Shown: positions 1 through 64,000 of the stretch, piece by piece
How the letters are laid out: every line of letters starts with the position of its first letter
Numbering within the stretch: the stretch's first letter is position 1
Source of the DNA: Chitinophaga sancti
GTDB lineage: Bacteria; Bacteroidota; Bacteroidia; Chitinophagales; Chitinophagaceae
DNA: 64,000 nt
Assembly (NCBI RefSeq): GCF_034087045.1
Contig: NZ_CP139247.1
Span: 4,614,001 to 4,678,000 of the forward strand
Reading direction: 5' to 3'
The notes under the pieces: model-generated
Seen by the model: the letters and a program-made list of their open reading frames with translations, nothing else
The model's database searches: none
Told to the model about the DNA's origin: nothing
Translations under genes and position numbers: made by a program

Positions 1-66
1 GAAATCATTATTTATCATATATGGGATCATTGTTTTCACTATTAAACAAGATGTACATTCATATTG
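1..66 (+). promoter_or_regulatory. Duplicated hsp20 upstream region, copy 1
   Basis: This flank matches 63771-63836, upstream of the second hsp20, without gaps: 51 of 66 positions are identical by eye. Conserved cores are GAAATCA, GGATCATTGTTT and ACAAGATGTA. The match begins at the first base of the window, so it may extend further left. The block ends about 50 bases before the start codon and probably contains the promoter and an activator site. No FixK-type dyad is present in it. Confidence 0.55.
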
Positions 67-104
67 TTAACTAACCAATTACAATCCCCAATAATATTAA
101 AAAC

Positions 105-112
105 AAGGAGGT
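105..112 (+). promoter_or_regulatory. Strong Shine-Dalgarno sequence of hsp20
   Basis: AAGGAGGT lies four bases before the ATG at 117. A full anti-SD complement is unusual in Bacteroidota, where most genes, including nearly all others here, lack one. The same octamer occurs at 63899-63906 before the second hsp20. Confidence 0.7.
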
Positions 113-116
113 AACT

Positions 117-548
117 ATGTCTAAGGAATTAACCAAGGCAGCTCCTGTCGTGCCTGCCGTCTTCAATGAATACATTAAACCCTGGATAGATTTCTTTGAT
201 TTTAATGGCGGCAGAATCATTACTGCTACCGTTCCGGCTGTAAATATTACAGAAGAAAAAAATAAGTTTAAACTGACCGTTGCAGCACCGGGAATGAACA
301 AAGAAGACTTTAAGATTGGCATTGAAGGTGATGTGCTGACAATCAGCGCAGATACCGAAGAAAAGGAAGAAACCCCTGCCAGACAGGAGTATAATTACAG
401 CAGCTTCTCCAGGAGCTTCAGACTGCCAGCGAGTGTAGTCAAAGATAGAGTGGAAGCAAAATACAATAATGGTATCCTGAAATTATACCTGCCTAAGACA
501 GAAGAGGCCCGTAGGGCATATGGTACAATGCATATAGGTATTCAGTAA
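117..548 (+). CDS. hsp20: Small heat shock protein, Hsp20/alpha-crystallin family
   Basis: ATP-independent holdase chaperone that binds unfolding proteins in the cytoplasm. The 143 residues hold an alpha-crystallin domain from about 38 to 128, including the APGM..EDF strand (57-65) and the NNGILKL motif (118-123 region), followed by a short tail with an I-G-I motif (140-142), the type used to lock oligomers. The ATG at 117 is fixed by the strong Shine-Dalgarno sequence. A near-duplicate starts at 63911 and a more distant paralogue is at 35222. Its promoter resembles that of the 63911 copy, so the two are probably co-regulated with the stress island at the other end of the window. Confidence 0.95.
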   Translation: MSKELTKAAPVVPAVFNEYIKPWIDFFDFNGGRIITATVPAVNITEEKNKFKLTVAAPGMNKEDFKIGIEGDVLTISADTEEKEETPARQEYNYSSFSRSFRLPASVVKDRVEAKYNNGILKLYLPKTEEARRAYGTMHIGIQ

Positions 549-600
549 TGAATCGAAAGTTGTATCAAAAGTAATTCAGTGTGTTCACTCGTTTTTTTAT

Positions 601-638
601 AAAGCTGTTCCAGACTTAGGGTTGGAACAGCTTTTTTG
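601..638 (+). terminator. Intrinsic terminator after hsp20
   Basis: AAAGCTGTTCCA (601-612) pairs with TGGAACAGCTTT (623-634) around a 10-base loop, and the T-run continues on the + strand. It lies 52 bases after the hsp20 stop. Confidence 0.85.
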
Positions 639-695
639 TGTTGCCAACCGGTGTGATATCGGTGAAGGTTTAATACCATCTCATTACCATAAGTA

Positions 696-746
696 CATTA
701 AAAGTACATTTCTATATCAATTCGATATTGAGGTGTACTTTTAATG
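696..746. repeat. Nested inverted repeat in intergenic space
   Basis: CATTAAAAGTACA (696-708) is the exact reverse complement of 734-746. Inside it ATATC (714-718) pairs with GATAT (724-728). A further TTACCA/TGGTAA pair (684-689 and 764-769) lies outside. The arms are AT-rich and no T-run follows, so it is not an ordinary terminator. It sits 90 bases before the next gene and could be an operator pair, a leader hairpin or a remnant of a miniature element. Confidence 0.5.
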
Positions 747-835
747 GCGTATTAATACTCAATTGGTAACGGAGTTGTGCTATAGTTCCGACCTAAGTTG
801 TAATATTATTCCTGTAACCTTAAAAATTGTTTGTT

Positions 836-1375
836 ATGGCGATTGTTAAAGACAACATACTTCTTCAGGTTGTTCGGGGTACACTCGGCGATCAAATCAC
901 GATTTACGAAAGGAACGGGCAGATTATTATGGCGAAAAAACGCGGCCCGTCAAAGAAAAAACCAACAAAGAAACAGCTGGAAGCCAGGTATAAAATGCAG
1001 GTAGCAGCGGCGTATGCGCGGGTGATCCTCCAGGACCCGGAAATAAAGGCGTATTATAAGTCGCTGGCCGGCCCCGGACAGAATGCTTATAATATGGCTG
1101 TAAAGGATGCTTATAAGTCTCCTGAGGTGCAGGATATCCGGTTTGAAGACACAACTGTGGTCGTGCCGGCAAAAGACGAATTCAGGGTAGCAGAAGTGGA
1201 TGTACGGGTGGTTGATGCTGCGGGTGACATCCTGGAAAGAGGAAAGGCGATTTTGGGCAGGAATGGGGTGGATTGGTATTATAAGGCAGCCAGTTTACCG
1301 GCAGGAGGTAAGGTAGTCGTTGTAGCGGTCGATTTGCCCGGAAATGAGACGGTCAGGGAGGTGAAACTGGAATAA
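836..1375 (+). CDS. Conserved hypothetical protein of unknown function
   Basis: A 179-residue protein without signal peptide or membrane segment. The first 50 residues alternate Gly-containing strands with a basic Lys/Arg/Pro stretch (MAKKRGPSKKKPTKK); the middle is helical (KMQVAAAYARVILQDPEIKAYY, then an AYN...DAYKSPEV segment); the end is beta-rich with a DWYYKA motif and a final VDLPGNETVREV. This layout resembles hypothetical proteins I remember as common in Bacteroidota, none with a known role. I prefer the ATG at 836; an in-frame TTG lies 9 bases upstream. It stands alone and converges with the LysR gene. Confidence 0.75.
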   Translation: MAIVKDNILLQVVRGTLGDQITIYERNGQIIMAKKRGPSKKKPTKKQLEARYKMQVAAAYARVILQDPEIKAYYKSLAGPGQNAYNMAVKDAYKSPEVQDIRFEDTTVVVPAKDEFRVAEVDVRVVDAAGDILERGKAILGRNGVDWYYKAASLPAGGKVVVVAVDLPGNETVREVKLE

Positions 1376-1384
1376 TCTGACCTC

Positions 1385-2275
1385 CTATTTTGGATTGAAT
1401 TCCTTTGCGCCATCTTTCAGGATCTTATTAAATGCCATTAGTGCATGTTTTCTGTAATACTTCGCAGAAAACACAATAGTCGCATGTCTTTTAAAATCAC
1501 TATGCTGAATGGGTATCGCCCGTAAAGCAGGAAATCCAAATAATGAGCTATTCATTAAAACCGTACACCAGTTTTTAGTGTCGGCCAACTGCAGGAGCGT
1601 ATTGATATCATTCACTTCCATATCTATATTCAATTGCACCCCTGTTTCTGCCACTACCTTGTCAAATAACTGGCGAATGCTGAAACCTGCTGATGGCAAA
1701 GCCAGTGTTAGTCCACCGATCTCCGTCAGTTTGATTTTTTTATTACCAGCCATCTGATGGCTTTCATGCGTGATCAATGATAGATTGGCTATAAATAACC
1801 GATGTATTTCCAGTTGCCCGTCATCATTGGTTTCCATAAATGACAACATACAATCTACTGTCCCTTTGTCCAGTTTCTGTAACAACTCGTTAGTGGATCC
1901 GAATATGATATTGACTACAATCTGGGGGTACATGCTCCTGAAAGTTGGTAATGCTTTTACCAGCAAGGCAGACAATCCATAAGTGCTCCCTATATTCAGT
2001 ACCCCGGTTTTCAGGTCTATCAGGTCATTCAAAACCTGCTGCCCTTCTGTTGCCTGCATCACGGTCTTATATGCATGAGGCAAAAAAAGATTTCCCGCTT
2101 CGGTTAATCGTATCCGTTTTCCCAGTCTGTCGAATAACAAAACCCCCAGTGTATTTTCCAGCTGCTTGATCTGCTGCGAAAGGGTACTTTGCGTAATGTA
2201 CAATTCATTGGCCGCATCTGTAAAGTTTTGTAATTCTGCTGCCCGGATAAAGTATTTTAATTGCCTCAGTTCCAT
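1385..2275 (-). CDS. LysR-family transcriptional regulator
   Basis: A 296-residue activator/repressor of usual LysR length. The winged helix-turn-helix occupies residues 1-60 (starts MELRQLKYFIRAAE; the recognition region TQSTLSQQIKQLE is clear), followed by a linker helix and a two-lobed effector-binding domain from about 90 to 290. The effector cannot be read from sequence. It is transcribed divergently from the gene at 2366 with about 90 bases between them, the usual arrangement in which a LysR protein controls both itself and its neighbour. Confidence 0.93.
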   Translation of the reverse strand: MELRQLKYFIRAAELQNFTDAANELYITQSTLSQQIKQLENTLGVLLFDRLGKRIRLTEAGNLFLPHAYKTVMQATEGQQVLNDLIDLKTGVLNIGSTYGLSALLVKALPTFRSMYPQIVVNIIFGSTNELLQKLDKGTVDCMLSFMETNDDGQLEIHRLFIANLSLITHESHQMAGNKKIKLTEIGGLTLALPSAGFSIRQLFDKVVAETGVQLNIDMEVNDINTLLQLADTKNWCTVLMNSSLFGFPALRAIPIQHSDFKRHATIVFSAKYYRKHALMAFNKILKDGAKEFNPK

Positions 2276-2365
2276 AATCGAAAGTTACGATTTACAAAAT
2301 AGAAAAAATGAGTTTATCCGGACCATTTATTCTTCGCAGCTTTGTATCAACAAAAACGAATGATC

Positions 2366-2923
2366 ATGGAAATCACACAAACACCTGAAAATGCATTGTC
2401 TGCCTCTGTAGTAAGCGCCATTATCAATGCCCCTATTGAGAAAGTAAATATTGCTGACTGGTTATTAAATTTACCTGATGCGGAATATCAACGTTGTTCA
2501 ATCAATCACATTGCAGCAGGTGTTACTACTACTTTTGACGGAACTCCGATGTCTATTAATGTAGAGACCATTGGGAATGCGCTGGTAGTACAGCATTATG
2601 TAGCTACAGTAGCTCAACCGGATTACTGCCGTATGTTGTCTGTTTCTGATACGATCACTGCCAGTGGAAAATCAAAAGTGCAGGTGTTGTGGGAGCTTAG
2701 AGCAGAACGCATTGACGATCTGACCTGTCGGTATACAAATACAATTCATGCTACGGCTACGCCTGAATTTATGGCTTTTATAAAAGAACATGGAATTAGT
2801 CTTGCCGCAGCGGCACAGGCAAGGCAGGAGGCATCTGATGCGCATAATAGGGAAGAAACCCCCAATTTTGCAAAGAGTATTGAGAATAAAGCATTGTATG
2901 GACAGTATAATTTGCCTTTTTAA
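2366..2923 (+). CDS. Hypothetical protein, possible SRPBCC/cyclase-like fold
   Basis: A 185-residue cytoplasmic protein, probably the target of the divergent LysR regulator. The middle is a series of beta strands (VTTTFDGTPMSINVETIGNALVVQHY, then SKVQVLWELRAERIDDLTCRYTNTI) followed by helices and a tail rich in charged residues (HNREETPNFAKSIENKALYG). That pattern suggests a small ligand-binding barrel such as SRPBCC, but I do not recognise a catalytic motif. The ATG at 2366 is chosen; another ATG lies at 2360 and a TTG at 2342. Confidence 0.7.
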   Translation: MEITQTPENALSASVVSAIINAPIEKVNIADWLLNLPDAEYQRCSINHIAAGVTTTFDGTPMSINVETIGNALVVQHYVATVAQPDYCRMLSVSDTITASGKSKVQVLWELRAERIDDLTCRYTNTIHATATPEFMAFIKEHGISLAAAAQARQEASDAHNREETPNFAKSIENKALYGQYNLPF

Positions 2924-3042
2924 CCTGGTTATTGACTGAGCAACTAATGGCCGGCGGTTGGTATGCAGGAACTGAGAACGTTTGCGCCGGAATACAGCTT
3001 CCTTATAAGCCGTAATTGATTTACAGGAAATATCTAACAATA

Positions 3043-3078
3043 AATGTTTGCGGGTGAACAACTCCACCCGCAAACATT
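3043..3078. terminator. Bidirectional terminator between convergent genes
   Basis: AATGTTTGCGGGTG (3043-3056) and CACCCGCAAACATT (3065-3078) form a perfect 14-bp stem with an 8-base loop, reaching the stop codon of the minus-strand gene. A/T runs flank it on both sides. Confidence 0.75.
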
Positions 3079-4273
3079 ATTTAAACTTCAGATTCAGCGA
3101 AACAATATTCGCCTGCAATCCATTAGTTTGCGTATAATGCCCATACCTCAATTCCAGCATATTAAAATGCTGCCAGCCAAACACCCCATGTGGAGGCATC
3201 ATACGTATTCCTGCACCAAAGAAATGACTGTCAAAACCAGACAAATCATAATTGCTGGTATAATATTCATCCGCACTGGTATGCGCCTGGTAGCCTGCAA
3301 AGTATTTTGTACCCACCTGATGATTATACCTGTAAAAAGGCGTAACCGAATAAAAAGGAGACAACTTCACAGAGGTCTCAAGACTCGCAGTATGTGCGGT
3401 GATGCTCCAGTTATCATGGTAATACCGATAATATCCTCTCAGTACTACTTTATCACCCAGGAAATAATTTGCCCGTAACCCTAACGGTATCTTCAGCCTG
3501 CTATCTGGTAATTTCTCCACATGCACACTATTATCATTGAAATACACCCTATGAAATGGTAAGCCAAGATATCCGGATTGATAGATGACATCCATCAAAA
3601 ACATCAGCTGGAACCGGGAGTTGACAATCTGGGACCAGGACACGCTGCCGCTATAGGTTTTCCTTCCTGCCGTAGCGTAGTCTTCATGTTCTCCATTTCC
3701 GCCTCCATCTGTTCTCAATTCTATGGGATATATCAGTTTCAGGTTGTCCTGGTAGGTTTGCAGTTTAAGCGAAAATTCTCCCATTTTATTATGTGTCTTC
3801 TGTGCAAACAACAGGCTTGCACCGATGGACTGATAGTCAAATTCATGAGAGAAAGAAACCCCTGCACCTACAGTCGTCCCATTTTTATTCTCCATTTCCC
3901 AGGATACAGACGGGTAAAACCGCGTATCAGCAGAAGAGGCAGAAGAAATCGTTTTAGGATCTATCTTGTCAGACGAAGCAGAAGTGTAGTGATCAATTCC
4001 CAGTTCTACATTCCAGGTATGCTTACGATCACGTTTGTCATATTTGGAAAGTGTGACCTGTATGGAATTGGACAGATCTGTTAGGTTTTGTGTGCCAATA
4101 CCACCTGTCACCGCTGCATGATCACCATCCTGGTGGTAGTAGCTGGAAATGATATTTACTTCTTCCAGTTGTAATTTCCGGTTTTTGTAGGTGCCGGAAT
4201 CGGCAGGCGTTTGAGCATGCGCATACAATATACCTGCGAACATTGCCAGTATAGCGAGGTTCAGTTTTTTCAT
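3077..4273 (-). CDS. DUF3570-type outer membrane beta-barrel protein
   Basis: A 398-residue exported protein. Residues 1-20 are a signal peptide (MKKLNLAILAMFAGILYAHA, then QTPAD). The rest alternates polar/aromatic strands typical of a beta-barrel (for example RGYYRYYHDNWSITAHTASLET) and ends in an aromatic-type final strand (NIVSLNLKFK). Last gene of a four-gene operon with thioredoxin, ApbE and the small DUF4266 lipoprotein; that set is conserved in many bacteria but has no agreed function. The family assignment rests on this context and the barrel pattern. Confidence 0.85.
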   Translation of the reverse strand: MKKLNLAILAMFAGILYAHAQTPADSGTYKNRKLQLEEVNIISSYYHQDGDHAAVTGGIGTQNLTDLSNSIQVTLSKYDKRDRKHTWNVELGIDHYTSASSDKIDPKTISSASSADTRFYPSVSWEMENKNGTTVGAGVSFSHEFDYQSIGASLLFAQKTHNKMGEFSLKLQTYQDNLKLIYPIELRTDGGGNGEHEDYATAGRKTYSGSVSWSQIVNSRFQLMFLMDVIYQSGYLGLPFHRVYFNDNSVHVEKLPDSRLKIPLGLRANYFLGDKVVLRGYYRYYHDNWSITAHTASLETSVKLSPFYSVTPFYRYNHQVGTKYFAGYQAHTSADEYYTSNYDLSGFDSHFFGAGIRMMPPHGVFGWQHFNMLELRYGHYTQTNGLQANIVSLNLKFK

Positions 4274-4282
4274 ATAGCTTGT

Positions 4283-4507
4283 TTAGTTACAACCACATCC
4301 ACCGCCACTTTTAGCTCCATTAGCCCCGGAGGCACCTTCCCGGTAAGATTCGAAACTCAATTCTGTTTTTTCCACCTTGCGGTTGCCCAGCGTCATCTCA
4401 CCATCATTCAGGCGATTCTTCTGGTATTCTTTCACGGTTGTACAGGAGGCCAGTAGGATCGCGGTGATGCTACCCAGCACTATTAGCGTACAGGTTGTTT
4501 TGATCAT
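4283..4507 (-). CDS. DUF4266 small lipoprotein with Gly/Cys tail
   Basis: A 74-residue lipoprotein. The signal peptide ends at the lipobox LASC, giving Cys22 as the lipidated residue. The mature part contains SFESYREGASGANGAKS and ends in GGGCGCN, the signature of DUF4266. The start ATG overlaps the stop of the upstream apbE gene by four bases, implying translational coupling. The EGASGANG segment resembles the site (D-G-x-S/T-G-A-T) at which ApbE attaches FMN to Ser/Thr, which makes this peptide a candidate ApbE substrate. That is inference; the last position is Asn, not Thr/Ser. Confidence 0.85.
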   Translation of the reverse strand: MIKTTCTLIVLGSITAILLASCTTVKEYQKNRLNDGEMTLGNRKVEKTELSFESYREGASGANGAKSGGGCGCN

Positions 4508-5460
4508 TGCAGTTGGATATTATCTGAAGTAAATAATTTATTCTGGTTGTCGACGATGATGCAGGCAATCTGTTTAATCTGGTTAATCATATTCAGGCCG
4601 GCCCTGATGCCCATGATCATCACGGGGGTGGCCATGGCATCTGCTATTTCAGCATTGGTGCTGATAATGGATACACTTTTGATACCGGTGACAGGTAGTC
4701 CTGTTTTCGGATCAATGGTATGTGAATACTTTTTCCCTTTTATGATTACATATTTCTCATAATTGCCGGAGGTAGCAATTGCCTGATCAGAGATGTTGAG
4801 ATAAGAGAAGGGATGGTGCGTACTATCGGGATCTGCAATACCTACGGTCCAGGGCGTACCATCCGGTTGTGTGCCCCAGGCAGTCAGATCCCCTGCAGCA
4901 TTGACGATGCCGCTGTGTACCCCTCTCTGGCGCAACAGTTGCTTCGCACATTCTGCGGCATACCCTTTTCCTATACCCCCAAAACCAATACGCATGCCCT
5001 TCTTTAGGAGCATGACTTCATTGGAGGCAGGGTTGACCATTATATTCCGGTAATCGATCAGCTTTACCATCTCCCGGGCAATATCCGGATCGGGTAATGC
5101 AGTCATTTGCTGATCGAAATTCCACAGACTTTTATCTACAGATCCGTAACTCAGGTCAAATGCGCCTTGTGTAATACGGGATATTTTAGCTGCCCGCAAA
5201 ATTAATTCGCAGACTTCCCTATCTACTACTACAGGCTGCATACCGGCATTCCGGTTGATCAGGGACGTCTGACTTTCTTCATTAAAGGTGGTGAGCAGGC
5301 GTTCAATACGACGTATTTCTTCAATGGCAGCATGAATGTGGGCCGAGGCTTTTTGCTCATTATCGCATACAACCGTGAGCTCAAAACGGTTGCCCATGAG
5401 TTTCAGTACCTTTCTGTATACCTGTTCTGTCAGGCATACAACATCATTTTCCTGTTGCAT
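4504..5460 (-). CDS. apbE: FAD:protein FMN transferase, ApbE family
   Basis: Transfers the FMN moiety of FAD to a Ser/Thr of a target protein using Mg2+. Family motifs are present: GFGGIGKGYAAE (flavin binding), SHTIDPKTGLPV and the metal-binding ADAMATPVMIMG near the end. From the ATG at 5460 it has 318 residues, a normal length; a TTG at 5487 would extend it but overlap the thioredoxin gene by 44 bases. No signal peptide or lipobox is visible, unlike most Gram-negative ApbE proteins, so where it acts is unclear although its three operon partners are exported. No canonical ApbE substrate (NqrC, RnfG) is encoded nearby. Confidence 0.92.
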   Translation of the reverse strand: MQQENDVVCLTEQVYRKVLKLMGNRFELTVVCDNEQKASAHIHAAIEEIRRIERLLTTFNEESQTSLINRNAGMQPVVVDREVCELILRAAKISRITQGAFDLSYGSVDKSLWNFDQQMTALPDPDIAREMVKLIDYRNIMVNPASNEVMLLKKGMRIGFGGIGKGYAAECAKQLLRQRGVHSGIVNAAGDLTAWGTQPDGTPWTVGIADPDSTHHPFSYLNISDQAIATSGNYEKYVIIKGKKYSHTIDPKTGLPVTGIKSVSIISTNAEIADAMATPVMIMGIRAGLNMINQIKQIACIIVDNQNKLFTSDNIQLQ

Positions 5461-5887
5461 GGAAGGTGTTTTTAAGCTGATCGACAAAACCTTCAGGTGT
5501 AGTATTGGGAACCCCTTCCCAGGTCTTTAATACCTTGCCATTTTCGTCGAGTAACAGTGTGTAAGGGAAATGACCTTCGGGATTATATTTGTCCGCCAGG
5601 GTATCATTTCGTTTTTGTTGTTCCTTACTCAACTGGTTCTTTTTTGAACGGGGGAAATCTGCGTTAAGTAGTACTAATTGCTGATCGGCAAAGGTTAGAA
5701 AGGCAGTATTATTAAAAAATTCATTTTTAAGCCGGATACAAGGACCACACCAGTCAGATCCTGAAAAGTTTAATAGAATCAGGTGATGATTGTTCACCGC
5801 TGTCTGTCTGGCCTTTTCAAAATCTGTTTCCCACACGGGTGTGGTAAATGTCCATAGGCATGACAATGCAATTAACAGTACTTTCAT
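5444..5887 (-). CDS. Exported thioredoxin-fold protein
   Basis: A 147-residue periplasmic thiol-disulfide protein. A signal peptide (MKVLLIALSCLWTFTTPVW) precedes a thioredoxin fold with the active site SDWCGPC, Cys47 and Cys50. The ending PNTTPEGFVDQLKN fits the last helix. First gene of the operon with apbE, DUF4266 and DUF3570; it overlaps the apbE start by 17 bases. A plausible role is keeping Cys residues of the partner proteins, such as the GCGC tail of the lipoprotein, reduced. That is inferred from context only. Confidence 0.9.
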   Translation of the reverse strand: MKVLLIALSCLWTFTTPVWETDFEKARQTAVNNHHLILLNFSGSDWCGPCIRLKNEFFNNTAFLTFADQQLVLLNADFPRSKKNQLSKEQQKRNDTLADKYNPEGHFPYTLLLDENGKVLKTWEGVPNTTPEGFVDQLKNTFHATGK

Positions 5888-6149
5888 ATTATTAGTGCCA
5901 TTTTGCTTCCTTATCTTATGGCGATACGAAGTAAATAGATATGGTGTGAAAAGGTTGTTAAAGTGTTGATTTTAAGATAATTTTAAGATATTTATTTTTG
6001 GCATATGAAGCCTTGTTTTGTAAGCTGTAAATAGCTGACAATCACTTGGGATTTTACAAAGGTGAGGGGAGATTCTGTAGAGATTCTGAAAATTCTTTTT
6101 ATATACAGAGAGAATAGGAACCCTGGTGGGATATTATCATTAGTGATTA

Positions 6150-7076
6150 CTAACTGAACGACTCCCGAAATGCCATCGGTGACATTCCCGTTTTCGCTTT
6201 GAAAATTCTACTAAATGATTGCGGATGCTCAAATCCCAGTTCGTAAGCGATCTCACTAACTGACAATGTTGTTGTTGATATCCGTTCCCTTGCTACCTCA
6301 ATCATTTTATCCTGAATATGCTGCTGGGTATTGCGCCCCGTTGCTATAGTCAACAATGAACTGAGATAATTGCGTGAAAGATGCAATTGGTCGGCGATCT
6401 GCTGTACTGTGGGCACGCCTGAAGTGAGAAGGTTTGTACTGGAAAATGCTTCTTTCAGCAGATCGTCTAATCGTTCCAATACCTGATGATTCGCAATGTT
6501 ACGTGTCAGGAATTGCCTGTGATAAAAACGGTCGGCGTAGTTGAGTAAAGCTTCCACATGGTTGATAATAATATGCTGACTAAACTGATCCATATTGGCC
6601 TGGTATTCCTGCCGGATGTTTTGAAGAATGCTTACGATGGTCGCTTCTTCCTTGTCAGATAAGAACAGTGCTTCGTTCACTGAATAGCCGAAGTATTCAT
6701 ATCTTTTGATATCCTTTGCCAGTGGGGTGTGCCAGAGAAAGTCAGGATGGATCAGGAGCATCCATCCCTTTACTTCATTGGTGTCACCTGCCGCATCCTG
6801 CCCCATGCCAAATACCTGTCCGGGAGACATGAAATAGAGAACGCCTTCGTCAAAGTCATAACGATGTTGTCCGTATTTCAGATTAAGATTGAAATTCCGT
6901 TTGAGCGCGATCACATAAAAGTCAAATACCATGGATTTGGAGACTTCCAGAAACTCAGCATTGACAGCTGTTAATTCCAGCACACTGATGGATGGGTGCA
7001 TGGGTGGCGGGAATTTCCTGAGTCGATGTAGTTCGCTGATGGAACGGATGCGGACAGGTGATGTGTTTTTCATCAT
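6150..7076 (-). CDS. AraC-family transcriptional regulator
   Basis: A 308-residue regulator with an N-terminal cupin-like sensor region (about 30-190) and the C-terminal AraC double helix-turn-helix (about 215-305), including VQQIADQLHLSRNYLSSLL and the signature VSEIAYELGFEHPQSFSRIFKAKTG. Two start codons are adjacent (7076 and 7073). It lies upstream of, and on the same strand as, the thioredoxin operon, but about 260 bases away; its next neighbour upstream is the SnoaL-like gene, a type of enzyme AraC proteins often control. Confidence 0.92.
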   Translation of the reverse strand: MMKNTSPVRIRSISELHRLRKFPPPMHPSISVLELTAVNAEFLEVSKSMVFDFYVIALKRNFNLNLKYGQHRYDFDEGVLYFMSPGQVFGMGQDAAGDTNEVKGWMLLIHPDFLWHTPLAKDIKRYEYFGYSVNEALFLSDKEEATIVSILQNIRQEYQANMDQFSQHIIINHVEALLNYADRFYHRQFLTRNIANHQVLERLDDLLKEAFSSTNLLTSGVPTVQQIADQLHLSRNYLSSLLTIATGRNTQQHIQDKMIEVARERISTTTLSVSEIAYELGFEHPQSFSRIFKAKTGMSPMAFRESFS

Positions 7077-7147
7077 TTAAAGCTACGTAGTTTAACGGCT
7101 TTTAAATTTGTTACAGGCAGAAAGGTGCATGTATTTTTGTAAACCTA

Positions 7148-7558
7148 TCAATGGCCTTTCAACTTGCCTAACGCCATCCCAAAATCGCTCTGTACCCAAT
7201 GCTCTGCATACTTTCCATCTTCTATCCTGATAATTTCAATTGCTTCAAAGGTAATCGGCTCACCTGTTGCTGCGATCCCAAATAAATTCCCGCTATGGGT
7301 ACCGCTGATCAACTTATGTGTAACTACCAGGTCATTTTCTGCAATCTGCCGTAATTTAGTCACTTTAATGTTTGATAACCCCGTATGCAATGCATGCAAA
7401 AAGTGATGAAAGCTGTCTTTCCCATTTGGCGTGCCCGGTTCGGCTGCATGGTTAATCACCTGGTCGGATACGAGTTCATCCATCGCAACGGTGTTATTTT
7501 GTTCAATACAGACAGTGTCAAAATGCGAGATGAGGGCCTTGTTTTTTTCTACATTCAT
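7148..7558 (-). CDS. SnoaL/NTF2-like ester-cyclase family protein
   Basis: A 136-residue protein of the SnoaL-like polyketide cyclase fold. The family pattern is clear: VSDQVINHAAEPG, then GKDSFHHFLHALHTGLSNIKV, VVTHKLISGTHSGNLFGIAATGEPITFEAIEIIRIEDGKYAEHWVQSD. Most relatives in Bacteroidota have no known substrate. The ATG at 7558 is preferred over an in-frame TTG at 7579. It may form a transcription unit with the AraC gene 70 bases downstream. Confidence 0.85.
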   Translation of the reverse strand: MNVEKNKALISHFDTVCIEQNNTVAMDELVSDQVINHAAEPGTPNGKDSFHHFLHALHTGLSNIKVTKLRQIAENDLVVTHKLISGTHSGNLFGIAATGEPITFEAIEIIRIEDGKYAEHWVQSDFGMALGKLKGH

Positions 7559-7652
7559 GATTATGAAATTTGATAACAAAGGTCAGGTTCTGATAGTAGA
7601 TGGAGGTAACCGGATGTAAGGAGATTGTAACCGGATGTATGAATGTAATAAA

Positions 7653-7713
7653 AATTAAAAGAGGATGTATCTAAATTAGATACACCCTCTTTTAATTCGG
7701 ATACCTGATGGAG
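7653..7713. repeat. Structured intergenic repeat, copy A
   Basis: A 21-bp stem (7653-7673 with 7677-7697, one mismatch) is followed by CGGATACCTGATGGAG. Copy B at 11941-12010 has a different stem sequence of the same shape, with paired changes, and the same tail. Both copies lie on the 3' side of a minus-strand gene. It probably also works as the terminator of the outer membrane protein gene at 7787. Confidence 0.65.
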
Positions 7714-7786
7714 CCAGATTCTTTTTTATGCGTTTCTCAGGAGTTTCATTTATTAATGAGTTCCTCTTTTTTACAATAACTTTTTA

Positions 7787-8461
7787 TTAGAAACCACCGA
7801 AGCTAATTCCCACTGTATATGCCTTTACAGCATAAGTATTATTGGATTTGAATATATCGTTCAGCGCATAAGTACCAAATATGGCATAGTTGCCCCAACC
7901 AATCCTCGCTGTACCTGCAAACCGGATGGTGTTAAACCAGTACTTGCTGCTTTCCACTTCTGTAACGTTGTGGCCTGTCTGGTTATTGACTAAACGTGTA
8001 TGTGCATTCAGGAGATAACCTGTTTTTACACCCACACCCACTTTGAAACCTTTGTTGAGATCGTCCTTGCGTTGATGGAAACGCAGTTCCAACGGAATTT
8101 CAAGGTAAGTAGTCGCCATCTTGGAATGCTTGTAATTATCTGATGCTGTTCTGGATGGTGATGTCGTATTGGTGATATCAATCTTTTCTTTACTAAAGTA
8201 GTAATGATCAGAACCTACTCCTAAACCGGCACCGAGACTGAATTTACTTTCGCTCAAAGGAATATCATACATGAGCGCGACATTGAGGGTTCTGTTAAAG
8301 CCCATATGAAGGGAAGAGGCACCGGTACCGTTCATATTCACATAACCAGCCTGGATTACCAGGTAATCTGTTGATTTCGCAACAGCACTCTTCAGTGTGC
8401 TTTGGGCGAAGGTTGTGTATGAAATACTGAGTAACCCAAATGCTAAGATGATTTTCTTCAT
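7787..8461 (-). CDS. Outer membrane beta-barrel protein
   Basis: A 224-residue exported protein. A signal peptide (MKKIILAFGLLSISYTTFAQ) precedes short amphipathic strands with Gly turns (ALMYDIPLSESKFSLGAGLGVGS; ATTYLEIPLELRFHQRKD; GFKVGVGVKTGYLL) and a C-terminal AYTVGISFGGF strand. The pattern is that of the PorT/OmpW-like small barrels frequent in Bacteroidota. Function unknown. It stands alone, with a structured repeat downstream. Confidence 0.85.
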   Translation of the reverse strand: MKKIILAFGLLSISYTTFAQSTLKSAVAKSTDYLVIQAGYVNMNGTGASSLHMGFNRTLNVALMYDIPLSESKFSLGAGLGVGSDHYYFSKEKIDITNTTSPSRTASDNYKHSKMATTYLEIPLELRFHQRKDDLNKGFKVGVGVKTGYLLNAHTRLVNNQTGHNVTEVESSKYWFNTIRFAGTARIGWGNYAIFGTYALNDIFKSNNTYAVKAYTVGISFGGF

Positions 8462-8946
8462 GTTTAAGTATTAGTCGATTGTATTTGCCTCAAGCAGGTG
8501 ATTGAGACGCCGAAGATAGAATTTATTGAAGAGTTAACCAATAGGTGCCCTCAACCCGGGAAGAAATCTCTGGTTTGCGGCCACAAATGTCCGTGCTTCG
8601 CCAGTATATTGGTCGGGGTACCGCCCGGTTTTGTAGACAAAATGCATGGTCCGACAGAATGGATTTTCAGGATTGGTAGTATGGATGGGTCCAGTAAGCC
8701 CCAATTGGGTAAGGCCATCCGCATTGCTGCAAAAACCGGCGCATGGCTTGCAGGGCATGACAAACATGATCATGGTTGGGCCGGACGAGGTATCGGACAG
8801 TGCGGTTTGAAAAATTGATATAGAAATGTTAAAATTTATCAATTTGCAAAAATTAAGGGTTTGGAGCGCCTTCTGGAGTGCTATGTATTGGCAAAGGATA
8901 ATTACCGGTATGATGGCAACTATCCTTTGCTATAAAACAATTATCC
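8462..8946. other. Intergenic block without a convincing gene
   Basis: Between two outer-membrane genes lies 485 bases, of which about 8530-8810 is visibly richer in G+C than the flanks and open in more than one frame on both strands (plus 8498-8818, minus 8534-8842). The minus reading is Cys/Pro rich (for example CKPCAGFCSNADG) and includes HFVYKTGRYPDQY. I recognise no domain and see no ribosome-binding or promoter signal that favours either reading. Confidence 0.4.
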
Positions 8947-11244
8947 TTACATGGTAGGCGGGTTATTTAAATAATCCTCCCCATGCTCCTTCTCTTTCCT
9001 GAATTGCAGCTTTCCAAACTTGTACGACATACTGATACCGAATGAACGATAAGGCACCATACGCAGGTAAGTACCCGTGTAGTTCGATGTACTAAGCGTT
9101 GTGTGCTGACGGATATACTGGTTAAAAGGATTCGTGGCTGTCAGACCAATGCTGGCGTTCTTGTGCCAGAAGAGTTTTCTGAAAGCCACTGTATAATTGA
9201 TCACCTGTGGTACACGTCCCTGAATGCTGTTCCAGGCAGAACGATATTCGCCAAAAGCTTCGGCTACGAGGTTTTTGGGCAAGGAATAGGCTGCGTTTAC
9301 ATTCAGGCGCCAGCTAAGACCGTCGGTTTTATTACCATTATCCAGGTGATTCACCACATGTTTGTTGATCACCATCAGGTTCTCCCGGATATTCAGGTGC
9401 TTAGTAAGGGGTAGAGAGCTGGTGAGGATCAGGCCAGTACTGTATTCTTCACCTATGTTTTGGCGGGTGGTGACGGTAACATCTTTATAAATAGAATCAC
9501 CAACAGCGTAGGTAGCGTAGTAGGCAGTGTAGGTCTTCAGGTCATTGGTATTAATCCTTTCCATAATTCCTACATACATGTTGCCCCCTGGTTTGAAATC
9601 GTGGCTATAACCCAGTTCCGTATTATTGCCTATTTCTGGTTTCAGGTAAGGATTTCCCATGGTAATATTGTAAGGATCGCTGAGATTAACAAAGGGGTTC
9701 AGTTCCTTGTCAGGCCTTTCTATACGGCGGGTGAAGGCCAGTTTGATGATTTGATCCTCGCCGATCTTACGCGAGATATTTACAGCAGGCAGGAATTCGC
9801 CATAAGAAGGGATATTGCCCATGACGATAGTGGTGTATTCATACCGGCCACCGGCTACGACATCAAAGTTATGGAAGAGGGAGAACTTAGCAGAAATATA
9901 AGCGGCGTAGATGTTCATTTTGTAGTCGAATACATATGATTGCGTTGTATCCGGGATTGAAGTGGCGGTGTTGTTGAAATGATGGAGGATCACTTTGGCG
10001 CCACTTTCGAAGGATAAGTGCTGATTCACCTTGTGCGAATAATCTACGGAGAAGTTATGTTGTAAGTCAAGACCGGGTGTCCAGCTATGTGTTTCGCCCT
10101 GAACAAAACTGGTATATGGACTACCGCTACTGCCACTGTAGAGAAAGTAGAGTTCTCTGCCTTCTTTTTTAAATTGTTTGCGATAGCCGAGGTTCCAGTC
10201 CCGGGAGCCGGTGTGGTTACGGGTATCGGAGGTGAAATAGATATCACCGGGTTGTTGGTAGGTGCTGGCAATGGAGCGGTTACCGAAGTAGCTATACGAA
10301 AAACCACCGGCCAGGTTGCCATAGTCAAAGCCAAAGCCTGTCTGGTAGGCTTTTCTGCTAAAGTCGGTATTGGTTTCCTGCGTCATCTTCGTTTTAGTAT
10401 CGAAGGTGTAGCGGGTGCGGGTAGACGGGGTGTGAGACGTGAGTTGTTCATTGCCGCTGAAGAATACATTCATCCCGAATTTATTTTTCCTGAAGTTCAG
10501 GTTGACAGCGCCGTTTTCAAGCCGGGTGCCTGCGCTGAGGGAGACGTTGCCATTCATACCCTGCATAGGGTTGTCTTTCAGGATGATGTTGATGATGCCG
10601 CCTGTGCCCTGTGCATCGTACTTTGCACCAGGGCTGGTGATGGCTTCAATGCTTTTGATCTGGCTGGCGGGAATGGCGGCCAGCGCGTCCGCCAGACTGT
10701 TGCCAAACATGGAAGAGGGTTTTCCATTGATGAGGAAACGGATATTTGAATTACCCTGTAGTTCTACATTGCCATCAATATCGACAGTGACCTGTGGTAT
10801 CTTTTTGAGTACATCGGTAGCCACGCCACCCTGTGAGGTGATGTCTGTAGCTACGTTGTAAACGACGCGGTCGGTTTTGTTCTCAATAGCAGGGGCGCGG
10901 GAAGTGACCACTACCTCATTGAGCGATTTGCCGGCGGCGACCATATATATAGTGCCCAGATCCTGGGGCGCATTGATGCCTTTTAGTTCCTGACGGGTGT
11001 AGCCAATGAAATCTATGGTCAGGTTATATTTCCCTTTTTTCAGGTTGCTGACTTCAAAGGCTCCCTGGTCGTTGGCGACGGAGCCATTGACGGTTTTACC
11101 GGTGGTTGGGTCGTTTATAATAATGGTGGCGTAGGCTACGGGTTGGTGATTGTCTTTGTTCAGGACAAGGCCTTTTATTTTGTTCTGCCCCGATGAATAA
11201 GTCCATCCTAATAGTAAGATTGCTAAGACCAGCGATAACTTCAT
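8947..11244 (-). CDS. TonB-dependent receptor-like outer membrane protein
   Basis: A 765-residue outer-membrane transporter or barrel of the type with an N-terminal carboxypeptidase-regulatory-like domain. Order: signal peptide (MKLSLVLAILLLGWTYSSGQ), regulatory-like domain (about 22-105, starting IKGLVLNKDNHQPVAYATI), plug (about 120-225; VLKKIPQVTVDIDGNVELQG, FLINGKPSSMFG, TGGIINIILK), then a 22-strand-type barrel to the end. No TonB box is obvious. The ATG at 11244 is preferred; a TTG at 11271 is in frame. No SusD partner is adjacent, so the substrate is unknown. Confidence 0.9.
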   Translation of the reverse strand: MKLSLVLAILLLGWTYSSGQNKIKGLVLNKDNHQPVAYATIIINDPTTGKTVNGSVANDQGAFEVSNLKKGKYNLTIDFIGYTRQELKGINAPQDLGTIYMVAAGKSLNEVVVTSRAPAIENKTDRVVYNVATDITSQGGVATDVLKKIPQVTVDIDGNVELQGNSNIRFLINGKPSSMFGNSLADALAAIPASQIKSIEAITSPGAKYDAQGTGGIINIILKDNPMQGMNGNVSLSAGTRLENGAVNLNFRKNKFGMNVFFSGNEQLTSHTPSTRTRYTFDTKTKMTQETNTDFSRKAYQTGFGFDYGNLAGGFSYSYFGNRSIASTYQQPGDIYFTSDTRNHTGSRDWNLGYRKQFKKEGRELYFLYSGSSGSPYTSFVQGETHSWTPGLDLQHNFSVDYSHKVNQHLSFESGAKVILHHFNNTATSIPDTTQSYVFDYKMNIYAAYISAKFSLFHNFDVVAGGRYEYTTIVMGNIPSYGEFLPAVNISRKIGEDQIIKLAFTRRIERPDKELNPFVNLSDPYNITMGNPYLKPEIGNNTELGYSHDFKPGGNMYVGIMERINTNDLKTYTAYYATYAVGDSIYKDVTVTTRQNIGEEYSTGLILTSSLPLTKHLNIRENLMVINKHVVNHLDNGNKTDGLSWRLNVNAAYSLPKNLVAEAFGEYRSAWNSIQGRVPQVINYTVAFRKLFWHKNASIGLTATNPFNQYIRQHTTLSTSNYTGTYLRMVPYRSFGISMSYKFGKLQFRKEKEHGEDYLNNPPTM

Positions 11245-11380
11245 ATGCACATTTTGAATTTGCTGGGGCAAACTTAGAGGGGTATTCTGTAGAGATACTG
11301 TATTGTTTGAAAAATGTTAAATGGACAGGTTATATTTTGCTTTCAGCCCCAAAAAGGTGCTGCTATAGTAAGGGGACGAC

Positions 11381-11830
11381 CTATTTTTCCCAATAATCCG
11401 GCGGCAGCAGGACTTGTCCATATTTAATCGAAATGGCTTCCAGTTTGCTGATATCTCCGTGGGTGGCCTCCGCTTCTTCAAAAAACTCATCCAATCTGCC
11501 GGGAACGACTGTGCACCAGAGGCGGGCTAATTTATCCGATTTGTTTTTAAAGTTATGTACTGCTCCGCCTTTGGGAATGACGATTGTGGTTCCTGTAGCA
11601 GCGGTCACAGTGCCATCTGCAGTGGTAAATTCGACTTCTCCTTCAAGTACATGGAAGGATTCATGGAAGTCTTTATGTGAATGTGGGTTAGGGCCTCCAC
11701 CAGGGGGAACGACCATTTCTATGACTGCATATTCATGGTTGGTATCCTTGCTGGGGATAACGATACGGTAGGTACCGCCCATGATGGAGAGCGTTTTGCC
11801 GGAGTGGGGGGAGATGAGTGAAGGTTCCAT
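11381..11830 (-). CDS. Cupin-domain protein
   Basis: A 149-residue single-domain cupin. Motif 1 is clear: PPGGGPNPHSHKDFHESFHV then LEGEVEF, supplying His/His/Glu metal ligands; motif 2 (GTTIVIPKGGAVHNFKNKS) supplies the last His. Such small cupins bind a divalent metal and act as dioxygenases, isomerases or ligand sensors; nothing here decides which. The ATG at 11830 is preferred to a TTG at 11854. No operon partner. Confidence 0.88.
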   Translation of the reverse strand: MEPSLISPHSGKTLSIMGGTYRIVIPSKDTNHEYAVIEMVVPPGGGPNPHSHKDFHESFHVLEGEVEFTTADGTVTAATGTTIVIPKGGAVHNFKNKSDKLARLWCTVVPGRLDEFFEEAEATHGDISKLEAISIKYGQVLLPPDYWEK

Positions 11831-11940
11831 GTTATATATAGAAGGGATGAACAATTTTATGTAAGCTAGGTTATTTTATCCGTGTTTCCTCAGACCTGGT
11901 TTCTTCGCATGGTATTTTAATAGACTACCTACCATTACCA

Positions 11941-12010
11941 GGTACCTAAATTAACGGGGGCTGTCTCAAAACTTCGAGACAGCCCCCGTTAATTTGGGTA
12001 CCTGATGGAG
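11941..12010. repeat. Structured intergenic repeat, copy B
   Basis: Arms 11941-11967 and 11976-12002 form a long, nearly perfect stem containing GGGGGCTGTCTC and its complement, closed by an 8-base loop. The right arm runs into GGGTACCTGATGGAG, shared with copy A at 7698-7713. It lies 61 bases after the stop of the gene at 12071 and is probably its terminator. Confidence 0.7.
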
Positions 12011-12070
12011 AGAATTTTCGTACATGTAATTCCAAGAGCCTTCCGGCAACTTATGATACATCCCCCTCTG

Positions 12071-12832
12071 TTAGAATTTAATATTTAGTTTCTGCGAAAC
12101 GAGTTTGTCATCTTTATAATATTCAAAAAACCATTCCCCGTTTTTTCTAAATACAATTCCTTTTGCTACACCATCATCGGCAATAAAATTATCCGGTTGT
12201 GAGGTTTTGAGCAACGTCATTATTTTTTTAGGAGAGGTATCGATTAATTGATAGCCGTTGGCGTTAGCCTGCGCATATAATACGTCTTTATTTTCAGCGA
12301 GGGTAGCAGGTGTGGCGGCTGTGAGCACGGGAGCAGTGGCAGCAGTTGTAGCAGTGGTAGCTGTTGGCGCAGGTGCTATGCTGGCGGTTATTGGTGCTGC
12401 GGTGCTATCATATTTGTATTTTGCATTATTCAGCGATACAAAGGCATTTCTTACTGCTTCCATATAGGCGGCCTGCCACTCTTTTTCCCGGCTTTTTCCT
12501 TCTTCACTTTTATAAACAATATTGCCCTGACAATCTTTTAATACCAGGGTGATGCCGGTGGCTAAGAATTTCTTTTTTTCGATTAGGTCTGCTTTCAGTG
12601 CATTACATTTATTGTTGGCAATATCTGCAGGCAATGCATCATCGGTCATGTAAGCCTCGAATCCTATACCTTCCAGCAACGATTTGGTAAGTATGTTTAT
12701 TCCATACTGATTCTCCGTTTTAAAGATATCAAAGCGTTCAGGCACCAATACGTATTTGTAATTATTGATGGTGGTTTGAGAACGGGCTGTAATTGCAAAG
12801 GTCATTGCCAGCAACAAGGTCATTAGTTTCAT
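12071..12832 (-). CDS. Secreted hypothetical protein with Ala/Thr-rich linker
   Basis: A 253-residue exported protein with a signal peptide (MKLMTLLLAMTFAITARS). The N-terminal half (KYVLVPERFDIFKTENQYGIN, then LVLKDCQGNIVYKSEEGKSREKEWQAAYMEAVRNAF) looks like an alpha/beta domain of periplasmic proteins; residues about 146-178 are a low-complexity Ala/Thr/Pro linker; a small C-terminal beta domain follows (GIVFRKNGEWFFEYYKDDKLVSQKLNIKF). Homologous hypothetical proteins are common in Chitinophagaceae as I recall; function unknown. Confidence 0.8.
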   Translation of the reverse strand: MKLMTLLLAMTFAITARSQTTINNYKYVLVPERFDIFKTENQYGINILTKSLLEGIGFEAYMTDDALPADIANNKCNALKADLIEKKKFLATGITLVLKDCQGNIVYKSEEGKSREKEWQAAYMEAVRNAFVSLNNAKYKYDSTAAPITASIAPAPTATTATTAATAPVLTAATPATLAENKDVLYAQANANGYQLIDTSPKKIMTLLKTSQPDNFIADDGVAKGIVFRKNGEWFFEYYKDDKLVSQKLNIKF

Positions 12833-13054
12833 ATGAATTGATTCTTAGGACGAATATAATCAAAAGGTGCGTGACATTAACAGGTTCCTGAAGAGGTTGC
12901 CCTTTTCCTGATCCTCATGGGTGAAGCTGCTCTTATACAATTTTCATATGATAATTCACCGGGCGGTATCTTATTTGAATGAACGGCACGATGGAATTGC
13001 GAAAGAATGGTGTGCTGAGTGACCCGAGGCGAGTATTCAGAACGCAGGTAATGC

Positions 13055-14503
13055 TTAATGAAACATCACCTGGTTTTCAAATTTGATGAATGCGCTGTCC
13101 AGTTGTCCGAGTTTCCGCTCTTTTAAATCCGGTTGCAAGAAGCTGTATACGATACTGTTTCTTACTATTGCTTTGATATCATTATAATGTATTGAAGGGT
13201 ACCTGGTGGCCAGCAAAATATATTGTTCCGTTAAGTCAGTACGAAGTACACCTGCATCGTCTGTGCTGATGACAATGGGTACTTTGTGTGAATGATAAAA
13301 CAGGATAGGATGTTGGTCGTTTTTTACATGCAGGATAAATTCATTGCTACTCAGGTTGATCTCTACTGCTACTTTCCGCTCACGCATCACTTCCAGCAGT
13401 GGAATAGACGCAGCTTCATGAGCGATGTCTACACCATGGCCAATGCGTTGTGCACCTGCTATCAGAACAGCCTGGGAGATGTGATAACGGAGTAGTTCCG
13501 GACGCACCATTCCCGCTGCCAGTTCGCCGGCATGCAATGAATACCTGATGTGGGGAAAGTGCCGGTGCAGGTGAGCAAACATGAGCATATGCAGACTATA
13601 ATCCCGCATGGAAATCACACCATCCTCCGGAGAAACCAGGTTCACCCCTACAATCAGAGAATCCATACTGGCGGCCTGAAAGGCGATCAGCAGTTTTCGG
13701 TATACGGTTAATGGTTGTTCGTTCCGGTTGCCATGTAGCTGATAGCGCAGCATAAATACGCTATCGTCAATGGCGGCCTGCTGGTGGAGAAGGTCCTGGT
13801 GGTGACAGAATTTTTTGGCAGTATTGCCGATACCTGCTTTCAGCAGTGCGGCATATACCTGATCGAGCGTATTAAATACGGTAGTACTATCTGATAACGA
13901 GGCGCCGGTTATTGACTTTTCCCAGGCCGGTCCTGCGGCTAGGCGGATAGCGGTGTCCGGGGCACCCAGCATAGTTTCGATATAGCTTACATTTTCGGCG
14001 AGCGCCCGTTGTTTGAACTCCTGCATGCCTGTTTTCATATCATATCTTGCCACTGCACCAAATCTGGAAAAGGTAGAGAAAAAGTGCTGGTCACTGGGGC
14101 CGGCAGATGGATCATAGTCTTTGATAGATGCTTTGCGCAGAAATGCCTGTTTGAGGGAGTCAAACCGGGATTCCCTACTAAGGGTGGCAAAGTGTATCCA
14201 GGGGGCTTTGTGCAGGGCACCTGCGGTATCTACTTCTATAGTATAGGGTTGCATCCAGCCATTACTTTCCGTTAATACGTTCCAGTAAGTTTCCCCGAAA
14301 ATGGCCCCGGAGAAATGATGATGCAGGTCTGCTCCTTTGGGCATGGCTGTTAGAAATGCAGACAATGAGGATGGATCATGACGGATCTGCTCAAAATAGT
14401 CACTGACATCTTCGGTGTTCCGGTGTTGTTGCGAGCCATCTGTAAAGGCCGTGATAGCAATGATGCAGGAGAGTAAAAAGTGGTGTTTGCGCATGATGAT
14501 CAT
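13055..14503 (-). CDS. Exported adenosine deaminase-family hydrolase (ADGF/CECR1-like)
   Basis: A 482-residue zinc hydrolase. The N-terminus is a signal peptide (MRKHHFLLSCIIAITAFTDG). Adenosine deaminase motifs follow in order: MPKGADLHHHFSGA with zinc ligands His61 and His63, SLHAGE (general acid Glu), RIGHG, VEINLSSNEF and IVISTDDAGVL with the catalytic Asp. The extra N-terminal region and secretion signal fit the growth-factor-like ADGF branch rather than the short cytoplasmic Add enzyme. It would deaminate extracellular or periplasmic adenosine, perhaps for purine scavenging. Monocistronic. Confidence 0.88.
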   Translation of the reverse strand: MIIMRKHHFLLSCIIAITAFTDGSQQHRNTEDVSDYFEQIRHDPSSLSAFLTAMPKGADLHHHFSGAIFGETYWNVLTESNGWMQPYTIEVDTAGALHKAPWIHFATLSRESRFDSLKQAFLRKASIKDYDPSAGPSDQHFFSTFSRFGAVARYDMKTGMQEFKQRALAENVSYIETMLGAPDTAIRLAAGPAWEKSITGASLSDSTTVFNTLDQVYAALLKAGIGNTAKKFCHHQDLLHQQAAIDDSVFMLRYQLHGNRNEQPLTVYRKLLIAFQAASMDSLIVGVNLVSPEDGVISMRDYSLHMLMFAHLHRHFPHIRYSLHAGELAAGMVRPELLRYHISQAVLIAGAQRIGHGVDIAHEAASIPLLEVMRERKVAVEINLSSNEFILHVKNDQHPILFYHSHKVPIVISTDDAGVLRTDLTEQYILLATRYPSIHYNDIKAIVRNSIVYSFLQPDLKERKLGQLDSAFIKFENQVMFH

Positions 14504-14737
14504 AGCAGTAATTTAGTTAAAAACCATTACTGCTTTACAAATAAGCAAATTTATTCTTATTTGGAAGGGTTAAATTTAAGAATTAATGTTCAAATCCGAA
14601 CATTTTAGTTAGCCGAAACCGGACACATTATATTATATTTTACTTTTAATAAACTGACCTTCAGATTAGATACAGAATGGCATCTTATTTAGTGAATAGG
14701 TGAGTAAACCAGCAATTGACGGAATTAAAAAACAGGT

Positions 14738-17125
14738 ATGCTTACAAGTTATCTCAGGATTGCCTGGCGCAATCTTCGGAAAAATACGCTTTTCTCTGTC
14801 ATCAACATCGTGGGATTGGCTGTGGGCTTACTATGTGCTTTGTTGATCATTTTCCATGTAAAGGAGGAGCTACGTTATGATAAAGGATATTCTAAAGCAG
14901 ACCGGCTTTTCAGGTTAACGATGGAGGGATTGGGAGAAGATACCCGGCAGTGGGCGGCTACTGCGCCTACCATTGGTTTGCAGATGGCGGAGGTTATTCC
15001 GGAGATAGAAACAGTTACCCGTTTTTACCGTCCTTATCCCAGTCAGATCCTGAGTAATGCAAACAATAAACGGTTTGAGGAAAAAGGTGGTTTCTTTGCA
15101 GACGCCAGTGTTACAAAAACCTTTGACCTTCATTTTGTAGAAGGGGATGCAGCTACTGCGCTTACAGCAACAGATGCCATCGTGATCACCGAAGAAATGG
15201 CGCACAGGTATTTTGGTCAGGAAGATCCGCTGGGCAAAGTGATTATGGACGAGGTGGGGCAATTGCCGCTGAAGGTAACGGGGGTGGTAAGCAAACCCGC
15301 TTTTCCTACCCATTTACGGTTTGACTACCTGTTGTCAATGAACACGATTCACCATTACATAGACCAGCACTCGCTGGAAAGACGCACCTGGAATGCTTTT
15401 TATACATATGTATTGCTAAAAGATCGTCAATCGCTGAGCAGTGTAAATGCAAAACTGACCAGTTTTATGGTGCGGTATTTTATGGCGGGTGGTGAAACGG
15501 AACAGGAGGTGCGGACAGGCCGAAAGCTTCATCTCTTCCCTGTTACCGATATACATCTGTACTCTAATATGGAGAAGGAGCTGAGTCCCAACGGCAGTAT
15601 TACCTATGTTTATATTTTTTCCATAGCTGCGCTGTTTATATTGTTGATAGCTGCGGTGAACTTTATAAATATCTCCACGGCGCAGGCTTTTCACCGGATG
15701 AAGGAAATTGGGTTGCGGAAAGTGATTGGGGCATCGCGGTCACAGTTGCTGCGGCAGTTTATTGGCGAATCATTTATTGTGACGCTGGCAGCTGCTTTAT
15801 TGGCGGTGTTATTATTTGCTGTTGTCCTGCCTTTCTATAATAACTTAAGTGGGAAGCAACTGCGTATTGAGCAGCTATTTACCCTTTCTAATATGGGGGT
15901 TATATTGTTGTTGGTAGTGGTGATAGGATTATTGGCCAGTGCATATCCTGCGTGGTTTGTAACGGGTTTTAAACCAGTGCCGGCACTGAAGGGAAAGCGT
16001 GATGTCGCCTCGCCCGTGTATTCAGTGAGGAAGGGGTTGATTATTTTTCAGTTTGCGATTTCAGTGTTCATGATTTTTAGTGCCGTGGTGATGTACAGGC
16101 AGATGCAGCTATTTCACAATAAGCACCTGGGCTTTGATAAGGAGCAGCAAATAGCGGTGACAATGTATGGTAATATGTGGGAACAGGCAGAGGCTTTGGT
16201 GCAGGACGTTCAGCATTACTCAGGTATTGCTGATTATGCAATGGTTTCTACGCTGCCGGGAGAGCGGTTTTCGATACAGACTTTTTATCCTTTAAGTGCA
16301 CCTGAGCAGGCAGAGCAACCTTCTATCCGTGCGATGTGGGCAAATGAAACGTTGCTGGCGACACTGAATATACCGTTATCCGCTGGCCGGAATTTTTCAG
16401 ATAGTAAAAATCATGAGTTTATTCTTAATGAAGCGGCTGTGAAGAACCTGGGATTTAAAGATCCTATTGGCAAAGCTTATGTGCTGGATGGAGATACTGG
16501 TAATGTAGTGGGGATTATAAAGGATTTCAACTTTGCTTCGCTACATGCAGCAATAGAACCGTTGGTGATAGCATTTAAGCCTCTCCGTAATAATTACCTG
16601 ATCGTAAAGACAAGGCAGGGGCAGACACAGCAGACGTTACGGTTTTTGGAGTCGAGAATAAGGACGTTGTCGCCTGGGGCGGTATTTACTTATACATTTG
16701 TAGATGATAAGCTGAATCAGTTGTATTTTTCGGAGGAGCGGATGATGCAGTTATTCAAGGTATTTTCTTTCTTTGCGATCTTTGTATCCTGTTTGGGATT
16801 GTTTGGTGTATCTGCATATGCATCACAATTGCGGATTAAGGAAGTGGGGGTACGAAAGGTGTTGGGCGCGTCAGTTTATAATGTGACCATGCTGCTTTCC
16901 GGCAACTTTATGAGGCTGGTATTGATTGCGACATTGCTTTCGTTGCCATTGGCATGGTGGACGATGAACAGGTGGCTGAATGGGTTTGCTTATAGGGTAG
17001 ATATTGATGTATGGGTGTTCCTCTTGTCAGGGATATTGGCAATGGTGGTGGCGATGGTGACCGTGGGAGGGCAGGCGATGAAAGCGGCATTGATGGATCC
17101 GGTGCGGAGTTTGAAGATGGAGTGA
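14738..17125 (+). CDS. ABC transporter permease, MacB/FtsX type
   Basis: A 795-residue inner-membrane protein with two copies of the MacB-periplasmic core plus FtsX unit: N-terminal segment at about 20-42, periplasmic core about 45-280, three membrane segments about 285-410 (AALFILLIAAVNFINISTAQ and the MKEIGLRKVIGASRSQLLRQF loop), another at about 430-450, second core, then three more with the repeated loop RIKEVGVRKVLGASVYNV. No ATP-binding subunit is encoded beside it, as is common for this permease family in Chitinophaga relatives. The substrate is unknown; peptide or lipoprotein-related export is the family norm. Confidence 0.93.
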   Translation: MLTSYLRIAWRNLRKNTLFSVINIVGLAVGLLCALLIIFHVKEELRYDKGYSKADRLFRLTMEGLGEDTRQWAATAPTIGLQMAEVIPEIETVTRFYRPYPSQILSNANNKRFEEKGGFFADASVTKTFDLHFVEGDAATALTATDAIVITEEMAHRYFGQEDPLGKVIMDEVGQLPLKVTGVVSKPAFPTHLRFDYLLSMNTIHHYIDQHSLERRTWNAFYTYVLLKDRQSLSSVNAKLTSFMVRYFMAGGETEQEVRTGRKLHLFPVTDIHLYSNMEKELSPNGSITYVYIFSIAALFILLIAAVNFINISTAQAFHRMKEIGLRKVIGASRSQLLRQFIGESFIVTLAAALLAVLLFAVVLPFYNNLSGKQLRIEQLFTLSNMGVILLLVVVIGLLASAYPAWFVTGFKPVPALKGKRDVASPVYSVRKGLIIFQFAISVFMIFSAVVMYRQMQLFHNKHLGFDKEQQIAVTMYGNMWEQAEALVQDVQHYSGIADYAMVSTLPGERFSIQTFYPLSAPEQAEQPSIRAMWANETLLATLNIPLSAGRNFSDSKNHEFILNEAAVKNLGFKDPIGKAYVLDGDTGNVVGIIKDFNFASLHAAIEPLVIAFKPLRNNYLIVKTRQGQTQQTLRFLESRIRTLSPGAVFTYTFVDDKLNQLYFSEERMMQLFKVFSFFAIFVSCLGLFGVSAYASQLRIKEVGVRKVLGASVYNVTMLLSGNFMRLVLIATLLSLPLAWWTMNRWLNGFAYRVDIDVWVFLLSGILAMVVAMVTVGGQAMKAALMDPVRSLKME

Positions 17126-17430
17126 TGCCTGAATAGCAGCGTGATCTGATTTTTCAGATAAATAAATATATTTATAGAAGAAAGCCCGTAAAACCATTGT
17201 AAATTCAGCATGGAAACCATTGACCGTTTAGTTAAGGTATAATGCCTGCCAGACGGGATTTCTGAAAGTATCAAAAGGTTGAAGTGCGAAGTGGAATATG
17301 AAGTGTGGGCCGTAATTTTGGAAAGGTTTCATTGTTGATTGACTGGGAGTATAAGCAATTAAAGAAGCTGATGTATCGACAGCTATTGAGTTGCAGGTAA
17401 AAATTCTGTAGATATTGATTTCGATTTCTG
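17126..17430. other. Intergenic region, nothing recognised
   Basis: 305 bases between the permease and the phosphopantetheinyl transferase. Short readings on the minus strand have no domain and are low-quality. A promoter for the gene at 17431 must lie here, but no clear TAnnTTTG element with a good upstream partner was found. Confidence 0.5.
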
Positions 17431-18075
17431 ATGGTAGTTTTATATGCTTTCATAGAGGAGGAAAGGCACTCCTATTTATTAGATAAGTATGCCGGAAGGT
17501 TCAATGAAGAGTTGAATACAAGGATACAGAAATACAGGAGATGGCAGGATGCGCAGCTATCTTTGCTGGGACGGGTACTTTTGACATATGGATTGAAACA
17601 TTATTTCGATCTGCATGAATTTGAAATTGATCGTACTTCGAATCATAAGCCGTTTTTGGTAAATGAGGATACCTGTTTTAATATATCTCATGCTGGTAGG
17701 CTGGTAATTTGTTGTATTGATAAATTTCCTATGGGTATTGATGTAGAATATTTAGATCCTGCAACAAATTACAAAGATTTCAGGTCACAGATGACGCAAG
17801 GCGAATTTGACAGAATACATCATTCGGAAGATAAGATCAGTAGTTTTTTTACATATTGGGTGGAAAAAGAAGCGGTCATCAAAGCGCATGGCAAGGGATT
17901 GTTCATTCCATTACAATCCTTTGAGGTATTGCACGATCAAACCATTATTGAGAATAAGAAATTCTACCTGAAGAAAATTACCATACATGACGAATATCAA
18001 TGTTGCATTGCTTCAGGCAGAGATATCAGGCAACAGGAAGTTTATATAGAAAAAATTGGTTTGGCTCAATTGTAA
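17431..18075 (+). CDS. 4'-phosphopantetheinyl transferase, Sfp type
   Basis: Activates carrier proteins by transferring phosphopantetheine from CoA to a Ser. At 214 residues it has the pseudo-dimer length of Sfp enzymes. Motifs: HKPFLVN and FNISHAGR (83-90), GIDVEYL (102-108; Asp104 and Glu106 bind Mg2+), and WVEKEAVIKAHGKGL (143-157) with the catalytic Glu and Lys. No carrier-protein, NRPS or PKS gene is in the window, so it acts on targets elsewhere. Confidence 0.93.
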   Translation: MVVLYAFIEEERHSYLLDKYAGRFNEELNTRIQKYRRWQDAQLSLLGRVLLTYGLKHYFDLHEFEIDRTSNHKPFLVNEDTCFNISHAGRLVICCIDKFPMGIDVEYLDPATNYKDFRSQMTQGEFDRIHHSEDKISSFFTYWVEKEAVIKAHGKGLFIPLQSFEVLHDQTIIENKKFYLKKITIHDEYQCCIASGRDIRQQEVYIEKIGLAQL

Positions 18076-18194
18076 AGGGAGGATATTTCGATTGATTATT
18101 TCCCTATTGCTGATTCCAGTTGCTCTAAGTACCCAGGTAATAACTTTATAAATGCAAAAATGATGAAGTTGGAGTGATGATATGGATTGTACTT

Positions 18195-18268
18195 AGGGTT
18201 TGAATTGAATTTTAATTGGGTTTGAATTGGGTTTGAATTGTACCCAGGGATTGTTTGCCCCTGGGTAC
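18195..18268. repeat. GGGTTTGAATT direct repeats and terminator hairpin
   Basis: Three close copies of GGGTTTGAATT occur between 18195 and 18239. They are followed by a hairpin, GTACCCAGGG (18240-18249) with CCCTGGGTAC (18259-18268), a perfect 10-bp stem that lies 8 bases after the stop of the minus-strand nucleoside phosphorylase and 165 bases after the plus-strand transferase. It probably ends one or both transcripts, though no good U-run follows on the minus strand. Confidence 0.55.
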
Positions 18269-18275
18269 AGGTCTT

Positions 18276-19157
18276 TTATAACTTTTCGATGATACCCAAA
18301 GATTTTTGGATCAACGTTTCCACAGCAGCACCGCCATCTTTAGAAAACTCTTTCTTCACCCTGTTGGCCACGATTGCACTGATAGACAGGCAATCATGTC
18401 CTAAGATTCTACCCATTCCATAAATGCCGGATGTTTCCATTTCGAAGTTAGAAATGAAATATTGTCCTTCTTTAAAGGCTGTCAGCTGGTCCAGCAGGTC
18501 AGGGTGGGAGAGTTTACCTCTTAACGCACGACCCTGTGGCGCATAAAATCCCGGGCAGGTAATCGTGATCCCGGCATGGTACCCATCTTTGAATTGAGAT
18601 GCAAGGGCCTCAGAAGCGCTAAAAAGCGTTGGATTGGCGCTTCCGGGCAATATGGCCACTTGTTTGCCAAAAGCGGCTAAAAGGGCCTTTTCCGCGGCAG
18701 TATTCTCAAACAGGTACCAGGGCAGGAGGTTATCCAAACCCAGCCCATGAGAAGATACCACAAAGCTATCCACGGGCACACTTGCCTGCAGGGACCCGGA
18801 GGTACCTAACCGGATCACTTTGAGGGCGGTCAGCTCACTTTTTACCGTTCTGGAAGCAAAATCTATATTTACGAGGGCATCCAGTTCATTCAGTACGATA
18901 TCGATATTATCGGTACCGATACCTGTAGATACCACAGAAATTCTTTTTTTACCGATATAACCGGTATGGGTAACAAACTCCCGATGTTGACGGCTCACCT
19001 CTACTTTGTCAAAGTGTTTGCTTACGACTTCGACCCTGTCCGGGTCGCCCACGGTGATGATGGTATCGGCTAATTCCTCTGGTCTTACGTCCAGATGATA
19101 CACGGCTCCACGGCTATTGAGGATCAGTTCTGATTCGGCAATTCTATTATTTTCCAT
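18276..19157 (-). CDS. Nucleoside phosphorylase (uridine phosphorylase-like)
   Basis: Cleaves a nucleoside with phosphate to free base and ribose 1-phosphate. The 293 residues show the PNP/UDP superfamily: TIITVGDPDRVEVVSKHFDKV (phosphate site), GIGTDNIDIVLNELDAL, RLGTSGSLQ, and FEMETSGIYGMGRILGHDCLSI, where Glu-Met-Glu binds ribose. Larger than E. coli Udp (253) but normal for the Bacteroidota group. It may complement the secreted adenosine deaminase at 13055 in nucleoside salvage; that link is inference. Confidence 0.9.
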   Translation of the reverse strand: MENNRIAESELILNSRGAVYHLDVRPEELADTIITVGDPDRVEVVSKHFDKVEVSRQHREFVTHTGYIGKKRISVVSTGIGTDNIDIVLNELDALVNIDFASRTVKSELTALKVIRLGTSGSLQASVPVDSFVVSSHGLGLDNLLPWYLFENTAAEKALLAAFGKQVAILPGSANPTLFSASEALASQFKDGYHAGITITCPGFYAPQGRALRGKLSHPDLLDQLTAFKEGQYFISNFEMETSGIYGMGRILGHDCLSISAIVANRVKKEFSKDGGAAVETLIQKSLGIIEKL

Positions 19158-19185
19158 GAAAAAAATATATTAAGTTTGAAAAATA

Positions 19186-19216
19186 TTTGGCAAATATCAG
19201 GAATTTACTACTTTTG
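19186..19216 (+). promoter_or_regulatory. Bacteroidota-type promoter of tRNA-Cys
   Basis: TTTG at 19186-19189, a 19-base spacer and TACTTTTG at 19209-19216 match the Bacteroidota housekeeping sigma consensus (TTTG, 19-21 bases, TAnnTTTG). The tRNA begins 31 bases after it. Confidence 0.8.
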
Positions 19217-19247
19217 CAATCCCAATATTTGATGGGCGAAAAAAAAT

Positions 19248-19318
19248 GGTATCGTGGCCGAGCGGCTAGGCTGAGCTCTGCAAAAGCTCCTACAGCGGTT
19301 CGAATCCGCTCGATACCT
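19248..19318 (+). tRNA. tRNA-Cys (GCA)
   Basis: The acceptor stem GGTATCG (19248-19254) pairs with CGATACC (19311-19317), with U as discriminator, as in Cys tRNAs. The anticodon arm is GAGCT-CTGCAAA-AGCTC, giving anticodon GCA; the T arm is AGCGG-TTCGAAT-CCGCT. CCA is not encoded. Confidence 0.95.
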
Positions 19319-19324
19319 CTGGTT

Positions 19325-19354
19325 AAAGGACCGCACTAGTGCGGTCCTTTTTTA
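19325..19354 (+). terminator. Terminator after tRNA-Cys
   Basis: AAAGGACCGCAC (from 19325) and GTGCGGTCCTTT are exact complements around a four-base loop (CTAG overlap), followed by a T-run. Confidence 0.9.
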
Positions 19355-19494
19355 TTTGTATTTATTGATTTCAGCAGTATATGCATCCCCTGGACAATCC
19401 CCCGAATGACTCCGGCTATACTCTGGTTGCTAATTTATTATATAACCACCTTACAGACAGGTTTATTCCCGCAGCATTCCATCCTGCAAATTCA

Positions 19495-19983
19495 TCATCC
19501 GCCAGCCTGTCGGTTGCCGGGGTGAAATAATCTGTTCCTGGAACGGCCTATCAGGAAGTCGATGACCAGGAACAGATAGATGGCGAAAAGTATGGGTAAA
19601 AGAATAAAGTATTCACTTTGTATGTTATTGAACAACGTGACATATGTTTCGCTGATGTGGCTGGTTTTTTTAATAGGGTCGTGATTGGATCTATCCTGGA
19701 TGATAGCGAATAAGATTACACCAATGAGGCATGCGGCGATGGCCCACCAGATTTTTTTGCTGATAATGGGTTGTATTTTCTTTGGAAGAAGACTATCCAT
19801 TGTTTTTTCTGTAAAACGCATGGTAACTTTCTCCGTTGGAAGGTTATGAAGCAGGTGGAGGAGAGGATCTGTATCTGCGGCCAGCTCCTGAATACCCTTC
19901 GTTACCTTTATTGTAAAATCAGCACCTGGTTGATCAGGCCCGATGGATTGTATGAGTCGTTTTAACTGTTCTTCTTTGTTCAT
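19495..19983 (-). CDS. Small membrane protein, putative anti-sigma partner
   Basis: A 162-residue protein with a cytoplasmic N-terminal half (MNKEEQLKRLIQSIGPDQPGADFTIKVTKGIQEL) and two membrane segments, about 78-96 (IWWAIAACLIGVILFAII) and 128-147 (ILLPILFAIYLFLVIDFLIG). It starts 10 bases after the stop of the ECF sigma gene, so they are co-transcribed. Position and topology suggest it restrains the sigma factor, although no zinc-finger anti-sigma HxxxCxxC motif is present. Confidence 0.8.
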   Translation of the reverse strand: MNKEEQLKRLIQSIGPDQPGADFTIKVTKGIQELAADTDPLLHLLHNLPTEKVTMRFTEKTMDSLLPKKIQPIISKKIWWAIAACLIGVILFAIIQDRSNHDPIKKTSHISETYVTLFNNIQSEYFILLPILFAIYLFLVIDFLIGRSRNRLFHPGNRQAGG

Positions 19984-19993
19984 AAAGCGTAGA

Positions 19994-20545
19994 TTAAATT
20001 AAACCGGATAATTTTTGTTCTAGTTTTTTCCTGGCACGGAATAACTGTACTTTGATATTGGCTGTTGACTGTCCGGTAATTTCGTTAATCTCTTTGATGG
20101 AGTTTTCGTTCATATAATACAGTGTGATCAGTATCGCTTCATTAGCTGGAAGTTCATTAATTGCCCTGGTTATGTATTTTGATTTTTCCTCCTGTTGCAT
20201 TTTTTCCAGTTTATGCGGCTGATCATCAAACCGGTTGTAATATTCATCAGGAGACTGTTTACTAACCGGGATTGCTTTTCTTTGTTTGATGTGGGCTAAA
20301 CAGGTTCTATATACAATTGTATAAAGCCAGGTGGAGAATTTGGCACCTCCCTTGAATGATCTGATGGCTTCATAAGCTTTTATGAAGCTTTCCTGGGCGG
20401 CATCTTCTGCCCCGGCAGGATCCTGGATCATTTTTAGAGAAATGGTATAAGCCATATTTTTATACTTATCTACGAGAAAAGCATATGCCTTAGAATCGCC
20501 ATCTTGTATTCTCCGGATATATTCCTGCTCTTCTATATGAGTCAT
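19994..20545 (-). CDS. ECF RNA polymerase sigma factor
   Basis: A 183-residue extracytoplasmic-function sigma factor. Region 2 spans about 20-90 (DKYKNMAYTISLKMIQDPAGAEDAAQESFIKAYEAI, then KFSTWLYTIVYRTCLAH), region 4 about 125-180 (LPANEAILITLYYMNENSIKEINEITGQSTANIKVQLFRARKKL). The pair with the membrane protein downstream fits a signalling unit. Its regulon cannot be read here. Confidence 0.95.
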   Translation of the reverse strand: MTHIEEQEYIRRIQDGDSKAYAFLVDKYKNMAYTISLKMIQDPAGAEDAAQESFIKAYEAIRSFKGGAKFSTWLYTIVYRTCLAHIKQRKAIPVSKQSPDEYYNRFDDQPHKLEKMQQEEKSKYITRAINELPANEAILITLYYMNENSIKEINEITGQSTANIKVQLFRARKKLEQKLSGLI

Positions 20546-20756
20546 GCAGATATAGCGGTTTTCTTATAAGAGCGTAGTTTCCCATCAGTGGTTACAAAAA
20601 ATGTCCTTAAAATATTTTTAAGTTTATTTTTGGTGTAAACAATAGAATATCAAATGATTGTGGTAGGGGAGATGAAGGATTTTAAAAAAAACCTTTAAAT
20701 CTTGTAACTCATATTCACTGAATCGACTCTTACTTGCGAAGTAAAACTAGTAAAAT

Positions 20757-21077
20757 ATGGACGAAATTACAAGAGATTGCCTCGTTTCTATAGCAGCCTT
20801 TGCCGCAATATTCGGAATAGCTTACATATACTTTGTTTCCCGCCACCGGGAACGTATTACTATGTTGGAAAGGGGAGTAGATCCGAAATCTTTTCAAAAG
20901 GAGGAACAACCCCTGAAATACGGTATGATGGCAATTGGGATAGCAATAGGTACAGTGGCCGGTGCAATTTTGAAGATGAATGGTGTGGAGAGAAACACCA
21001 GTTATATTTCAATGATATTTTTATTTAGTGGTATCAGTTTAGTGATTTACCATCTAATTACCAGCACTAAGAAGTAA
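20757..21077 (+). CDS. DUF6249-like small membrane protein
   Basis: A 106-residue inner-membrane protein with three hydrophobic segments (about 8-28, 54-73 and 82-100) and a basic loop HRERITMLERGVDPKSFQKEE between the first two. That loop and the arrangement match the DUF6249 family of Bacteroidota, often encoded next to an ECF sigma factor and its membrane partner, as here (divergent, 211 bases apart). Function unknown; it may belong to the sigma factor's regulon. Confidence 0.8.
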   Translation: MDEITRDCLVSIAAFAAIFGIAYIYFVSRHRERITMLERGVDPKSFQKEEQPLKYGMMAIGIAIGTVAGAILKMNGVERNTSYISMIFLFSGISLVIYHLITSTKK

Positions 21078-21225
21078 TCTTAATATTTTTCACATTCCAC
21101 CTTTTGCGAAAACCCTGACTCTTTCCAGGTTTTTAGCCTGTCCATGATAATTTTATTGTAGACCTGTTTTTTTAAAAACAGTTGTGCGGGTCATTGCCTG
21201 ACCCGGACCCTTATTTTTTGCCCAT

Positions 21226-23679
21226 ATGAATCAAAAATCAGTTCATCAGATTGTGTTGTTAATTTTTTTATTACTTCCATGTGCAACAATGAATGCGCAG
21301 AATGCGCCAGGGCAGGGTAGTGTAAAGGGAATAGTCTTGGATGCGAATAATCACGCCGGGGCTGCATTTGTTGCTATAAGAATAAGGGAGGCAGATGGCA
21401 CAGTGGTAAAAGTAGGGGTATCCGGGCCTGATGGAAAATTCCTGGTTAAAGGGATAAATAAAACTGGTAATTATGTGGTTACATTCTCTGCCATGAACTA
21501 CCAGGCGAAGTCTGTTGACTTCCAGTTTAAAGATAGCAGCGTGCCAGAGGTCGTGATGGATACTGTTTATTTGGAACCCCAGCATGTGCAGTTAAAAGAA
21601 GTGGGTATCGTAGCAGGCAAGCCGATTGTAAAACAAAAAGCGGGCATGATCTCCTACGATATGCAGGCGGATCCTGACAGTAAATCCAGCAACGTGCTAA
21701 TGATGGTAAGGAAGATCCCTTATCTCTCGCTGGATGCGAATGAAAATATCACGTTGAAAGGTAATGCTGATTTCAAGGTATTGATCAATGGAAAGTCTTC
21801 AGGTATGTTTGAGCATGATCTGAAGAATATATTGAAGACGATGCCTGCTTCTTCCATTGCACGTATCGATGTATATACAATCCCTCCGGCACGTTTTGAT
21901 GCGGAGGGTGCCGGTGGTATAATTAATATCGTTACTATACCTAAAGTGAAAGATGAATACAAGGGAACAATCAGTATTTCAGAAAATGGACCTGTAGGGG
22001 GGCCTGGTGCTGGTGGATCGTTTACCCTGAAGAAGAATCAATTTGGCTTTTCAACATTTATGGGTGGCAACTTTTTTAATAACCCTACAACAGATAATGT
22101 AACAGCAAGAACTACACTGGAAGAAACGCCTAAGATTCTGACACAAAGCAGCAAAGAAAAGGGGAATGGCCGGACTGGTTACGTAGGCGTTGAATTGAGC
22201 TACGAGATTGATAGTTTGAAATTGGTAACTGGTAAATTTAATAGCAATGATAATCACCAGGAGAATAATAAGTATTTTGAATCAAGACAAACGACTGGAG
22301 GCACTCCTTCACAGGAATATAACCTGGCCAATTCTGTAAATAATTCCAGTAATGGGATGGATGCTGGTATTGACTACCAGATTACTGGTAGAAAAAACAG
22401 CGGCCGTAGGTTGACCTTTTCTTACAAGTACAGTACCTCCAATGGTTATATGGAAAATAGCGGAGATATAAGTGACACGCTTAACTTCAATATGGCTGAT
22501 TATATGCAGAAGAATGATCAGCAGACAAGGGAGCATACGGCACAGGTCGATTATGAATATCCAAAGAACAACCTAACAATAGAAGCGGGTGTGAAAGGGA
22601 TTTTCAGGGATAATAAAAGCGAATATAAATACTATGCGTATGATGATTCCAGCAAGGGATTTGAGTTGCAATCAGATCTGTCAGACCTGTTCAACTACAA
22701 TCAGACGGTACTTGCAGCTTACAATTCTTACATTTATAATTTGAAGAGCTGGAACTTCCAGGGAGGACTTAGAATGGAGAAAACGAGCATCGCTGCGAAT
22801 TTCCTTGGGGAGACAAAAAAGGTAAAGCAGGATTATGTCAACTTCTTTCCGAGTGTAAGTATTAATAAGGGATTTAAAAATAACCACAGTCTGAATATCG
22901 GCTTTACCCAGCGAATGAAACGTCCGGGTATAAACCGGCTAAATCCATTTGTGGATCGTCAGGACCCTGGTTTTGTTTTTACCGGCAATCCAGGGTTAAA
23001 ACCAGTTATAGTCAATTCCGTGTCTGCGGGTTACAACATCCCCGGGAAGATTAACTTTACAGGCGTGGCAGATTACACCTGGCTTTGTAAAGTTGATCTC
23101 CCAATCACTACCTATGATTCATTGACAAATATTACCACCAGTACTTTTGCAAATACCGGTAATATAAAAGGGTTGAGTGCATTTGTATATGCGGCTTACA
23201 ATGTTACCGGGCATTTTAGTACGAATGTAAATGGGAGTGTTATTTATTTTTGGATTGATGGTCTCGAGAATGGTACCATCATAAAGAATGAACTGCTAAC
23301 TTATGCAGTTAACCTTTCTTTGTCTTATAGTTTCACGCATGGATGGCGTGCAAGGGCAGATGGGAATCTGCTCAGTAAAAATCCTACCGGGTTCCAGGGG
23401 ACATCTAATGGATTGTTGGCTACCTCATTTGGATTGAGCAAGGATTTATTGAATGGTAAGTTGACAGTTGATGCTGGTATCAATAATCCATTTAATAAAT
23501 ATCGAGACAGCCGTACATATACTACCGGCACTAATTTTTATCAGACATCCAACAACAGGGTTTATTACCGGCTTGTAATGTTGACCGTAAATTACAATTT
23601 TGGTAAGATGACGGGTAATATTAAAAAGAGTAAAACGACCATTCGAAACAACGACCTGTCAAATGGTAAGGGGATGTAA
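21226..23679 (+). CDS. TonB-dependent receptor-like outer membrane protein
   Basis: An 817-residue outer-membrane protein. Signal peptide (about 1-25), carboxypeptidase-regulatory-like domain (28-115; VKGIVLDANNHAGAAFVAIRI), plug (about 125-245; VLMMVRKIPYLSLDANENITLKG, VLINGKSSGMFEHD, GGIINIVTIPK) and beta-barrel with the conserved TQRMKRPGINRLNPFVDRQDP strand near 565. It is the same family as the receptor at 8947. No SusD-like partner, so the substrate is unknown. It ends just before the zinc-type regulator gene but has no dyad at its own promoter. Confidence 0.9.
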   Translation: MNQKSVHQIVLLIFLLLPCATMNAQNAPGQGSVKGIVLDANNHAGAAFVAIRIREADGTVVKVGVSGPDGKFLVKGINKTGNYVVTFSAMNYQAKSVDFQFKDSSVPEVVMDTVYLEPQHVQLKEVGIVAGKPIVKQKAGMISYDMQADPDSKSSNVLMMVRKIPYLSLDANENITLKGNADFKVLINGKSSGMFEHDLKNILKTMPASSIARIDVYTIPPARFDAEGAGGIINIVTIPKVKDEYKGTISISENGPVGGPGAGGSFTLKKNQFGFSTFMGGNFFNNPTTDNVTARTTLEETPKILTQSSKEKGNGRTGYVGVELSYEIDSLKLVTGKFNSNDNHQENNKYFESRQTTGGTPSQEYNLANSVNNSSNGMDAGIDYQITGRKNSGRRLTFSYKYSTSNGYMENSGDISDTLNFNMADYMQKNDQQTREHTAQVDYEYPKNNLTIEAGVKGIFRDNKSEYKYYAYDDSSKGFELQSDLSDLFNYNQTVLAAYNSYIYNLKSWNFQGGLRMEKTSIAANFLGETKKVKQDYVNFFPSVSINKGFKNNHSLNIGFTQRMKRPGINRLNPFVDRQDPGFVFTGNPGLKPVIVNSVSAGYNIPGKINFTGVADYTWLCKVDLPITTYDSLTNITTSTFANTGNIKGLSAFVYAAYNVTGHFSTNVNGSVIYFWIDGLENGTIIKNELLTYAVNLSLSYSFTHGWRARADGNLLSKNPTGFQGTSNGLLATSFGLSKDLLNGKLTVDAGINNPFNKYRDSRTYTTGTNFYQTSNNRVYYRLVMLTVNYNFGKMTGNIKKSKTTIRNNDLSNGKGM

Positions 23680-23880
23680 AATATATGACTGATGAAAATT
23701 CTGGTAACCGGGGGATACGGCCTTCCATACGTTAAACAGAAAGTTGTCTGATTTAAACAGATTAGTTATAGATTGAATTGAAATAGCTCATGAGAGAAAG
23801 ATTCATCCACTCCAATTTATTAAAGACACCTTCGGGCCCGATTTTGATATTCAAAGAACAGCGTATTAAAAAAAACAGTA

Positions 23881-23901
23881 AATTGCATCTTTGATGCAAT
23901 T
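23881..23901. promoter_or_regulatory. Fur/Zur-type operator before the regulator gene
   Basis: AATTGCATC-N3-GATGCAATT, a perfect 9-3-9 dyad, ends at the base before the ATG at 23902. It matches the TTGCAAC-N3-GTTGCAA sites at 29411, 29451, 34128 and 34164, and so is a probable autoregulatory site of the Fur-family protein. Confidence 0.75.
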
Positions 23902-24312
23902 ATGGTGAGGCATAAAAATACGACTTTAGCTGAAATGCTCCTGTCGGATGGTGGTTTAAAGGTTACGCCAACAAGAAAGGCAATCCTCGAAATTATCCTG
24001 AGGAATGGATATTCCATGACGAATAAGGAAATAAACTGCTCATTGAAATATAAAATGAGCCGGTCTATTATTTACCGTACTTTGCAGCTGTTTGTAGAGC
24101 GGAAGGTACTTTGTATTTCTCCTTTGTGTGGCAGAAGTCTGCAATATTATATCGCTTTGCATAATAGTAGTATCCTGCATTTTCAGTGCGAAAAATGCAG
24201 GACTATTACAGTTTCTGATGCTGGTGTGCTGATTCCATATACCATACAGGATGGAAATATCGTAAGACAGGTATTTTATAGTGTGAAGGGCCTTTGTCAG
24301 AACTGTTGCTAG
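23902..24312 (+). CDS. Fur-family regulator, probably zinc-responsive (Zur-like)
   Basis: A 136-residue metal-dependent repressor of usual Fur/Zur length. The winged helix is in residues 1-80 (GLKVTPTRKAILEIIL; MSRSIIYRTLQLFVERKVL). The dimerisation half has a structural zinc site, FQCEKCRT, and a C-terminal LCQNCC. I call zinc rather than iron because nearby dyads control a COG0523 GTPase, a zinc-dependent alkaline phosphatase, a MerC-like protein and an outer-membrane receptor, which is typical Zur-regulon content. The gene's stop overlaps the convergent COG0523 stop by 4 bases. Fur, PerR or Mur function is not excluded. Confidence 0.85.
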   Translation: MVRHKNTTLAEMLLSDGGLKVTPTRKAILEIILRNGYSMTNKEINCSLKYKMSRSIIYRTLQLFVERKVLCISPLCGRSLQYYIALHNSSILHFQCEKCRTITVSDAGVLIPYTIQDGNIVRQVFYSVKGLCQNCC

Positions 24313-25259
24313 TAGAGGGCGTGAGACAGCAATTGTTCAAATCCTTTCATTTTAAGATTTTTCCCGATAAATACTATTTTACTTCTTCTTATTTCTCCAT
24401 CCTGCCATTGATTACCGGGGGCCATGGACAGGTACTCTGCCACCGACTGTAAGATATATTTTTCATTTTCGCCAAACCCGTAAACAATGCCTTTTACACG
24501 ATAAATATCTTTGGCCTGTACTGCCATGAATACCATCATTGTATGCTGTAGTTTAGGAATGTCAAAAGGCTTGTCAAAAGTCAATGTAAGTGAGGATAAA
24601 CTATGGTGATGTTTTTCTGTCTTGGTTTCCTGCCCGTTATAATGTTCATTTTGTTTCCTGATATAATCCATCATTTCCTTGTGAGGAAAATGATCTTTTG
24701 TTCCGGATAATATGATTGCAAATGGATTTATTTCCTTTAGTAAGTTATGTATACCTGCCAGTTCTTCGTCTGACACCAGGTCTGTTTTTGAAATAAGCAG
24801 GATATCACTGAAGCTGATTTGTTTCCGGGCTTCTTCGGTAGTAGCCAGTTCGTATGAAATATTTCTTGCGTCTACCAGGCAGATCACCCGTTGCAACTGG
24901 TAGTAACGAGTTACGATGGGATCAATGAGAAATGGTAGGGCGACAGAAGAGGGATCGGCTATTCCTGTGGTCTCAATGATCAGTTCTTCAAAAGCGGCGG
25001 CTTTTTTAGAAAGATCAATTAAGAGAGTCACAAGATCTTCATTCAGATTACAGCATAGGCAGCCGCTGCTCATCTCGAAGATATTATCTGATATCTCCAT
25101 CACAAGTTCTCCATCTATAGATTCCTTTCCGAATTCGTTTTCAATGATAGCGTATTTACCTCTTTTCTCAGCTATGAGCAATTCATTTAGAAAGGTGGTC
25201 TTCCCGGCACCTAAAAATCCTGTGATAATTGTGACCGGTTTAGGTTGTATTTGTTTCAT
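24309..25259 (-). CDS. COG0523/CobW-family metallochaperone GTPase
   Basis: A 316-residue G3E GTPase that delivers metal, most often zinc, to target enzymes. Walker A GFLGAGKTT is at 14-22, the metal-binding CxCC motif SGCLCC at 65-70, then ETTGIADP, the G4 motif SKTDL and a His-rich linker (EKHHHSL) before the C-terminal domain (about 225-316). Last gene of the seven-gene operon that starts at the alkaline phosphatase; four bases separate it from the upstream gene. COG0523 members under Zur control typically serve zinc starvation. Confidence 0.92.
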   Translation of the reverse strand: MKQIQPKPVTIITGFLGAGKTTFLNELLIAEKRGKYAIIENEFGKESIDGELVMEISDNIFEMSSGCLCCNLNEDLVTLLIDLSKKAAAFEELIIETTGIADPSSVALPFLIDPIVTRYYQLQRVICLVDARNISYELATTEEARKQISFSDILLISKTDLVSDEELAGIHNLLKEINPFAIILSGTKDHFPHKEMMDYIRKQNEHYNGQETKTEKHHHSLSSLTLTFDKPFDIPKLQHTMMVFMAVQAKDIYRVKGIVYGFGENEKYILQSVAEYLSMAPGNQWQDGEIRRSKIVFIGKNLKMKGFEQLLSHALY

Positions 25260-25262
25260 AAT

Positions 25263-25700
25263 TTAATTCACCTCCTCTGATAATTCTAAAACGTAATAAA
25301 ATTCATTGATGTCAGTGGCATTCAATCTCAGCTTGCCTCTAAATTTTTTGTAGTCATCTATGTCATAACCGGTATTCCTTTTTTTTAGTTTTACGGTAAT
25401 GATAGATGCGGGGCTGCCTCCGCCACAGAAGTAACAGCTGGCATATGGGTTGGCAGATAGTGCAAGTGATGCCCCGGTTTTATCTACCGGTATGACAAAG
25501 CCTGTGATTTCCACCAGTTTCCCATCCAGATTTTTTACATTCTGGGGAAATTTTGGAAAAAGCATATACCCTTTTATGTCATTCAGATATCTCTCTTCAT
25601 ATTTAATATGAAGCAGGGTGAACCAGCTTGCCTTTAGGGGCTTTCCCTGCTCTGCAACTGAATGGATGGTAAGCAGTATTGTCAGCAACATTTTATTCAT
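25263..25700 (-). CDS. Small secreted protein, DUF3299-like
   Basis: A 145-residue exported protein with a signal peptide (MNKMLLTILLTIHSVAEQ). The mature part has LDGKLVEITGFVIPVDKTG, a Cys-containing YASCYFCGGG motif and a beta-rich ending (RGKLRLNATDINEFYYVLEL). The G(F/Y)..P layout and Cys pair suggest a DUF3299-like OB-type fold. It overlaps the upstream permease gene by 8 bases, so it is probably the periplasmic partner of that transporter. In vibrios a comparable gene accompanies a zinc-regulated ABC system (from memory). Confidence 0.8.
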   Translation of the reverse strand: MNKMLLTILLTIHSVAEQGKPLKASWFTLLHIKYEERYLNDIKGYMLFPKFPQNVKNLDGKLVEITGFVIPVDKTGASLALSANPYASCYFCGGGSPASIITVKLKKRNTGYDIDDYKKFRGKLRLNATDINEFYYVLELSEEVN

Positions 25701-26874
25701 GGGAAAGGGTTTTTGAAATGTTCAGTTGAAATGCTTTTACTGCTGGTAATGCAGCCGCTACAATTCCCAGTAGGATAGTTGCCAGCAGTAGGTACCATTC
25801 TTCAGGTAATAGCGTTGTTGTAAATACATTAATATGGTATTTTGGCCCGGCATATTTATTTAGCATCCATAAGCTGAAACGGCTTAGTATAATGCCTGTG
25901 ACAAATCCGATAATAACCATAATTAGTCCCTCACACAATAGGAGCCAGCTAATAAGCCAACGACTGCTACCCATAGCCCGGGCAAGGGCAAGTTCGTATT
26001 TACGTTCTTTCAACCTGGAATAAAGGGCAATAAAAACACTGATACCGGATAGCAATACAATCGCAAGTGCGGTGATTTGTAATGTTTTAATACCAATGCC
26101 CATAAGTGTAAACAAACGTTTTATTTCCAGCTGTGGAATAGCTGCTTGCATGGGCGTTGTTTCATTTACCATGCGTGGCAGTGAAATCATGGCAAGCGGA
26201 CTTCTGTATTTTATCAATAAAGCTGTAATCTGTTTTTCGCCATGGTCGTCATCGTCATCATGGTTTTCATGAATTTTCCAGACGGAAGCGATATTTGTCA
26301 GGATCAGGTTGTCTACCACACTATTGTTTTCTGTCAGGATCCCAGTTACTTTATATTTATATTCAGCATGAGCATGACCTGTATTGCCCAGTCCATGCAT
26401 CCCAACAAAACACTCTCCGGTTTTTAACCCTGTATGTGCTGCCACCTCATTGCCAATGACAGCTTCCATGGTAGTAGTAAAGATGTGTCCTTCCCGAAAC
26501 AGGCAGTTGTATTTCTTCAGGTAATTGCTGTCTGTACCTACTATTCTGAACGATTGATAGGAGTCACCATATGCCAGTGGGATGGCCTGTTTTACGAGGG
26601 GTAGATTTGACAGTTTATCCGCATCTTTAAGTGAAATATTGCCTACCGGAGCATCGACCTGGTAGACAGCAGATAGCACTAGTTGCAAAGGACTGCCTTT
26701 GGCTCCTACCACCATGTCAATATCCTGCAGGTCATTATCCATTTTTGTTTCCAGCTGATGCTGGGTAACGAGCAACATAGAGATGATACCAGTGCCACAC
26801 GTGAGCAGCAATAAACTAAGCAGGGTAGCCAGCGGATGCTGAACAAGATTTCTGAAAATGATTTTTGTAATCAT
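25693..26874 (-). CDS. ABC transporter permease, FtsX type, with His/Asp loop
   Basis: A 393-residue inner-membrane protein: membrane segment at about 17-38, a large periplasmic domain, then three segments at about 268-290, 315-340 and 360-383, with the cytoplasmic loop RKYELALARAMGSSRWLI. The periplasmic domain contains a metal-ligand-rich loop, His202, His205, Asp206-210 and His211, and another cluster with His160, His167 and His169. These could sense or bind zinc. Its start overlaps the ATPase stop by 4 bases, so the two form one transporter. Confidence 0.9.
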   Translation of the reverse strand: MITKIIFRNLVQHPLATLLSLLLLTCGTGIISMLLVTQHQLETKMDNDLQDIDMVVGAKGSPLQLVLSAVYQVDAPVGNISLKDADKLSNLPLVKQAIPLAYGDSYQSFRIVGTDSNYLKKYNCLFREGHIFTTTMEAVIGNEVAAHTGLKTGECFVGMHGLGNTGHAHAEYKYKVTGILTENNSVVDNLILTNIASVWKIHENHDDDDDHGEKQITALLIKYRSPLAMISLPRMVNETTPMQAAIPQLEIKRLFTLMGIGIKTLQITALAIVLLSGISVFIALYSRLKERKYELALARAMGSSRWLISWLLLCEGLIMVIIGFVTGIILSRFSLWMLNKYAGPKYHINVFTTTLLPEEWYLLLATILLGIVAAALPAVKAFQLNISKTLSHE

Positions 26875-27503
26875 CCGGCGAGATATACCTGGTTTGAAAA
26901 ATGTAGTTTCAATCTTGCATCGTGAGAGACTACGATGAGCATAGCCTGGCTAATTGCGGCCTGTTCCTTTAATAATTGCACGACGCGGGTGGTATTTTCA
27001 TCGTCAAGGCTGCTGGTAGGTTCATCGGCCAGTAAAAGTTGCGGATTGTTGATTAATGCCCTGGCAATTGATACCCGCTGCTGTTCTCCATTACTTAGTT
27101 CTGCAGGCCGTTTGTGCAGAAGGTGGTCTATCTGTAGCCTTTCTGCCAGCAAAACTGCTCTGCCGCTATCTGTGGTAGCTTGTGTAAAGAACCTGGGTAA
27201 CAGGATATTGTCCATTACATTCAATGCCCTCATAAAGTGAGAAGACTGATAAACAATGCCAATATGCCGGCCTCTGAATTTGTCCAGTCTTTTATCGCGT
27301 AATAAGGTAGTATCCGTACCATCAATTATTAGCTTACCGCCTGCTGGTCTTAGTAGACAGCCGAGTAAATGGAGGAGTGTCGTTTTACCGGTTCCCGATT
27401 TACCTGTGATAAGGACGGGAGTATCCTTATTACAGGTGATATCAGGGTAATTGAATACCGTTTTTGTGTTATATGCGAATTGCAGCTGAAGGGCACTAAG
27501 CAT
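26871..27503 (-). CDS. ABC transporter ATP-binding protein (LolD/MacB type)
   Basis: The 210-residue ATPase of the FtsX-type transporter. Walker A GKSGTGKTT is at 34-42, the signature LSNGEQQRV in the middle and Walker B LLADEP followed by TSSLDDENT. Q-loop YQSSHFM is also visible. LolCDE/MacB-type transporters act on periplasmic substrates rather than importing ions, so zinc uptake itself need not be the function. It overlaps genes on both sides. Confidence 0.93.
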   Translation of the reverse strand: MLSALQLQFAYNTKTVFNYPDITCNKDTPVLITGKSGTGKTTLLHLLGCLLRPAGGKLIIDGTDTTLLRDKRLDKFRGRHIGIVYQSSHFMRALNVMDNILLPRFFTQATTDSGRAVLLAERLQIDHLLHKRPAELSNGEQQRVSIARALINNPQLLLADEPTSSLDDENTTRVVQLLKEQAAISQAMLIVVSHDARLKLHFSNQVYLAG

Positions 27504-27654
27504 TTTTGTATATTATTTTAAATTTTACCGATCCCGGTGTAAACAACATTTTCCTTAGAGCAGAGGGTGGCCTGCATCCACAGGCTGTACGCAGGTTTAA
27601 TATGATGTAAATGACCATTCCGATGAGCAACCATTTTCTTATTTGTGCCGGCAT
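27496..27654 (-). CDS. Overlapping 52-residue membrane peptide
   Basis: A short reading frame from ATG 27654 to TAG 27496, overlapping the MerC stop by 16 bases and the ATPase start by 8. The peptide has a basic start (MPAQIRKW), one hydrophobic segment (about 9-20, LLIGMVIYIILN), then LRTACGCRPPS, a Cys-Gly-Cys motif, and a basic tail. It fills the only gap in an otherwise tightly packed operon, which supports it being a real gene. I know no family; a metal-binding or transporter-associated small protein is conceivable. Confidence 0.55.
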   Translation of the reverse strand: MPAQIRKWLLIGMVIYIILNLRTACGCRPPSALRKMLFTPGSVKFKIIYKNA

Positions 27655-28016
27655 TGTTTGACATTTTTAAGATGGGCAATGATTACCAGAAGGCTGCCTT
27701 CCAGCTTGCACAATATGTCAGCATATTCGGAGGGAACAAGATTCCCTGCAATCATAAGAATAAGCCCCGTCACAAATAATATTATTAATACTGCATTATG
27801 ATGTTTTTTATAACCGTTAAATAATGCCAATGATCCGGCACTCATAGAAATCAGGATCGTAATAGTTTCGAGATATATATTGTCAAGGAACTTGATACCA
27901 AACAATGTTAGTGTCGTAAACAAAACAGGTAGTAACACCCAATGTATGGCACATGCAAAGGATGCGGCAATGCCGATGGTATCCCATCTGCTCCTGTAAT
28001 CAGTATTCATAAGCAT
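27639..28016 (-). CDS. MerC-domain membrane protein
   Basis: A 125-residue inner-membrane protein with four hydrophobic segments (about 10-32, 38-60, 68-90, 95-115). The first includes the MerC-type CAIHW motif (Cys20), and KQCRHK ends the protein. MerC proteins were named for mercury import; chromosomal Bacteroidota homologues lie with zinc-homeostasis genes, so a zinc role is likely here. It starts 10 bases after the phosphatase stop. ATGs at 28016 and 28010 are both possible. Confidence 0.85.
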   Translation of the reverse strand: MLMNTDYRSRWDTIGIAASFACAIHWVLLPVLFTTLTLFGIKFLDNIYLETITILISMSAGSLALFNGYKKHHNAVLIILFVTGLILMIAGNLVPSEYADILCKLEGSLLVIIAHLKNVKQCRHK

Positions 28017-28026
28017 TTACCGTTTT

Positions 28027-29394
28027 TTAGCCGTTCTTTATACCGGTAGCCTGCAGCATCAGGTAGTGCAGATCTGTATTTTTAATAAATGGTTTAATTA
28101 GGTCCCGCCCGGGCCCATAAATAGCCAGTTCTACATAGTCGGCAGAATGATCCATAGCGCCCCAGCTTATAGACGTATAGCCTGATTGTATGGAGGCCAG
28201 TTGCCTGAAAGGAAGTTTGCGGGGGTTGTACAGTCCAGCCTCGTCCAGTTGTTCGTAATGTACCAATATTGATGCGGCTTCTTCTTTTGTAATAGCGATT
28301 CCTTGTGCGGCCTCAATCCTTTCAATTAGTTGAGCCGATGTAAAGGATTTGTTTACACCATTTAATATCCATTCATTTGTGTGCCGATAATGTTGCAATT
28401 TGTCAAACTGCTGATTGGCATTGTCGCCATAGAATAGACCTGGATTAGAATTGCCATGATCGGTAGTGATGATGACCATGGTATTTCCATCCTTAGATGC
28501 AAAATCAATGGCAGCCTTAATGGCATTGTCAAATGCTATCTGATCATAGATAAGCGCACCGGCATCGTTGGCATGTGCAGCCCAGTCTACTTTTCCGCCC
28601 TCTATTTGCAGGACAAATCCTTGTTTGTTTTTGTTAAGTAACTCAATTGCGGTTTTGGACATTTCTGCAAGAGTGGGTATGTTTTGCTGTAATGTGTTAT
28701 CCTGTATATGATCGAGTGCATATGGTAAACCGTTTTCATTGAATATACCTAATGCAGGTGTCTTATTAAGTTGCAGCATCTGATCACGGTTTTGCACTAC
28801 TGTATACCCAGTAGCTTCATAGCGTGCTAAGAGACCTGGCGGAAAATATTCACGTCCGCCACCCATCATGACATCAAATTTTAATGGAAGATATTGTTCA
28901 GCTATCTCATGCATGTCGCCCCGGCTTGCATTAGTAACGCTAAAACCTGCGGGAGTAGCATGTGTAATAGGAACGGTAGTCACACAACCAACAGCTTTAC
29001 CGGCAGCTTTGAATTTTTGTAAAATGGGGGTATGATGGGTACCATCTTCACTCACATTCAGTTTTCCATTTTTAACTCTGACACCTCCTCCCCAGGCAGA
29101 ACTGGCGGCTGCAGAATCTGTAATGAGTGAGCTGGCAGAGGCGGTATCCATTAATGCCCTTGATACTTTTTCTTCTTCATATAGCCTCAGCCAATTGCTT
29201 TGCCTGCCTTCTTTACGTTGTAAAAGCAGACTGGCCAGATTCAGAGTACCTATACTCATACCATCGCTCACCATAAAGATGATATTCCTGGCAGTTTTAG
29301 GAGGGTAATTATTCGCCTGCAACTTATGTATAGGGAATAAGCTACTACCGAGCAGTGTGATGGAAGTATTTCTAAAAAAGTCTCTTCTTCTCAT
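28027..29394 (-). CDS. Alkaline phosphatase (PhoA-type fold)
   Basis: A 455-residue exported phosphomonoesterase. The ATG at 29394 gives a Tat-type signal (MRRRDFFRNTSITLLGSSLF) and places both operators upstream; an in-frame TTG at 29454 would put them inside the gene. Active-site elements: MVSDGM, the nucleophile in TDSAAASSAWGGG, EGGKVDWAAHANDAG, TTDHGNSNPG and MDHSADYVELAIYGPG, the metal ligands of zinc/magnesium phosphatases. As a zinc enzyme repressed by zinc sufficiency it is unexpected; it may release organic phosphate or act as a metal reserve. First gene of the seven-gene operon. Confidence 0.92.
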   Translation of the reverse strand: MRRRDFFRNTSITLLGSSLFPIHKLQANNYPPKTARNIIFMVSDGMSIGTLNLASLLLQRKEGRQSNWLRLYEEEKVSRALMDTASASSLITDSAAASSAWGGGVRVKNGKLNVSEDGTHHTPILQKFKAAGKAVGCVTTVPITHATPAGFSVTNASRGDMHEIAEQYLPLKFDVMMGGGREYFPPGLLARYEATGYTVVQNRDQMLQLNKTPALGIFNENGLPYALDHIQDNTLQQNIPTLAEMSKTAIELLNKNKQGFVLQIEGGKVDWAAHANDAGALIYDQIAFDNAIKAAIDFASKDGNTMVIITTDHGNSNPGLFYGDNANQQFDKLQHYRHTNEWILNGVNKSFTSAQLIERIEAAQGIAITKEEAASILVHYEQLDEAGLYNPRKLPFRQLASIQSGYTSISWGAMDHSADYVELAIYGPGRDLIKPFIKNTDLHYLMLQATGIKNG

Positions 29395-29410
29395 GACAGC
29401 ATTATTTGTG

Positions 29411-29463
29411 TGCAACAATGTTGCAAAAGTACTGATTGTTTTATGCATTCGCAACTAAGTTGC
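29411..29463 (-). promoter_or_regulatory. Promoter with paired Zur-type operators
   Basis: On the minus strand, TACTTTTG (29424-29431) is a good -7 element, with TTG about 20 bases upstream inside AGTTGC. Two dyads cover exactly these elements: TGCAAC-N3-GTTGCA (29411-29425) over -7 and GCAAC-N3-GTTGC (29451-29463) over -33. Binding there would block polymerase. The same two-box layout is at 34128-34180. Confidence 0.75.
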
Positions 29464-29551
29464 AATAAATTAATTGAATGTCCGCAAAACAATGGATTTA
29501 ATATGGAGTAGAACTATTATCCCTGTTTTTTAAAACAATTAAACGTTTGAT

Positions 29552-30290
29552 ATGAAATTCCTTATGCAAGGGAGGCATATCATGATTGATAGAAAAATAA
29601 CCTACCTGAGCTGGCAACAGTTATCGAATTTCTTGAAAGGCAAGTCATCAGATTATTTAAGCCACATACAGACAATCAATAAGCCTGAAGCATAATTATT
29701 ACATGCAGCGGGTAATGCAGGCCTGATTAATATTATTACAAAGAATAACAGCGTGCAGGGAAAATGGATAGTGTTTCATCACAACTAATCACCCAGAATG
29801 CCATCTTTTCTTATAAAAATCGCTGGGATCTGTTGTTGATAAGTCCCATTCAGCTCATCAGGGGATGGAGGATGGAACCTTCCACAAATATTAGTTATAC
29901 GTCTTACCCGATAAGTGGAGTCCAGGCAAGTCAATTGTCATCAGTCTTTATTTTACACCAGTATTTCTATTTACATGGGACAAATTATTGCCAGGTTAAC
30001 TTTCCAATACTCATCACCTGGGTTATACAGTATTTAAAGAACTTGTTCCTAATTTTCACTGGATGGAGGTTTTAAGAAATCACTTCTGCAGGGAAAACTG
30101 GATTTGAAAGATTCATTTTCGGATTTGTTTCACACAAACCGGATGTTCAGTAAGTCATTGAGTAAGTTGGTCGAAAAATGAATATCGAAATGCATCAGAT
30201 TCAAGGTTAATAGCTTTACTTTTCAATACCAGATGGGCGGTAAGCTGAGTGCAGGAAAGGTACGCTTGTCAGAGGAACTGTGGCGTTTTT
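29552..30290 (+). pseudogene. Decayed TonB-dependent receptor, N- and C-terminal pieces
   Basis: From 29552 one frame reads a receptor plug fragment (LSWQQLSNFLKGKSSDYLSH), hits a TAA at 29693, then continues in frame with HAAGNAGLINIITKNN, the typical plug signature. Shifted frames then give late barrel strands (FSYKNRWDLLL...GWRMEPSTNISYTSYP; SLLQGKLDLKDSFSDLFHTNR near 30080-30135). Stops and frameshifts are frequent. The middle of the barrel is missing; a matching middle piece is at 34372-34972. Confidence 0.8.
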
Positions 30291-30306
30291 AAGATGTTAT
30301 AAAAAA

Positions 30307-30334
30307 AAGCCCGGCAGGACTGCCCGGCTTTATT
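30307..30334 (+). terminator. Terminator-like hairpin
   Basis: AGCC-C-GGCA pairs with TGCC-C-GGCT (one C-C mismatch), preceded by eight A and followed by TTTATT. It ends the decayed receptor gene, and the preceding A-run allows minus-strand use too. Confidence 0.6.
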
Positions 30335-30439
30335 GCGTATATTATATCTGATTGATGCGATCAACTACTTTTTTTATGCGAGACGATCTTTAGCGTATTT
30401 TTCATCAGTTGATCTTTTCTTCTATTACGTGATCAGGCA

Positions 30440-31177
30440 TTAAAGGCTGTAAAACACCCCAATATTACCTTGTATACCAGCTATTGCTTCGTTGTATTTA
30501 TCAATTTTCCTTCCCGCATTTACATTTCTGTTTTCATTGACTACATTGAAGTTTGGTTTAGCATAGTTGTAGTTAGCTCCAATCAACACACCAAAATGTT
30601 GGGTAATAGCATACTTCAGATTGAAACCTCCTTCCAGGCCCAATGCACTGGCAGTAGACTTTTTTTGAATGAGTTGATTGCCTATGCCGTCTTCCAGGTA
30701 AACTTCATTTCCCGGAAGGGTGGCATGGGTTAATCCAGCCAGTGCGTGAATATCCAGACTTAATTTGCCAAAGGAGAAATTATAATAAGGGCCGATCAGA
30801 AAATTTAAATTCTGGTTTTGTCCTTTAATGTATACAGTTGAGCTATCTATATCAAAATCTTCTTTATAACCTTCTGCCATTCCCTGCGAATTGTTAAATC
30901 CATAATGTGTGTAAAAGAAATGACCGCCAATTCCCCAGTTAGAGTTTTTGAAAAAACAGGCACCGGTAATACCTAAATTAAAACCTGTTTTTGCAAAGCC
31001 GGATTGACTATTGTAATAATCACCTTTACCATAATTGCCACCTACGGTTGATAACCCGCCTGTAACGGCAATAAAGCTTTTACCCCCGGTTTTAGTAGGT
31101 TTTTTATCCTGTGCATCAGACAAAATGGATATGCTTAAAAGGCTCAATATTGAAAAGCCGTAAATTATTTTCTTCAT
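30440..31177 (-). CDS. Outer membrane beta-barrel protein
   Basis: A 245-residue exported protein with a signal peptide (MKKIIYGFSILSLLSISILSDAQ) and barrel-type strands with Gly turns (SFIAVTGGLSTVGGNYG; AALGLEGGFNLKYAI-like segment; FGVLIGANYNYAKPNFNVV) ending in AGIQGNIGVFYSL. Third gene of the receptor/lipoprotein operon under the dyad promoter at 34128-34180, 21 bases after the lipoprotein. Function unknown; zinc-limitation expression is inferred. Confidence 0.85.
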   Translation of the reverse strand: MKKIIYGFSILSLLSISILSDAQDKKPTKTGGKSFIAVTGGLSTVGGNYGKGDYYNSQSGFAKTGFNLGITGACFFKNSNWGIGGHFFYTHYGFNNSQGMAEGYKEDFDIDSSTVYIKGQNQNLNFLIGPYYNFSFGKLSLDIHALAGLTHATLPGNEVYLEDGIGNQLIQKKSTASALGLEGGFNLKYAITQHFGVLIGANYNYAKPNFNVVNENRNVNAGRKIDKYNEAIAGIQGNIGVFYSL

Positions 31178-31198
31178 AGTTACAAGTAAATTTTGAAA

Positions 31199-31765
31199 TC
31201 ATTGAATATTAATAGTGAAGTTTACATCTGCATCAGTTGAACCAGGTTCGCATGTACCATCTTTTACATTAGGCTGATGTCTTAATTGTACATTCAGTTC
31301 TCCTGTTCCAGCAGCGCCGGTAGTAAACAGGTCAGTGAGACCTACCTCTAATGCCGGGGTGTTTGTATCCTTATCTGTACGTACTACAGTAAGGTTAAGA
31401 CTGGGCGAAGAAGTAAAGCATATCAGGTGGTAATTCTCCCTTTCTTTGATTTCTGCAGTTACGTCTCCGATAGGAGTAGTCGTACGGTCCTGAAATAATA
31501 CCTCAACATTATATTTATTATCGGCTTTTAGGTTCAGTACTGGTGTATTGATACTGTCAGGAGGATTTGAAATAAGCGTAGTGTCTGTCCAATAAGCATA
31601 TTGAACGTCTGTTGCATCATTCGCATTTGTTACTTTTAAGCCAACAGTAGTCAGAAACTCATTTCCGGGAACAGGTGGTGCTACGGCTGTTTCATCTTTT
31701 TTACAGGAATTCATGAGGGTTGCAAATGCTACCATCAATGATGCAGTGATCAGGATTTTTTTCAT
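31199..31765 (-). CDS. Lipoprotein of the Zur-type receptor operon
   Basis: A 188-residue lipoprotein. Signal peptide with lipobox MNSC puts the lipidated Cys at 20, followed by KKDETA. The rest is beta-rich with a conserved-looking ending (ELNVQLRHQPNVKDGTCEPGSTDADVNFTINI). It lies 21 bases after the receptor gene. It probably assists the receptor at the outer membrane, as a surface or periplasmic binding partner. I do not recognise a named domain. Confidence 0.8.
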   Translation of the reverse strand: MKKILITASLMVAFATLMNSCKKDETAVAPPVPGNEFLTTVGLKVTNANDATDVQYAYWTDTTLISNPPDSINTPVLNLKADNKYNVEVLFQDRTTTPIGDVTAEIKERENYHLICFTSSPSLNLTVVRTDKDTNTPALEVGLTDLFTTGAAGTGELNVQLRHQPNVKDGTCEPGSTDADVNFTINIQ

Positions 31766-31786
31766 ACTTATTGAATTTGGATTTAA

Positions 31787-34102
31787 TTAAAATGTAAGTT
31801 TTGTTCGCAGTATAAAACTGATACCTAAATCGTCGGCGTAATACCTGAACCTGTTCAGGTAATCCCGGTAAGCTACGTTGGTAAGATTGTCTACAGAGAA
31901 ACTGATGTCCAGCAAATTTTTGTGAAGTGGCAGTTGAGTGCTCATAGAATAATTGAACAGTCCATACGCGGCTGGTGGTGTTACATAATCACTATTGGGT
32001 GGCACCCTTGTTTGCCTGGCGGTGTAAACATATTGTAGGGTAATAAAATTCTGTTTGAATTTGCTGAGGTTGGGTATTTGATATTTTAAGGTGTTATCGA
32101 ATTTGTCAGCAGGCATGAAAATGAGGTAGTCATGAATAGTTTTATTGTACCCCCGTACAATGGCAGTTTTTGAAATAATGGCCAGCGGCGCTAATAGCTG
32201 GTAATTTATTTCTGCATCCAATCCTCTCAGTCTGACATTCGCTTGTGTGTACTGGAATACCGGATAAGTACCGCTTACAAGGGTAATACCAGTGAGAGAA
32301 GGTTTGGCATAGATATAGTTATTAATTTCATTGTCATACAGGTTGAGTTGAACAAACAACTTTTGTCCAGTGTATTTAAAACTTACACTGTTATTGATAG
32401 AACGTTCCGACTGCAAGGTAGAATCACCAATCTCGTATGATGCTGCACTTAAATGAATCCCTTTAATGTATAATTCACTTACACTGGGAGCTCTCCAGGC
32501 GGTGCCTGTATTTGCACTGACAGAAAGATCAGGGGTAATCTGGAAGGTAGCTCCGGCGCTCCCAGTTAAGTTATTATATGTATGAGTTTGTGTGTAGACA
32601 GTAAGCGAGTTGTCATTACGTCTGTATACTCTCAGCCAGCGGTAATCGTATCTTAGGCCACCTTCAAATGTCCATTTGTCTGTGGTATATTTTTCAATTC
32701 CAAATATACCGCCTTCATAGTTCCTGAAGTTAGGAATCAGGTACCGGATGCCTTTAAATACATTGCCCTGTGTGATTCCGCTTATACCATAGGAACCGGA
32801 AAAATGTTTTTTCTCTGGTGTATGGTAAGTCACGTCAAGGGTGTGGGTCTTGATTTTGAAGCTCACCTGTGGCGCGTTTAATACTGCCGGATCATCGCTG
32901 TAAGGAAGGTCAACGTCATATTCATTCCTGAGGTCGGACTGACGGGCAAAAGTTAATTCTGCACGACCATTGTTTTTAAGCCTGTAGTAGCTGTTTAGTT
33001 TTAATAGGTCATGTGTTACCTGCTGATAGCTTCGGTTTATTTTATATGAAAAATAGGAGGGGGTAATTGGTTTTGGGCGGGCAAATGCGGCGTAAAGATC
33101 ATCCAGGTTGCCGACATGAGAGCCGTCAAAGATGCCCATTTTGCTTTGATAGCTGCTATAATAAGCAAACATACCAAAATTAGCCTTGTGATACCCGATG
33201 GTCGCTGAATAATCATGTTCATCAATTCCTGAATTGCCAAGATAATATGTTGCAGTTTTAAAATTACCAGCCCTTTTCAAAGTGCCCTGAACACGCCACT
33301 GAATCCCTTCCCATTTATTGTACCCAGCACCATTCAGTAACCCCGAGATGGCCACCATTCGGCCATTAGATGCGCCCACAAGGTTTGCTTCGCCTTTCAA
33401 CCTGTCATTAACTAGCGTAGGGGGATCCAATAAAATCACACCAGCAATGGCATCCGAACCATATCTCAGACTAGCTGCGCCTTCGATAATAGTCATGTTG
33501 GCGGCGATGAACGGATCTATTTCCGGAGCATGCTCACTTCCCCATTGCTGTCCTTCCTGTCTGATACCATTATTGAGAATGAGTACCCTGTTGCTATGGA
33601 GACCATGAATAACAGGTTTGGAAATCCCCGGCCCTGTTTGAATACTATTTAAACCGGGAATACTTTTCAGACTTTCACCCAGCGTTTTACCAGCGGATTG
33701 AAAAAGTTGCTTTTTGTCAAGCTCAATCAGATTGAGGGTAGTTAAGTCATGAATTTTAATGGCATTGATTACCACTTCTTTAAGATCACCCTCCATCTGG
33801 TGATAGGTGAAATTGAGGGTGGTGTTATTGTTGATATAAACAGTCCTCTGTAGAAAAATAACTGAGTCTGCAGCACAGGTAATGGTATATGTCCCTTTAC
33901 AGACTGAACCGATATTATAGTACCCGTTTGTATCTGTGATAGCTGATTGTCCATTACTGAGCGTAATGCTTGCATGAACAACGGGTTTTTGGTTGTTGTT
34001 CAGAATATTTCCAGTAATATGAAAATTGCATACTTGTCCTGATGTGCGGCTGGTAACCATTAAAAGCAGGATCTTGATTACCAGCCATGTCTTTTGTTTC
34101 AT
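31787..34102 (-). CDS. TonB-dependent receptor, probable zinc uptake
   Basis: A 771-residue outer-membrane receptor. Order: signal peptide (1-23), carboxypeptidase-regulatory-like domain (about 25-105; ITGNILNNNQKPVVHASITL), a plug from about 115 to 235 (GESLKSIPGLNSIQTGPGIS, HGLHSNRVLILNNGIRQEGQ, HAPEIDPF), and a barrel ending in RYYADDLGISFILRTKLTF. The plug is of the siderophore/metal type (compare ZnuD-like receptors) and not of the SusC type. Two Zur-type dyads cover its promoter. Zinc or a zinc chelate is the likely cargo by regulation, not by direct motif. Confidence 0.9.
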   Translation of the reverse strand: MKQKTWLVIKILLLMVTSRTSGQVCNFHITGNILNNNQKPVVHASITLSNGQSAITDTNGYYNIGSVCKGTYTITCAADSVIFLQRTVYINNNTTLNFTYHQMEGDLKEVVINAIKIHDLTTLNLIELDKKQLFQSAGKTLGESLKSIPGLNSIQTGPGISKPVIHGLHSNRVLILNNGIRQEGQQWGSEHAPEIDPFIAANMTIIEGAASLRYGSDAIAGVILLDPPTLVNDRLKGEANLVGASNGRMVAISGLLNGAGYNKWEGIQWRVQGTLKRAGNFKTATYYLGNSGIDEHDYSATIGYHKANFGMFAYYSSYQSKMGIFDGSHVGNLDDLYAAFARPKPITPSYFSYKINRSYQQVTHDLLKLNSYYRLKNNGRAELTFARQSDLRNEYDVDLPYSDDPAVLNAPQVSFKIKTHTLDVTYHTPEKKHFSGSYGISGITQGNVFKGIRYLIPNFRNYEGGIFGIEKYTTDKWTFEGGLRYDYRWLRVYRRNDNSLTVYTQTHTYNNLTGSAGATFQITPDLSVSANTGTAWRAPSVSELYIKGIHLSAASYEIGDSTLQSERSINNSVSFKYTGQKLFVQLNLYDNEINNYIYAKPSLTGITLVSGTYPVFQYTQANVRLRGLDAEINYQLLAPLAIISKTAIVRGYNKTIHDYLIFMPADKFDNTLKYQIPNLSKFKQNFITLQYVYTARQTRVPPNSDYVTPPAAYGLFNYSMSTQLPLHKNLLDISFSVDNLTNVAYRDYLNRFRYYADDLGISFILRTKLTF

Positions 34103-34127
34103 GAGACACCTCTAATTATTGTTGGTT

Positions 34128-34180
34128 TTGCAATAATGTTGCAAATATAGTACAAGATTAAGCATGCAACCGTGTTGCAT
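34128..34180 (-). promoter_or_regulatory. Promoter with paired Zur-type operators
   Basis: On the minus strand TATATTTG is a perfect TAnnTTTG -7 element, overlapped by TTGCAA(T/C)-N3-(A/G)TTGCAA-type dyad 34128-34144 (one mismatch). A second, perfect dyad ATGCAAC-N3-GTTGCAT (34164-34180) covers the -33 TTG. Box centres are 36 bases apart, against 39 at the phosphatase promoter. Confidence 0.78.
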
Positions 34181-34371
34181 TATGGGTGGTTTATTAACGG
34201 GTTGACCGGTAAATGGTATTATATCTGTGCAGATAGTTTTATATTGATGATTATTTACATATTGTAGACGCCATAATTCCTGTTAGGAGATTAGCTGTAG
34301 TATCAAAGATCATTATACCAGTGATAGGAGCACCTTATAAAAGAATATTGAGGATTGTACTACAACATATA

Positions 34372-34972
34372 CTTATAACAGGAGATACCTTTATTCCGGC
34401 GCGTATGGATTGAATGCCAGTGTGGAAAAAGGATTTAAGAGGCACAAAAAGCAGCTGTTTGCCATCGGGTGTCAATATCACCATATCCATGAATAACTGA
34501 CGGCTAATACACAGTACAATAACAGTCTGATGGAGGAGCATACACACTGCAGGCAGATTATTCCCATCCTCTTAAGAACTGGCTGATGGAGTCAGGCATT
34601 AAATGTATAGGCCAGATTGGCCATGCAACCTATGATACTAAAGACAATGCCGGGTTTAGGTATAGCCAGCACAACTGGGCTGCTTATCATTCTTCACAGC
34701 TCCATTCTGAATTAATGGATGTAAAAGCTGGTGTAAGACTGAAATATACGGTGTTGCAGCAAGGCTGTTATTGCAATTTGATTGTCAAAAAATTTATAGT
34801 ATATAACCAATTGTTGTTATCAGTAGAAATAGCTACAAATGAGAAGGCTTCGATCTTAATTTGCATCCATTTTATTATGCTGTACTTACAATTTGCAAAT
34901 ACAGAATTCATTGGGTTTAAGACGAATGGTCAGTTACTGGCGGAGACGGGCCTAACATGTAAAGCATGAAAA
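34372..34972 (+). pseudogene. Decayed TonB-dependent receptor, middle piece
   Basis: Frames joined by shifts read mid-barrel strands of the same receptor class: YLYSGAYGLNASVEKGFKR, a stop, then LQADYSHPLKNW, MESGIKCIGQIGHATYDTKD, FRYSQHNWAAYHSS, DVKAGVRLKYT and LQFANTEFIGFKTNGQ. No start, plug or C-terminus is present. It corresponds to the section missing from the fragment at 29552-30290. Residual frame 34586-34969 is open but not a gene. Confidence 0.75.
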
Positions 34973-35221
34973 AATGATGCAAATTAAACTAAACTAATCT
35001 ATCGGGCGATTTTAAATAATATGAGTCATGCGATTTACCACAAGTGATTTGTGTGGGCTTGAATATGCTAAGAAAAAAGTGACACGGAATGCTGTCATTT
35101 TTTCCTGTTGAATGACAAATTGTAATGAATGAAGATGAATTTTTTTGGCTGGTACGGCCTTTGATGCCGTCTTTTATATAAGCTCTTTATATTATTGTTT
35201 AACAATTAAAAAGAAGATTTT

Positions 35222-35662
35222 ATGGCACTCGTTAAAAGATCCAATGGAAGTTTATTACCATTCTTTGATGATTTCTTTAGCCGGGAACTTTTTAACTGGA
35301 GCAACAGTAATTTTTCTTCTACCAGTATGACAGTTCCAGCAGTGAACATTCGGGAAAATGATCACAGTTTTGAAGTTGAAGTGGCTGCTCCCGGTATGGA
35401 AAAAAAGGATTTCAAAATTACGCTGGAGGGTAATACCCTTACCATTTCAGCTTCCAGGGAAAATCAATATTCCCATGAGAATGATTCTTATACCCACAGG
35501 GAGTTTAGCTACCAGATGTTTCAACGCAACTTTGAACTACCTAAAGATGTGGTGGATCAAAATCACATTGAGGCAAAGTATGAAAATGGGCTCCTAAAAC
35601 TCGTTGTTCCTAAAACGGAATCGGCCAGGAAAAAAACGCCTCGTTTAATAGAAATTCAATAA
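35222..35662 (+). CDS. hsp20: Small heat shock protein, Hsp20 family
   Basis: A 146-residue chaperone. Alpha-crystallin domain about 38-135: VPAVNIRENDHSFEVEVAAPGMEKKDFKI, then KYENGLLKLVVPK, and a tail ending PRLIEIQ with an I-E-I motif. It is more distant from the 117 and 63911 copies, and lacks their strong Shine-Dalgarno sequence. Upstream (34973-35221) I see no FixK-type dyad; a small ACGGC/GCCGT hairpin lies at 35154-35170. Preceded by decayed sequence, so probably monocistronic. Confidence 0.95.
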   Translation: MALVKRSNGSLLPFFDDFFSRELFNWSNSNFSSTSMTVPAVNIRENDHSFEVEVAAPGMEKKDFKITLEGNTLTISASRENQYSHENDSYTHREFSYQMFQRNFELPKDVVDQNHIEAKYENGLLKLVVPKTESARKKTPRLIEIQ

Positions 35663-35682
35663 CCGGTAATTGTTTTTCCCAT

Positions 35683-35713
35683 GTTGGCACCTGCTTAAAA
35701 AGCGGGTGCCAAC
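35683..35713 (+). terminator. Hairpin after hsp20
   Basis: GTTGGCACC (35683-35691) pairs with GGTGCCAAC (35705-35713), with an inner GCTT/AAGC stem. GATTTTC follows. It also sits just before the ATG at 35730, so it may affect that gene. Confidence 0.65.
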
Positions 35714-35729
35714 GATTTTCGTGACAATT

Positions 35730-36017
35730 ATGAAAGCATCCTATATCATAGAGGTAAGTATAAAAACCATTAGGGGTTATACCGCATTCTGCCATTACCA
35801 ATTAGGGAGTATTCCCAACGATGCAGAAAGAATCTTTGCATGTATGAAAGGAGCTCCGGTCAATGCTAATGGAGATGCCCCTTTCCAGATAAATTTAATA
35901 TGGCAAAGCAGCATAAAAACGGTTACACTTGCCACGCAGTTCTGCACATTGGCCGAATTGAAGGAGAATAGCCACTATATTTCACGCGAAGTATTTAAAT
36001 TATTAAACCTCGAATAG
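35730..36017 (+). CDS. Small hypothetical protein
   Basis: A 95-residue cytoplasmic protein starting MKASYIIEVSIKTIRGYTAF. Composition is protein-like, with alternating strands (FQINLIWQSSIKTVTLATQF) and a charged helical end (ELKENSHYISREVFKLL). No signal peptide, membrane segment or known motif. It follows the hsp20 gene by 67 bases across a hairpin and might be a read-through partner. No family recognised. Confidence 0.55.
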   Translation: MKASYIIEVSIKTIRGYTAFCHYQLGSIPNDAERIFACMKGAPVNANGDAPFQINLIWQSSIKTVTLATQFCTLAELKENSHYISREVFKLLNLE

Positions 36018-36167
36018 ATACTTATTGCACCTAAGAAGGCTTAAACAGCCATATCTCATTACCTATATTTGACCTCAATATTTTTTAAATAGGCTATAGT
36101 TTCCAAAATTGTCCATCCTTATATGTTATACCATCCTGGTTATTACTGAATGTCGGAAAAGTATAAA

Positions 36168-36183
36168 ACAAAACTAGTTTTGT
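36168..36183. promoter_or_regulatory. 16-bp perfect palindrome
   Basis: ACAAAACTAGTTTTGT, in the 300-base gene-free stretch 36018-36317, lies about 135 bases before the SusC-like remnant. It could be an operator of the former utilization locus; no known regulator site is recognised. Confidence 0.35.
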
Positions 36184-36317
36184 ACAATACTGGTTATTAA
36201 AGAAAATCTCAAATTTGATACAGCGTGAATTTATAGTGATTGTTACGAAGTACTAAAGCTTAATATTCCTTTATAATCCAGGAATTCTTATCACCTGTAT
36301 TAAATGAATTTTCTGTT

Positions 36318-36746
36318 ATGAAAAAAACACTGATGTGTGGATTGTCATCCACTACATGGCCTGCCTTTTTGTTTCTATTCCTTACCTTCCTGAATTTTGT
36401 GGAATTCGGACAAAATTTGTATTCAATTATCGGTAAAGTTTTAACTTCTGAAAATCGCCCTGTGCCAGGGGAAACTATTAAAGAAAAGGGTACAAAGGAG
36501 GAGGTATGGAATTTTGTGGAGACTGAGCTGAAAGCGGCGTATCCGGTGCTATCTGCGCCCCGGCCTACTGAAAATGGACTTATGACAGCAGGGGCGGCCC
36601 TGGCAATTTTAGGTAGGTTGCAGATGGCGGAGAAGAAATGGAGTGAAGCTGACATTAGACCGGAAACTGCAAAAGAAAGTCATGTCAGTAATATAAATCC
36701 TCAAAATTTACCTAGTTTTATTTCAAAGAATCATGACACAATTTAA
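36318..36746 (+). pseudogene. Fused SusC/SusD remnant (deletion scar)
   Basis: One open frame of 142 residues joins two unrelated pieces. Residues 1-52 are a SusC-type start: signal/hydrophobic segment and the carboxypeptidase-like beginning YSIIGKVLTSENRPVPG. From about 58 on it is SusD/RagB-like: EEVWNFVETELKAAYPVLSA, then NGLMTAGAALAILGRLQMAEKKWSEAD, a TPR helix pair of SusD. The remaining receptor and SusD sequence is absent, consistent with an in-frame deletion of several kilobases. It immediately precedes the fucose genes and overlaps the mutarotase start. Confidence 0.75.
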
Positions 36747-37092
36747 AAGATATTGTCTTGCATTGGATCTGAAAGACGATCCGCAAATGATGAGTGAATA
36801 TGAGGACTGGCATAAGCCGTCAAATTCCTGGCGTGAAATTACCGATAGTATAATGGATGCAGGTGTCGTCAGTATGCAGATATATCGGGTGTTTAATCGC
36901 TTATTCATGATTATGGAAGTAGATCATACTTTTAGTTTTGAGCGTAAAAAAGAAATGGATCATGCAAATGAAAAAGTGCGGAAATGGGAAGAAATAATGG
37001 ATAAGTATCAACAGTTATTACCGGGAACTACTCCCGGAACAAAGTGGGTGTTGATGGAAAAAATTTATGATCTAAATAATATCAGCCAATGA
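36733..37092 (+). CDS. L-rhamnose/L-fucose mutarotase family protein
   Basis: A 119-residue cytoplasmic epimerase interconverting the anomers of a 6-deoxyhexose. The RhaM-like pattern is visible: start QFKRYCLALDLKDDP, YEDWHKPSNSWREI with a catalytic His, and a dimeric ferredoxin-like layout (MQIYRVFNRLFMIMEVD). Linked to a fucosidase and a fucose-type dehydrogenase, so L-fucose is the likelier substrate. Its ATG overlaps the preceding remnant's stop, and its stop overlaps the fucosidase start by 4 bases. Confidence 0.88.
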   Translation: MTQFKRYCLALDLKDDPQMMSEYEDWHKPSNSWREITDSIMDAGVVSMQIYRVFNRLFMIMEVDHTFSFERKKEMDHANEKVRKWEEIMDKYQQLLPGTTPGTKWVLMEKIYDLNNISQ

Positions 37093-38732
37093 ATAGAAGA
37101 AATTTAATCAAACAAATTGGCATAGCAGGCGCTGCTATGCTGTTGCCCGGAAGGTTACAGGCTTTTTCTGAAAGTAGAGAAGGGATGATAAAAGGTCCTT
37201 TTCAGCCTACATGGTCCTCGCTGGAAAAGTTCCGCACGCCCGAGTGGTTTCGCGATGCAAAGTTTGGTATATGGGCACATTGGGGACCGCAATGCCAGGC
37301 TGAGAGTGGAGATTGGTATGCACGTCATATGTACATAGAAGGACACAGGCAGTATAATATTCATTTGAAAAAATACGGACATCCTTCCAAATTTGGTTTC
37401 AAGGATGTAATCAACGAATGGAAAGCCGAAAGCTGGAATCCCGATGCGCTTGTTGCGCTTTATAAAAAGGCCGGAGCTAAATATTTTATTGCACTCGCCA
37501 ACCATCACGATAACCTGGACCTATACGACAGTAAGTATCAGCCGGTCTGGAACAGTCTGAAGGTTGGACCTAAAAAGGACCTGGTTGGCGGATGGGTAAA
37601 AGCAGCAAAAAACCAGGGATTACATTTTGGGGTAAGCGTACACGCTGCGCATACCTGGAGCTGGATGGAAACTGCACAAAGGGCAGATAAACAAGGGGCA
37701 TATGCCGGTATCCCTTATGACGGGAAGCTCAGTAAAAAGGAAGGGAAAGGCACCTGGTGGGAAGGATTGGATCCGCAGGACCTCTATGCCCAGAATCATC
37801 CTTTGAGTGAAAATAGTTACGACAATGGCATGATTCATCGCCAGTGGGGCTGGGGGAATGGGGTTTGCCCTCCCTCACCGGCATATTGTGAAAAATTTTA
37901 TAACCGGACTGTGGATCTTATTGACAAGTATGATCCTGATCTGATTTATTTTGATGATACAGCACTGCCGCTATGGCCGGCGAGCGATGCTGGATTACGT
38001 ATAGCAGCTCATTTTTACAACCGGAGTCTGAAAACGCGGAAGTCACTCGAAGTGGTTATAAACGGGAAAATCCTGGATGAACAGCAGCGCAAATGTATGG
38101 TGTGGGATATTGAACGGGGGCAAAGTAACAATATAGAACCTTTACCGTGGCAAACAGACACTTGTATAGGGGATTGGCATTATGACAAGGAGATCTTCGA
38201 AAGGAAGGGCTATAAAAGCTCCAAAATGGTTATCCAGATGTTGGTTGACATAGTCAGTAAAAACGGGAACCTGTTATTGAATATTCCGGTAAGGGGAAAT
38301 GGTACCATCGATGAAGAGGAACGGAAGATCGTGGAGGAAATTGGAGAGTGGATGTCTGCAAATGGTGAAAGTATTTATGGCACCAGACCCTGGAAAGTAT
38401 TTGGCGAAGGACCGGCATTAGAAAATGTGGCACCGTTAAGTGCGCAGGGTTTTAATGAAGGGAAGGGGCGACCCTATACGGATAAGGATATCAGGTTTGT
38501 ATCTAAGGGTGATACCCTGTATGCAACGGTGATGGAATGGCCGGAAAATGGCAGGGTAATGATTAAAGCGCTTGCTACAGGCAGTGCCCATTACCCCGGT
38601 ACCATCAGCAGAGTATCATTACCCGGAAATAGTTCACCTTTAAAATTCAGCCGCAGTTCGAACGGATTGGAAGTAGAATTGCCAGCACGATCTGGGTTAC
38701 TGTCTTATGCCCTGCCGCTGAAAATAAACTGA
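37089..38732 (+). CDS. Alpha-L-fucosidase, GH29
   Basis: A 547-residue exported hydrolase releasing L-fucose from glycans. A twin-arginine-like signal (MNRRNLIKQIGIAGAAML) leads into the GH29 catalytic domain: TPEWFRDAKFGIWAHWGP, LANHHDN, HAAHTWSWMETAQRAD and the nucleophile Asp in DPDLIYFDDTALPLW; NGNLLLNIPVRGNGTID follows. The last 120 residues form a small beta domain. The family HHDG motif reads HHDN here. Translationally coupled to the mutarotase. With AraC regulator and dehydrogenase next door it forms a fucose-use locus. Confidence 0.93.
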   Translation: MNRRNLIKQIGIAGAAMLLPGRLQAFSESREGMIKGPFQPTWSSLEKFRTPEWFRDAKFGIWAHWGPQCQAESGDWYARHMYIEGHRQYNIHLKKYGHPSKFGFKDVINEWKAESWNPDALVALYKKAGAKYFIALANHHDNLDLYDSKYQPVWNSLKVGPKKDLVGGWVKAAKNQGLHFGVSVHAAHTWSWMETAQRADKQGAYAGIPYDGKLSKKEGKGTWWEGLDPQDLYAQNHPLSENSYDNGMIHRQWGWGNGVCPPSPAYCEKFYNRTVDLIDKYDPDLIYFDDTALPLWPASDAGLRIAAHFYNRSLKTRKSLEVVINGKILDEQQRKCMVWDIERGQSNNIEPLPWQTDTCIGDWHYDKEIFERKGYKSSKMVIQMLVDIVSKNGNLLLNIPVRGNGTIDEEERKIVEEIGEWMSANGESIYGTRPWKVFGEGPALENVAPLSAQGFNEGKGRPYTDKDIRFVSKGDTLYATVMEWPENGRVMIKALATGSAHYPGTISRVSLPGNSSPLKFSRSSNGLEVELPARSGLLSYALPLKIN

Positions 38733-38751
38733 TACGTTTAAGTGGAAGTAC

Positions 38752-38790
38752 ATCCTGCTAAGCTTTTCGAAAGCTGGCAGGATTTTTTAT
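38752..38790. terminator. Terminator between fucosidase and AraC gene
   Basis: ATCCTGC (38752-38758) pairs with GCAGGAT (38777-38783); inside, AGCTTT pairs with AAAGCT. A T-run follows on the + strand. Confidence 0.8.
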
Positions 38791-39659
38791 TATATGTTAT
38801 AAGCATGGCTATCCCTGTAAACCCCGGGTGTTTGCCCCGTTGTGCATTTAAACACCCGGGCAAAATAGCTTAAGGTTTCAAATCCTGTTTGTTCAGCGAT
38901 TTCCGCAAATGAAAAATTGGATGTTAGCATTAAGAACTGGGCACGTTCTATACGTTTTTGCTGAATAAACTGAAGCGGACGCTGGCCGGTATGCTGATAA
39001 AAAGATCTGGAAAAGTGATCTGTGCTTAGGTTGGCCCGGGCTGCCAGCTCTTCTACAGAAATATTTCCGGATAAATTAGTTTGTATATGATTGATCGCTT
39101 CCATGATCCTGGAAGGAATCGGTTTTTTGTTTTCATTGGCAAAATCCGTACAGTTTAGAAACCTGGATAATAATATTTGTATTAATCCCTGCGTTTCCAG
39201 TATAGTCGATAAGTTCAACCGGGAATTGGCATCCTGGAAGCCTTTCAGTATATTACTTTTTTCATAGACTTTAGGGTTGTCAGATTTCCGGAGATCTCTG
39301 CCCGGATTTATGGTAATGAGCCTTTTGAATAGATCTATATCAGCAACAGTCGCTTCTGTTTGTAATAGTTTTCTACTTGCTGCAAAAAGGGAACTTCCAT
39401 CCGACGATTCCTCTATAAAATGAATGTAATATTGGCTGAGATTGGAAAGGCAGGTCTGGTTGAACATAGTAAAGCTCGGTATGAGATAGAGGTGCCCTTT
39501 TTCCAGTGTAATTTGTTTTTCAGGATTTGAAAGATGTCCAACACCATCATCAATCAGGTATAAACGGTAAAACGGACTGATTACATTGAGATAGTTCCAA
39601 CTCTCATTCAATTGTACATAGTCTGTATTCAGTAATGAGAATGTAAATCGGTTCCTCAT
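38790..39659 (-). CDS. AraC-family regulator of the fucose locus
   Basis: A 290-residue regulator with an N-terminal sugar-sensing cupin-like half (about 1-170) and the AraC DNA-binding half at the end: NISVEELAARANLSTDHFSRSFYQHTGQRPLQFIQQ and FSFAEIAEQTGFETLSYFARVFKCTTGQTP. I choose the ATG at 39659 (MRNRFTFSLL); an upstream in-frame start at 39818 adds 53 residues of poor quality that reach into the promoter shared with the divergent dehydrogenase. It probably senses L-fucose or a product. Confidence 0.88.
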   Translation of the reverse strand: MRNRFTFSLLNTDYVQLNESWNYLNVISPFYRLYLIDDGVGHLSNPEKQITLEKGHLYLIPSFTMFNQTCLSNLSQYYIHFIEESSDGSSLFAASRKLLQTEATVADIDLFKRLITINPGRDLRKSDNPKVYEKSNILKGFQDANSRLNLSTILETQGLIQILLSRFLNCTDFANENKKPIPSRIMEAINHIQTNLSGNISVEELAARANLSTDHFSRSFYQHTGQRPLQFIQQKRIERAQFLMLTSNFSFAEIAEQTGFETLSYFARVFKCTTGQTPGVYRDSHAYNI

Positions 39660-39834
39660 AACGGCAGCAATTTGTAAGTTGGTTTGAATTGGAAAACTAC
39701 ATAAAATTTCTTTAATTACATTTATTAAACAGGCCGGAATTGTATATACAAATGTCGTTTTTGTATAACAGAAATTTGCCTGAATGTATTCATATTTGAA
39801 TGGATGTAAATCAGACATTTAAAATCAACCGTAC

Positions 39835-40815
39835 ATGCTTCAACTTTCAGAAGTCATCATGGGTACCAGTGGCCTTGGAAATTTATACCAGGAATTGTCC
39901 CAACCAACCAAGACTGCAATTGTAAAGGAATTTATCACACATTCAGCAGCTCCACCTGCATTTGATTCTGCCGGGAAATATGGTGCCGGGCTTGCACTTG
40001 AATGTCTTGGTCAGGCACTTCATGAATTAGCGGTTTCGCCAGATGATGTCATTATCAGCAACAAACTGGGGTGGTTAAGGGTGCCATTGGAACATGCTGA
40101 ACCTACCTTTGAACCAGGTATATGGAAAAACCTTCAATATGATGCCATACAGCGGATAGGTTATGAAGGTATAATGGAGTGTTATGAGCAGGGCAACCAA
40201 CTGTTGGGAAATTACAATGCCAATTTTGTTTCCGTTCATGATCCTGATGAGTATTTGGCTAAAGCTATCGACAAATCACATGAAGAAAATCTTTATGACG
40301 ATATTTTATTAGCCTATAAAGCATTGAATGATTTGAAAAAGAGCGGCCAGGTAAGGGCGGTAGGTGTTGGGGCAAAGGACTGGCGGTTTATAAAGCGTTT
40401 ATCAGGTGATGTGCAATTGGATTGGGTGATGTTTGCAAACAGTTATACGATATATGATCATCCTGTTGAACTGGCCCTTTTCATGCATGATCTTCAAAGC
40501 CGTGGGATATTTGTAATTAATTCTGCTGTGTTTAATGGAGGATTTTTGACAGGAGGAGATTATTACAATTATAAACCCGTAGATAAGGAGGATGAGTACG
40601 GGCAGGCATTGCTTACCTGGCGTGCACGTTTTTTTGCTGTTTGTTCAAAGTACGAGCTTAGTCCTGCGACAGCTTGCATCCGTTTTGGTTTGTCTGCTCC
40701 CGGAGTGAAGAGCATAGCATTGAATACAAGCCGGCCAGAGCAGGTTGCAAAGAATTTGATGATGACGAAAGCGGAAATTCCTCCGGCGTTCTGGAAGGAG
40801 GTTATATTGTTATAA
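39835..40815 (+). CDS. Aldo-keto reductase, D-threo-aldose (L-fucose) 1-dehydrogenase-like
   Basis: A 326-residue NAD(P)-dependent TIM-barrel enzyme oxidising L-fucose to L-fuconolactone. The starting strand VIMGTSGLGNLY, FDSAGKYGAGLALECLGQAL (catalytic Asp and Tyr), ISNKLGWLRVPL (Lys), VSVHDPDEYLA (His) and the cofactor region SAPGVKSIALNTSRPEQVAKNL are all present. The insertion typical of D-threo-aldose dehydrogenases around 85-125 is present. Divergent from the AraC gene. Downstream fuconate dehydratase and aldolase genes are not in the window. Confidence 0.88.
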   Translation: MLQLSEVIMGTSGLGNLYQELSQPTKTAIVKEFITHSAAPPAFDSAGKYGAGLALECLGQALHELAVSPDDVIISNKLGWLRVPLEHAEPTFEPGIWKNLQYDAIQRIGYEGIMECYEQGNQLLGNYNANFVSVHDPDEYLAKAIDKSHEENLYDDILLAYKALNDLKKSGQVRAVGVGAKDWRFIKRLSGDVQLDWVMFANSYTIYDHPVELALFMHDLQSRGIFVINSAVFNGGFLTGGDYYNYKPVDKEDEYGQALLTWRARFFAVCSKYELSPATACIRFGLSAPGVKSIALNTSRPEQVAKNLMMTKAEIPPAFWKEVILL

Positions 40816-41022
40816 TTGAAATTCGGCTTAAGTTGATATTTTCAGATTCTAATAATTTCTTAAGTTTTCTATATCCATGTTCAGTCTTTCTTATTCAAGC
40901 TTTCTGTGAACAGGCGAATGGACGATGATTTGCAGGTAGGCTTTGGCAGCGTATTCTTTCTTCTTCCCTGAGCCGGAAGATGAATTTAATATTCCAGTCT
41001 GCTGTTCATTATCCGGTTTTGT

Positions 41023-42033
41023 TTACATAATATCACCCTTAAAGTAATTATCCATTAACCTGAGATATCTGACAGTTTGTGATAAATAATCATTTTTGGT
41101 TGTTTCATTTTCCGCACTGCCCGCCCTGAGGCTGTTCACCTTTGCCCTTACATTTGCACGGTAACCTTTATAATATCTAAATAGTTTTAGTTCTTTAGCA
41201 GATTTAACAGCGGGAAAGAATTCGTTATAATTACTGACAAACAGCTCAGAGAGATCCTGTCTTCCAGCTGCATCCAGGTCCATACATAGAAATGCAATTT
41301 CATTTAGTATATCTATCTGCCTGAAGCTATCATTAAATTCTATGCAATCAAAAGGCTGTGGATCCGGCAACAAAAAAATGTTTCTTGTATGGAGGTCACC
41401 ATGGCAGTCCCGGAAATAACCATTCTTAATTCTTTCAGTCAGATAGGAGGCATTTTCCCTGATAAAGAGATCAGAAAATTGTATCGCTTTATCAATAATA
41501 AGGGAATCGGTCTTCCCGAGGTTTTCACTTAAGAATTCCTTTTCATTTTTAAGATCATTAAATTGTTCCTGCAATTCAAAGGGATCTATTCCATATACCT
41601 TAGTCGTATTTTTATGGAAATATGCTATTTTCTCTGCCAGTTTGTGAATGTGTTCCGAAGTAACTTTATTTTTAGATAGTAAAATATCCATTTGAAGATC
41701 TCCATCCAGCTTCATCATTTTTACAGCATAATCAATTATTTCTCCTTCATCCCCGCCCCAATAATAGCAGCCGGATTTGACGCGGATGGGTTGTACATCA
41801 AGATATATATTTTCGGTGAGTCGATTATTGAGCGTGATTTCCTGCTCACAATAATATTTCCTTTTTTCACACGTCGAAAAATCAAGGAAGGAAAAGTGAA
41901 CGGGTTTCTTGATTTTATAGACATTAGTAGCTGCTACGATCACCCATGAAATATGGGTTTCTATCAGTTTTGGCTGCTCTTGTGCATGCATACTTATATC
42001 AGCTAGTAATTTATTGATCTGCTCCCTGGTCAT
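41023..42033 (-). CDS. Aminoglycoside phosphotransferase-like kinase, COG2187
   Basis: A 336-residue protein-kinase-like fold. N-terminal lobe: THISWVIVAATNVYKIKKPVHFSFLDF with the ATP-binding Lys; catalytic loop HGDLHTRNIF and metal Asp in DCIEFNDSFRQIDILNEIAFLCMDLD. COG2187 proteins are usually the N-terminal half of about 500-residue proteins that end with an AAA kinase; here that half is the next gene upstream, overlapping by 23 bases. Small-molecule substrate unknown. True antibiotic resistance is unlikely. Confidence 0.85.
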   Translation of the reverse strand: MTREQINKLLADISMHAQEQPKLIETHISWVIVAATNVYKIKKPVHFSFLDFSTCEKRKYYCEQEITLNNRLTENIYLDVQPIRVKSGCYYWGGDEGEIIDYAVKMMKLDGDLQMDILLSKNKVTSEHIHKLAEKIAYFHKNTTKVYGIDPFELQEQFNDLKNEKEFLSENLGKTDSLIIDKAIQFSDLFIRENASYLTERIKNGYFRDCHGDLHTRNIFLLPDPQPFDCIEFNDSFRQIDILNEIAFLCMDLDAAGRQDLSELFVSNYNEFFPAVKSAKELKLFRYYKGYRANVRAKVNSLRAGSAENETTKNDYLSQTVRYLRLMDNYFKGDIM

Positions 42034-42523
42034 GGTTTGATCTTATATATTTTAATGCTGTACCGAGCAGTTCACTTATATTATTGTTTGTCGAAACGAG
42101 GGTCAGGTGAGGGTCATGTATGGGTTCATATTGCGCTTTTAATTGTTGATACACATGAAAGTCGGCCTCACTGTCGGCTCTTTTTTGCCCCAGTCTCTCT
42201 TTTATAAGTGATTCTGCTGCAGTTACTTCGATAATGCGGATCTGGCTGCCCGGACCGGCTTCCAGGATGAACTTTTGCCGGAGGCTATCCCTGTAAAATG
42301 TAGCGTCCAGCACTATGTCTTTTTTTGCCCGGATGGCTGCCACCATTCTATTATACATTTCGTCATATACGCTTTCTTTCTCTTTGGCAGAGTAATTGCG
42401 GTTAGGTATCATCTTTTTCCTGATACGGTCGCTACTGGCATAGACAGCCTGCAGTTCATCAGCCAAACGTACTGCCAGGTAGCTTTTTCCTGATCCGGGC
42501 AATCCTGTGACGATGATTACCAT
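42011..42523 (-). CDS. AAA-type small-molecule kinase (COG0645-like)
   Basis: A 170-residue P-loop kinase: Walker A GLPGSGKSYLA at 7-17, YASSDRIRKKM, VLDATFYRDSLRQKF and a lid-type IKERLGQKRADSEADFHVYQQL. In many bacteria this domain is fused behind COG2187. Here the order is kinase gene first, then COG2187, with a 23-base overlap, so the pair likely makes one complex. It is the first gene before the stress island, divergent from the BON gene by 296 bases. Confidence 0.85.
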   Translation of the reverse strand: MVIIVTGLPGSGKSYLAVRLADELQAVYASSDRIRKKMIPNRNYSAKEKESVYDEMYNRMVAAIRAKKDIVLDATFYRDSLRQKFILEAGPGSQIRIIEVTAAESLIKERLGQKRADSEADFHVYQQLKAQYEPIHDPHLTLVSTNNNISELLGTALKYIRSNHDQGADQ

Positions 42524-42711
42524 ACTGAATAATTTTTGTAATCCGATTGAAAGGTAATTTAAATATCATTTCCTTCTTTGTTTCAGGGAAATAAATGCAA
42601 TTAAGCAGACAATCTCCTGTTTTAGATGGCTAAAGTAATATCAATTTATGTGGATGGAAATGATGCTTCCTATAGTTTTTTCACACATTGCTCATACCGG
42701 GTGTTTTTCGG

Positions 42712-42725
42712 GTGATGGATGTCAT
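42712..42725. promoter_or_regulatory. FixK/FNR-type dyad before BON gene
   Basis: GTGAT-GGAT-GTCAT fits TGA(T/C)-N4-(A/G)TCA with one G:A half-site difference. Its centre lies about 101 bases before the GTG start at 42820. Confidence 0.5.
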
Positions 42726-42819
42726 TATTCAGCATGATATTTCTTAATATTTGGGGGCCACACATATTTTAACTTTAATATGAAAGTTGGATATTCTTTA
42801 ACCCTAAAAAAAACGGATA

Positions 42820-43494
42820 GTGAGAAGTGATTATATATTGCAACAAAATGTCCTGGATGAATTTTTGTGGGAACCATCCCTGGAAGCTGCAGAAATAGGG
42901 GTGTCAGTTAAAAATGGAATTGTAACCTTAAGCGGTACAGTGGATAGTATTAGTAAAAAGAACTCAGCAGAACGTGCGGTGAAAAGAATTAAGGATGTTA
43001 AGGCCGTAGCAATGGCTATAGAAGTAGTTTATCCCAGCAATAGCAGGAAAACAGACGCTGAGATTGCAAAGGCTGCTCTAGATGCATTGGCATGGAATAG
43101 CCTGGTTCCAAAAGATCACATCCGCATCGAAGTAGAAAATGGATATATCACTTTGGAAGGGGAAGTGGAATGGCAATATCAGCGGAATGCTGCAAAAGAT
43201 GTTGTTAAAGACCTGCAGGGGGTGAAAGGCATTGCTAATTTGATTGTTGTAAAACCAATCCCATCTTCTTTCCTGGTAAAGAACAATATTTTGAACGCAT
43301 TGCACCGGATGGCAAATATTGACGCTCATAATATCCAGGTTTTAACCCTGGATAATACGATCATCCTCAATGGAACAGTGCGCTCCTGGCGGGAGCTGGA
43401 ACAGGTGGAACATGTAGTCTGGTCTACACCTGGAGTTTCAGCTGTTATCAATGACCTTGAAGTAGCGTATTATGAAACGGTTACTATCAGATAA
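42820..43494 (+). CDS. Three-BON-domain stress protein
   Basis: A 224-residue protein of three BON repeats (about 3-70, 78-145 and 150-218), each with the alpha-beta-beta pattern and a conserved Gly (VKNGIVTLSGTVDS; VENGYITLEGEVEWQ; LDNTIILNGTVRSW). BON domains bind membranes or hydrophobic ligands, as in OsmY. There is no signal peptide, so this copy is cytoplasmic. The GTG start at 42820 is supported by the paralogue at 59532-60182, whose MKTDYELQQDV aligns with MRSDYILQQNV. 115 bases upstream of a universal stress protein gene. Confidence 0.88.
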   Translation: MRSDYILQQNVLDEFLWEPSLEAAEIGVSVKNGIVTLSGTVDSISKKNSAERAVKRIKDVKAVAMAIEVVYPSNSRKTDAEIAKAALDALAWNSLVPKDHIRIEVENGYITLEGEVEWQYQRNAAKDVVKDLQGVKGIANLIVVKPIPSSFLVKNNILNALHRMANIDAHNIQVLTLDNTIILNGTVRSWRELEQVEHVVWSTPGVSAVINDLEVAYYETVTIR

Positions 43495-43609
43495 TGTCTA
43501 TTGTTTTCCGGCTGTTACCCTTTTTACTGCTCCTCCCGAAACTACAAATTTGCTTGCTGACTTTCCGGAAATGACGGGTTGTTAATTTTATACCTAAACT
43601 ATTTTAATC

Positions 43610-44416
43610 ATGAAAAAGGTATTGGCGATTTTTGATGGTGGACAATATTCTAATGGTGTGATGGAGCTGTCTCAGCATATAAATGACAACCAGCCCATCT
43701 TGTTGGTAGGGAGCTTTCTTCCCGGAATTGATTTTACAGGTATGTCTGAAATGTATGGTTTTGGTGCGCTGGATATTCCTGTTCATATACGGGCAGACGA
43801 AGAAGTAGTGGACCAGAATATTGAGCGCTTCACAAATTATTGTATACATCATCATATCGAGTACAGGGTACACAAAGACTTATCTTTGGATGCCTATCCT
43901 ATATTTAAGAAGGAGAGTAGATTTGCTGATCTTCTCTTGATTGGGTCGCAGGAGTTTTTAGGACAACTGGCATTGAACATACCTGCAGAAAATTTGCGTG
44001 ATGCCCTTCATGATACGGAATGCCCTGTAATAGTGGTGCCCGAATATAAAAACGAGCCTGAAAATATAGTACTGGCTTATGATGGTACTGCGTCATCTGT
44101 ATTTGCCATTAAAATGTTCTGTTATCTGTTCCCGGAATTATGTAAGAAACCTACGATTCTTTTGCATGTAAATAGTAATAGGTCTATGCCGTCTTCTTCT
44201 GCTATTCAGTTATTATTGCGTGCGCATTATCCCAACTTCCAGGAGCTTGTAATGGAAACGATGCCGCTTTTTGAAGATTACATAATGAAGGTTCCTTCTC
44301 CAATACTGATAACCGGTGGATTTGGCCGTTCCGGTATATCTTCTGCATTCAGATCCAGCTTTGCCAGCAAGGCAATGTCCTTATTCAGGTTCCCCATATT
44401 TATCGCCCATTTGTGA
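43610..44416 (+). CDS. Universal stress protein, tandem UspA type
   Basis: A 268-residue protein of two UspA-like halves (about 1-143 and 148-268). The first contains KVLAIFDGGQYSNGVMEL and ESRFADLLLIGSQEF, then DTECPVIVVPE; the second NIVLAYDGTASSVFAIKMF and ITGGFGRSGISSAF with a G-x-G-R-S phosphate-type motif. Closest in the window to the 60552 paralogue. Such proteins bind ATP or AMP and support survival under growth arrest. It is in the presumed low-oxygen stress island. Confidence 0.93.
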   Translation: MKKVLAIFDGGQYSNGVMELSQHINDNQPILLVGSFLPGIDFTGMSEMYGFGALDIPVHIRADEEVVDQNIERFTNYCIHHHIEYRVHKDLSLDAYPIFKKESRFADLLLIGSQEFLGQLALNIPAENLRDALHDTECPVIVVPEYKNEPENIVLAYDGTASSVFAIKMFCYLFPELCKKPTILLHVNSNRSMPSSSAIQLLLRAHYPNFQELVMETMPLFEDYIMKVPSPILITGGFGRSGISSAFRSSFASKAMSLFRFPIFIAHL

Positions 44417-44501
44417 GCCTTTACTTTGGGGCAAAGGGCATACTTCCTATTTAAAGATTTTGGGATATATTTTTCTTTTGATGAAACCCGGAAAAGTATA
44501 A

Positions 44502-44515
44502 TTGATTGTCATCAT
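44502..44515. promoter_or_regulatory. FixK/FNR-type dyad before desaturase
   Basis: TTGAT-TGTC-ATCAT, one base off the ideal TTGAT-N4-ATCAA, lies 115 bases before the desaturase ATG. A separate GGTCAG/CTGACC hairpin (44533-44552) lies between them. Confidence 0.6.
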
Positions 44516-44629
44516 TCATGTAATGTGATTTTGGTCAGTATTTTACCTGACCATTGTGATCGGAAGGGATTTGTACATTAGTTATCTTGAAAGCAATTGT
44601 AAACTCCCTCATCTTAGAAATCCCGTGAT

Positions 44630-45727
44630 ATGAAAACGATAAAGTATATAAGTAGCGACGCATGGGAAAAACAGTTTTCTTCGACTGTTAGAAGTAATGT
44701 AAACAGTTATTTTAAAGAAAAAGGTATTTCCACCAAAGGAAATTTTACATTGGTGACACAGACTATCGCCATGTTGTTTTTATATATCGCTCCATATGTG
44801 CTATTGCTGACCGTTTCAATAAATATTTGGATCTCATTATTGCTGGTGATCACCATGGGGGTAGGAATGGCAGGGATAGGTATGTGTGTAATGCATGATG
44901 CGGTACATGGTTCATTCTCTGAGAAGGAATGGATTAATAAAATAATGGGAGGTACCATGTATTTGCTGGGTAGCAATGTGTTTAACTGGAAAGTGCAGCA
45001 TAATATGATGCATCATGCATATACTAATATTGAAGGGTACGATGAAGATATCGCGAAAAAAGGTCCTATCAGACTTTCTCAATATTCCCCATTAAAGAGA
45101 ATTCATCGTTATCAGTACATTCATGCATTTTTCTTTTATGGACTTATGACTATCGCGAAATTGTTTAATGATTTTACGCAGCTTTCCAGGTACAACAAAG
45201 AAGGAATAACCGAAAAATTCCACATTAATCCGGTGAGAGAGTATATTAAGATGGTTATAGTAAAAGTCCTTTACCTGTTTATTTTTATTGGTGTTCCTAT
45301 CCTATTTACCGGATATACCTGGTGGCAGGTACTTCTTGGATTTTTTATAATGCACTGGACTGCGGGAGCCATACTTAGTACTGTTTTTCAAATGGCGCAT
45401 GTGGTTGAAGGTGCCCAGCAGTTCATCGCCGATGAGAATGGGATTATTCATCATGATTGGGCTGTTCATGAACTACGGACAACAGCGGATTTTGCAAGGA
45501 ACAATCTTTTTCTGAATTGGTATATTGGGGGATTGAATTTTCAAATCGAACATCATCTTTTTCCAAATATCAGTCATGTACATTACAGAAAGATAGCGCC
45601 AATCGTGGAGTGGACGGCCCATGAATTCAATTTATTTTACAATTTAAAACCATCTTTTTTTGCAGCGCTTCGTTCACATATCCACAGGCTTAAAAAATTG
45701 GGTATGGGGGAAGAGAAGATTGCGTAA
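44630..45727 (+). CDS. Fatty acid desaturase (acyl-CoA/acyl-lipid type)
   Basis: A 365-residue membrane di-iron enzyme that puts double bonds in acyl chains. Three His boxes: HDAVH (89-93), HNMMHH (124-129) and QIEHH (305-309), separated by two hydrophobic hairpins (about 40-85 and 205-250), the layout of front-end-like desaturases. No fused cytochrome b5. It needs O2, so control by a FixK-type site, if real, may serve adaptation of membranes at low oxygen. A truncated membrane gene follows 20 bases downstream. Confidence 0.92.
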   Translation: MKTIKYISSDAWEKQFSSTVRSNVNSYFKEKGISTKGNFTLVTQTIAMLFLYIAPYVLLLTVSINIWISLLLVITMGVGMAGIGMCVMHDAVHGSFSEKEWINKIMGGTMYLLGSNVFNWKVQHNMMHHAYTNIEGYDEDIAKKGPIRLSQYSPLKRIHRYQYIHAFFFYGLMTIAKLFNDFTQLSRYNKEGITEKFHINPVREYIKMVIVKVLYLFIFIGVPILFTGYTWWQVLLGFFIMHWTAGAILSTVFQMAHVVEGAQQFIADENGIIHHDWAVHELRTTADFARNNLFLNWYIGGLNFQIEHHLFPNISHVHYRKIAPIVEWTAHEFNLFYNLKPSFFAALRSHIHRLKKLGMGEEKIA

Positions 45728-45747
45728 TTAAAGATTTAACATGGCGG

Positions 45748-46098
45748 GTGGAAAAAACAACCATTCTCTTATTCACGCCTTATTTCGAACCGAATAGCCA
45801 TTTTTCAGGTAGTTTTATTGCAAATGGTCATTCTGTTATGCGACATTATCACTATTACAGCAATATTAGTCTGGGCTTTAGCAGTATTATACCCGGGTTA
45901 CTGCTGGCACAGGTAATTGGTTCACTTCCCATATCTCCAGGTTCTCTTATTGCCTACGAAAGTTCACTTACCTACTTTTACACTTTATTCGGGGTGCAGG
46001 TTCATGCAGCGCTTATAATTACATTACTCTACAGATTTTTTACTTTCTGGTTGCCAATACCTATAGGACTAATATTATACAGAAATTTACAGCGTTAA
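45748..46098 (+). pseudogene. C-terminal remnant of a flippase-like (UPF0104) membrane protein
   Basis: The frame opens with GTG but only residues from about 35 onwards look like protein: SLGFSSIIPGLLLAQVIGS, PISPGSLIAYESSLTYFYTL and LLYRFFTFWLPIPIGLIL. These are the last 80 residues of the lysylphosphatidylglycerol-synthase-like/UPF0104 family, whose members have about 320. The N-terminal 240 residues are missing, and the start region reads in a wrong frame. A decay product. Confidence 0.75.
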
Positions 46099-46175
46099 TT
46101 TCTTCGTCTTTATCTCTTTTTCCGGACGTAAACCAACAAGCATTTTAATTTGATAAATATCGATTAAAGTTGTTA

Positions 46176-46304
46176 TTAATATGCCCAGTTCCTTAAAATG
46201 AAATAGAAAATAATAAATATGATAAAGAGAATCACACCTACCAGTAGAAGGAAGGGATAAGGATTCTTTTTCCCTGTGGCATTTCTTTTTATTAACTGTT
46301 TCAT
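46176..46304 (-). CDS. Small single-span membrane protein
   Basis: A 42-residue reading from ATG 46304: a basic start (MKQLIKRNATGKKNPY), one very hydrophobic span (about 18-37, LLVGVILFIIFIIFYFIL) and RNWAY. The positive-inside layout fits a real small membrane protein, and tiny proteins of this kind are common in stress regions, but no family is recognised. The frame also continues upstream to a distant start at 46358, with less plausible sequence. Confidence 0.5.
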   Translation of the reverse strand: MKQLIKRNATGKKNPYPFLLLVGVILFIIFIIFYFILRNWAY

Positions 46305-46375
46305 GGTGTTAAATTGAATTGTTATTGGGGAATTGTTTGTTGTTAGGTATAACCTCACTTAAAGATATTATTCCG

Positions 46376-47200
46376 GCAAATTTTTAAAAATGATGATACA
46401 GGTTGTTTATAAATGAAAGGATCAGCTGAAATGTTAATAAACATCATTCAGACAGGCATGATCTTCGGAGGAAGTAAATAAATATATAGCAGCGAAAGCA
46501 AAGGTACAGGAAGACCATAATATACAGCGACTTGAAAAATACATGCGGGTGGATTATTCCATCCACTTTTAGCGGTGTACCCATGTCAATGTATTATCCG
46601 GATTTGGTTCTGCTTTAGTCATAAAGGCAGGGGAAGATGAGGTATGATCAGGCTTGTTATTTAATTTTTTTAGTAATATAATGAGGATTTTTACATCAGC
46701 TTTTGTTATATTTGTCTTCACAAATAAGAAGCACAACATTTAGTACCACGTCATGAATGCAACAATATATTAGATTAAGACCAACGATGTTGCTTCTCAT
46801 AGAAAAAATGTGCGATTTCTCCCATCAAATCAGTAAAAAATGCAATTCGCTTACTTGCATTTGATAATAGAAAGTTTATTTCTAATGAAACAAAAGTAAA
46901 TTGCGAATTACTACTATTTAATTAGTGATGACATAACATTGTTTTATAATCATTCATAACCTTTTCCAACAATTGTAGGTAGCGTTCTTCGTACATAAGA
47001 ACGCTCCGTTTCGACTATGGGAACCCATATTCGTATTTGCTATCCACGTACAGCGATTGGATGACATAGGAAAGGCTTGTGCCTATAAAAAGGATAATTC
47101 AATGTGTTTAGCCCAGGGATTGTGTTAGGCTTTTATGTTTCTATTGAAATCTATTTAATGATTATTAAGTAACTAATCAATCTCAATAATATCTTTTTGT
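46376..47200. other. Long leader/intergenic region with hairpins
   Basis: 825 bases without a gene, upstream of a receiver-Crp regulator. It contains a GCGGG-type hairpin (46544-46575), an imperfect long-range pair AGAAGC-CAACAT-type (46728-46740 with 46787-46797), AAATGCAA/TTGCATTT (46838-46845 with 46855-46862) and a perfect 9-bp stem AGCGTTCTT/AAGAACGCT with a 7-base loop (46981-47005). Structured 5' leader, small RNAs or decayed genes are all possible. Confidence 0.4.
46544..46575 (+). repeat. GCGGG hairpin repeat, copy 1
   Basis: GCGGGTGGATTATTCC then ATCCACTTTTAGCGG: GTGGAT pairs with ATCCAC, followed by TTTTA. Related to 50581-50612 and 50683-50715. Confidence 0.45.
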
Positions 47201-48265
47201 ATGTCTACAATACTTGTAATTGACGATGATTTACCTGTCAGAGGCAATTTAGTTGAAATTCTTGAGTTGGCAGGGTATAATGTCATTGTCGCTGAAGATG
47301 GAAAAAAAGGTTTGTTAATGGCTGAGACCTGGCGTCCTGACCTGATCCTATGTGATTTGTCGGTTCCTATCCTGGATGGTTATGTTGTACTTCAGATGTT
47401 AAGCCGCAATGAGGCCTGTTGCAGAATTCCATTTATTTTTCTCACCTCAAGGACCGATCGGGCAGGTATCCGGATGGCAATGGATCTTGGGGCAGACGAT
47501 TGTATCACGAAGCCATTTAATCCTTCGGATTTGCTTAGTTCGATTGAATGTCGGTTACGAAAAGTCACGAGCAGAAGATTGCCGCAAATAGGCGATATGA
47601 AAAAAATGATGCTGATAATCGGCAATTCTACGGATAGAAGCGAAGTTACGTTACAGGAATTTGTCAAAGACCGTAACGTAAAGTTTTTTAAAAAGAAACA
47701 GGTTATTTATCGCGAAGGAAATTATCCCTCCTGTTTTTATTATATCCTGAAAGGAATGGTAAAAATATATGTTTTTGATGAGGACGGGAAAGAGTTAATA
47801 ACAGAACTATGTGTTGAGGGAGATTTTTTAGGGTTTACGGCTTTATTATATCAACAGCGATATACAGACAATGCAGAGACGATTGGAGAGGTGCAACTTG
47901 CTATAATTCCATACGATGATTTTCAGGAACTACTTGGGGTGGATAATAATTTCAGGAATCAAATTATTAAGTTACTTGCACACGATATTGAAGAAAAGGA
48001 ACAACATTTACTTAAATCGGCTTATGATTCGCTGCGTAAGAAAACGGCAGATGCATTACTTACAGTTTTTAATAAAAATATTCAATCAGGCCAGGTTGAT
48101 GCAGGTATAAAATTTTCCCGGAGTAATCTCGCTGCACTTGCAGGGGTAGCCAAGGAATCGTTGGCCAGAACTTTAGCAGAATTCAGGGATGAGCATCTAA
48201 TTGATATCCGGAGCGGCACCATTTATATCCTTGATATGGGTAAGATCACCAAGATGTGTAAATGA
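47201..48265 (+). CDS. Receiver-Crp/Fnr fusion response regulator
   Basis: A 354-residue transcription factor joining a response-regulator receiver (1-120; acidic pair Asp8-Asp9, phospho-acceptor Asp52, Lys in ITKPFNPS) to a Crp/Fnr module: cyclic-nucleotide-like beta roll (about 155-270; YILKGMVKIYVFDEDGKEL) and HTH (about 295-345). The recognition helix VAKESLARTLAEFR keeps Glu319 and Arg323, which in FNR contact the TGA half-site, while FNR's Ser is Ala322. No FNR-like cysteine cluster exists, so oxygen sensing through Fe-S is unlikely; phosphorylation by a kinase is expected. A paralogue is at 53961. Confidence 0.93.
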   Translation: MSTILVIDDDLPVRGNLVEILELAGYNVIVAEDGKKGLLMAETWRPDLILCDLSVPILDGYVVLQMLSRNEACCRIPFIFLTSRTDRAGIRMAMDLGADDCITKPFNPSDLLSSIECRLRKVTSRRLPQIGDMKKMMLIIGNSTDRSEVTLQEFVKDRNVKFFKKKQVIYREGNYPSCFYYILKGMVKIYVFDEDGKELITELCVEGDFLGFTALLYQQRYTDNAETIGEVQLAIIPYDDFQELLGVDNNFRNQIIKLLAHDIEEKEQHLLKSAYDSLRKKTADALLTVFNKNIQSGQVDAGIKFSRSNLAALAGVAKESLARTLAEFRDEHLIDIRSGTIYILDMGKITKMCK

Positions 48266-48284
48266 ACATTAAATTATAATAGTT

Positions 48285-48298
48285 ATGATGAATATCAT
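48285..48298. promoter_or_regulatory. FixK/FNR-type dyad before a USP gene
   Basis: ATGAT-GAAT-ATCAT, a perfect 5-4-5 dyad matching TGAT-N4-ATCA, in the 189-base space between a receiver-Crp gene and the USP at 48455. Confidence 0.65.
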
Positions 48299-48454
48299 TT
48301 TGCCTTTATAAATTTTCTATCAAATTTGAATATTTCAATATTGTACTGGGTATTAGTACCTGCAAATAGATTAGTTTATTTGGTGCGTGCTTGATATGAT
48401 TTTCAGGTGTGAGATCTGTTAAAATGATCATCTCTCATTTTAAAAAGTGGCTAA

Positions 48455-49279
48455 ATGAACAAAATAATAGCTGTCTTTGATGGCTTCAATTTTTCAGATA
48501 TTTTATTACAAAAGGTTATAAGTATTGCCCTTATTAATAACTGCATGATCAGTGGAATTTATCTGGAAGATCTTAATAATAAAATCCCTCAAATATCAGC
48601 GGACCATTCTCAGAATAATTTTTGCGGGAAAGTTTTTGTAAACGATTCTGATGATCGGGCATCGGCTTTGAGCCGATTTGAAAAGGCCTGTACAACTGCC
48701 GGCATCCATTTTAAAGTGCACCGTGACAGTGACGTTGCGATACATGAACTTTTGTCCGAAAGCAGATATGCAGATCTTCTAATAATTGCAGGTAGTTGTG
48801 AATTTTCCCGTAACAAAGAAAGCTTAACTCCTCATTACCTAAAGAATCTTTTTTACCGGGCAGAATGTCCGGTATTGCTTGTGCCCGGAAAATTACACGT
48901 AATTGAAGGTGTCTCCTGGTTATATGATGGATCGCCAGGTTGCTTGCAGGCGCTTAAAATGCTGGGATATTTATTGCCTTTTTTCCATAGGCTGCCTCTT
49001 GAGGTATTGATATATGGGGCTTTCCCAGCTGGCAATAATTTACCCTGTTGTCATTTCATTGAGGAACTTTACATAGATCATGCATCAGATGTTACTTTTC
49101 GGAATTTTATAGGTCATTCCTCTTCGAAATTATTTTCTTATTTGCGCGGGCATTTTGGCCGGAATTTGTTGTTGTCATGGGCCAGCAGGCCCTTGGATGT
49201 AGTATCCGAAATCAATAATGGAATGGCTGGGCAGCTGTTGGTAAATACAGAGTGGCCATTGCTAATAGTCAAGCAATAA
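48455..49279 (+). CDS. Universal stress protein, tandem UspA type
   Basis: A 274-residue two-domain USP. N-terminal half KIIAVFDGFNFSDILLQKV to ESRYADLLIIAGSCEF and RAECPVLLVPG; second half begins VSWLYDGSPGCLQALKML. The second half lacks the G-x-G-R-S loop of the 43610 copy (it reads LLSWASRPLD), so nucleotide binding may be lost there. It follows a receiver-Crp gene by 189 bases with a FixK-type dyad in between, and is followed by a similar USP at 49414. Confidence 0.9.
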   Translation: MNKIIAVFDGFNFSDILLQKVISIALINNCMISGIYLEDLNNKIPQISADHSQNNFCGKVFVNDSDDRASALSRFEKACTTAGIHFKVHRDSDVAIHELLSESRYADLLIIAGSCEFSRNKESLTPHYLKNLFYRAECPVLLVPGKLHVIEGVSWLYDGSPGCLQALKMLGYLLPFFHRLPLEVLIYGAFPAGNNLPCCHFIEELYIDHASDVTFRNFIGHSSSKLFSYLRGHFGRNLLLSWASRPLDVVSEINNGMAGQLLVNTEWPLLIVKQ

Positions 49280-49413
49280 AGAACCTGGTCATATCATTCT
49301 TATTTATGCGTGATATCAATGAAAAACGAGGCTTATTTAACGATATTGATTTATGAAGGCAATATTGTGCCTACGGCATAAATTATTAATGATGCGTTTA
49401 TAAATCAAAAGTT

Positions 49414-50253
49414 ATGAAAAAGTTATTAGCCATTTTTAACGGACTGAAATTTTCGGAAAGTACCCTGCAATATGCAGTAAAGTTAGGTGTGCAGCATGAT
49501 ATGGCTGTTACAGGGATCTTTATTGAAGATTTTATTTACACCGGTCAGGGTATATTCCGGTCATATAGTGAGGAACAGCCTACAACAGAAGGTGGCTGGG
49601 AATTGCTGCGTAAGGATAAGTTATTACGTGAAATTACTGTAGAAAAATTTGAAACGGCCTGTTTGCATGCGGGCGTAAAATACCTGGTGTATCGTGATAA
49701 ACTGACAGCTGTTTCTGACCTTTTAAAAGAAAGCAAATATGCTGATTTACTTATTATAGATGCCAGTGAAACCATGAATCTGTTTTGGGAAGATTCGCCT
49801 ACACGGTTTGTCAGGGAAATCCTTTCAAGAGCAAATTGCCCCATATTATTAGTCCCCAAAAAATTTATTGATATAAAAAGCATTTATTGGCTTTATGATT
49901 CATCGCCTGTATCCATTTATGCTTTCAAGATGTTTTGCTATATATTCCCTTTATTGAGTATCCTGCCATTTAAAGTATTAGCAGTACAGGTTGCTGAAGA
50001 CAGGAAGTTGATCACTTTTAGTCCAATGGTGAGAGAATTAATACAACTTCATGTGCCCCACGCAGAGTTCATTACGTTATATGGGCAACCAGAGTTGGAA
50101 ATTCCTTTATTTATCAGGAAACAGGAACCGGAATTATTAATTATACTAGGTGCTTATCAGCGAAACGCTTTTTCAATGTTTTTCAGGACTAGTATGGCTG
50201 ATGTTTTGACAAAGGAAGAGCAATGGCCGATGTTTATCGCTCATAATAAATGA
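49414..50253 (+). CDS. Universal stress protein, tandem UspA type
   Basis: A 279-residue two-domain USP: KKLLAIFNGLKFSESTLQYAV, ESKYADLLIIDASETM and RANCPILLVPKKF in the first half; SIYWLYDSSPVSIYAFKMF and LLIILGAYQRNAFSMFF in the second, ending MFIAHNK like the 60552 copy. More like the 48455 copy than like the 43610/60552 pair, which suggests a local tandem duplication. 134 bases separate it from the preceding USP; no clear dyad is there. Confidence 0.9.
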   Translation: MKKLLAIFNGLKFSESTLQYAVKLGVQHDMAVTGIFIEDFIYTGQGIFRSYSEEQPTTEGGWELLRKDKLLREITVEKFETACLHAGVKYLVYRDKLTAVSDLLKESKYADLLIIDASETMNLFWEDSPTRFVREILSRANCPILLVPKKFIDIKSIYWLYDSSPVSIYAFKMFCYIFPLLSILPFKVLAVQVAEDRKLITFSPMVRELIQLHVPHAEFITLYGQPELEIPLFIRKQEPELLIILGAYQRNAFSMFFRTSMADVLTKEEQWPMFIAHNK

Positions 50254-50580
50254 AATTTATGATCTGATAGATATCCACCTGGATAAAGCAGTTGAGATGT
50301 CACTCAATATTTTTTCGCTAGAAAGGGTTCGACCTGGTTGTGGCGATAATCTGGCATAGACATCACTGTTTTTGTCTATGGCATCGGGGAAACAGAGATG
50401 CATTCACAAGATTGAATTGTCAGTTTTTCTGGTACATGATAAAAGTTAATATTTTCTATGACTCTTCTTAATATTTTTTATCCAGCTAAAATGGACCTTT
50501 ATTGAAAGTTGATAGTGTAGATTTGTAAAACATTTTTATTACTACATGAACGCAGCAAGCTGGTCCAAATTCAATGCAAG

Positions 50581-50612
50581 CAGGCGGGAGGATTATTCCT
50601 CCAGGCTTTTAC
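50581..50612 (+). repeat. GCGGG hairpin repeat, copy 2
   Basis: GGCGGGAGGATTATTCCTCC then AGGCTTTTACC: GGAGGA pairs with TCCTCC, followed by CTTTTA. The GGATTATTCC core is shared with copy 1. Confidence 0.45.
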
Positions 50613-50682
50613 CTGAATTATTATCACCGTATAACATTATCTATTATTATTTGATCAAAAGGTAACAGTTTGTAGGAAAGTA

Positions 50683-50715
50683 ATGCGGGCAGAATCTTCT
50701 GCCTGCTTTCAGCGG
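50683..50715 (+). repeat. GCGGG hairpin repeat, copy 3
   Basis: ATGCGGGCAGAATCTTCTGC then CTGCTTTCAGCGGT: GGCAGA pairs with TCTGCC. The outer ATGCGGG and CTTT(T/C)AGCGGT match copy 1, while the stem differs in compensated fashion. Confidence 0.4.
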
Positions 50716-50868
50716 TTAATAACGATAATAATACCGATAAATGTCATTTCATGAATGAATTTATTTTTTAATTTACTTTTGTTTAGACATATTCATTAGG
50801 TGTTTTTTACGGCGCTGGTCAATAGTATTCCTGCTACGGCCGGCGCTTTTGTGTGTAAATCCTGATTT

Positions 50869-51475
50869 ATGAAAAAGATAATTTATGTTAGTGATCCAAT
50901 CATATTATTTTCAGCCCCAATGGAGTTTGTTGGATATATATGTAAGTTGGCACGATCTAAAGTTACAGCCATTGTACTTGAACAAAACAGTGCGGTATCG
51001 ACGGGCGATTGCTATAAAAAATAGTCATCGACTTAAAAATATATTTGGCAGTATGGGCATCCAGTGTGCCGTACAAGTTGATGGAGGTGATCCTTTAATG
51101 GAAATTTTATTGGAAAGCAGGTATGCAGATTTAATTTTGCTTGATCCCGCCACTGCTTTTTCTGCGATACATGTAACTATTCCCACCGGTCTGGTTGAAG
51201 AAACTTTATTTGCCACTGAGTGCCCCATTGTATTAATGCCTGCAAATTTTACAGGAATTGAACAGTTGGTGTTTGCTTATGATGGCAGGGCAGATTCTAT
51301 GTATGCTATTAAGCAGTTTACCTACCTGTTTCCGGAACTGCGGGATACGAGAATTGTAGTTGTTAGTATAAATGCTGGTAAATATAGCTCATTCCTGACA
51401 CTGGTTTGTCTATTGTCAATATTTAAACAATCCTATGGCCAGGAGCGGATAATTGACAATTGTGCTGCGCAATAG
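50869..51475 (+). pseudogene. Frameshifted, truncated universal stress protein
   Basis: From ATG 50869 the first frame reads a USP start (KKIIYVSDPIILFSAPMEF, KVTAIVLEQN) and stops at 51022. A second frame, open across 50885-51475, continues a USP from about 51017 on: HRLKNIFGSMGIQCAVQ, ESRYADLILLDPA, ATECPIVLMPANF, QLVFAYDGRADSMYAIKQF. The frames would join if the A6 run at 51016-51021 lost one A. Even then the protein would be about 200 residues and lack the last 70 of its paralogues. Decay, or programmed slippage, is possible. Confidence 0.75.
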
Positions 51476-51530
51476 CATATTTAAATTTAAAGGGAGGAGT
51501 GTAGCGGGATCGTCCTAAGCGTTTAGGTAA

Positions 51531-52670
51531 TTATTCCTGAAAACGATCAAACCTAATAATAAACGTAGTTCCTTTTCCTTCTTCACTTTCAAAAGAAATT
51601 GTTCCTTTTAACAATTTTACATAACTGGCTATTATACTTAGCCCCAATCCTGTTCCCTGAATGTTGCCAGAATTGGATGCTCTGAAAAAACGGTCAAATA
51701 TATTCGCCTGGGATGCTGCAGGAATACCTATACCCTGATCGATCACCTTAATTTCAAATCCGGCGTCTGTACACTGGCTTTGCATAAAGACATTCTTTTT
51801 CTTAGGTGAAAATTTGACTGCGTTTGACAACAAATTGGTGATAATATGCCTAAGAAGCACCGGATCAGTATATATGATAACATCTCCTGAATGTGTGTAA
51901 AGGATCTGCTGTTCGGAGCTGGTAAGTGGGTTGATCTCTTCGCAGATATTAGATAGGTAATCTTCAATAGCTACTTCTTTGATGGTGGGCGTAATTTTTC
52001 CTTCTTCTATTTTTTCAATGGAGAGGAAGTTGTTCAGGATACCGGTTAACAAACTGACGGCATTTTTAATTTTATTAATATGTTTTTCCTGTTGATCAAA
52101 ATTACCTCTTTGTCCATATTGCGTTATAAGATAAGATGATGAGAGAATTGCACTAAGGGGAATCCGGAATTCATGCGAGGCCATCGAGACAAACCTGGTC
52201 TTTAGCTCATTTTGCTGTATTTCCCGCGAGAGATTAACTTCCATAATCAGATCTTTTGCTTTCACCTCCAGCAATTCTGCCTCTGCTTTTTTGCGCAGGG
52301 TGATATCGTTTACAAAGGCAGTTATATATTTTTTCTCATGCTGCTGATATGGACTGAGACTTACTTCAACAGAGAAGATTTCCCCGTTTTTCTTTATTGC
52401 CTCAAACTCTGCACCATGCCCCATCTGCCTGTGGTCAGGGTTTTTGATATAATGGTTTCGTTTGGTAGTATGGCTGGCATGATACCTTTGGGGAATGAGA
52501 ATTTCGATCTTCTGATTCTCCAGTTGGTGGCTTTCATATCCGAACATTTTCAATAAAAATGGATTGGCCTTTATAATATAACCATCTTCATCTGTTACCA
52601 GGATCCCAACAGATGCATGATAGAATAGTGCATTCAAATCTAATTCCGGAGTAGAACTAAATACATTCAT
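51531..52670 (-). CDS. Soluble PAS histidine kinase, FixL-like PAS
   Basis: A 379-residue cytoplasmic sensor kinase: PAS (about 8-125), short coiled linker (125-160), HisKA with phospho-acceptor His166 (SMASHEFRIPLSAI) and HATPase (about 265-378; NLLSNAVKFS, DQGIGIP, GTGLGLSI). No membrane segment. Aligned by eye with Bradyrhizobium FixL, from the MPEP/IPQR motif on, His67 (YHASHTTK) falls on the heme-ligand His200, although FixL Arg220 is Ala. Thus heme and O2 sensing are possible, not shown. With no receiver of its own it may phosphorylate the receiver-Crp regulators at 47201 and 53961. Confidence 0.9.
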   Translation of the reverse strand: MNVFSSTPELDLNALFYHASVGILVTDEDGYIIKANPFLLKMFGYESHQLENQKIEILIPQRYHASHTTKRNHYIKNPDHRQMGHGAEFEAIKKNGEIFSVEVSLSPYQQHEKKYITAFVNDITLRKKAEAELLEVKAKDLIMEVNLSREIQQNELKTRFVSMASHEFRIPLSAILSSSYLITQYGQRGNFDQQEKHINKIKNAVSLLTGILNNFLSIEKIEEGKITPTIKEVAIEDYLSNICEEINPLTSSEQQILYTHSGDVIIYTDPVLLRHIITNLLSNAVKFSPKKKNVFMQSQCTDAGFEIKVIDQGIGIPAASQANIFDRFFRASNSGNIQGTGLGLSIIASYVKLLKGTISFESEEGKGTTFIIRFDRFQE

Positions 52671-52931
52671 AAATGTGAGGTATTTTTTTACACTGGCTTG
52701 TCTTGGAGGAAAAAAAGCAATAGATATTACGAATGATTTCTTGTTAATTGAAATACAATCTTTTATATGTGTTAAAGACGAGCGATTCGCGCAAATCCTC
52801 TCTTTGCCGCTAAAGTAGAATTTTTTTTATGATTTTCATCCGGATGATGAAATATTATCATTTCTTCCTATGACCAATGTTAATGTTATTCGCAAAGAAT
52901 CAGCTTAACTTATGATAATAAACACAGGTAT

Positions 52932-53393
52932 ATGATAGGTAAATTATCAGATCAGCAAATGCAAACCATCCTGCAGCAGAACATGATGGGGCGTATAGGT
53001 TGCAGCAGCAATTCAAGGATTTTTGTGGTTCCTGTATGTTATGCTTACAATGGAAAGGCCATCATTGCCCATTCTGCAGAAGGGATGAAAATTAATATGA
53101 TGCGTAATAACCCACAGGTTTGTTTTGAGGTGGATGTGATTAATAGCGTTACCAACTGGCAGAGCGTTATCATTTGGGGTCAGTACCAGGAAATACTTGA
53201 TGAAAAAGAAAGGTTTTATTCAATAAAGTACCTTATGAGCAGGTTATTACAATTTACCGAAGCAGAAAAGGTACTTCATAGTCCGGCAATCGTGAGAGAG
53301 GAAGAAAACGGCCATTTTAATGCTAATATCCGCCCAGTCGTTTACCGGATCTCAATTGAAGAAATGACAGGCAGATTTGAGCAGGGAGATTGA
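52932..53393 (+). CDS. PNPOx-like flavin-binding protein
   Basis: A 153-residue split-barrel protein of the pyridoxamine 5'-phosphate oxidase-like superfamily. Start MIGKLSDQQMQTILQQNMMGRIGCSS, then IFVVPVCYAYNGKAIIAHSAEGMKINMMRNNPQVCFEVD, the FMN- or F420-site pattern, and WQSVIIWGQYQEI. Enzymes of this group reduce nitro compounds or bind flavin/heme; proteins of this type occur in the DosR regulon. Next gene follows at 21 bases. A dyad one base off the FixK form lies at 52829-52842. Confidence 0.88.
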   Translation: MIGKLSDQQMQTILQQNMMGRIGCSSNSRIFVVPVCYAYNGKAIIAHSAEGMKINMMRNNPQVCFEVDVINSVTNWQSVIIWGQYQEILDEKERFYSIKYLMSRLLQFTEAEKVLHSPAIVREEENGHFNANIRPVVYRISIEEMTGRFEQGD

Positions 53394-53414
53394 TGGAATT
53401 TTAACTTCATTATT

Positions 53415-53855
53415 ATGAGAGGTAACTTGTTTTCATTGGCATACCTGGTTTCTAATGCCGGGGCATTATTAATTTTATTAATTAGTATCTGGTATAAGAG
53501 AGCCGGTAGGATCATTGTTGGATTTTTATTCCTGTTTGCTGCGCTGGTGAATGCATGGCAGGCTATTTTTAAACCGGATATATACAATGTTTATGAATTA
53601 CTGGCAGCCCTGCCTGTGTATGAATACCTGGTTGCTGAGGTATTTTTAAATCATATTACATTTTATATAATATTGTTAATGGTCGTTCAGCTAGCTATTG
53701 GTATAGGTATTGTGTATAATAGAAAAATTGCAATGATCGCTGGTATCGTTTATTTGTTAGTGCTGGCCCCCTTAGGAGCAGGATCATCATTTCCCTGTAC
53801 AGTTATCCTGGCGGTCGCTGTAATGTTACTTTTAAACAGGGGAAAGCAAAATTAA
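53415..53855 (+). CDS. Four-span hypothetical membrane protein
   Basis: A 146-residue inner-membrane protein with four hydrophobic segments (about 7-26, 32-50, 78-100 and 105-140). A short periplasmic-type loop (KPDIYNVYELLAALPVYEYL) lies between the second and third. DoxX-like layout is possible but key motifs are not visible. It is 21 bases after the PNPOx-like gene, so co-transcribed. Function unknown. Confidence 0.75.
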   Translation: MRGNLFSLAYLVSNAGALLILLISIWYKRAGRIIVGFLFLFAALVNAWQAIFKPDIYNVYELLAALPVYEYLVAEVFLNHITFYIILLMVVQLAIGIGIVYNRKIAMIAGIVYLLVLAPLGAGSSFPCTVILAVAVMLLLNRGKQN

Positions 53856-53960
53856 AAATCCTGCTAATTATTTTTTTGTATATATGCCTGATTTTTAGTA
53901 AATTAATCTATCCTTTTTGATCAATTAACCACATTTTAACCTGTGTAACTCCATTCCCCT

Positions 53961-55007
53961 ATGGCTAAAATACTTGTCATTGAAGATAATCAGGCTATAA
54001 GAGAAAATATCACCGAGATACTTGAAATGGCAGATTATAGTGTTATAGAAGCTGCCGATGGAAGGCAGGGATTATTGCTTGCTGAGACCCAACATCCGGA
54101 CCTTATTGTTTGTGACTTATCATTGCCTATCCTGGATGGATATGTAGTCCTGCAAATGTTATCCAGGAACGATACCGCATGCAGCGTGCCTTTTATTTTT
54201 CTGACAGCAAGGGCAGAGAGGGCAGAAATTCGAAAAGGCATGGACTTGGGAGCTGATGATTATATTACCAAACCTTTCAATCCGTCGGAGTTGTTAAGTG
54301 CCATTGAATGCCAGCTGAAGAAATCAGCCTACACCAGACCTCATGTTATAAACGATCCCCGGGTAATGACCGAAAGTATGATAGAAGACCCTTTTAAAGG
54401 CCTCATCAAAGACCGCAATATCAAAACTTTTAAAAGCAAACAGATTATTTACCAGGAAGGGACCCATCCTTCCTGTCTTTATTTTATTTTAAAAGGGTTT
54501 GTAAAAACCATCAGGGTGGATGATGATGGCAAAGAGTTTATAACCGGACTATTTAGGGAAGGAGATTTCCTCGGCTTTGTTCCCATACTTGACAAAACCC
54601 GGTACAGCGATTCGGCGCATGCAATAGACCAGGTAATGCTCTCAGTTATTCCAATTAGTGACTTCGAAGAGATGACCTCGCTTAATAAGCATGCCCAGGA
54701 ACAGATCATCAAAATGTTGGCACATACTATTGAGGAAAAAGAGGTCCAGCTCTTAAGAGTGGCTTACGATTCATTGAGGAAAAGGGCTGCAGACACCTTA
54801 CTTTCTGTTTTTAATAAGTACAGTGTGGCAGGTGATAGTAATGTAGGAATAAAATTCAGCAGGGGAAACCTGGCTGCAATCGCCGGAGTGGCAAAAGAAT
54901 CCTTTGCCCGTACACTGGCCGATTTCCGGGATGAACACCTTATAGATATCAGGCATGGAGTGATCTATTTACTGGATATAAGTAAACTAAACCAGTTATG
55001 TAATTAA
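53961..55007 (+). CDS. Receiver-Crp/Fnr fusion response regulator
   Basis: A 348-residue paralogue of the 47201 protein: receiver (1-120) with Asp9, Asp52 and Lys in ITKPFNPSE; Crp-type beta roll (about 150-265; YFILKGFVKTIRVDDDGKEF); HTH with VAKESFARTLADFR, where Glu313 and Arg317 take the FNR contact positions and Ala316 the Ser. The two copies are very alike in both domains. Again no cysteine cluster. Two such regulators with one soluble kinase gene between them suggests a branched pathway. Confidence 0.93.
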   Translation: MAKILVIEDNQAIRENITEILEMADYSVIEAADGRQGLLLAETQHPDLIVCDLSLPILDGYVVLQMLSRNDTACSVPFIFLTARAERAEIRKGMDLGADDYITKPFNPSELLSAIECQLKKSAYTRPHVINDPRVMTESMIEDPFKGLIKDRNIKTFKSKQIIYQEGTHPSCLYFILKGFVKTIRVDDDGKEFITGLFREGDFLGFVPILDKTRYSDSAHAIDQVMLSVIPISDFEEMTSLNKHAQEQIIKMLAHTIEEKEVQLLRVAYDSLRKRAADTLLSVFNKYSVAGDSNVGIKFSRGNLAAIAGVAKESFARTLADFRDEHLIDIRHGVIYLLDISKLNQLCN

Positions 55008-55134
55008 AACATTCGTGAAAGAGGGAATTCACCAACGGGGAATGAAGACCATTTCCAGGAAAAAGCCCAGGATACAAATGTTTTAATAGCATACATCAGG
55101 GAATACCTACCATTGTAACAAAATGCCACCCCTT

Positions 55135-56178
55135 TTAAAATTCATTGCTAATAATGACTTTCAGCGCATTTTCTTTTGCAGCATTGCCGAATGTGGTATA
55201 TGCAGTTTCTATTTCAGAAAATTTAAACCGGTGTGTTATAAATATCCCCGGATCCATTTTCCTGCTCGTAACTATTTTTAATAGCATTGGCGTGGTATAG
55301 GTATCTACCAGCCGGGTCGTAATAGTGATATTCTTTGACCATAAATTTTCCAGTGCCAGGGATACGGACTTACCATGTACCCCTATATTGGCAATTTTTC
55401 CGCCGGGCCGTATGATTTGTGTGCACAATTCAAATGTAGCTGGAATGCCCACAGCTTCCATGGCTGTATCCACCCCTTCATATTCAGTAAGGGCCATAAT
55501 AGCGTCAACTGCATTTTCCTGGCTATTGTTAATCGCATGGGTAGCGCCCATCTTTTTAGCTACCTCCAGCCGGTTGCTATCCGGGTCAATCATAATGATA
55601 GCGGCGGGAGAAAAGAACTGCGCTGTGGTAAGTGCTGCCAGACCTATTGGGCCTGCACCCACTATTGCCACAGTTGTACCTGGTTGTACCTGCCCGTTCA
55701 GTACCCCGCATTCGTAACCCGTAGGCAGGATATCACTCAACATGACCAGGGATTCTTCATTTGTGCTTTCGGGGATATGGTACAGGCTTGTATCAGCGTA
55801 AGGTATTCTCACATATTCTGCCTGTGTCCCATCTATCAGGTGTCCCAATATCCAGCCGCCATTCTGACAATGGGAATACATACTTTTCCGGCAATATTCA
55901 CACTTGCCACAGGATGTAATACAGGAGATCAATACATGGTCCCCTTTTTTGAAATTGCTGACATTGCTCCCTGTTTCTTCCACAATTCCTATCCCTTCAT
56001 GTCCAAGTATGGTACCATATGCGACTTCCTTGACATCTCCTTTCAATATATGGAGATCTGTACCGCAGATGGTTGTCTTTATTACCTTCACTATAGCATC
56101 TGTTGATGCAATCAATCCAGGTTTTTCTTTTTCCTCAAGGGCTACCTGGCCGGGGCCCTTGTAAACGAGTGCTTTCAT
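55135..56178 (-). CDS. Zinc-dependent alcohol dehydrogenase family protein
   Basis: A 347-residue medium-chain dehydrogenase. Catalytic zinc ligands in TTICGTDLH and GHEGIG; structural zinc site CGKCEYCRKSMYSHC; Rossmann motif VAIVGAGPIGLAAL and ESLVMLSDILPTGYECG. The GTDLHILKG start and short form fit the isopropanol/threonine dehydrogenase-like group. It would regenerate NAD(P)+ or detoxify aldehydes when respiration is limited. Last gene of a four-gene run (site-2 protease fusion, deacetylase, receiver, ADH) with spacings of 2, 22 and 11 bases. Confidence 0.92.
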   Translation of the reverse strand: MKALVYKGPGQVALEEKEKPGLIASTDAIVKVIKTTICGTDLHILKGDVKEVAYGTILGHEGIGIVEETGSNVSNFKKGDHVLISCITSCGKCEYCRKSMYSHCQNGGWILGHLIDGTQAEYVRIPYADTSLYHIPESTNEESLVMLSDILPTGYECGVLNGQVQPGTTVAIVGAGPIGLAALTTAQFFSPAAIIMIDPDSNRLEVAKKMGATHAINNSQENAVDAIMALTEYEGVDTAMEAVGIPATFELCTQIIRPGGKIANIGVHGKSVSLALENLWSKNITITTRLVDTYTTPMLLKIVTSRKMDPGIFITHRFKFSEIETAYTTFGNAAKENALKVIISNEF

Positions 56179-56189
56179 GACATAATTTT

Positions 56190-56594
56190 TTATATGATAT
56201 ATCCCAGCATATTGGAAGCTAGCTGGAAATATTCTGAGTAATTATAAGGTTTCTCGTAATAGTTAGTTGCACCATTGCTGATGCATTCGTTCCGTGTGGT
56301 ATAGTCTGTGGCGGTGCTCCAAATGATTTTAGGTATTCCTGTCAAAAGATGACTTTCATTCAGCTTTTTTAATACCTCAGCACCCGAATAAAAAGGCATA
56401 TTGTAATCAAGAATGATGAGTGATGGTTTGTCCGGACAGTTATCCATATCTACACGGTTCATGAAATCTCTTCCATTTTCAAATACCTCCATCATAATAC
56501 CGGGATTTATCTGGTGAATAGCAGCTCTCAGAATTTCCTGGTCGTCTGAATCATCATCGATCAGGAAAACAACTTTGTTGGCTTCTTTTTCCAT
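56190..56594 (-). CDS. Single-domain response regulator
   Basis: A 134-residue receiver with no output domain. Acidic pocket Asp13-Asp15, phospho-acceptor Asp63 in SLIILDYNMPFYSG, Thr in IIWSTATDYT and Lys in NYYEKPYNYSEY. It could be a phosphate relay or sink for the PAS kinase at 51531, or a protein-interaction switch as in CheY-like regulators. It lies between the deacetylase and the dehydrogenase in one operon. Confidence 0.9.
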   Translation of the reverse strand: MEKEANKVVFLIDDDSDDQEILRAAIHQINPGIMMEVFENGRDFMNRVDMDNCPDKPSLIILDYNMPFYSGAEVLKKLNESHLLTGIPKIIWSTATDYTTRNECISNGATNYYEKPYNYSEYFQLASNMLGYII

Positions 56595-56616
56595 TGTGGT
56601 ATATTTTTAAGGAAGA

Positions 56617-57330
56617 TTAAAATGCTTTATCTATTGTTTCTTTCAATTGGTCTGTAGTCCATTTACCGGATACCATAATACGCCTGACAGTGAAGTTGGG
56701 ATCTGTTGATTGCTGATGATTGTCCAGCTGGAAGGCGCCGATATAATCAGCTTGTTTCAGGTCTTTAATAGCCTGTTCATTCCACGCGCCATATGGGAAG
56801 GCAAAATAGCAGACAGATGTGCCTGATATTTTTTCTAAATATGCTTTGGGTTTTAACATTTGCTCCTTTACACTATAGGAGGGATGTAATGCCAGGTTAG
56901 TATGATCCCATGTATGACAGGCGATAATATGCCCCTGCTCCGCCATCTTCCTGACCTCGTTGGTGGTTAGCCATCCGGTTTTATTCAGGCAGACGGTCAT
57001 AATGAAAAATACGCCCCTGAAATGAAATTTGTTCAATACCGGTACCGCCACACTGTAATGTGTTTCATGGCTGTCGTCAAAGGTGATCATGATTGGTTTT
57101 GACGGCAGGGGAGCGCCTCCGTTCGTGTGGGCATATAATTCGTCGGGTGTAATGGCAGTATATCCATTATTATACAGGAATTGCATCTGCTGCTGAAAAT
57201 GCTTTTCACTGATATGTAAAAGGTCTTCTTTACCACTATCAGTATTATTGATATTATGATAACAAAGGATAGGTACCTGCTGGTATTGCAGGCAGTATGA
57301 TAATAGCATATATAATATCGTGTAACCCAT
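56617..57330 (-). CDS. Polysaccharide deacetylase (NodB-like)
   Basis: A 237-residue metal-dependent de-N-acetylase. The catalytic and metal motif is ITFDDSHE, the metal His pair HTWDHTNL, and the PYGAWNEQAIKDL motif completes the NodB domain (about 70-235). A hydrophobic start (MGYTILYMLLSYCLQYQQ) is a probable signal, so it acts in the periplasm or outside on peptidoglycan or polysaccharide. It starts 2 bases after the protease-fusion stop, so both are translated together. Substrate unknown. Confidence 0.9.
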   Translation of the reverse strand: MGYTILYMLLSYCLQYQQVPILCYHNINNTDSGKEDLLHISEKHFQQQMQFLYNNGYTAITPDELYAHTNGGAPLPSKPIMITFDDSHETHYSVAVPVLNKFHFRGVFFIMTVCLNKTGWLTTNEVRKMAEQGHIIACHTWDHTNLALHPSYSVKEQMLKPKAYLEKISGTSVCYFAFPYGAWNEQAIKDLKQADYIGAFQLDNHQQSTDPNFTVRRIMVSGKWTTDQLKETIDKAF

Positions 57331-57332
57331 GT

Positions 57333-59369
57333 TTATTGATATTGAATGTAAACAGGTGTTGGATATAACCTGAGGATTTCCTCCGGCTGCATGATGGTCT
57401 TCCGGACGGGTGTAATATCATTTTTGTAAAACAGCTTAAAACCTGTATACTGAACTGGTTCTTTCGCTACGAAATATTTATAGGAATCCTTCTTCTTTGC
57501 AGGAAAACCAAATCCATCCATATTGATGACTATCTGTACCTGTTCACAGGTATGTATTTCCCTGTAATTGGTAATCATACCTTGTGTGAACCGGTGTATA
57601 ACCAGTATTTTAGGTGGGAGATGGTATTTCAGTACGAGTGTTTTCAGGTAATCGCAGGCGAAATTTATATCTGCTGCGTCGAAGGAGCCAATTTCTGAAC
57701 AGGGTACGGCATTGTTCTTCATGGAATATTCAGGATCTATTCCCAGGTGAACATCCGGAAGCTGCAGGTATTTTTCCAGTGTAACCAGCTCTTCCTGCAG
57801 GGAGCTATGGCCTACCTGCACATCCAGTATGGTGATGGCATTTATCTCTCTCGCCATTTTTATAATACTGTCTATTTGTTGTCCAGGCATCCGTAGACGG
57901 TACTTTTTATATTTCCCTGGGTTTCTTTGTGCTGTAATCGCAATGTAATGCAGGGCTGGTTGTACGCGAAACAGCGGATCTGCAAGCTCCCATTTTTTTG
58001 CTTCAGCGAGTAACTGAGCTTTCATTTTATCCGGCGGTAATTCTCCCAATATTCCCATCTTCGCAGAGTACAGGTTGCCATAGAATGCAACAATCCTTTT
58101 GTAAGGAAGTATTGCACCCGGCAGGGGAGCGGTAGGGATATACTTCCAGGCCAGGGTAGGCGTGTCATGCAATAATCTCATGGCATGCTGATAGTAACCT
58201 GTAGTATCGGAACGACCATTTTGCTGTACTGAAAACAGTGAAAGCAGCAATGGAAATGTCCAGGCAAGCGCATATGGCTTTTTATGTTTTTCCGTGGCAT
58301 GGTTAAGTACCGAACTGAGGATGTTATCCCTGCTGACCACCCCGATCAATTTATTGTTGGAAGTAGTAACCGGCAATATCAGATCCGCTTTGGATGGTAG
58401 CTGATTCCAGATTTCAATTAATTTACTGTCCGCCTTCACAGCAGACAGATCAGGTATGACGAGATCCTGCAGGGCTATTTCTTTGCTGTTGATCAGTAGC
58501 TTGTATAATAATGTTTCTTTGTCCAGTATGCCGATGATTTTTCCATTGTCGGTCAGAACATAGTACCGGTCATTGCCCGTGCCAAGGGTATGAAGGATCT
58601 CTTCCGGGGTTGCCCTTACGTTTATGGTTTTAAAATCCCTGGATATAACATCATTTACACTTTCGTCCTTTAGGAGAAATGAGATCAGGTAGTTATCTTT
58701 TTCAATGCCTGAGAATAATAGTAAGAAACAACCATATAGAATGAGTAGCAGGTTCCCGGTCAGTAATCCGGCGATTGTCATAATCAGGCTGATAACCCTG
58801 CTTATGAAATGCGAAGTTCTGAACGCTGTATAAGGCGTAAAGCGAAGTCCCAGTAATCCTTTTAACATTTTGCCCCCGTCAAGGGGCAATGCGGGAAGCA
58901 GGTTGATAATTGCCAGCGTAATATTGATGTTATACAGGAAATGGGGAAAGTTGGCGCTATGAATACTTGTTATAATCGTGCCCAATTTCCAGAAAGGTGT
59001 GCCCGCTGGCAGAAATGGTATCAATAAGGTTGCAATTGTGATATTAACCAAAGGTCCTGCCATGCTCACTATTATTTCCTGACGCGGATTTCCTGGCTGG
59101 CCGGAAAAAATTGTGATGCCACCAAAGGGAAGCAACTGGATCTTTTTGATAGGGATGTTGTAGTGAAAAGCAGCAAAGGTATGTCCCAGTTCATGCAATA
59201 ATACACATACAAATACAGCCAAGATTTCGCCGATCGTCAGTAATACTATGCTGGCGGATTCCCTGGCTACTACATGCATGAGTAATACCCAGCATATCAA
59301 TAACAGAAATGTCCAATGTAATTCAATCGGAATTCCTCTGATGAGAAATATTTTAAGTGAATTTTTCAT
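57333..59369 (-). CDS. Site-2 protease/CBS protein fused to an exported domain
   Basis: A 678-residue fusion. Residues 1-230 are an SpoIVFB-like site-2 protease with metal motif HELGH (His59, Glu60, His63) and LPLDGGKM (Asp164) in membrane segments. CBS repeats occupy about 243-353. At about 365-383 a hydrophobic stretch (YALAWTFPLLLSLFSVQ) looks like a signal peptide, followed by a 290-residue domain with PLPGAILPYKRIVAFYGNLY, HLGIDPEYSM and LVIHRFTQGMITN, resembling an uncharacterised secreted TIM-barrel-like family. The start at 59369 fits relatives (MKNSLKIFLIRGIPIELHW); an earlier ATG at 59435 is unlikely. First gene of a four-gene operon. Confidence 0.88.
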   Translation of the reverse strand: MKNSLKIFLIRGIPIELHWTFLLLICWVLLMHVVARESASIVLLTIGEILAVFVCVLLHELGHTFAAFHYNIPIKKIQLLPFGGITIFSGQPGNPRQEIIVSMAGPLVNITIATLLIPFLPAGTPFWKLGTIITSIHSANFPHFLYNINITLAIINLLPALPLDGGKMLKGLLGLRFTPYTAFRTSHFISRVISLIMTIAGLLTGNLLLILYGCFLLLFSGIEKDNYLISFLLKDESVNDVISRDFKTINVRATPEEILHTLGTGNDRYYVLTDNGKIIGILDKETLLYKLLINSKEIALQDLVIPDLSAVKADSKLIEIWNQLPSKADLILPVTTSNNKLIGVVSRDNILSSVLNHATEKHKKPYALAWTFPLLLSLFSVQQNGRSDTTGYYQHAMRLLHDTPTLAWKYIPTAPLPGAILPYKRIVAFYGNLYSAKMGILGELPPDKMKAQLLAEAKKWELADPLFRVQPALHYIAITAQRNPGKYKKYRLRMPGQQIDSIIKMAREINAITILDVQVGHSSLQEELVTLEKYLQLPDVHLGIDPEYSMKNNAVPCSEIGSFDAADINFACDYLKTLVLKYHLPPKILVIHRFTQGMITNYREIHTCEQVQIVINMDGFGFPAKKKDSYKYFVAKEPVQYTGFKLFYKNDITPVRKTIMQPEEILRLYPTPVYIQYQ

Positions 59370-59440
59370 ACGGAACTTTTTATCCTCATTGTTAAGGAAT
59401 CGAATTCGTGCATTGCCCGGATCATTAAAGCCCATTGTTG

Positions 59441-59479
59441 GAAAAAATGGCCAGTCCGTGAGACGGTGTCGGACTGGCC
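59441..59479 (-). terminator. Terminator of the BON gene
   Basis: On the minus strand a perfect 10-bp stem (59470-59479 with 59449-59458) and 11-base loop is followed by ATTTTTTCC. It ends the BON transcript before the protease-fusion gene. Confidence 0.85.
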
Positions 59480-59531
59480 TGTAGATGTATTGGGCGCTTG
59501 ATCAGGGTCTTCTTATCACGGGTACAAGGAT

Positions 59532-60182
59532 TTATGAAATAGTAAGTTCATCATGAACAGCTGTAACACCCGGTGTTGACCACACTGCTCTTTCTACCTC
59601 CGCCCTTTCAAGCCATGAATGTACATTACCCGTCAGTTTGATATCGCTGCCTGTAGTCATTACATTTATTTTGTCTGCTTCCAGGTTGGCGATCCGCTGC
59701 AGGGCTTTCCGTATATTGTTATTAATAATTTTGCTGCCTGGTCTGGGTTTTACGTGAATAAGGTTTGTAATCCCTTTTATTCCCTGAAGATCTTTTATCG
59801 CACTCGTTACGGAATCTTTCTGATATTGCCATTCCACTTCTCCTTCCACAGATATATATCCGTTTTCTACCTGTAGCATCAATTTTTCGTCTGGAATGAT
59901 ATTGGACCATTTCAGCGCATTGAACGCAGCTTTTGCTATTTCGGCGTCTGTTCTGAGATGTTTTCCCGGCAAAATAATGTCAATATTTACAGCTACTGCT
60001 ATTACTTCTTTCACTCTTTTGGCTGCACTTTCTGCTGCTATTTTTTTGCTGAAATTATCAACGATCCCTGTCAGCGTCACCACACCATCCTTTACAATAA
60101 CGCCTATTTCAGGTGCGTTGAGTATAGGATCCCACATCAGTTCATCCTGCACATCCTGTTGTAATTCATAATCTGTCTTCAT
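59532..60182 (-). CDS. Three-BON-domain stress protein
   Basis: A 216-residue paralogue of the 42820 protein with the same three BON repeats (VKDGVVTLTGIVDN, VENGYISVEGEVEWQ, TTGSDIKLTGNVHSW) and the same VWSTPGVTAVHDEL end. No signal peptide. ATG 60182 gives MKTDYELQQDVQDELMW, which matches the GTG-initiated start of the paralogue; an upstream in-frame start to 60242 is not supported. It is divergent from the USP at 60552, with a 369-base shared region. Confidence 0.9.
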   Translation of the reverse strand: MKTDYELQQDVQDELMWDPILNAPEIGVIVKDGVVTLTGIVDNFSKKIAAESAAKRVKEVIAVAVNIDIILPGKHLRTDAEIAKAAFNALKWSNIIPDEKLMLQVENGYISVEGEVEWQYQKDSVTSAIKDLQGIKGITNLIHVKPRPGSKIINNNIRKALQRIANLEADKINVMTTGSDIKLTGNVHSWLERAEVERAVWSTPGVTAVHDELTIS

Positions 60183-60469
60183 GATTAAAATTTTTGAGGT
60201 AAATAATTGGGATTTGATAGTGATTGTGAAGAAAGATAGCAATTACGGTTACTACCTTTCTTTCACTGTTCATTTTATCGGTTATGAAAAAAGCACAATG
60301 TTGCCTGCATTGAAGGATCGTAACAAATTAAAGAATCTGCAATCGTAACCGTGGAATATATTTGTATTCGAGCTGAAAGGTAGTTCCTTAACCCTATTGA
60401 AATCAATGATTTTTGTCACTTTTTTCGTTGACCTTTCAACTATCTCCTCCATAAATGTCAAAATTCGGT

Positions 60470-60483
60470 ATGATCAGTATCAT
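60470..60483. promoter_or_regulatory. FixK/FNR-type dyad between BON and USP genes
   Basis: ATGAT-CAGT-ATCAT, a perfect 5-4-5 dyad, lies in the 369-base divergent region (60183-60551), 69 bases before the USP ATG. TATGTTGT at 60512-60519 could be the -7 element, putting the dyad near -48. The rest of the region shows no gene. Confidence 0.65.
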
Positions 60484-60551
60484 TTTTATTGGGGTGGGTT
60501 CTTGCGAATTTTATGTTGTTCCCCTAATTATCCCCTGTTAATTCAAAAGCC

Positions 60552-61373
60552 ATGAGAAAAGTTGTTCTTGCCTTTGATGGTACTCATTATTCAAATGGAG
60601 CATATGAATTGGTAAAGAAGATAGATGAAAGTGAAAAGATACTACTGATCGGAGTATTTTTACCTGGATTACGTTTCATACCACCTAACTATATTTTAGG
60701 CGGAGAGGGCATATATGTACCATCCCAGGTTGAAATCGATGAAGGTAAAGTGGATGAATTGATTGAAAGGTTTGAGGATGACTGTACCAGGAATAGTATA
60801 GAATTTCGCGTACATAAAGACCTATCTCCCTATTCAATACAAAAGCTGGAGAAGGAAAGTAGGTTCGCGGATCTGATGGTTATTGGGAGTCAGCCCTTTT
60901 ATGAAAATCTTCAGGGGGATTTGGCAGATGAGTTTTTCCGGGATATCCTTCATGATTCAGAATGCCCGGTAATAGTCGCTCCAGAAGAATTTAATTATCC
61001 CGATCATGTAATTCTGGCTTATGACGGCTCCAGGTCATCTGTTTTTGCAATTAAGATGTTTGCCTATTTATTCCCCGACCTAAGTAAGGGGAATAACACG
61101 TTGGTATATGCTACCCAAAAACACCATAATGCCCTGCCTGATGAAGATTATATTAAAGAATTGGCAGCCCGGCATTACCCTGATCTTACGCTTCAGGAGC
61201 TGGAGCTGCATAAATTGGATTATTTCCATACCTGGCTGGAAGATATTCCAAACCCGATTCTTGTAACAGGTGCATTTGGCCGTTCAGGATTTTCTGAAAT
61301 TTTTAAGAGAAGTTTTTGTACCAGTGAAATTTATAAAAACAGTTATCCTGTTTTTATCGCGCATAATAAATAG
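60552..61373 (+). CDS. Universal stress protein, tandem UspA type
   Basis: A 273-residue two-domain USP, close to the 43610 copy: KVVLAFDGTHYSNGAYEL, ESRFADLMVIGSQPF, DSECPVIVAPE, then HVILAYDGSRSSVFAIKMF and VTGAFGRSGFSEIFKRS with a phosphate-type G-x-F-G-R-S loop, ending VFIAHNK. First gene of a tight operon with L,D-transpeptidase (3 bases on) and pfkB, then hsp20, under a FixK-type dyad. Confidence 0.93.
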   Translation: MRKVVLAFDGTHYSNGAYELVKKIDESEKILLIGVFLPGLRFIPPNYILGGEGIYVPSQVEIDEGKVDELIERFEDDCTRNSIEFRVHKDLSPYSIQKLEKESRFADLMVIGSQPFYENLQGDLADEFFRDILHDSECPVIVAPEEFNYPDHVILAYDGSRSSVFAIKMFAYLFPDLSKGNNTLVYATQKHHNALPDEDYIKELAARHYPDLTLQELELHKLDYFHTWLEDIPNPILVTGAFGRSGFSEIFKRSFCTSEIYKNSYPVFIAHNK

Positions 61374-61376
61374 GAT

Positions 61377-62804
61377 ATGAAATACGGTTTTTTGACTATA
61401 TTATTTTTATCATTTGGCATATTGACCGCCAGTAGCCAGCATATAGGCTGGCTAACGGATACCGTAAACCTGCGCAGGCTTTGCTACTTTTTCTCACAGG
61501 CTTCGCTGTCAGGCCTAAATGAAAAAGACTATGCTTATAATACGGTGCAGCAGCTTACTGCCGGGATGAAAAATGTAGATACGGCCAGTATTGAAAAAGA
61601 ATTGACAAATGCTGCAATTAGTTATTTTTCTGATATCGTGTATGGTGGCCAGGAAGTGCGCGTGCCTTATAATGGAATTAACTATTATCCCTCCTGTTTG
61701 AATATCCGGGACAGTCTATTGACTGCTATTGCAGAAGACCGGTTTGCGACACTACCAGAAATGTTGGAGCCGCACAGTACGATGTATAGAGAGCTGAAAA
61801 AAAAGATTGCCGTACTGGAAAATCGTAAAATTAATAAATTCCCCCCAGTCATCAGTGATAAGCTTGATACCACCAATCACCCCCTTATCGAAAGATTATT
61901 TCAACTGGGTATTACAGATACCCTTGACTATACCATTCACGAAGATACCCTCAGGAATAAACTAAGGTTAGCACAAGGAATGTTTGAAATGCTGGAAGAT
62001 GGTACAATCCGTCCTGGTATACTGGAGGAATTGAATATACCTATAGAAAAGCGGTTGTACGAACTAAAGCATGCTTTAAATACGTTTCGGTGGCTGGATT
62101 GTATTCAAGAGGAACAGCCTGTGATCATCGTTAATATTCCGGCGGCAAATCTTATTTATTTATCTAAAGATTCAGTCCTGTTCTACACGCGATGTATTGT
62201 GGGCAAACCCGCTACGCCTACCACACCAATGGCCAGCAGCATACATGAGGTAATATTATTCCCATATTGGAATGTACCGCATAGCATCGCCGCAAATGAA
62301 TTATTACCTGCTATTCAATCTGCACCACTTGACTACCTGGACTACGGTAATTACCAGGTGCTGGACAAAGCCGGCAGGGTATTAGATCCGTCCACCATCA
62401 AATGGCAGCAGCTGAACAGCAGGAATTTTCCATACACATTACGGCAGCTGTTTGGATGTGACAATGCGCTGGGCATCATCAAACTCAATTTTTTTAGCCC
62501 TTACAGCACCTATCTGCATGATACGCCCAATAAAAGCTACTTCATGTTCAACAGCCGGTATTTCAGTCATGGGTGTATCCGGGTAGAAGATGTAGATTCC
62601 CTGGCAGAAATGCTGGAACCGGCATTACATCCGTTCCTTGCCAATGCTGCCACCAGGGTATGTGAATTAGCTACTGACAGCGGACAGCTGATCTTCCCCC
62701 TGAAACATAAAATTCCACTATTTATTCTATATGAAGTAGCCTGGCCAGATGGAAAAGGGAAAGTCTGTTTTTATGACGACGTATACAATAAAATAAAACT
62801 TTAA
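61377..62804 (+). CDS. L,D-transpeptidase (YkuD domain, YcbB-like)
   Basis: A 475-residue exported enzyme that makes 3-3 peptidoglycan crosslinks or attaches proteins. Signal peptide about 1-21 (MKYGFLTILFLSFGILTASS), an N-terminal scaffold (about 30-220) and a YkuD domain from about 255, with LHDTPNKSYFMFNSRYFSHG followed by CIRVEDVDSLAEM containing the catalytic Cys. The family is used for wall remodelling in non-growing cells, as in mycobacterial dormancy. It begins 3 bases after the USP stop, an unusual pairing. Confidence 0.9.
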   Translation: MKYGFLTILFLSFGILTASSQHIGWLTDTVNLRRLCYFFSQASLSGLNEKDYAYNTVQQLTAGMKNVDTASIEKELTNAAISYFSDIVYGGQEVRVPYNGINYYPSCLNIRDSLLTAIAEDRFATLPEMLEPHSTMYRELKKKIAVLENRKINKFPPVISDKLDTTNHPLIERLFQLGITDTLDYTIHEDTLRNKLRLAQGMFEMLEDGTIRPGILEELNIPIEKRLYELKHALNTFRWLDCIQEEQPVIIVNIPAANLIYLSKDSVLFYTRCIVGKPATPTTPMASSIHEVILFPYWNVPHSIAANELLPAIQSAPLDYLDYGNYQVLDKAGRVLDPSTIKWQQLNSRNFPYTLRQLFGCDNALGIIKLNFFSPYSTYLHDTPNKSYFMFNSRYFSHGCIRVEDVDSLAEMLEPALHPFLANAATRVCELATDSGQLIFPLKHKIPLFILYEVAWPDGKGKVCFYDDVYNKIKL

Positions 62805-62814
62805 ACCCAGTGTT

Positions 62815-63768
62815 ATGAATCGTATCATCACCTTCACTTTTAATCCGGCAATTGACAAAAGTACCACTATTAACCACCTGGTACCTGAAAAGAAACTGGC
62901 CTGTTCACCGCCTGTATTTGAGCCGGGTGGGGGAGGCGTAAATATTGCGAGGGCTATCAGGAACCTGGGTGGCCATGCTACCGCCGTTTATCTTTCCGGT
63001 GGGTATACCGGCCGTTTTTTTTCTTCTTTGATCGAAAAGGAACACCTGGATGCTATCAATGTTACCATCAGTGGCAAAACAAGGGAGAACCTCGTGGTAA
63101 TGGATGTGTCTACTAATCAGCAATACCGCTTCGGTATGCCAGGACCCACTGTCAGTGAAAAAGAATGGCAGCCCTGTCTTGAAATAATAGGTAAATGTGC
63201 AGCAGATGATTTTATCGTGGTAAGCGGTAGTTTGCCTCCCGGCATGCCGCCTGAAGTAATGGGAGAGATTGCCGGCATAGTTAAAAAAAGGAGAGCAAAA
63301 TTAATAGTAGATATATCAGGTGAGGCGCTGGTAAGTGCGCTGAAAGAAGGCGTATATCTTATCAAACCCAATCTCAACGAACTGGGATTGTTAATAGGCA
63401 ATTCTCGCCTTACAGAACAGGATGTGTATATGGCTTCCAGGCAAATCATTAACAGAGGCCAGAGCGCGGCTGTAGTGGTATCATTGGGTGCTGCCGGTGC
63501 TATACTGGTTACAAAAGATGAGCAGGTCATGATTCCTGCTCCGCTCGTGAAATCAGTGAGTACCGTAGGGGCTGGCGATGCAATGCTTGCAGGTATTGTA
63601 TATAAACTTTCAAAAGGTGCGGGATTTTTAGGCGCTGTACGGTATGGCATTGCCTGCGGAACGGCAGCCACACTGCACCCCGGAACGGCTTTGTGCCAGC
63701 CGGAAGATGTAGAGAAATTATTTCAGCAGGTATTGAACAATGCTACGGTGACCATGGCTGCATGGTGA
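62815..63768 (+). CDS. pfkB: 6-phosphofructokinase II, PfkB family
   Basis: A 317-residue ribokinase-fold kinase phosphorylating fructose 6-phosphate (or a related sugar phosphate). It follows E. coli PfkB closely: FNPAIDKST, PVFEPGGGGVNIARAI, VVSGSLPPGMPPE, KPNLNEL and the catalytic GAGDAMLAGI near the end. Ten bases after the L,D-transpeptidase stop. A USP-PfkB-Hsp20 combination is also a core of the mycobacterial DosR regulon (Rv2028c-Rv2031c), which suggests a shared survival programme; that is a parallel, not homology of the locus. Confidence 0.92.
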   Translation: MNRIITFTFNPAIDKSTTINHLVPEKKLACSPPVFEPGGGGVNIARAIRNLGGHATAVYLSGGYTGRFFSSLIEKEHLDAINVTISGKTRENLVVMDVSTNQQYRFGMPGPTVSEKEWQPCLEIIGKCAADDFIVVSGSLPPGMPPEVMGEIAGIVKKRRAKLIVDISGEALVSALKEGVYLIKPNLNELGLLIGNSRLTEQDVYMASRQIINRGQSAAVVVSLGAAGAILVTKDEQVMIPAPLVKSVSTVGAGDAMLAGIVYKLSKGAGFLGAVRYGIACGTAATLHPGTALCQPEDVEKLFQQVLNNATVTMAAW

Positions 63769-63770
63769 TG

Positions 63771-63836
63771 GAAATCACTATTTTTCGTACTTCGGATCAT
63801 TGTTTCCAGTGCCAGACAAGATGTAATTTCATATCG
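63771..63836 (+). promoter_or_regulatory. Duplicated hsp20 upstream region, copy 2
   Basis: Gap-free match to 1-66 (51 of 66 identical by eye), starting 2 bases after the pfkB stop. Copy 2 lies 24 bases farther from its hsp20 start than copy 1. Its presence suggests hsp20 has its own promoter as well as read-through from pfkB. Confidence 0.55.
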
Positions 63837-63910
63837 TAAACGACCCTGAAAATTTAGAAACTATAATAATCCCAATATTCTTCACAATTTTTAAAAATAA
63901 GGAGGTAACT

Positions 63911-64000
63911 ATGTCTAAAGAATTAACTAAGGCAACTTCCATCCTGCCATCCGTATTCGATGATTATTTTAAACCCTGGAAGGATTTCTTTGATTTTAAT
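63911..64000 (+). CDS. hsp20: Small heat shock protein Hsp20, cut by window end
   Basis: Only 30 residues are inside the window: MSKELTKATSILPSVFDDYF then KPWKDFFDFN. They match the start of the hsp20 at 117 closely (MSKELTKAAPVVPAVFNEYI, KPWIDFFDFN). AAGGAGGT at 63899-63906 is the ribosome-binding site, at the same spacing. The gene follows pfkB by 142 bases. It is a clear recent duplicate of the gene at the left end. Confidence 0.9.
   Translation, partial: MSKELTKATSILPSVFDDYFKPWKDFFDFN

Follow-up and report, generated by a model that had tools for sequence, protein, structure and literature searches.

Receiver-Crp fusions and FixL-like kinases as candidate regulators of a stress-protein island with FNR/FixK-type dyads in Chitinophaga sancti

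Which regulator reads the FNR/FixK-type dyads that precede stress-protein genes in Chitinophaga sancti, and to which signal would it respond? The window analysed is a stretch of 64,000 nucleotides (contig NZ_CP139247.1, positions 4,614,001 to 4,678,000), and an initial annotation of its part 42712-64000 had proposed a FixL/FixJ-FixK-like dormancy regulon, in which one kinase acts on receiver-Crp fusions. In a literature search confined to PMC, no published description of such a circuit was recognised and little was found on oxygen control of genes in aerobic Bacteroidota. The features of this part are as follows, with universal stress proteins (USPs) called intact by profile alignment.

42713..42724, +, dyad TGATGGATGTCA, upstream of a BON-USP pair; a dyad also precedes the orthologous BON-USP pair in G211
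42820..43494, +, BON-domain protein with three BON repeats
43610..44416, +, USP of tandem type, intact
44503..44514, +, dyad TGATTGTCATCA, upstream of the desaturase
44526..44537, +, dyad TGATTTTGGTCA, 23 bp past the dyad at 44503
44630..45727, +, fatty acid desaturase
47201..48265, +, receiver-cNMP-HTH_Crp fusion 1
48286..48297, +, dyad TGATGAATATCA, in the gap from fusion 1 to the following USP
48455..49279, +, USP, intact
49414..50253, +, USP, intact
50885..51475, +, USP remnant, truncated, profile positions 54-191 of 272 only
51531..52670, -, PAS-HisKA-HATPase histidine kinase, soluble (no hydrophobic stretch)
52871..52882, +, dyad with one mismatch, TGACCAATGTTA, where the kinase and PNPOx genes diverge
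52932..53393, +, PNPOx-like flavoprotein
53415..53855, +, 146-aa membrane protein without a Pfam match
53961..55007, +, receiver-cNMP-HTH_Crp fusion 2
55135..56178, -, zinc alcohol dehydrogenase
56190..56594, -, single-domain receiver
56617..57330, -, polysaccharide deacetylase
57333..59435, -, M50 site-2-type protease with a CBS pair
59532..60242, -, BON-domain protein
60407..60418, +, dyad TGATTTTTGTCA, in the BON/USP divergent promoter; 12/12 bases kept in L005
60471..60482, +, dyad TGATCAGTATCA, in the same divergent promoter; 12/12 bases kept in L005
60552..61373, +, USP, intact
61377..62804, +, L,D-transpeptidase (YkuD)
62815..63768, +, PfkB-family sugar kinase
63766..63777, +, dyad TGATGGAAATCA, upstream of Hsp20-USP-USP-PpsA
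63911..64000, +, Hsp20, first 30 codons; the gene runs on to 64345

Much of the gene content first proposed was recovered: the two BON proteins, PfkB, the L,D-transpeptidase, the desaturase, the PNPOx-like protein, the alcohol dehydrogenase, the soluble PAS kinase and the two receiver-Crp fusions all lie in 42712-64000. Four of the five USPs described as intact are so (43610, 48455, 49414 and 60552), but the fifth, at 50885-51475, is the truncated remnant, and only the start of the Hsp20 gene falls in the interval, its domain lying past the window. The USP profile was built from the same eight full-length island USPs that align to it, and to one another, from end to end. The Pfam Usp cut-off was missed by all four intact USPs of the window, three scoring below it and the one at 48455 giving no match; the remnant had no Pfam Usp match, and a USP just past the window exceeded the cut-off (27.7 vs 24 bits). 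Of ten proteins given to Pfam, seven small ones encoded close to kinase operons or to a USP remnant matched no family. The set had been placed within 21 kb, but the island extends about 19 kb beyond position 64000, as far as roughly 83.4 kb in window coordinates. Past the window it contains Hsp20, four further USPs, PEP synthase, an alcohol dehydrogenase, two BON proteins, IMPase, a third receiver-Crp fusion, a class I ribonucleotide reductase and 5 further intergenic dyads.

The FixK-type dyads noted upstream of genes are real, but exact TGAY-N4-RTCA matches in 42712-64000 number seven, not four, every one of them of the form TGAT-N4-RTCA. The dyad at 63766 overlaps the PfkB stop codon and so was left out of the intergenic counts. 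The 7.1 kb of island intergenic DNA held 11 dyads where 0.50 were expected from 53 control stretches, whose 127.8 kb held 9. This is an enrichment of about 22-fold (Poisson p 8e-12), to be read with two cautions: the island borders were placed once the dyads were known, and two of the 11 (83375 and 83381) overlap each other at the right border. The window part alone had 6 intergenic dyads against 0.26 expected. No reversed pattern occurred in island intergenic DNA, and an unbiased palindrome scan of it ranked TGAT-N4-ATCA first (6 vs 0). The full FNR/FixK operator has 14 bases (TTGAT-N4-ATCAA); the window had no exact TTGAY-N4-RTCAA, whose one-mismatch form showed no enrichment (16 vs 12.8 expected), and the CRP-type TGTGA-N6-TCACA with up to two mismatches was not enriched either (29 vs 30.8). 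A genome scan had been suggested as a check, and the excess it found is local, near USP/BON/Hsp20 genes, but not genome-wide: 53 stretches covering 1.06 Mb gave 9 intergenic dyads and 9 reversed patterns. A whole-genome count of 757 vs 455 was set aside as evidence because 81 of 90 sampled dyads were intragenic. Dyad enrichment is thus local and found before specific genes only.

The genome-wide parity of dyads and reversed patterns is what would be expected if the dyads were chance palindromes in AT-rich intergenic DNA. The local enrichment argues against this, as do dyads, some with altered spacers, that stand before the orthologues in the islands of three other Chitinophaga. At 63766 the half-sites are kept and the spacer is changed in L005, G211, G228 and G247; a dyad follows the fusion-1 homologue in G247 and G228, and precedes a USP in G228 only; and the kinase/PNPOx intergenic region of G211 holds a full dyad, TGACCAATATCA. 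A further argument is a fixed spacing to a promoter element in relatives. With offsets counted from the dyad centre, 107 strict TAnnTTTG elements lay downstream of 308 oriented dyads, at exactly 29 bp in 37 cases and exactly 51 bp in 34, that is 71/107 at these two positions, and the opposite-strand control with a relaxed pattern reached at most 5/79 at any single offset. Adjacent dyads were 22 bp apart in 28 cases. Given the local enrichment and the fixed spacing, a chance origin is hardly credible and was rejected. The two offsets in relatives would suit FNR class II promoters (operator near -41.5), but in the island neither distance, 29 or 51 bp, had a strict TAnnTTTG at any of the 15 oriented dyads, and no consensus TAnnTTTG was found there; at three other places of the same genome the strict element was present at either distance for only 2/8 dyads. 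The claim that dyads stand before USP, BON and Hsp20 genes was borne out: one lies upstream of 13/15 USP genes with an upstream gap of their own and of 5/7 Hsp20/BON genes, compared with 86/242 others.

The island encodes candidate readers of such sites. In all three island fusions the cNMP_binding roll and HTH_Crp_2 exceed the Pfam cut-offs, which assigns them to the CRP/FNR superfamily; their output domain is Crp-type and not the LuxR/FixJ-type HTH of FixJ. Among 19 sequences compared, D9 and D52 of the receiver are invariant, K104 and T82 nearly so. The recognition residues of FNR/FixK are E-xx-S-R, and the reading helix of the fusions retains the Glu and Arg (KES.AR; TESMIR) with Ala or Ile for Ser. 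The roll with HTH_Crp, the Glu and Arg of the reading helix and the TGAT-N4-ATCA core are shared with FNR, ANR and FnrN. Unlike those proteins, the fusions have no N-terminal cysteine cluster of FNR type; their N-terminus is the phospho-receiver. Fusions of this kind were present in 32 of 49 sampled genomes of the same class, which we take to be Bacteroidia in GTDB terms.

The kinase was said to resemble FixL, and it does so in its PAS domain, which is a close match to FixL and DosP, after one multi-sensor kinase (10jx), and in which His67 aligns with the FixL heme ligand. No GAF match was found in the island kinase, whose sensor domain is PAS. Ala87 aligns with R220 of FixL and Ile170 occupies the H-box +4 position, so that this kinase lacks both the R220-equivalent Arg and the Thr four residues past the phospho-acceptor His; without this phosphatase threonine it may be locked as a kinase. 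Of 50 kinases from kinase-fusion operons in relatives, 43/44 with the column filled (6 gaps) have the heme-ligand His, 28/46 with the column filled have the R220-equivalent Arg, and all 50 have the H-box His. Since 114/114 other similar kinases also carry the heme-type His, this residue is not diagnostic and was rejected as proof of heme; heme binding by the cognate PAS kinases is a prediction from their sequences.

On the reading that we consider probable, FixL-like kinases drive a receiver-gated activator of FNR/FixK type, and the island genes are its targets. The kinase, soluble and with a PAS of FixL/DosP type, would phosphorylate a receiver-Crp fusion on its receiver; once phosphorylated, the fusion would bind TGAT-N4-ATCA dyads as a dimer and activate USP, BON, Hsp20, YkuD, PfkB and related genes. 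The 'dormancy' role first proposed for this set is hypothetical. A FixJ-like receiver would here have become linked to a reader of FixK/FNR type, at the end where FNR carries its cysteines. The rhizobial FixL-FixJ-FixK cascade is similar in having a PAS kinase with the heme-ligand His, a receiver step and an FNR/FixK-type dyad. It differs in that here receiver and Crp/FNR reader form one protein, a FixJ-type LuxR output and a separate FixK are both missing, the targets are USP/BON/Hsp20 genes, and the island kinase is without the R220-equivalent Arg. In mycobacteria, USP, a PfkB-type kinase and a small heat-shock protein are under the heme-sensor two-component system DosS/DosT-DosR, in which DosR has a NarL/LuxR-type output and an operator of its own, and the DosS/DosT sensors use GAF heme. 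The same three kinds of protein recur in the island, but with a Crp-type output, another operator and a PAS kinase without a GAF match.

The pairing of kinase and fusion as a two-component system was supported in relatives, where in 50 of 57 loci the gene immediately ahead of the fusion encodes a PAS kinase, but not in the island, whose three fusions (left out of this count) have no kinase gene directly upstream (0/3). In this class the pair mostly takes the form of a two-gene operon; the source genome has such a canonical pair at genome position 4056804. A dyad precedes the operon kinase in 25/50 loci and the reversed pattern in 2/50; an unbiased palindrome scan upstream of the kinases again put TGAT-N4-ATCA first (14/50 loci vs 0.6 expected from shuffles). 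In the same class, cbb3 oxidase, CcoI-like, HemN or RIC genes are often found near the pair, consistent with the suggested link to low-oxygen respiration and recalling, for cbb3 (fixNOQP)-type, FixI/CcoI-like and HemN genes, the FixL-FixJ-FixK system. In 10/28 genomes the fusion and ccoN are no more than 15 kb apart, against 0.21 expected. Presence alone was uninformative, as ccoN occurs in 28/32 same-class genomes with a fusion and 14/17 without; only proximity informs.

These neighbours make low oxygen, or a redox state linked to it, the likeliest signal. The kinase might instead sense NO, redox, flavin or energy state, with USP, Hsp20 and BON belonging to a general stationary-phase response. 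PAS domains of this type often have the His, heme in the kinase is putative, and USPs and Hsp20 respond to many stresses; the cbb3, CcoI-like, HemN and RIC neighbours, on the other side, suggest low oxygen or nitrosative stress, and we regard a signal other than oxygen as rather unlikely.

The fusions are not supported as the sole readers of the dyads, because the source genome also encodes a separate FNR-like protein of 236 aa with Cys 2, 10, 13 and 27 in its N-terminal part, whose gene (genome position 1149199) lies beside ccoI-like/cbb3 genes. This gene adjoins a ccoI-like gene here and in many relatives, with dyads in between, and the reading helix of the protein has the Glu and Arg of the fusions, also with Ile for Ser. 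The island could then be an ordinary FNR regulon and the fusions passengers or readers of other sites. Dyads do persist in genomes without a fusion: they lie upstream of ccoN in 37/40 genomes, 25/26 with a fusion and 12/14 without, so the fusion has no exclusive claim on this operator, and fusion-specific cco dyads were rejected. However, in eight genomes with ccoN dyads (G002, G037, G045, G053, G122, G158, G162 and G186) no FNR-like protein other than the fusion matches at E up to 1e-18. Dyads also precede the kinase-fusion operon itself, the fusions are located inside islands, and they combine an intact receiver with an FNR-like reading helix. Control by the FNR-like protein alone is accordingly improbable.

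Both regulators may share one operator, the FNR-like protein acting through an Fe-S cluster and the fusion through its kinase, at different oxygen levels or on different signals. We give this about an even chance; it contains the receiver-gated activator preferred above, does not exclude it, and is the form in which it is most to be expected where a genome has both regulators. The same operator is found upstream of ccoN with either regulator, and the three of 49 same-class genomes without a match to either are without ccoN, although four further ones with a fusion also lack it. A precedent comes from Rhizobium leguminosarum, where FxkR induces fixK expression and two oxygen inputs, the kinase (hFixL-FxkR-FixK) and an FNR (FnrN), converge on cbb3 genes (PMC7888657). 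In the circuit proposed here, receiver and reader belong to one protein, with no separate fixK to be induced.

For the class as a whole, we lean slightly towards a phosphorylation-gated FNR, the receiver-Crp fusion with its FixL-like kinase, as another means of reading the FNR operator that replaces Fe-S FNR in some lineages and shares its operator in others. In some Chitinophaga, paralogous fusions would have gone from the canonical operon and been amplified inside a stress-survival island whose own kinase may be locked in the kinase state. This would give oxygen control in aerobic Bacteroidota a definite regulator with its kinase, operator and promoter geometry, and suggests that the oxygen-sensing end of FNR is exchangeable for a two-component input with the operator kept. 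In Burkholderia cenocepacia, micro-oxia induces an FNR-type regulator along with USPs and small heat-shock proteins (PMC3759415). The USP/BON/Hsp20 survival genes of the island would be tied to a circuit that is often encoded near genes of high-affinity respiration.

The island, the cluster of stress genes that includes 42712-64000 of the window, was found to extend beyond the window's right edge at 64000 to about 83.4 kb in window coordinates. The genome is a single contig of 8.32 Mb; the nearest named proteins are from Chitinophaga sp. LS1 (84%). The added part contains Hsp20, USPs, PEP synthase, ADH, BON proteins, IMPase, ribonucleotide reductase and a third receiver-cNMP-HTH_Crp protein (fusion 3; fusions 1 and 2 are in the window). 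Pfam confirmed the gene list of the initial annotation, with corrections in three points. Between 42712 and 64000 there are four intact USPs rather than the five claimed; of Hsp20 just 30 codons are inside the window, the remainder lying past 64000; and the exact dyads (TGAY-N4-RTCA, here TGAT-N4-RTCA, a candidate FNR/FixK-type operator) number seven rather than four. The genome encodes four full-length fusions: besides the three of the island there is one at 4056804. This one has the canonical form, with a PAS kinase directly before it and two dyads in front. A kinase directly upstream was found for none of the three island fusions. Loci noted in and around the island were as follows.

Genome 4612979-4614515 (L120, spanning the window's left edge, outside the island): divergent USP/Hsp20 pair sharing a promoter with two dyads
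45748-46098: lysylphosphatidylglycerol synthase-type membrane protein, C-terminal fragment only; no clear gene in the following 1.1 kb or so
51531-52670, minus strand: island kinase, soluble PAS-HisKA-HATPase
80504-83204 in window coordinates (L091): genes for a class I ribonucleotide reductase, preceded by fusion 3 and two USPs and followed by a pair of overlapping dyads that may belong to a LysR-like gene, called by eye, about 50 bp further on

Enrichment of the dyad, for which a genome-wide scan had been proposed, was borne out in the island but not in control sequence. In 53 regularly spaced stretches of 20 kb (1.06 Mb in total, with 758 ORFs of at least 100 aa and 127.8 kb between genes), intergenic DNA held 9 dyads and 9 copies of the reversed pattern, whereas the 7.1 kb of island intergenic DNA held 11 dyads against 0.50 expected and no reversed pattern (p 8e-12, an optimistic value because the borders were set after the dyads were known and the right border holds an overlapping pair of dyads). 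The window part of the island alone contains 6 intergenic dyads against 0.26 expected. An unbiased scan covering every palindrome of 4 or 5 bases with a spacer of 0-12, using 13 of the control stretches and the sequence flanking the island on both sides as control, gave TGAT-N4-ATCA as the most enriched palindrome in island intergenic DNA (6 vs 0, p 4e-9 before correction).

The genes preceded by dyads were examined in a survey of 28 loci with 451 ORFs, in which 3 of the 11 USP seeds had themselves been taken from dyad-preceded genes. Among genes with their own upstream gap, a dyad was present before 13/15 USP genes, 5/7 Hsp20/BON genes and 86/242 others (Fisher p 4e-5), and the reversed pattern before 2/264. 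NCBIfam, applied to ten of 106 dyad-preceded genes chosen by eye, identified two CcoNO, one HemN and two RIC proteins (RIC below the cut-off), and one each of a heavy-metal P-type ATPase, named CcoI-like because of its place, a USP, FtsH, a Mg-type ATPase and a ligase-like protein. A set of 308 oriented intergenic dyads was compiled, in which related genomes are represented and each divergent dyad is entered once per gene. Downstream of them TAnnTTTG, the Bacteroidota promoter element, occurred 107 times: 37 at exactly 29 bp and 34 at exactly 51 bp, measured from the centre of the dyad, and 36 scattered. The relaxed element on the opposite strand reached at most 5/79 at any one offset. Close neighbouring dyads were spaced by 22 bp 28 times, the runner-up being 23 bp with 4. 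If the TA lies near -12, the centre of the proximal dyad would be near -41.5, the class-II place of FNR. The strict element at 29 or 51 bp was found for none of the 15 oriented island dyads and for 2/8 at three other places of the same genome; the island promoters therefore differ or are weaker.

Dyads were also found in related islands. In [Flexibacter] sp. ATCC 35208 all 8 half-site bases are kept in each of three comparable dyads, two of which are unchanged and one of which has 2/4 spacer bases altered. In three more Chitinophaga islands (G211, G228 and G247), dyads stand at matching places: every one of the three has them ahead of the Hsp20 operon, the USP4-YkuD unit and USP7, and G211 and G247 also ahead of IMPase and fusion 3. 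Intergenic dyads number 11, 8 and 11 in these stretches, and reversed patterns 0, 1 and 1, respectively. In two relatives, G211 (L295:8797-8883) and L005 (6119-6205), only residues 10-40 of USP4 are left, the rest being deleted, yet the dyads are retained and now lie in front of YkuD. The island type, defined by a match to fusion 2 with at least 75% identity, occurs in 4/60 genomes of the genus, and at least one fusion in 60/60.

The core idea of the initial annotation is borne out over a wider range than a single window could reveal. At E up to 1e-60 the fusion was present in 32/198 genomes sampled from the phylum, namely 32/49 that belong to the same class or are closer relatives, and 0/149 of the others, a split confirmed by row order. 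Of 80 matched loci, 29 named ones hold it, including Chitinophaga, Flavihumibacter, Sediminibacterium, Flaviramulus, Jiulongibacter and Algibacter; the other 51 align mainly in the receiver part. Of 58 loci (28 named, 29 from other genomes, two sets that may share species, and the own canonical one), 57 were resolved and 50 had a PAS kinase directly upstream of the fusion. A dyad lay within 400 bp upstream of the kinase or 60 bp inside it in 25/50, against 2 for the reversed pattern, seven loci having less than 150 bp of upstream DNA, and TGAT-N4-ATCA again topped the unbiased scan (14 loci vs 0.6). In a quick tree of 67 selected rows (the 4 fusions of this genome, 44 database proteins and 19 loci), the three island fusions fell inside one 30-row group (SH-aLRT 100) whose named members are Chitinophaga, and the own kinase-linked fusion fell outside it; from this grouping the island is most readily interpreted as the lineage-specific amplification of a system that is class-wide. 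Proteins of about 120-135 aa, similar by eye (unaligned) and without a Pfam match, were repeatedly noted as neighbours of kinase-fusion operons or of a USP remnant (L012:6732, L022:7018, L018:8262, L008:11184, L122:2214), each with a dyad nearby. In Flavobacteriaceae loci, other small proteins of about 135-140 aa, which by eye resemble one another, are encoded divergently to the kinase, with its dyad common to both genes (L024:8187, L026:8189, L027:7596; no Pfam match for the two of three searched).

Among 17 solved sequences, the PAS domain of the island kinase matched best that of a multi-sensor kinase (10jx), then FixL and DosP. Its His67 aligns with the heme ligand of FixL. This column, third of 115 PAS columns by conservation, is His in 43 of 50 operon kinases (another residue in 1, a gap in 6), but equally so in 114/114 other similar kinases. 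The R220-equivalent is Arg in 28/46 operon kinases and Ala in the island kinase. In HisKA kinases, the residue at +4 from the H-box His serves phosphatase activity. This residue is Thr in 50/50 operon kinases and 114/114 others (164 in all), and Ile or Leu in 6/6 island-type kinases (the one in the window and the five orthologues closest to it), so that the island kinase is predicted from its sequence to be phosphatase-poor or deficient.

We infer the involvement of oxygen, phosphotransfer and dormancy. In the retrieved portions of published reports, oxygen limitation induces the cbb3 oxidase and heme-synthesis enzymes in Flavobacterium psychrophilum, the regulator being unnamed (PMC9723704); Burkholderia cenocepacia responds to micro-oxia by inducing an FNR-type regulator together with USPs and small heat-shock proteins (PMC3759415); and FixL-type and FNR-type sensors converge on cbb3 genes in Rhizobium leguminosarum (PMC7888657). 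CRP/FNR homologues of Flavobacteriales and Saprospiraceae have been attributed to carbon sensing, in a main text that lacks the word 'receiver' (PMC8510549), and the retrieved portion of PMC4999443 holds nothing on regulation in this phylum. No description of this circuit was found in the open-access (PMC) literature searched, subscription journals and preprints being outside it.

The dyads could be read by a regulator other than the fusion. Same-class genomes with ccoN number 42. In the 40 of them that were examined (about 4.5 kb each, two stretches cut shorter by a contig end), intergenic dyads were found upstream of ccoN in 25/26 genomes with the fusion and 12/14 without, in most cases immediately ahead of ccoN or of the ccoI-like gene; the reversed pattern occurred in 1/40. 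In many of the 40, the ccoI-like gene is adjoined by the gene of a stand-alone FNR-like protein, which has cysteines in its N-terminal part and shares the reading-helix Glu and Arg with the fusions. In C. sancti its gene (1149199-1149906; L095:9191-9910) lies directly before the ccoI-like gene, with three dyads outside it, dyads standing just after it. When the same 198 genomes were searched with this FNR-like protein (E up to 1e-18), the fusion was the sole match in eight (G002, G037, G045, G053, G122, G158, G162, G186), all with ccoN dyads, though more distant Crp-type proteins may be present there. Among the 49 same-class genomes, the three matching neither regulator lack ccoN, as do four with the fusion. 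In the 28 genomes that have both ccoN and the fusion, the two are no more than 15 kb apart in 10 (0.21 expected), no more than 40 kb apart in 13 and on different contigs in 10. The fusion and the FNR-like protein are thus probably alternative readers of one operator, and this genome has both.
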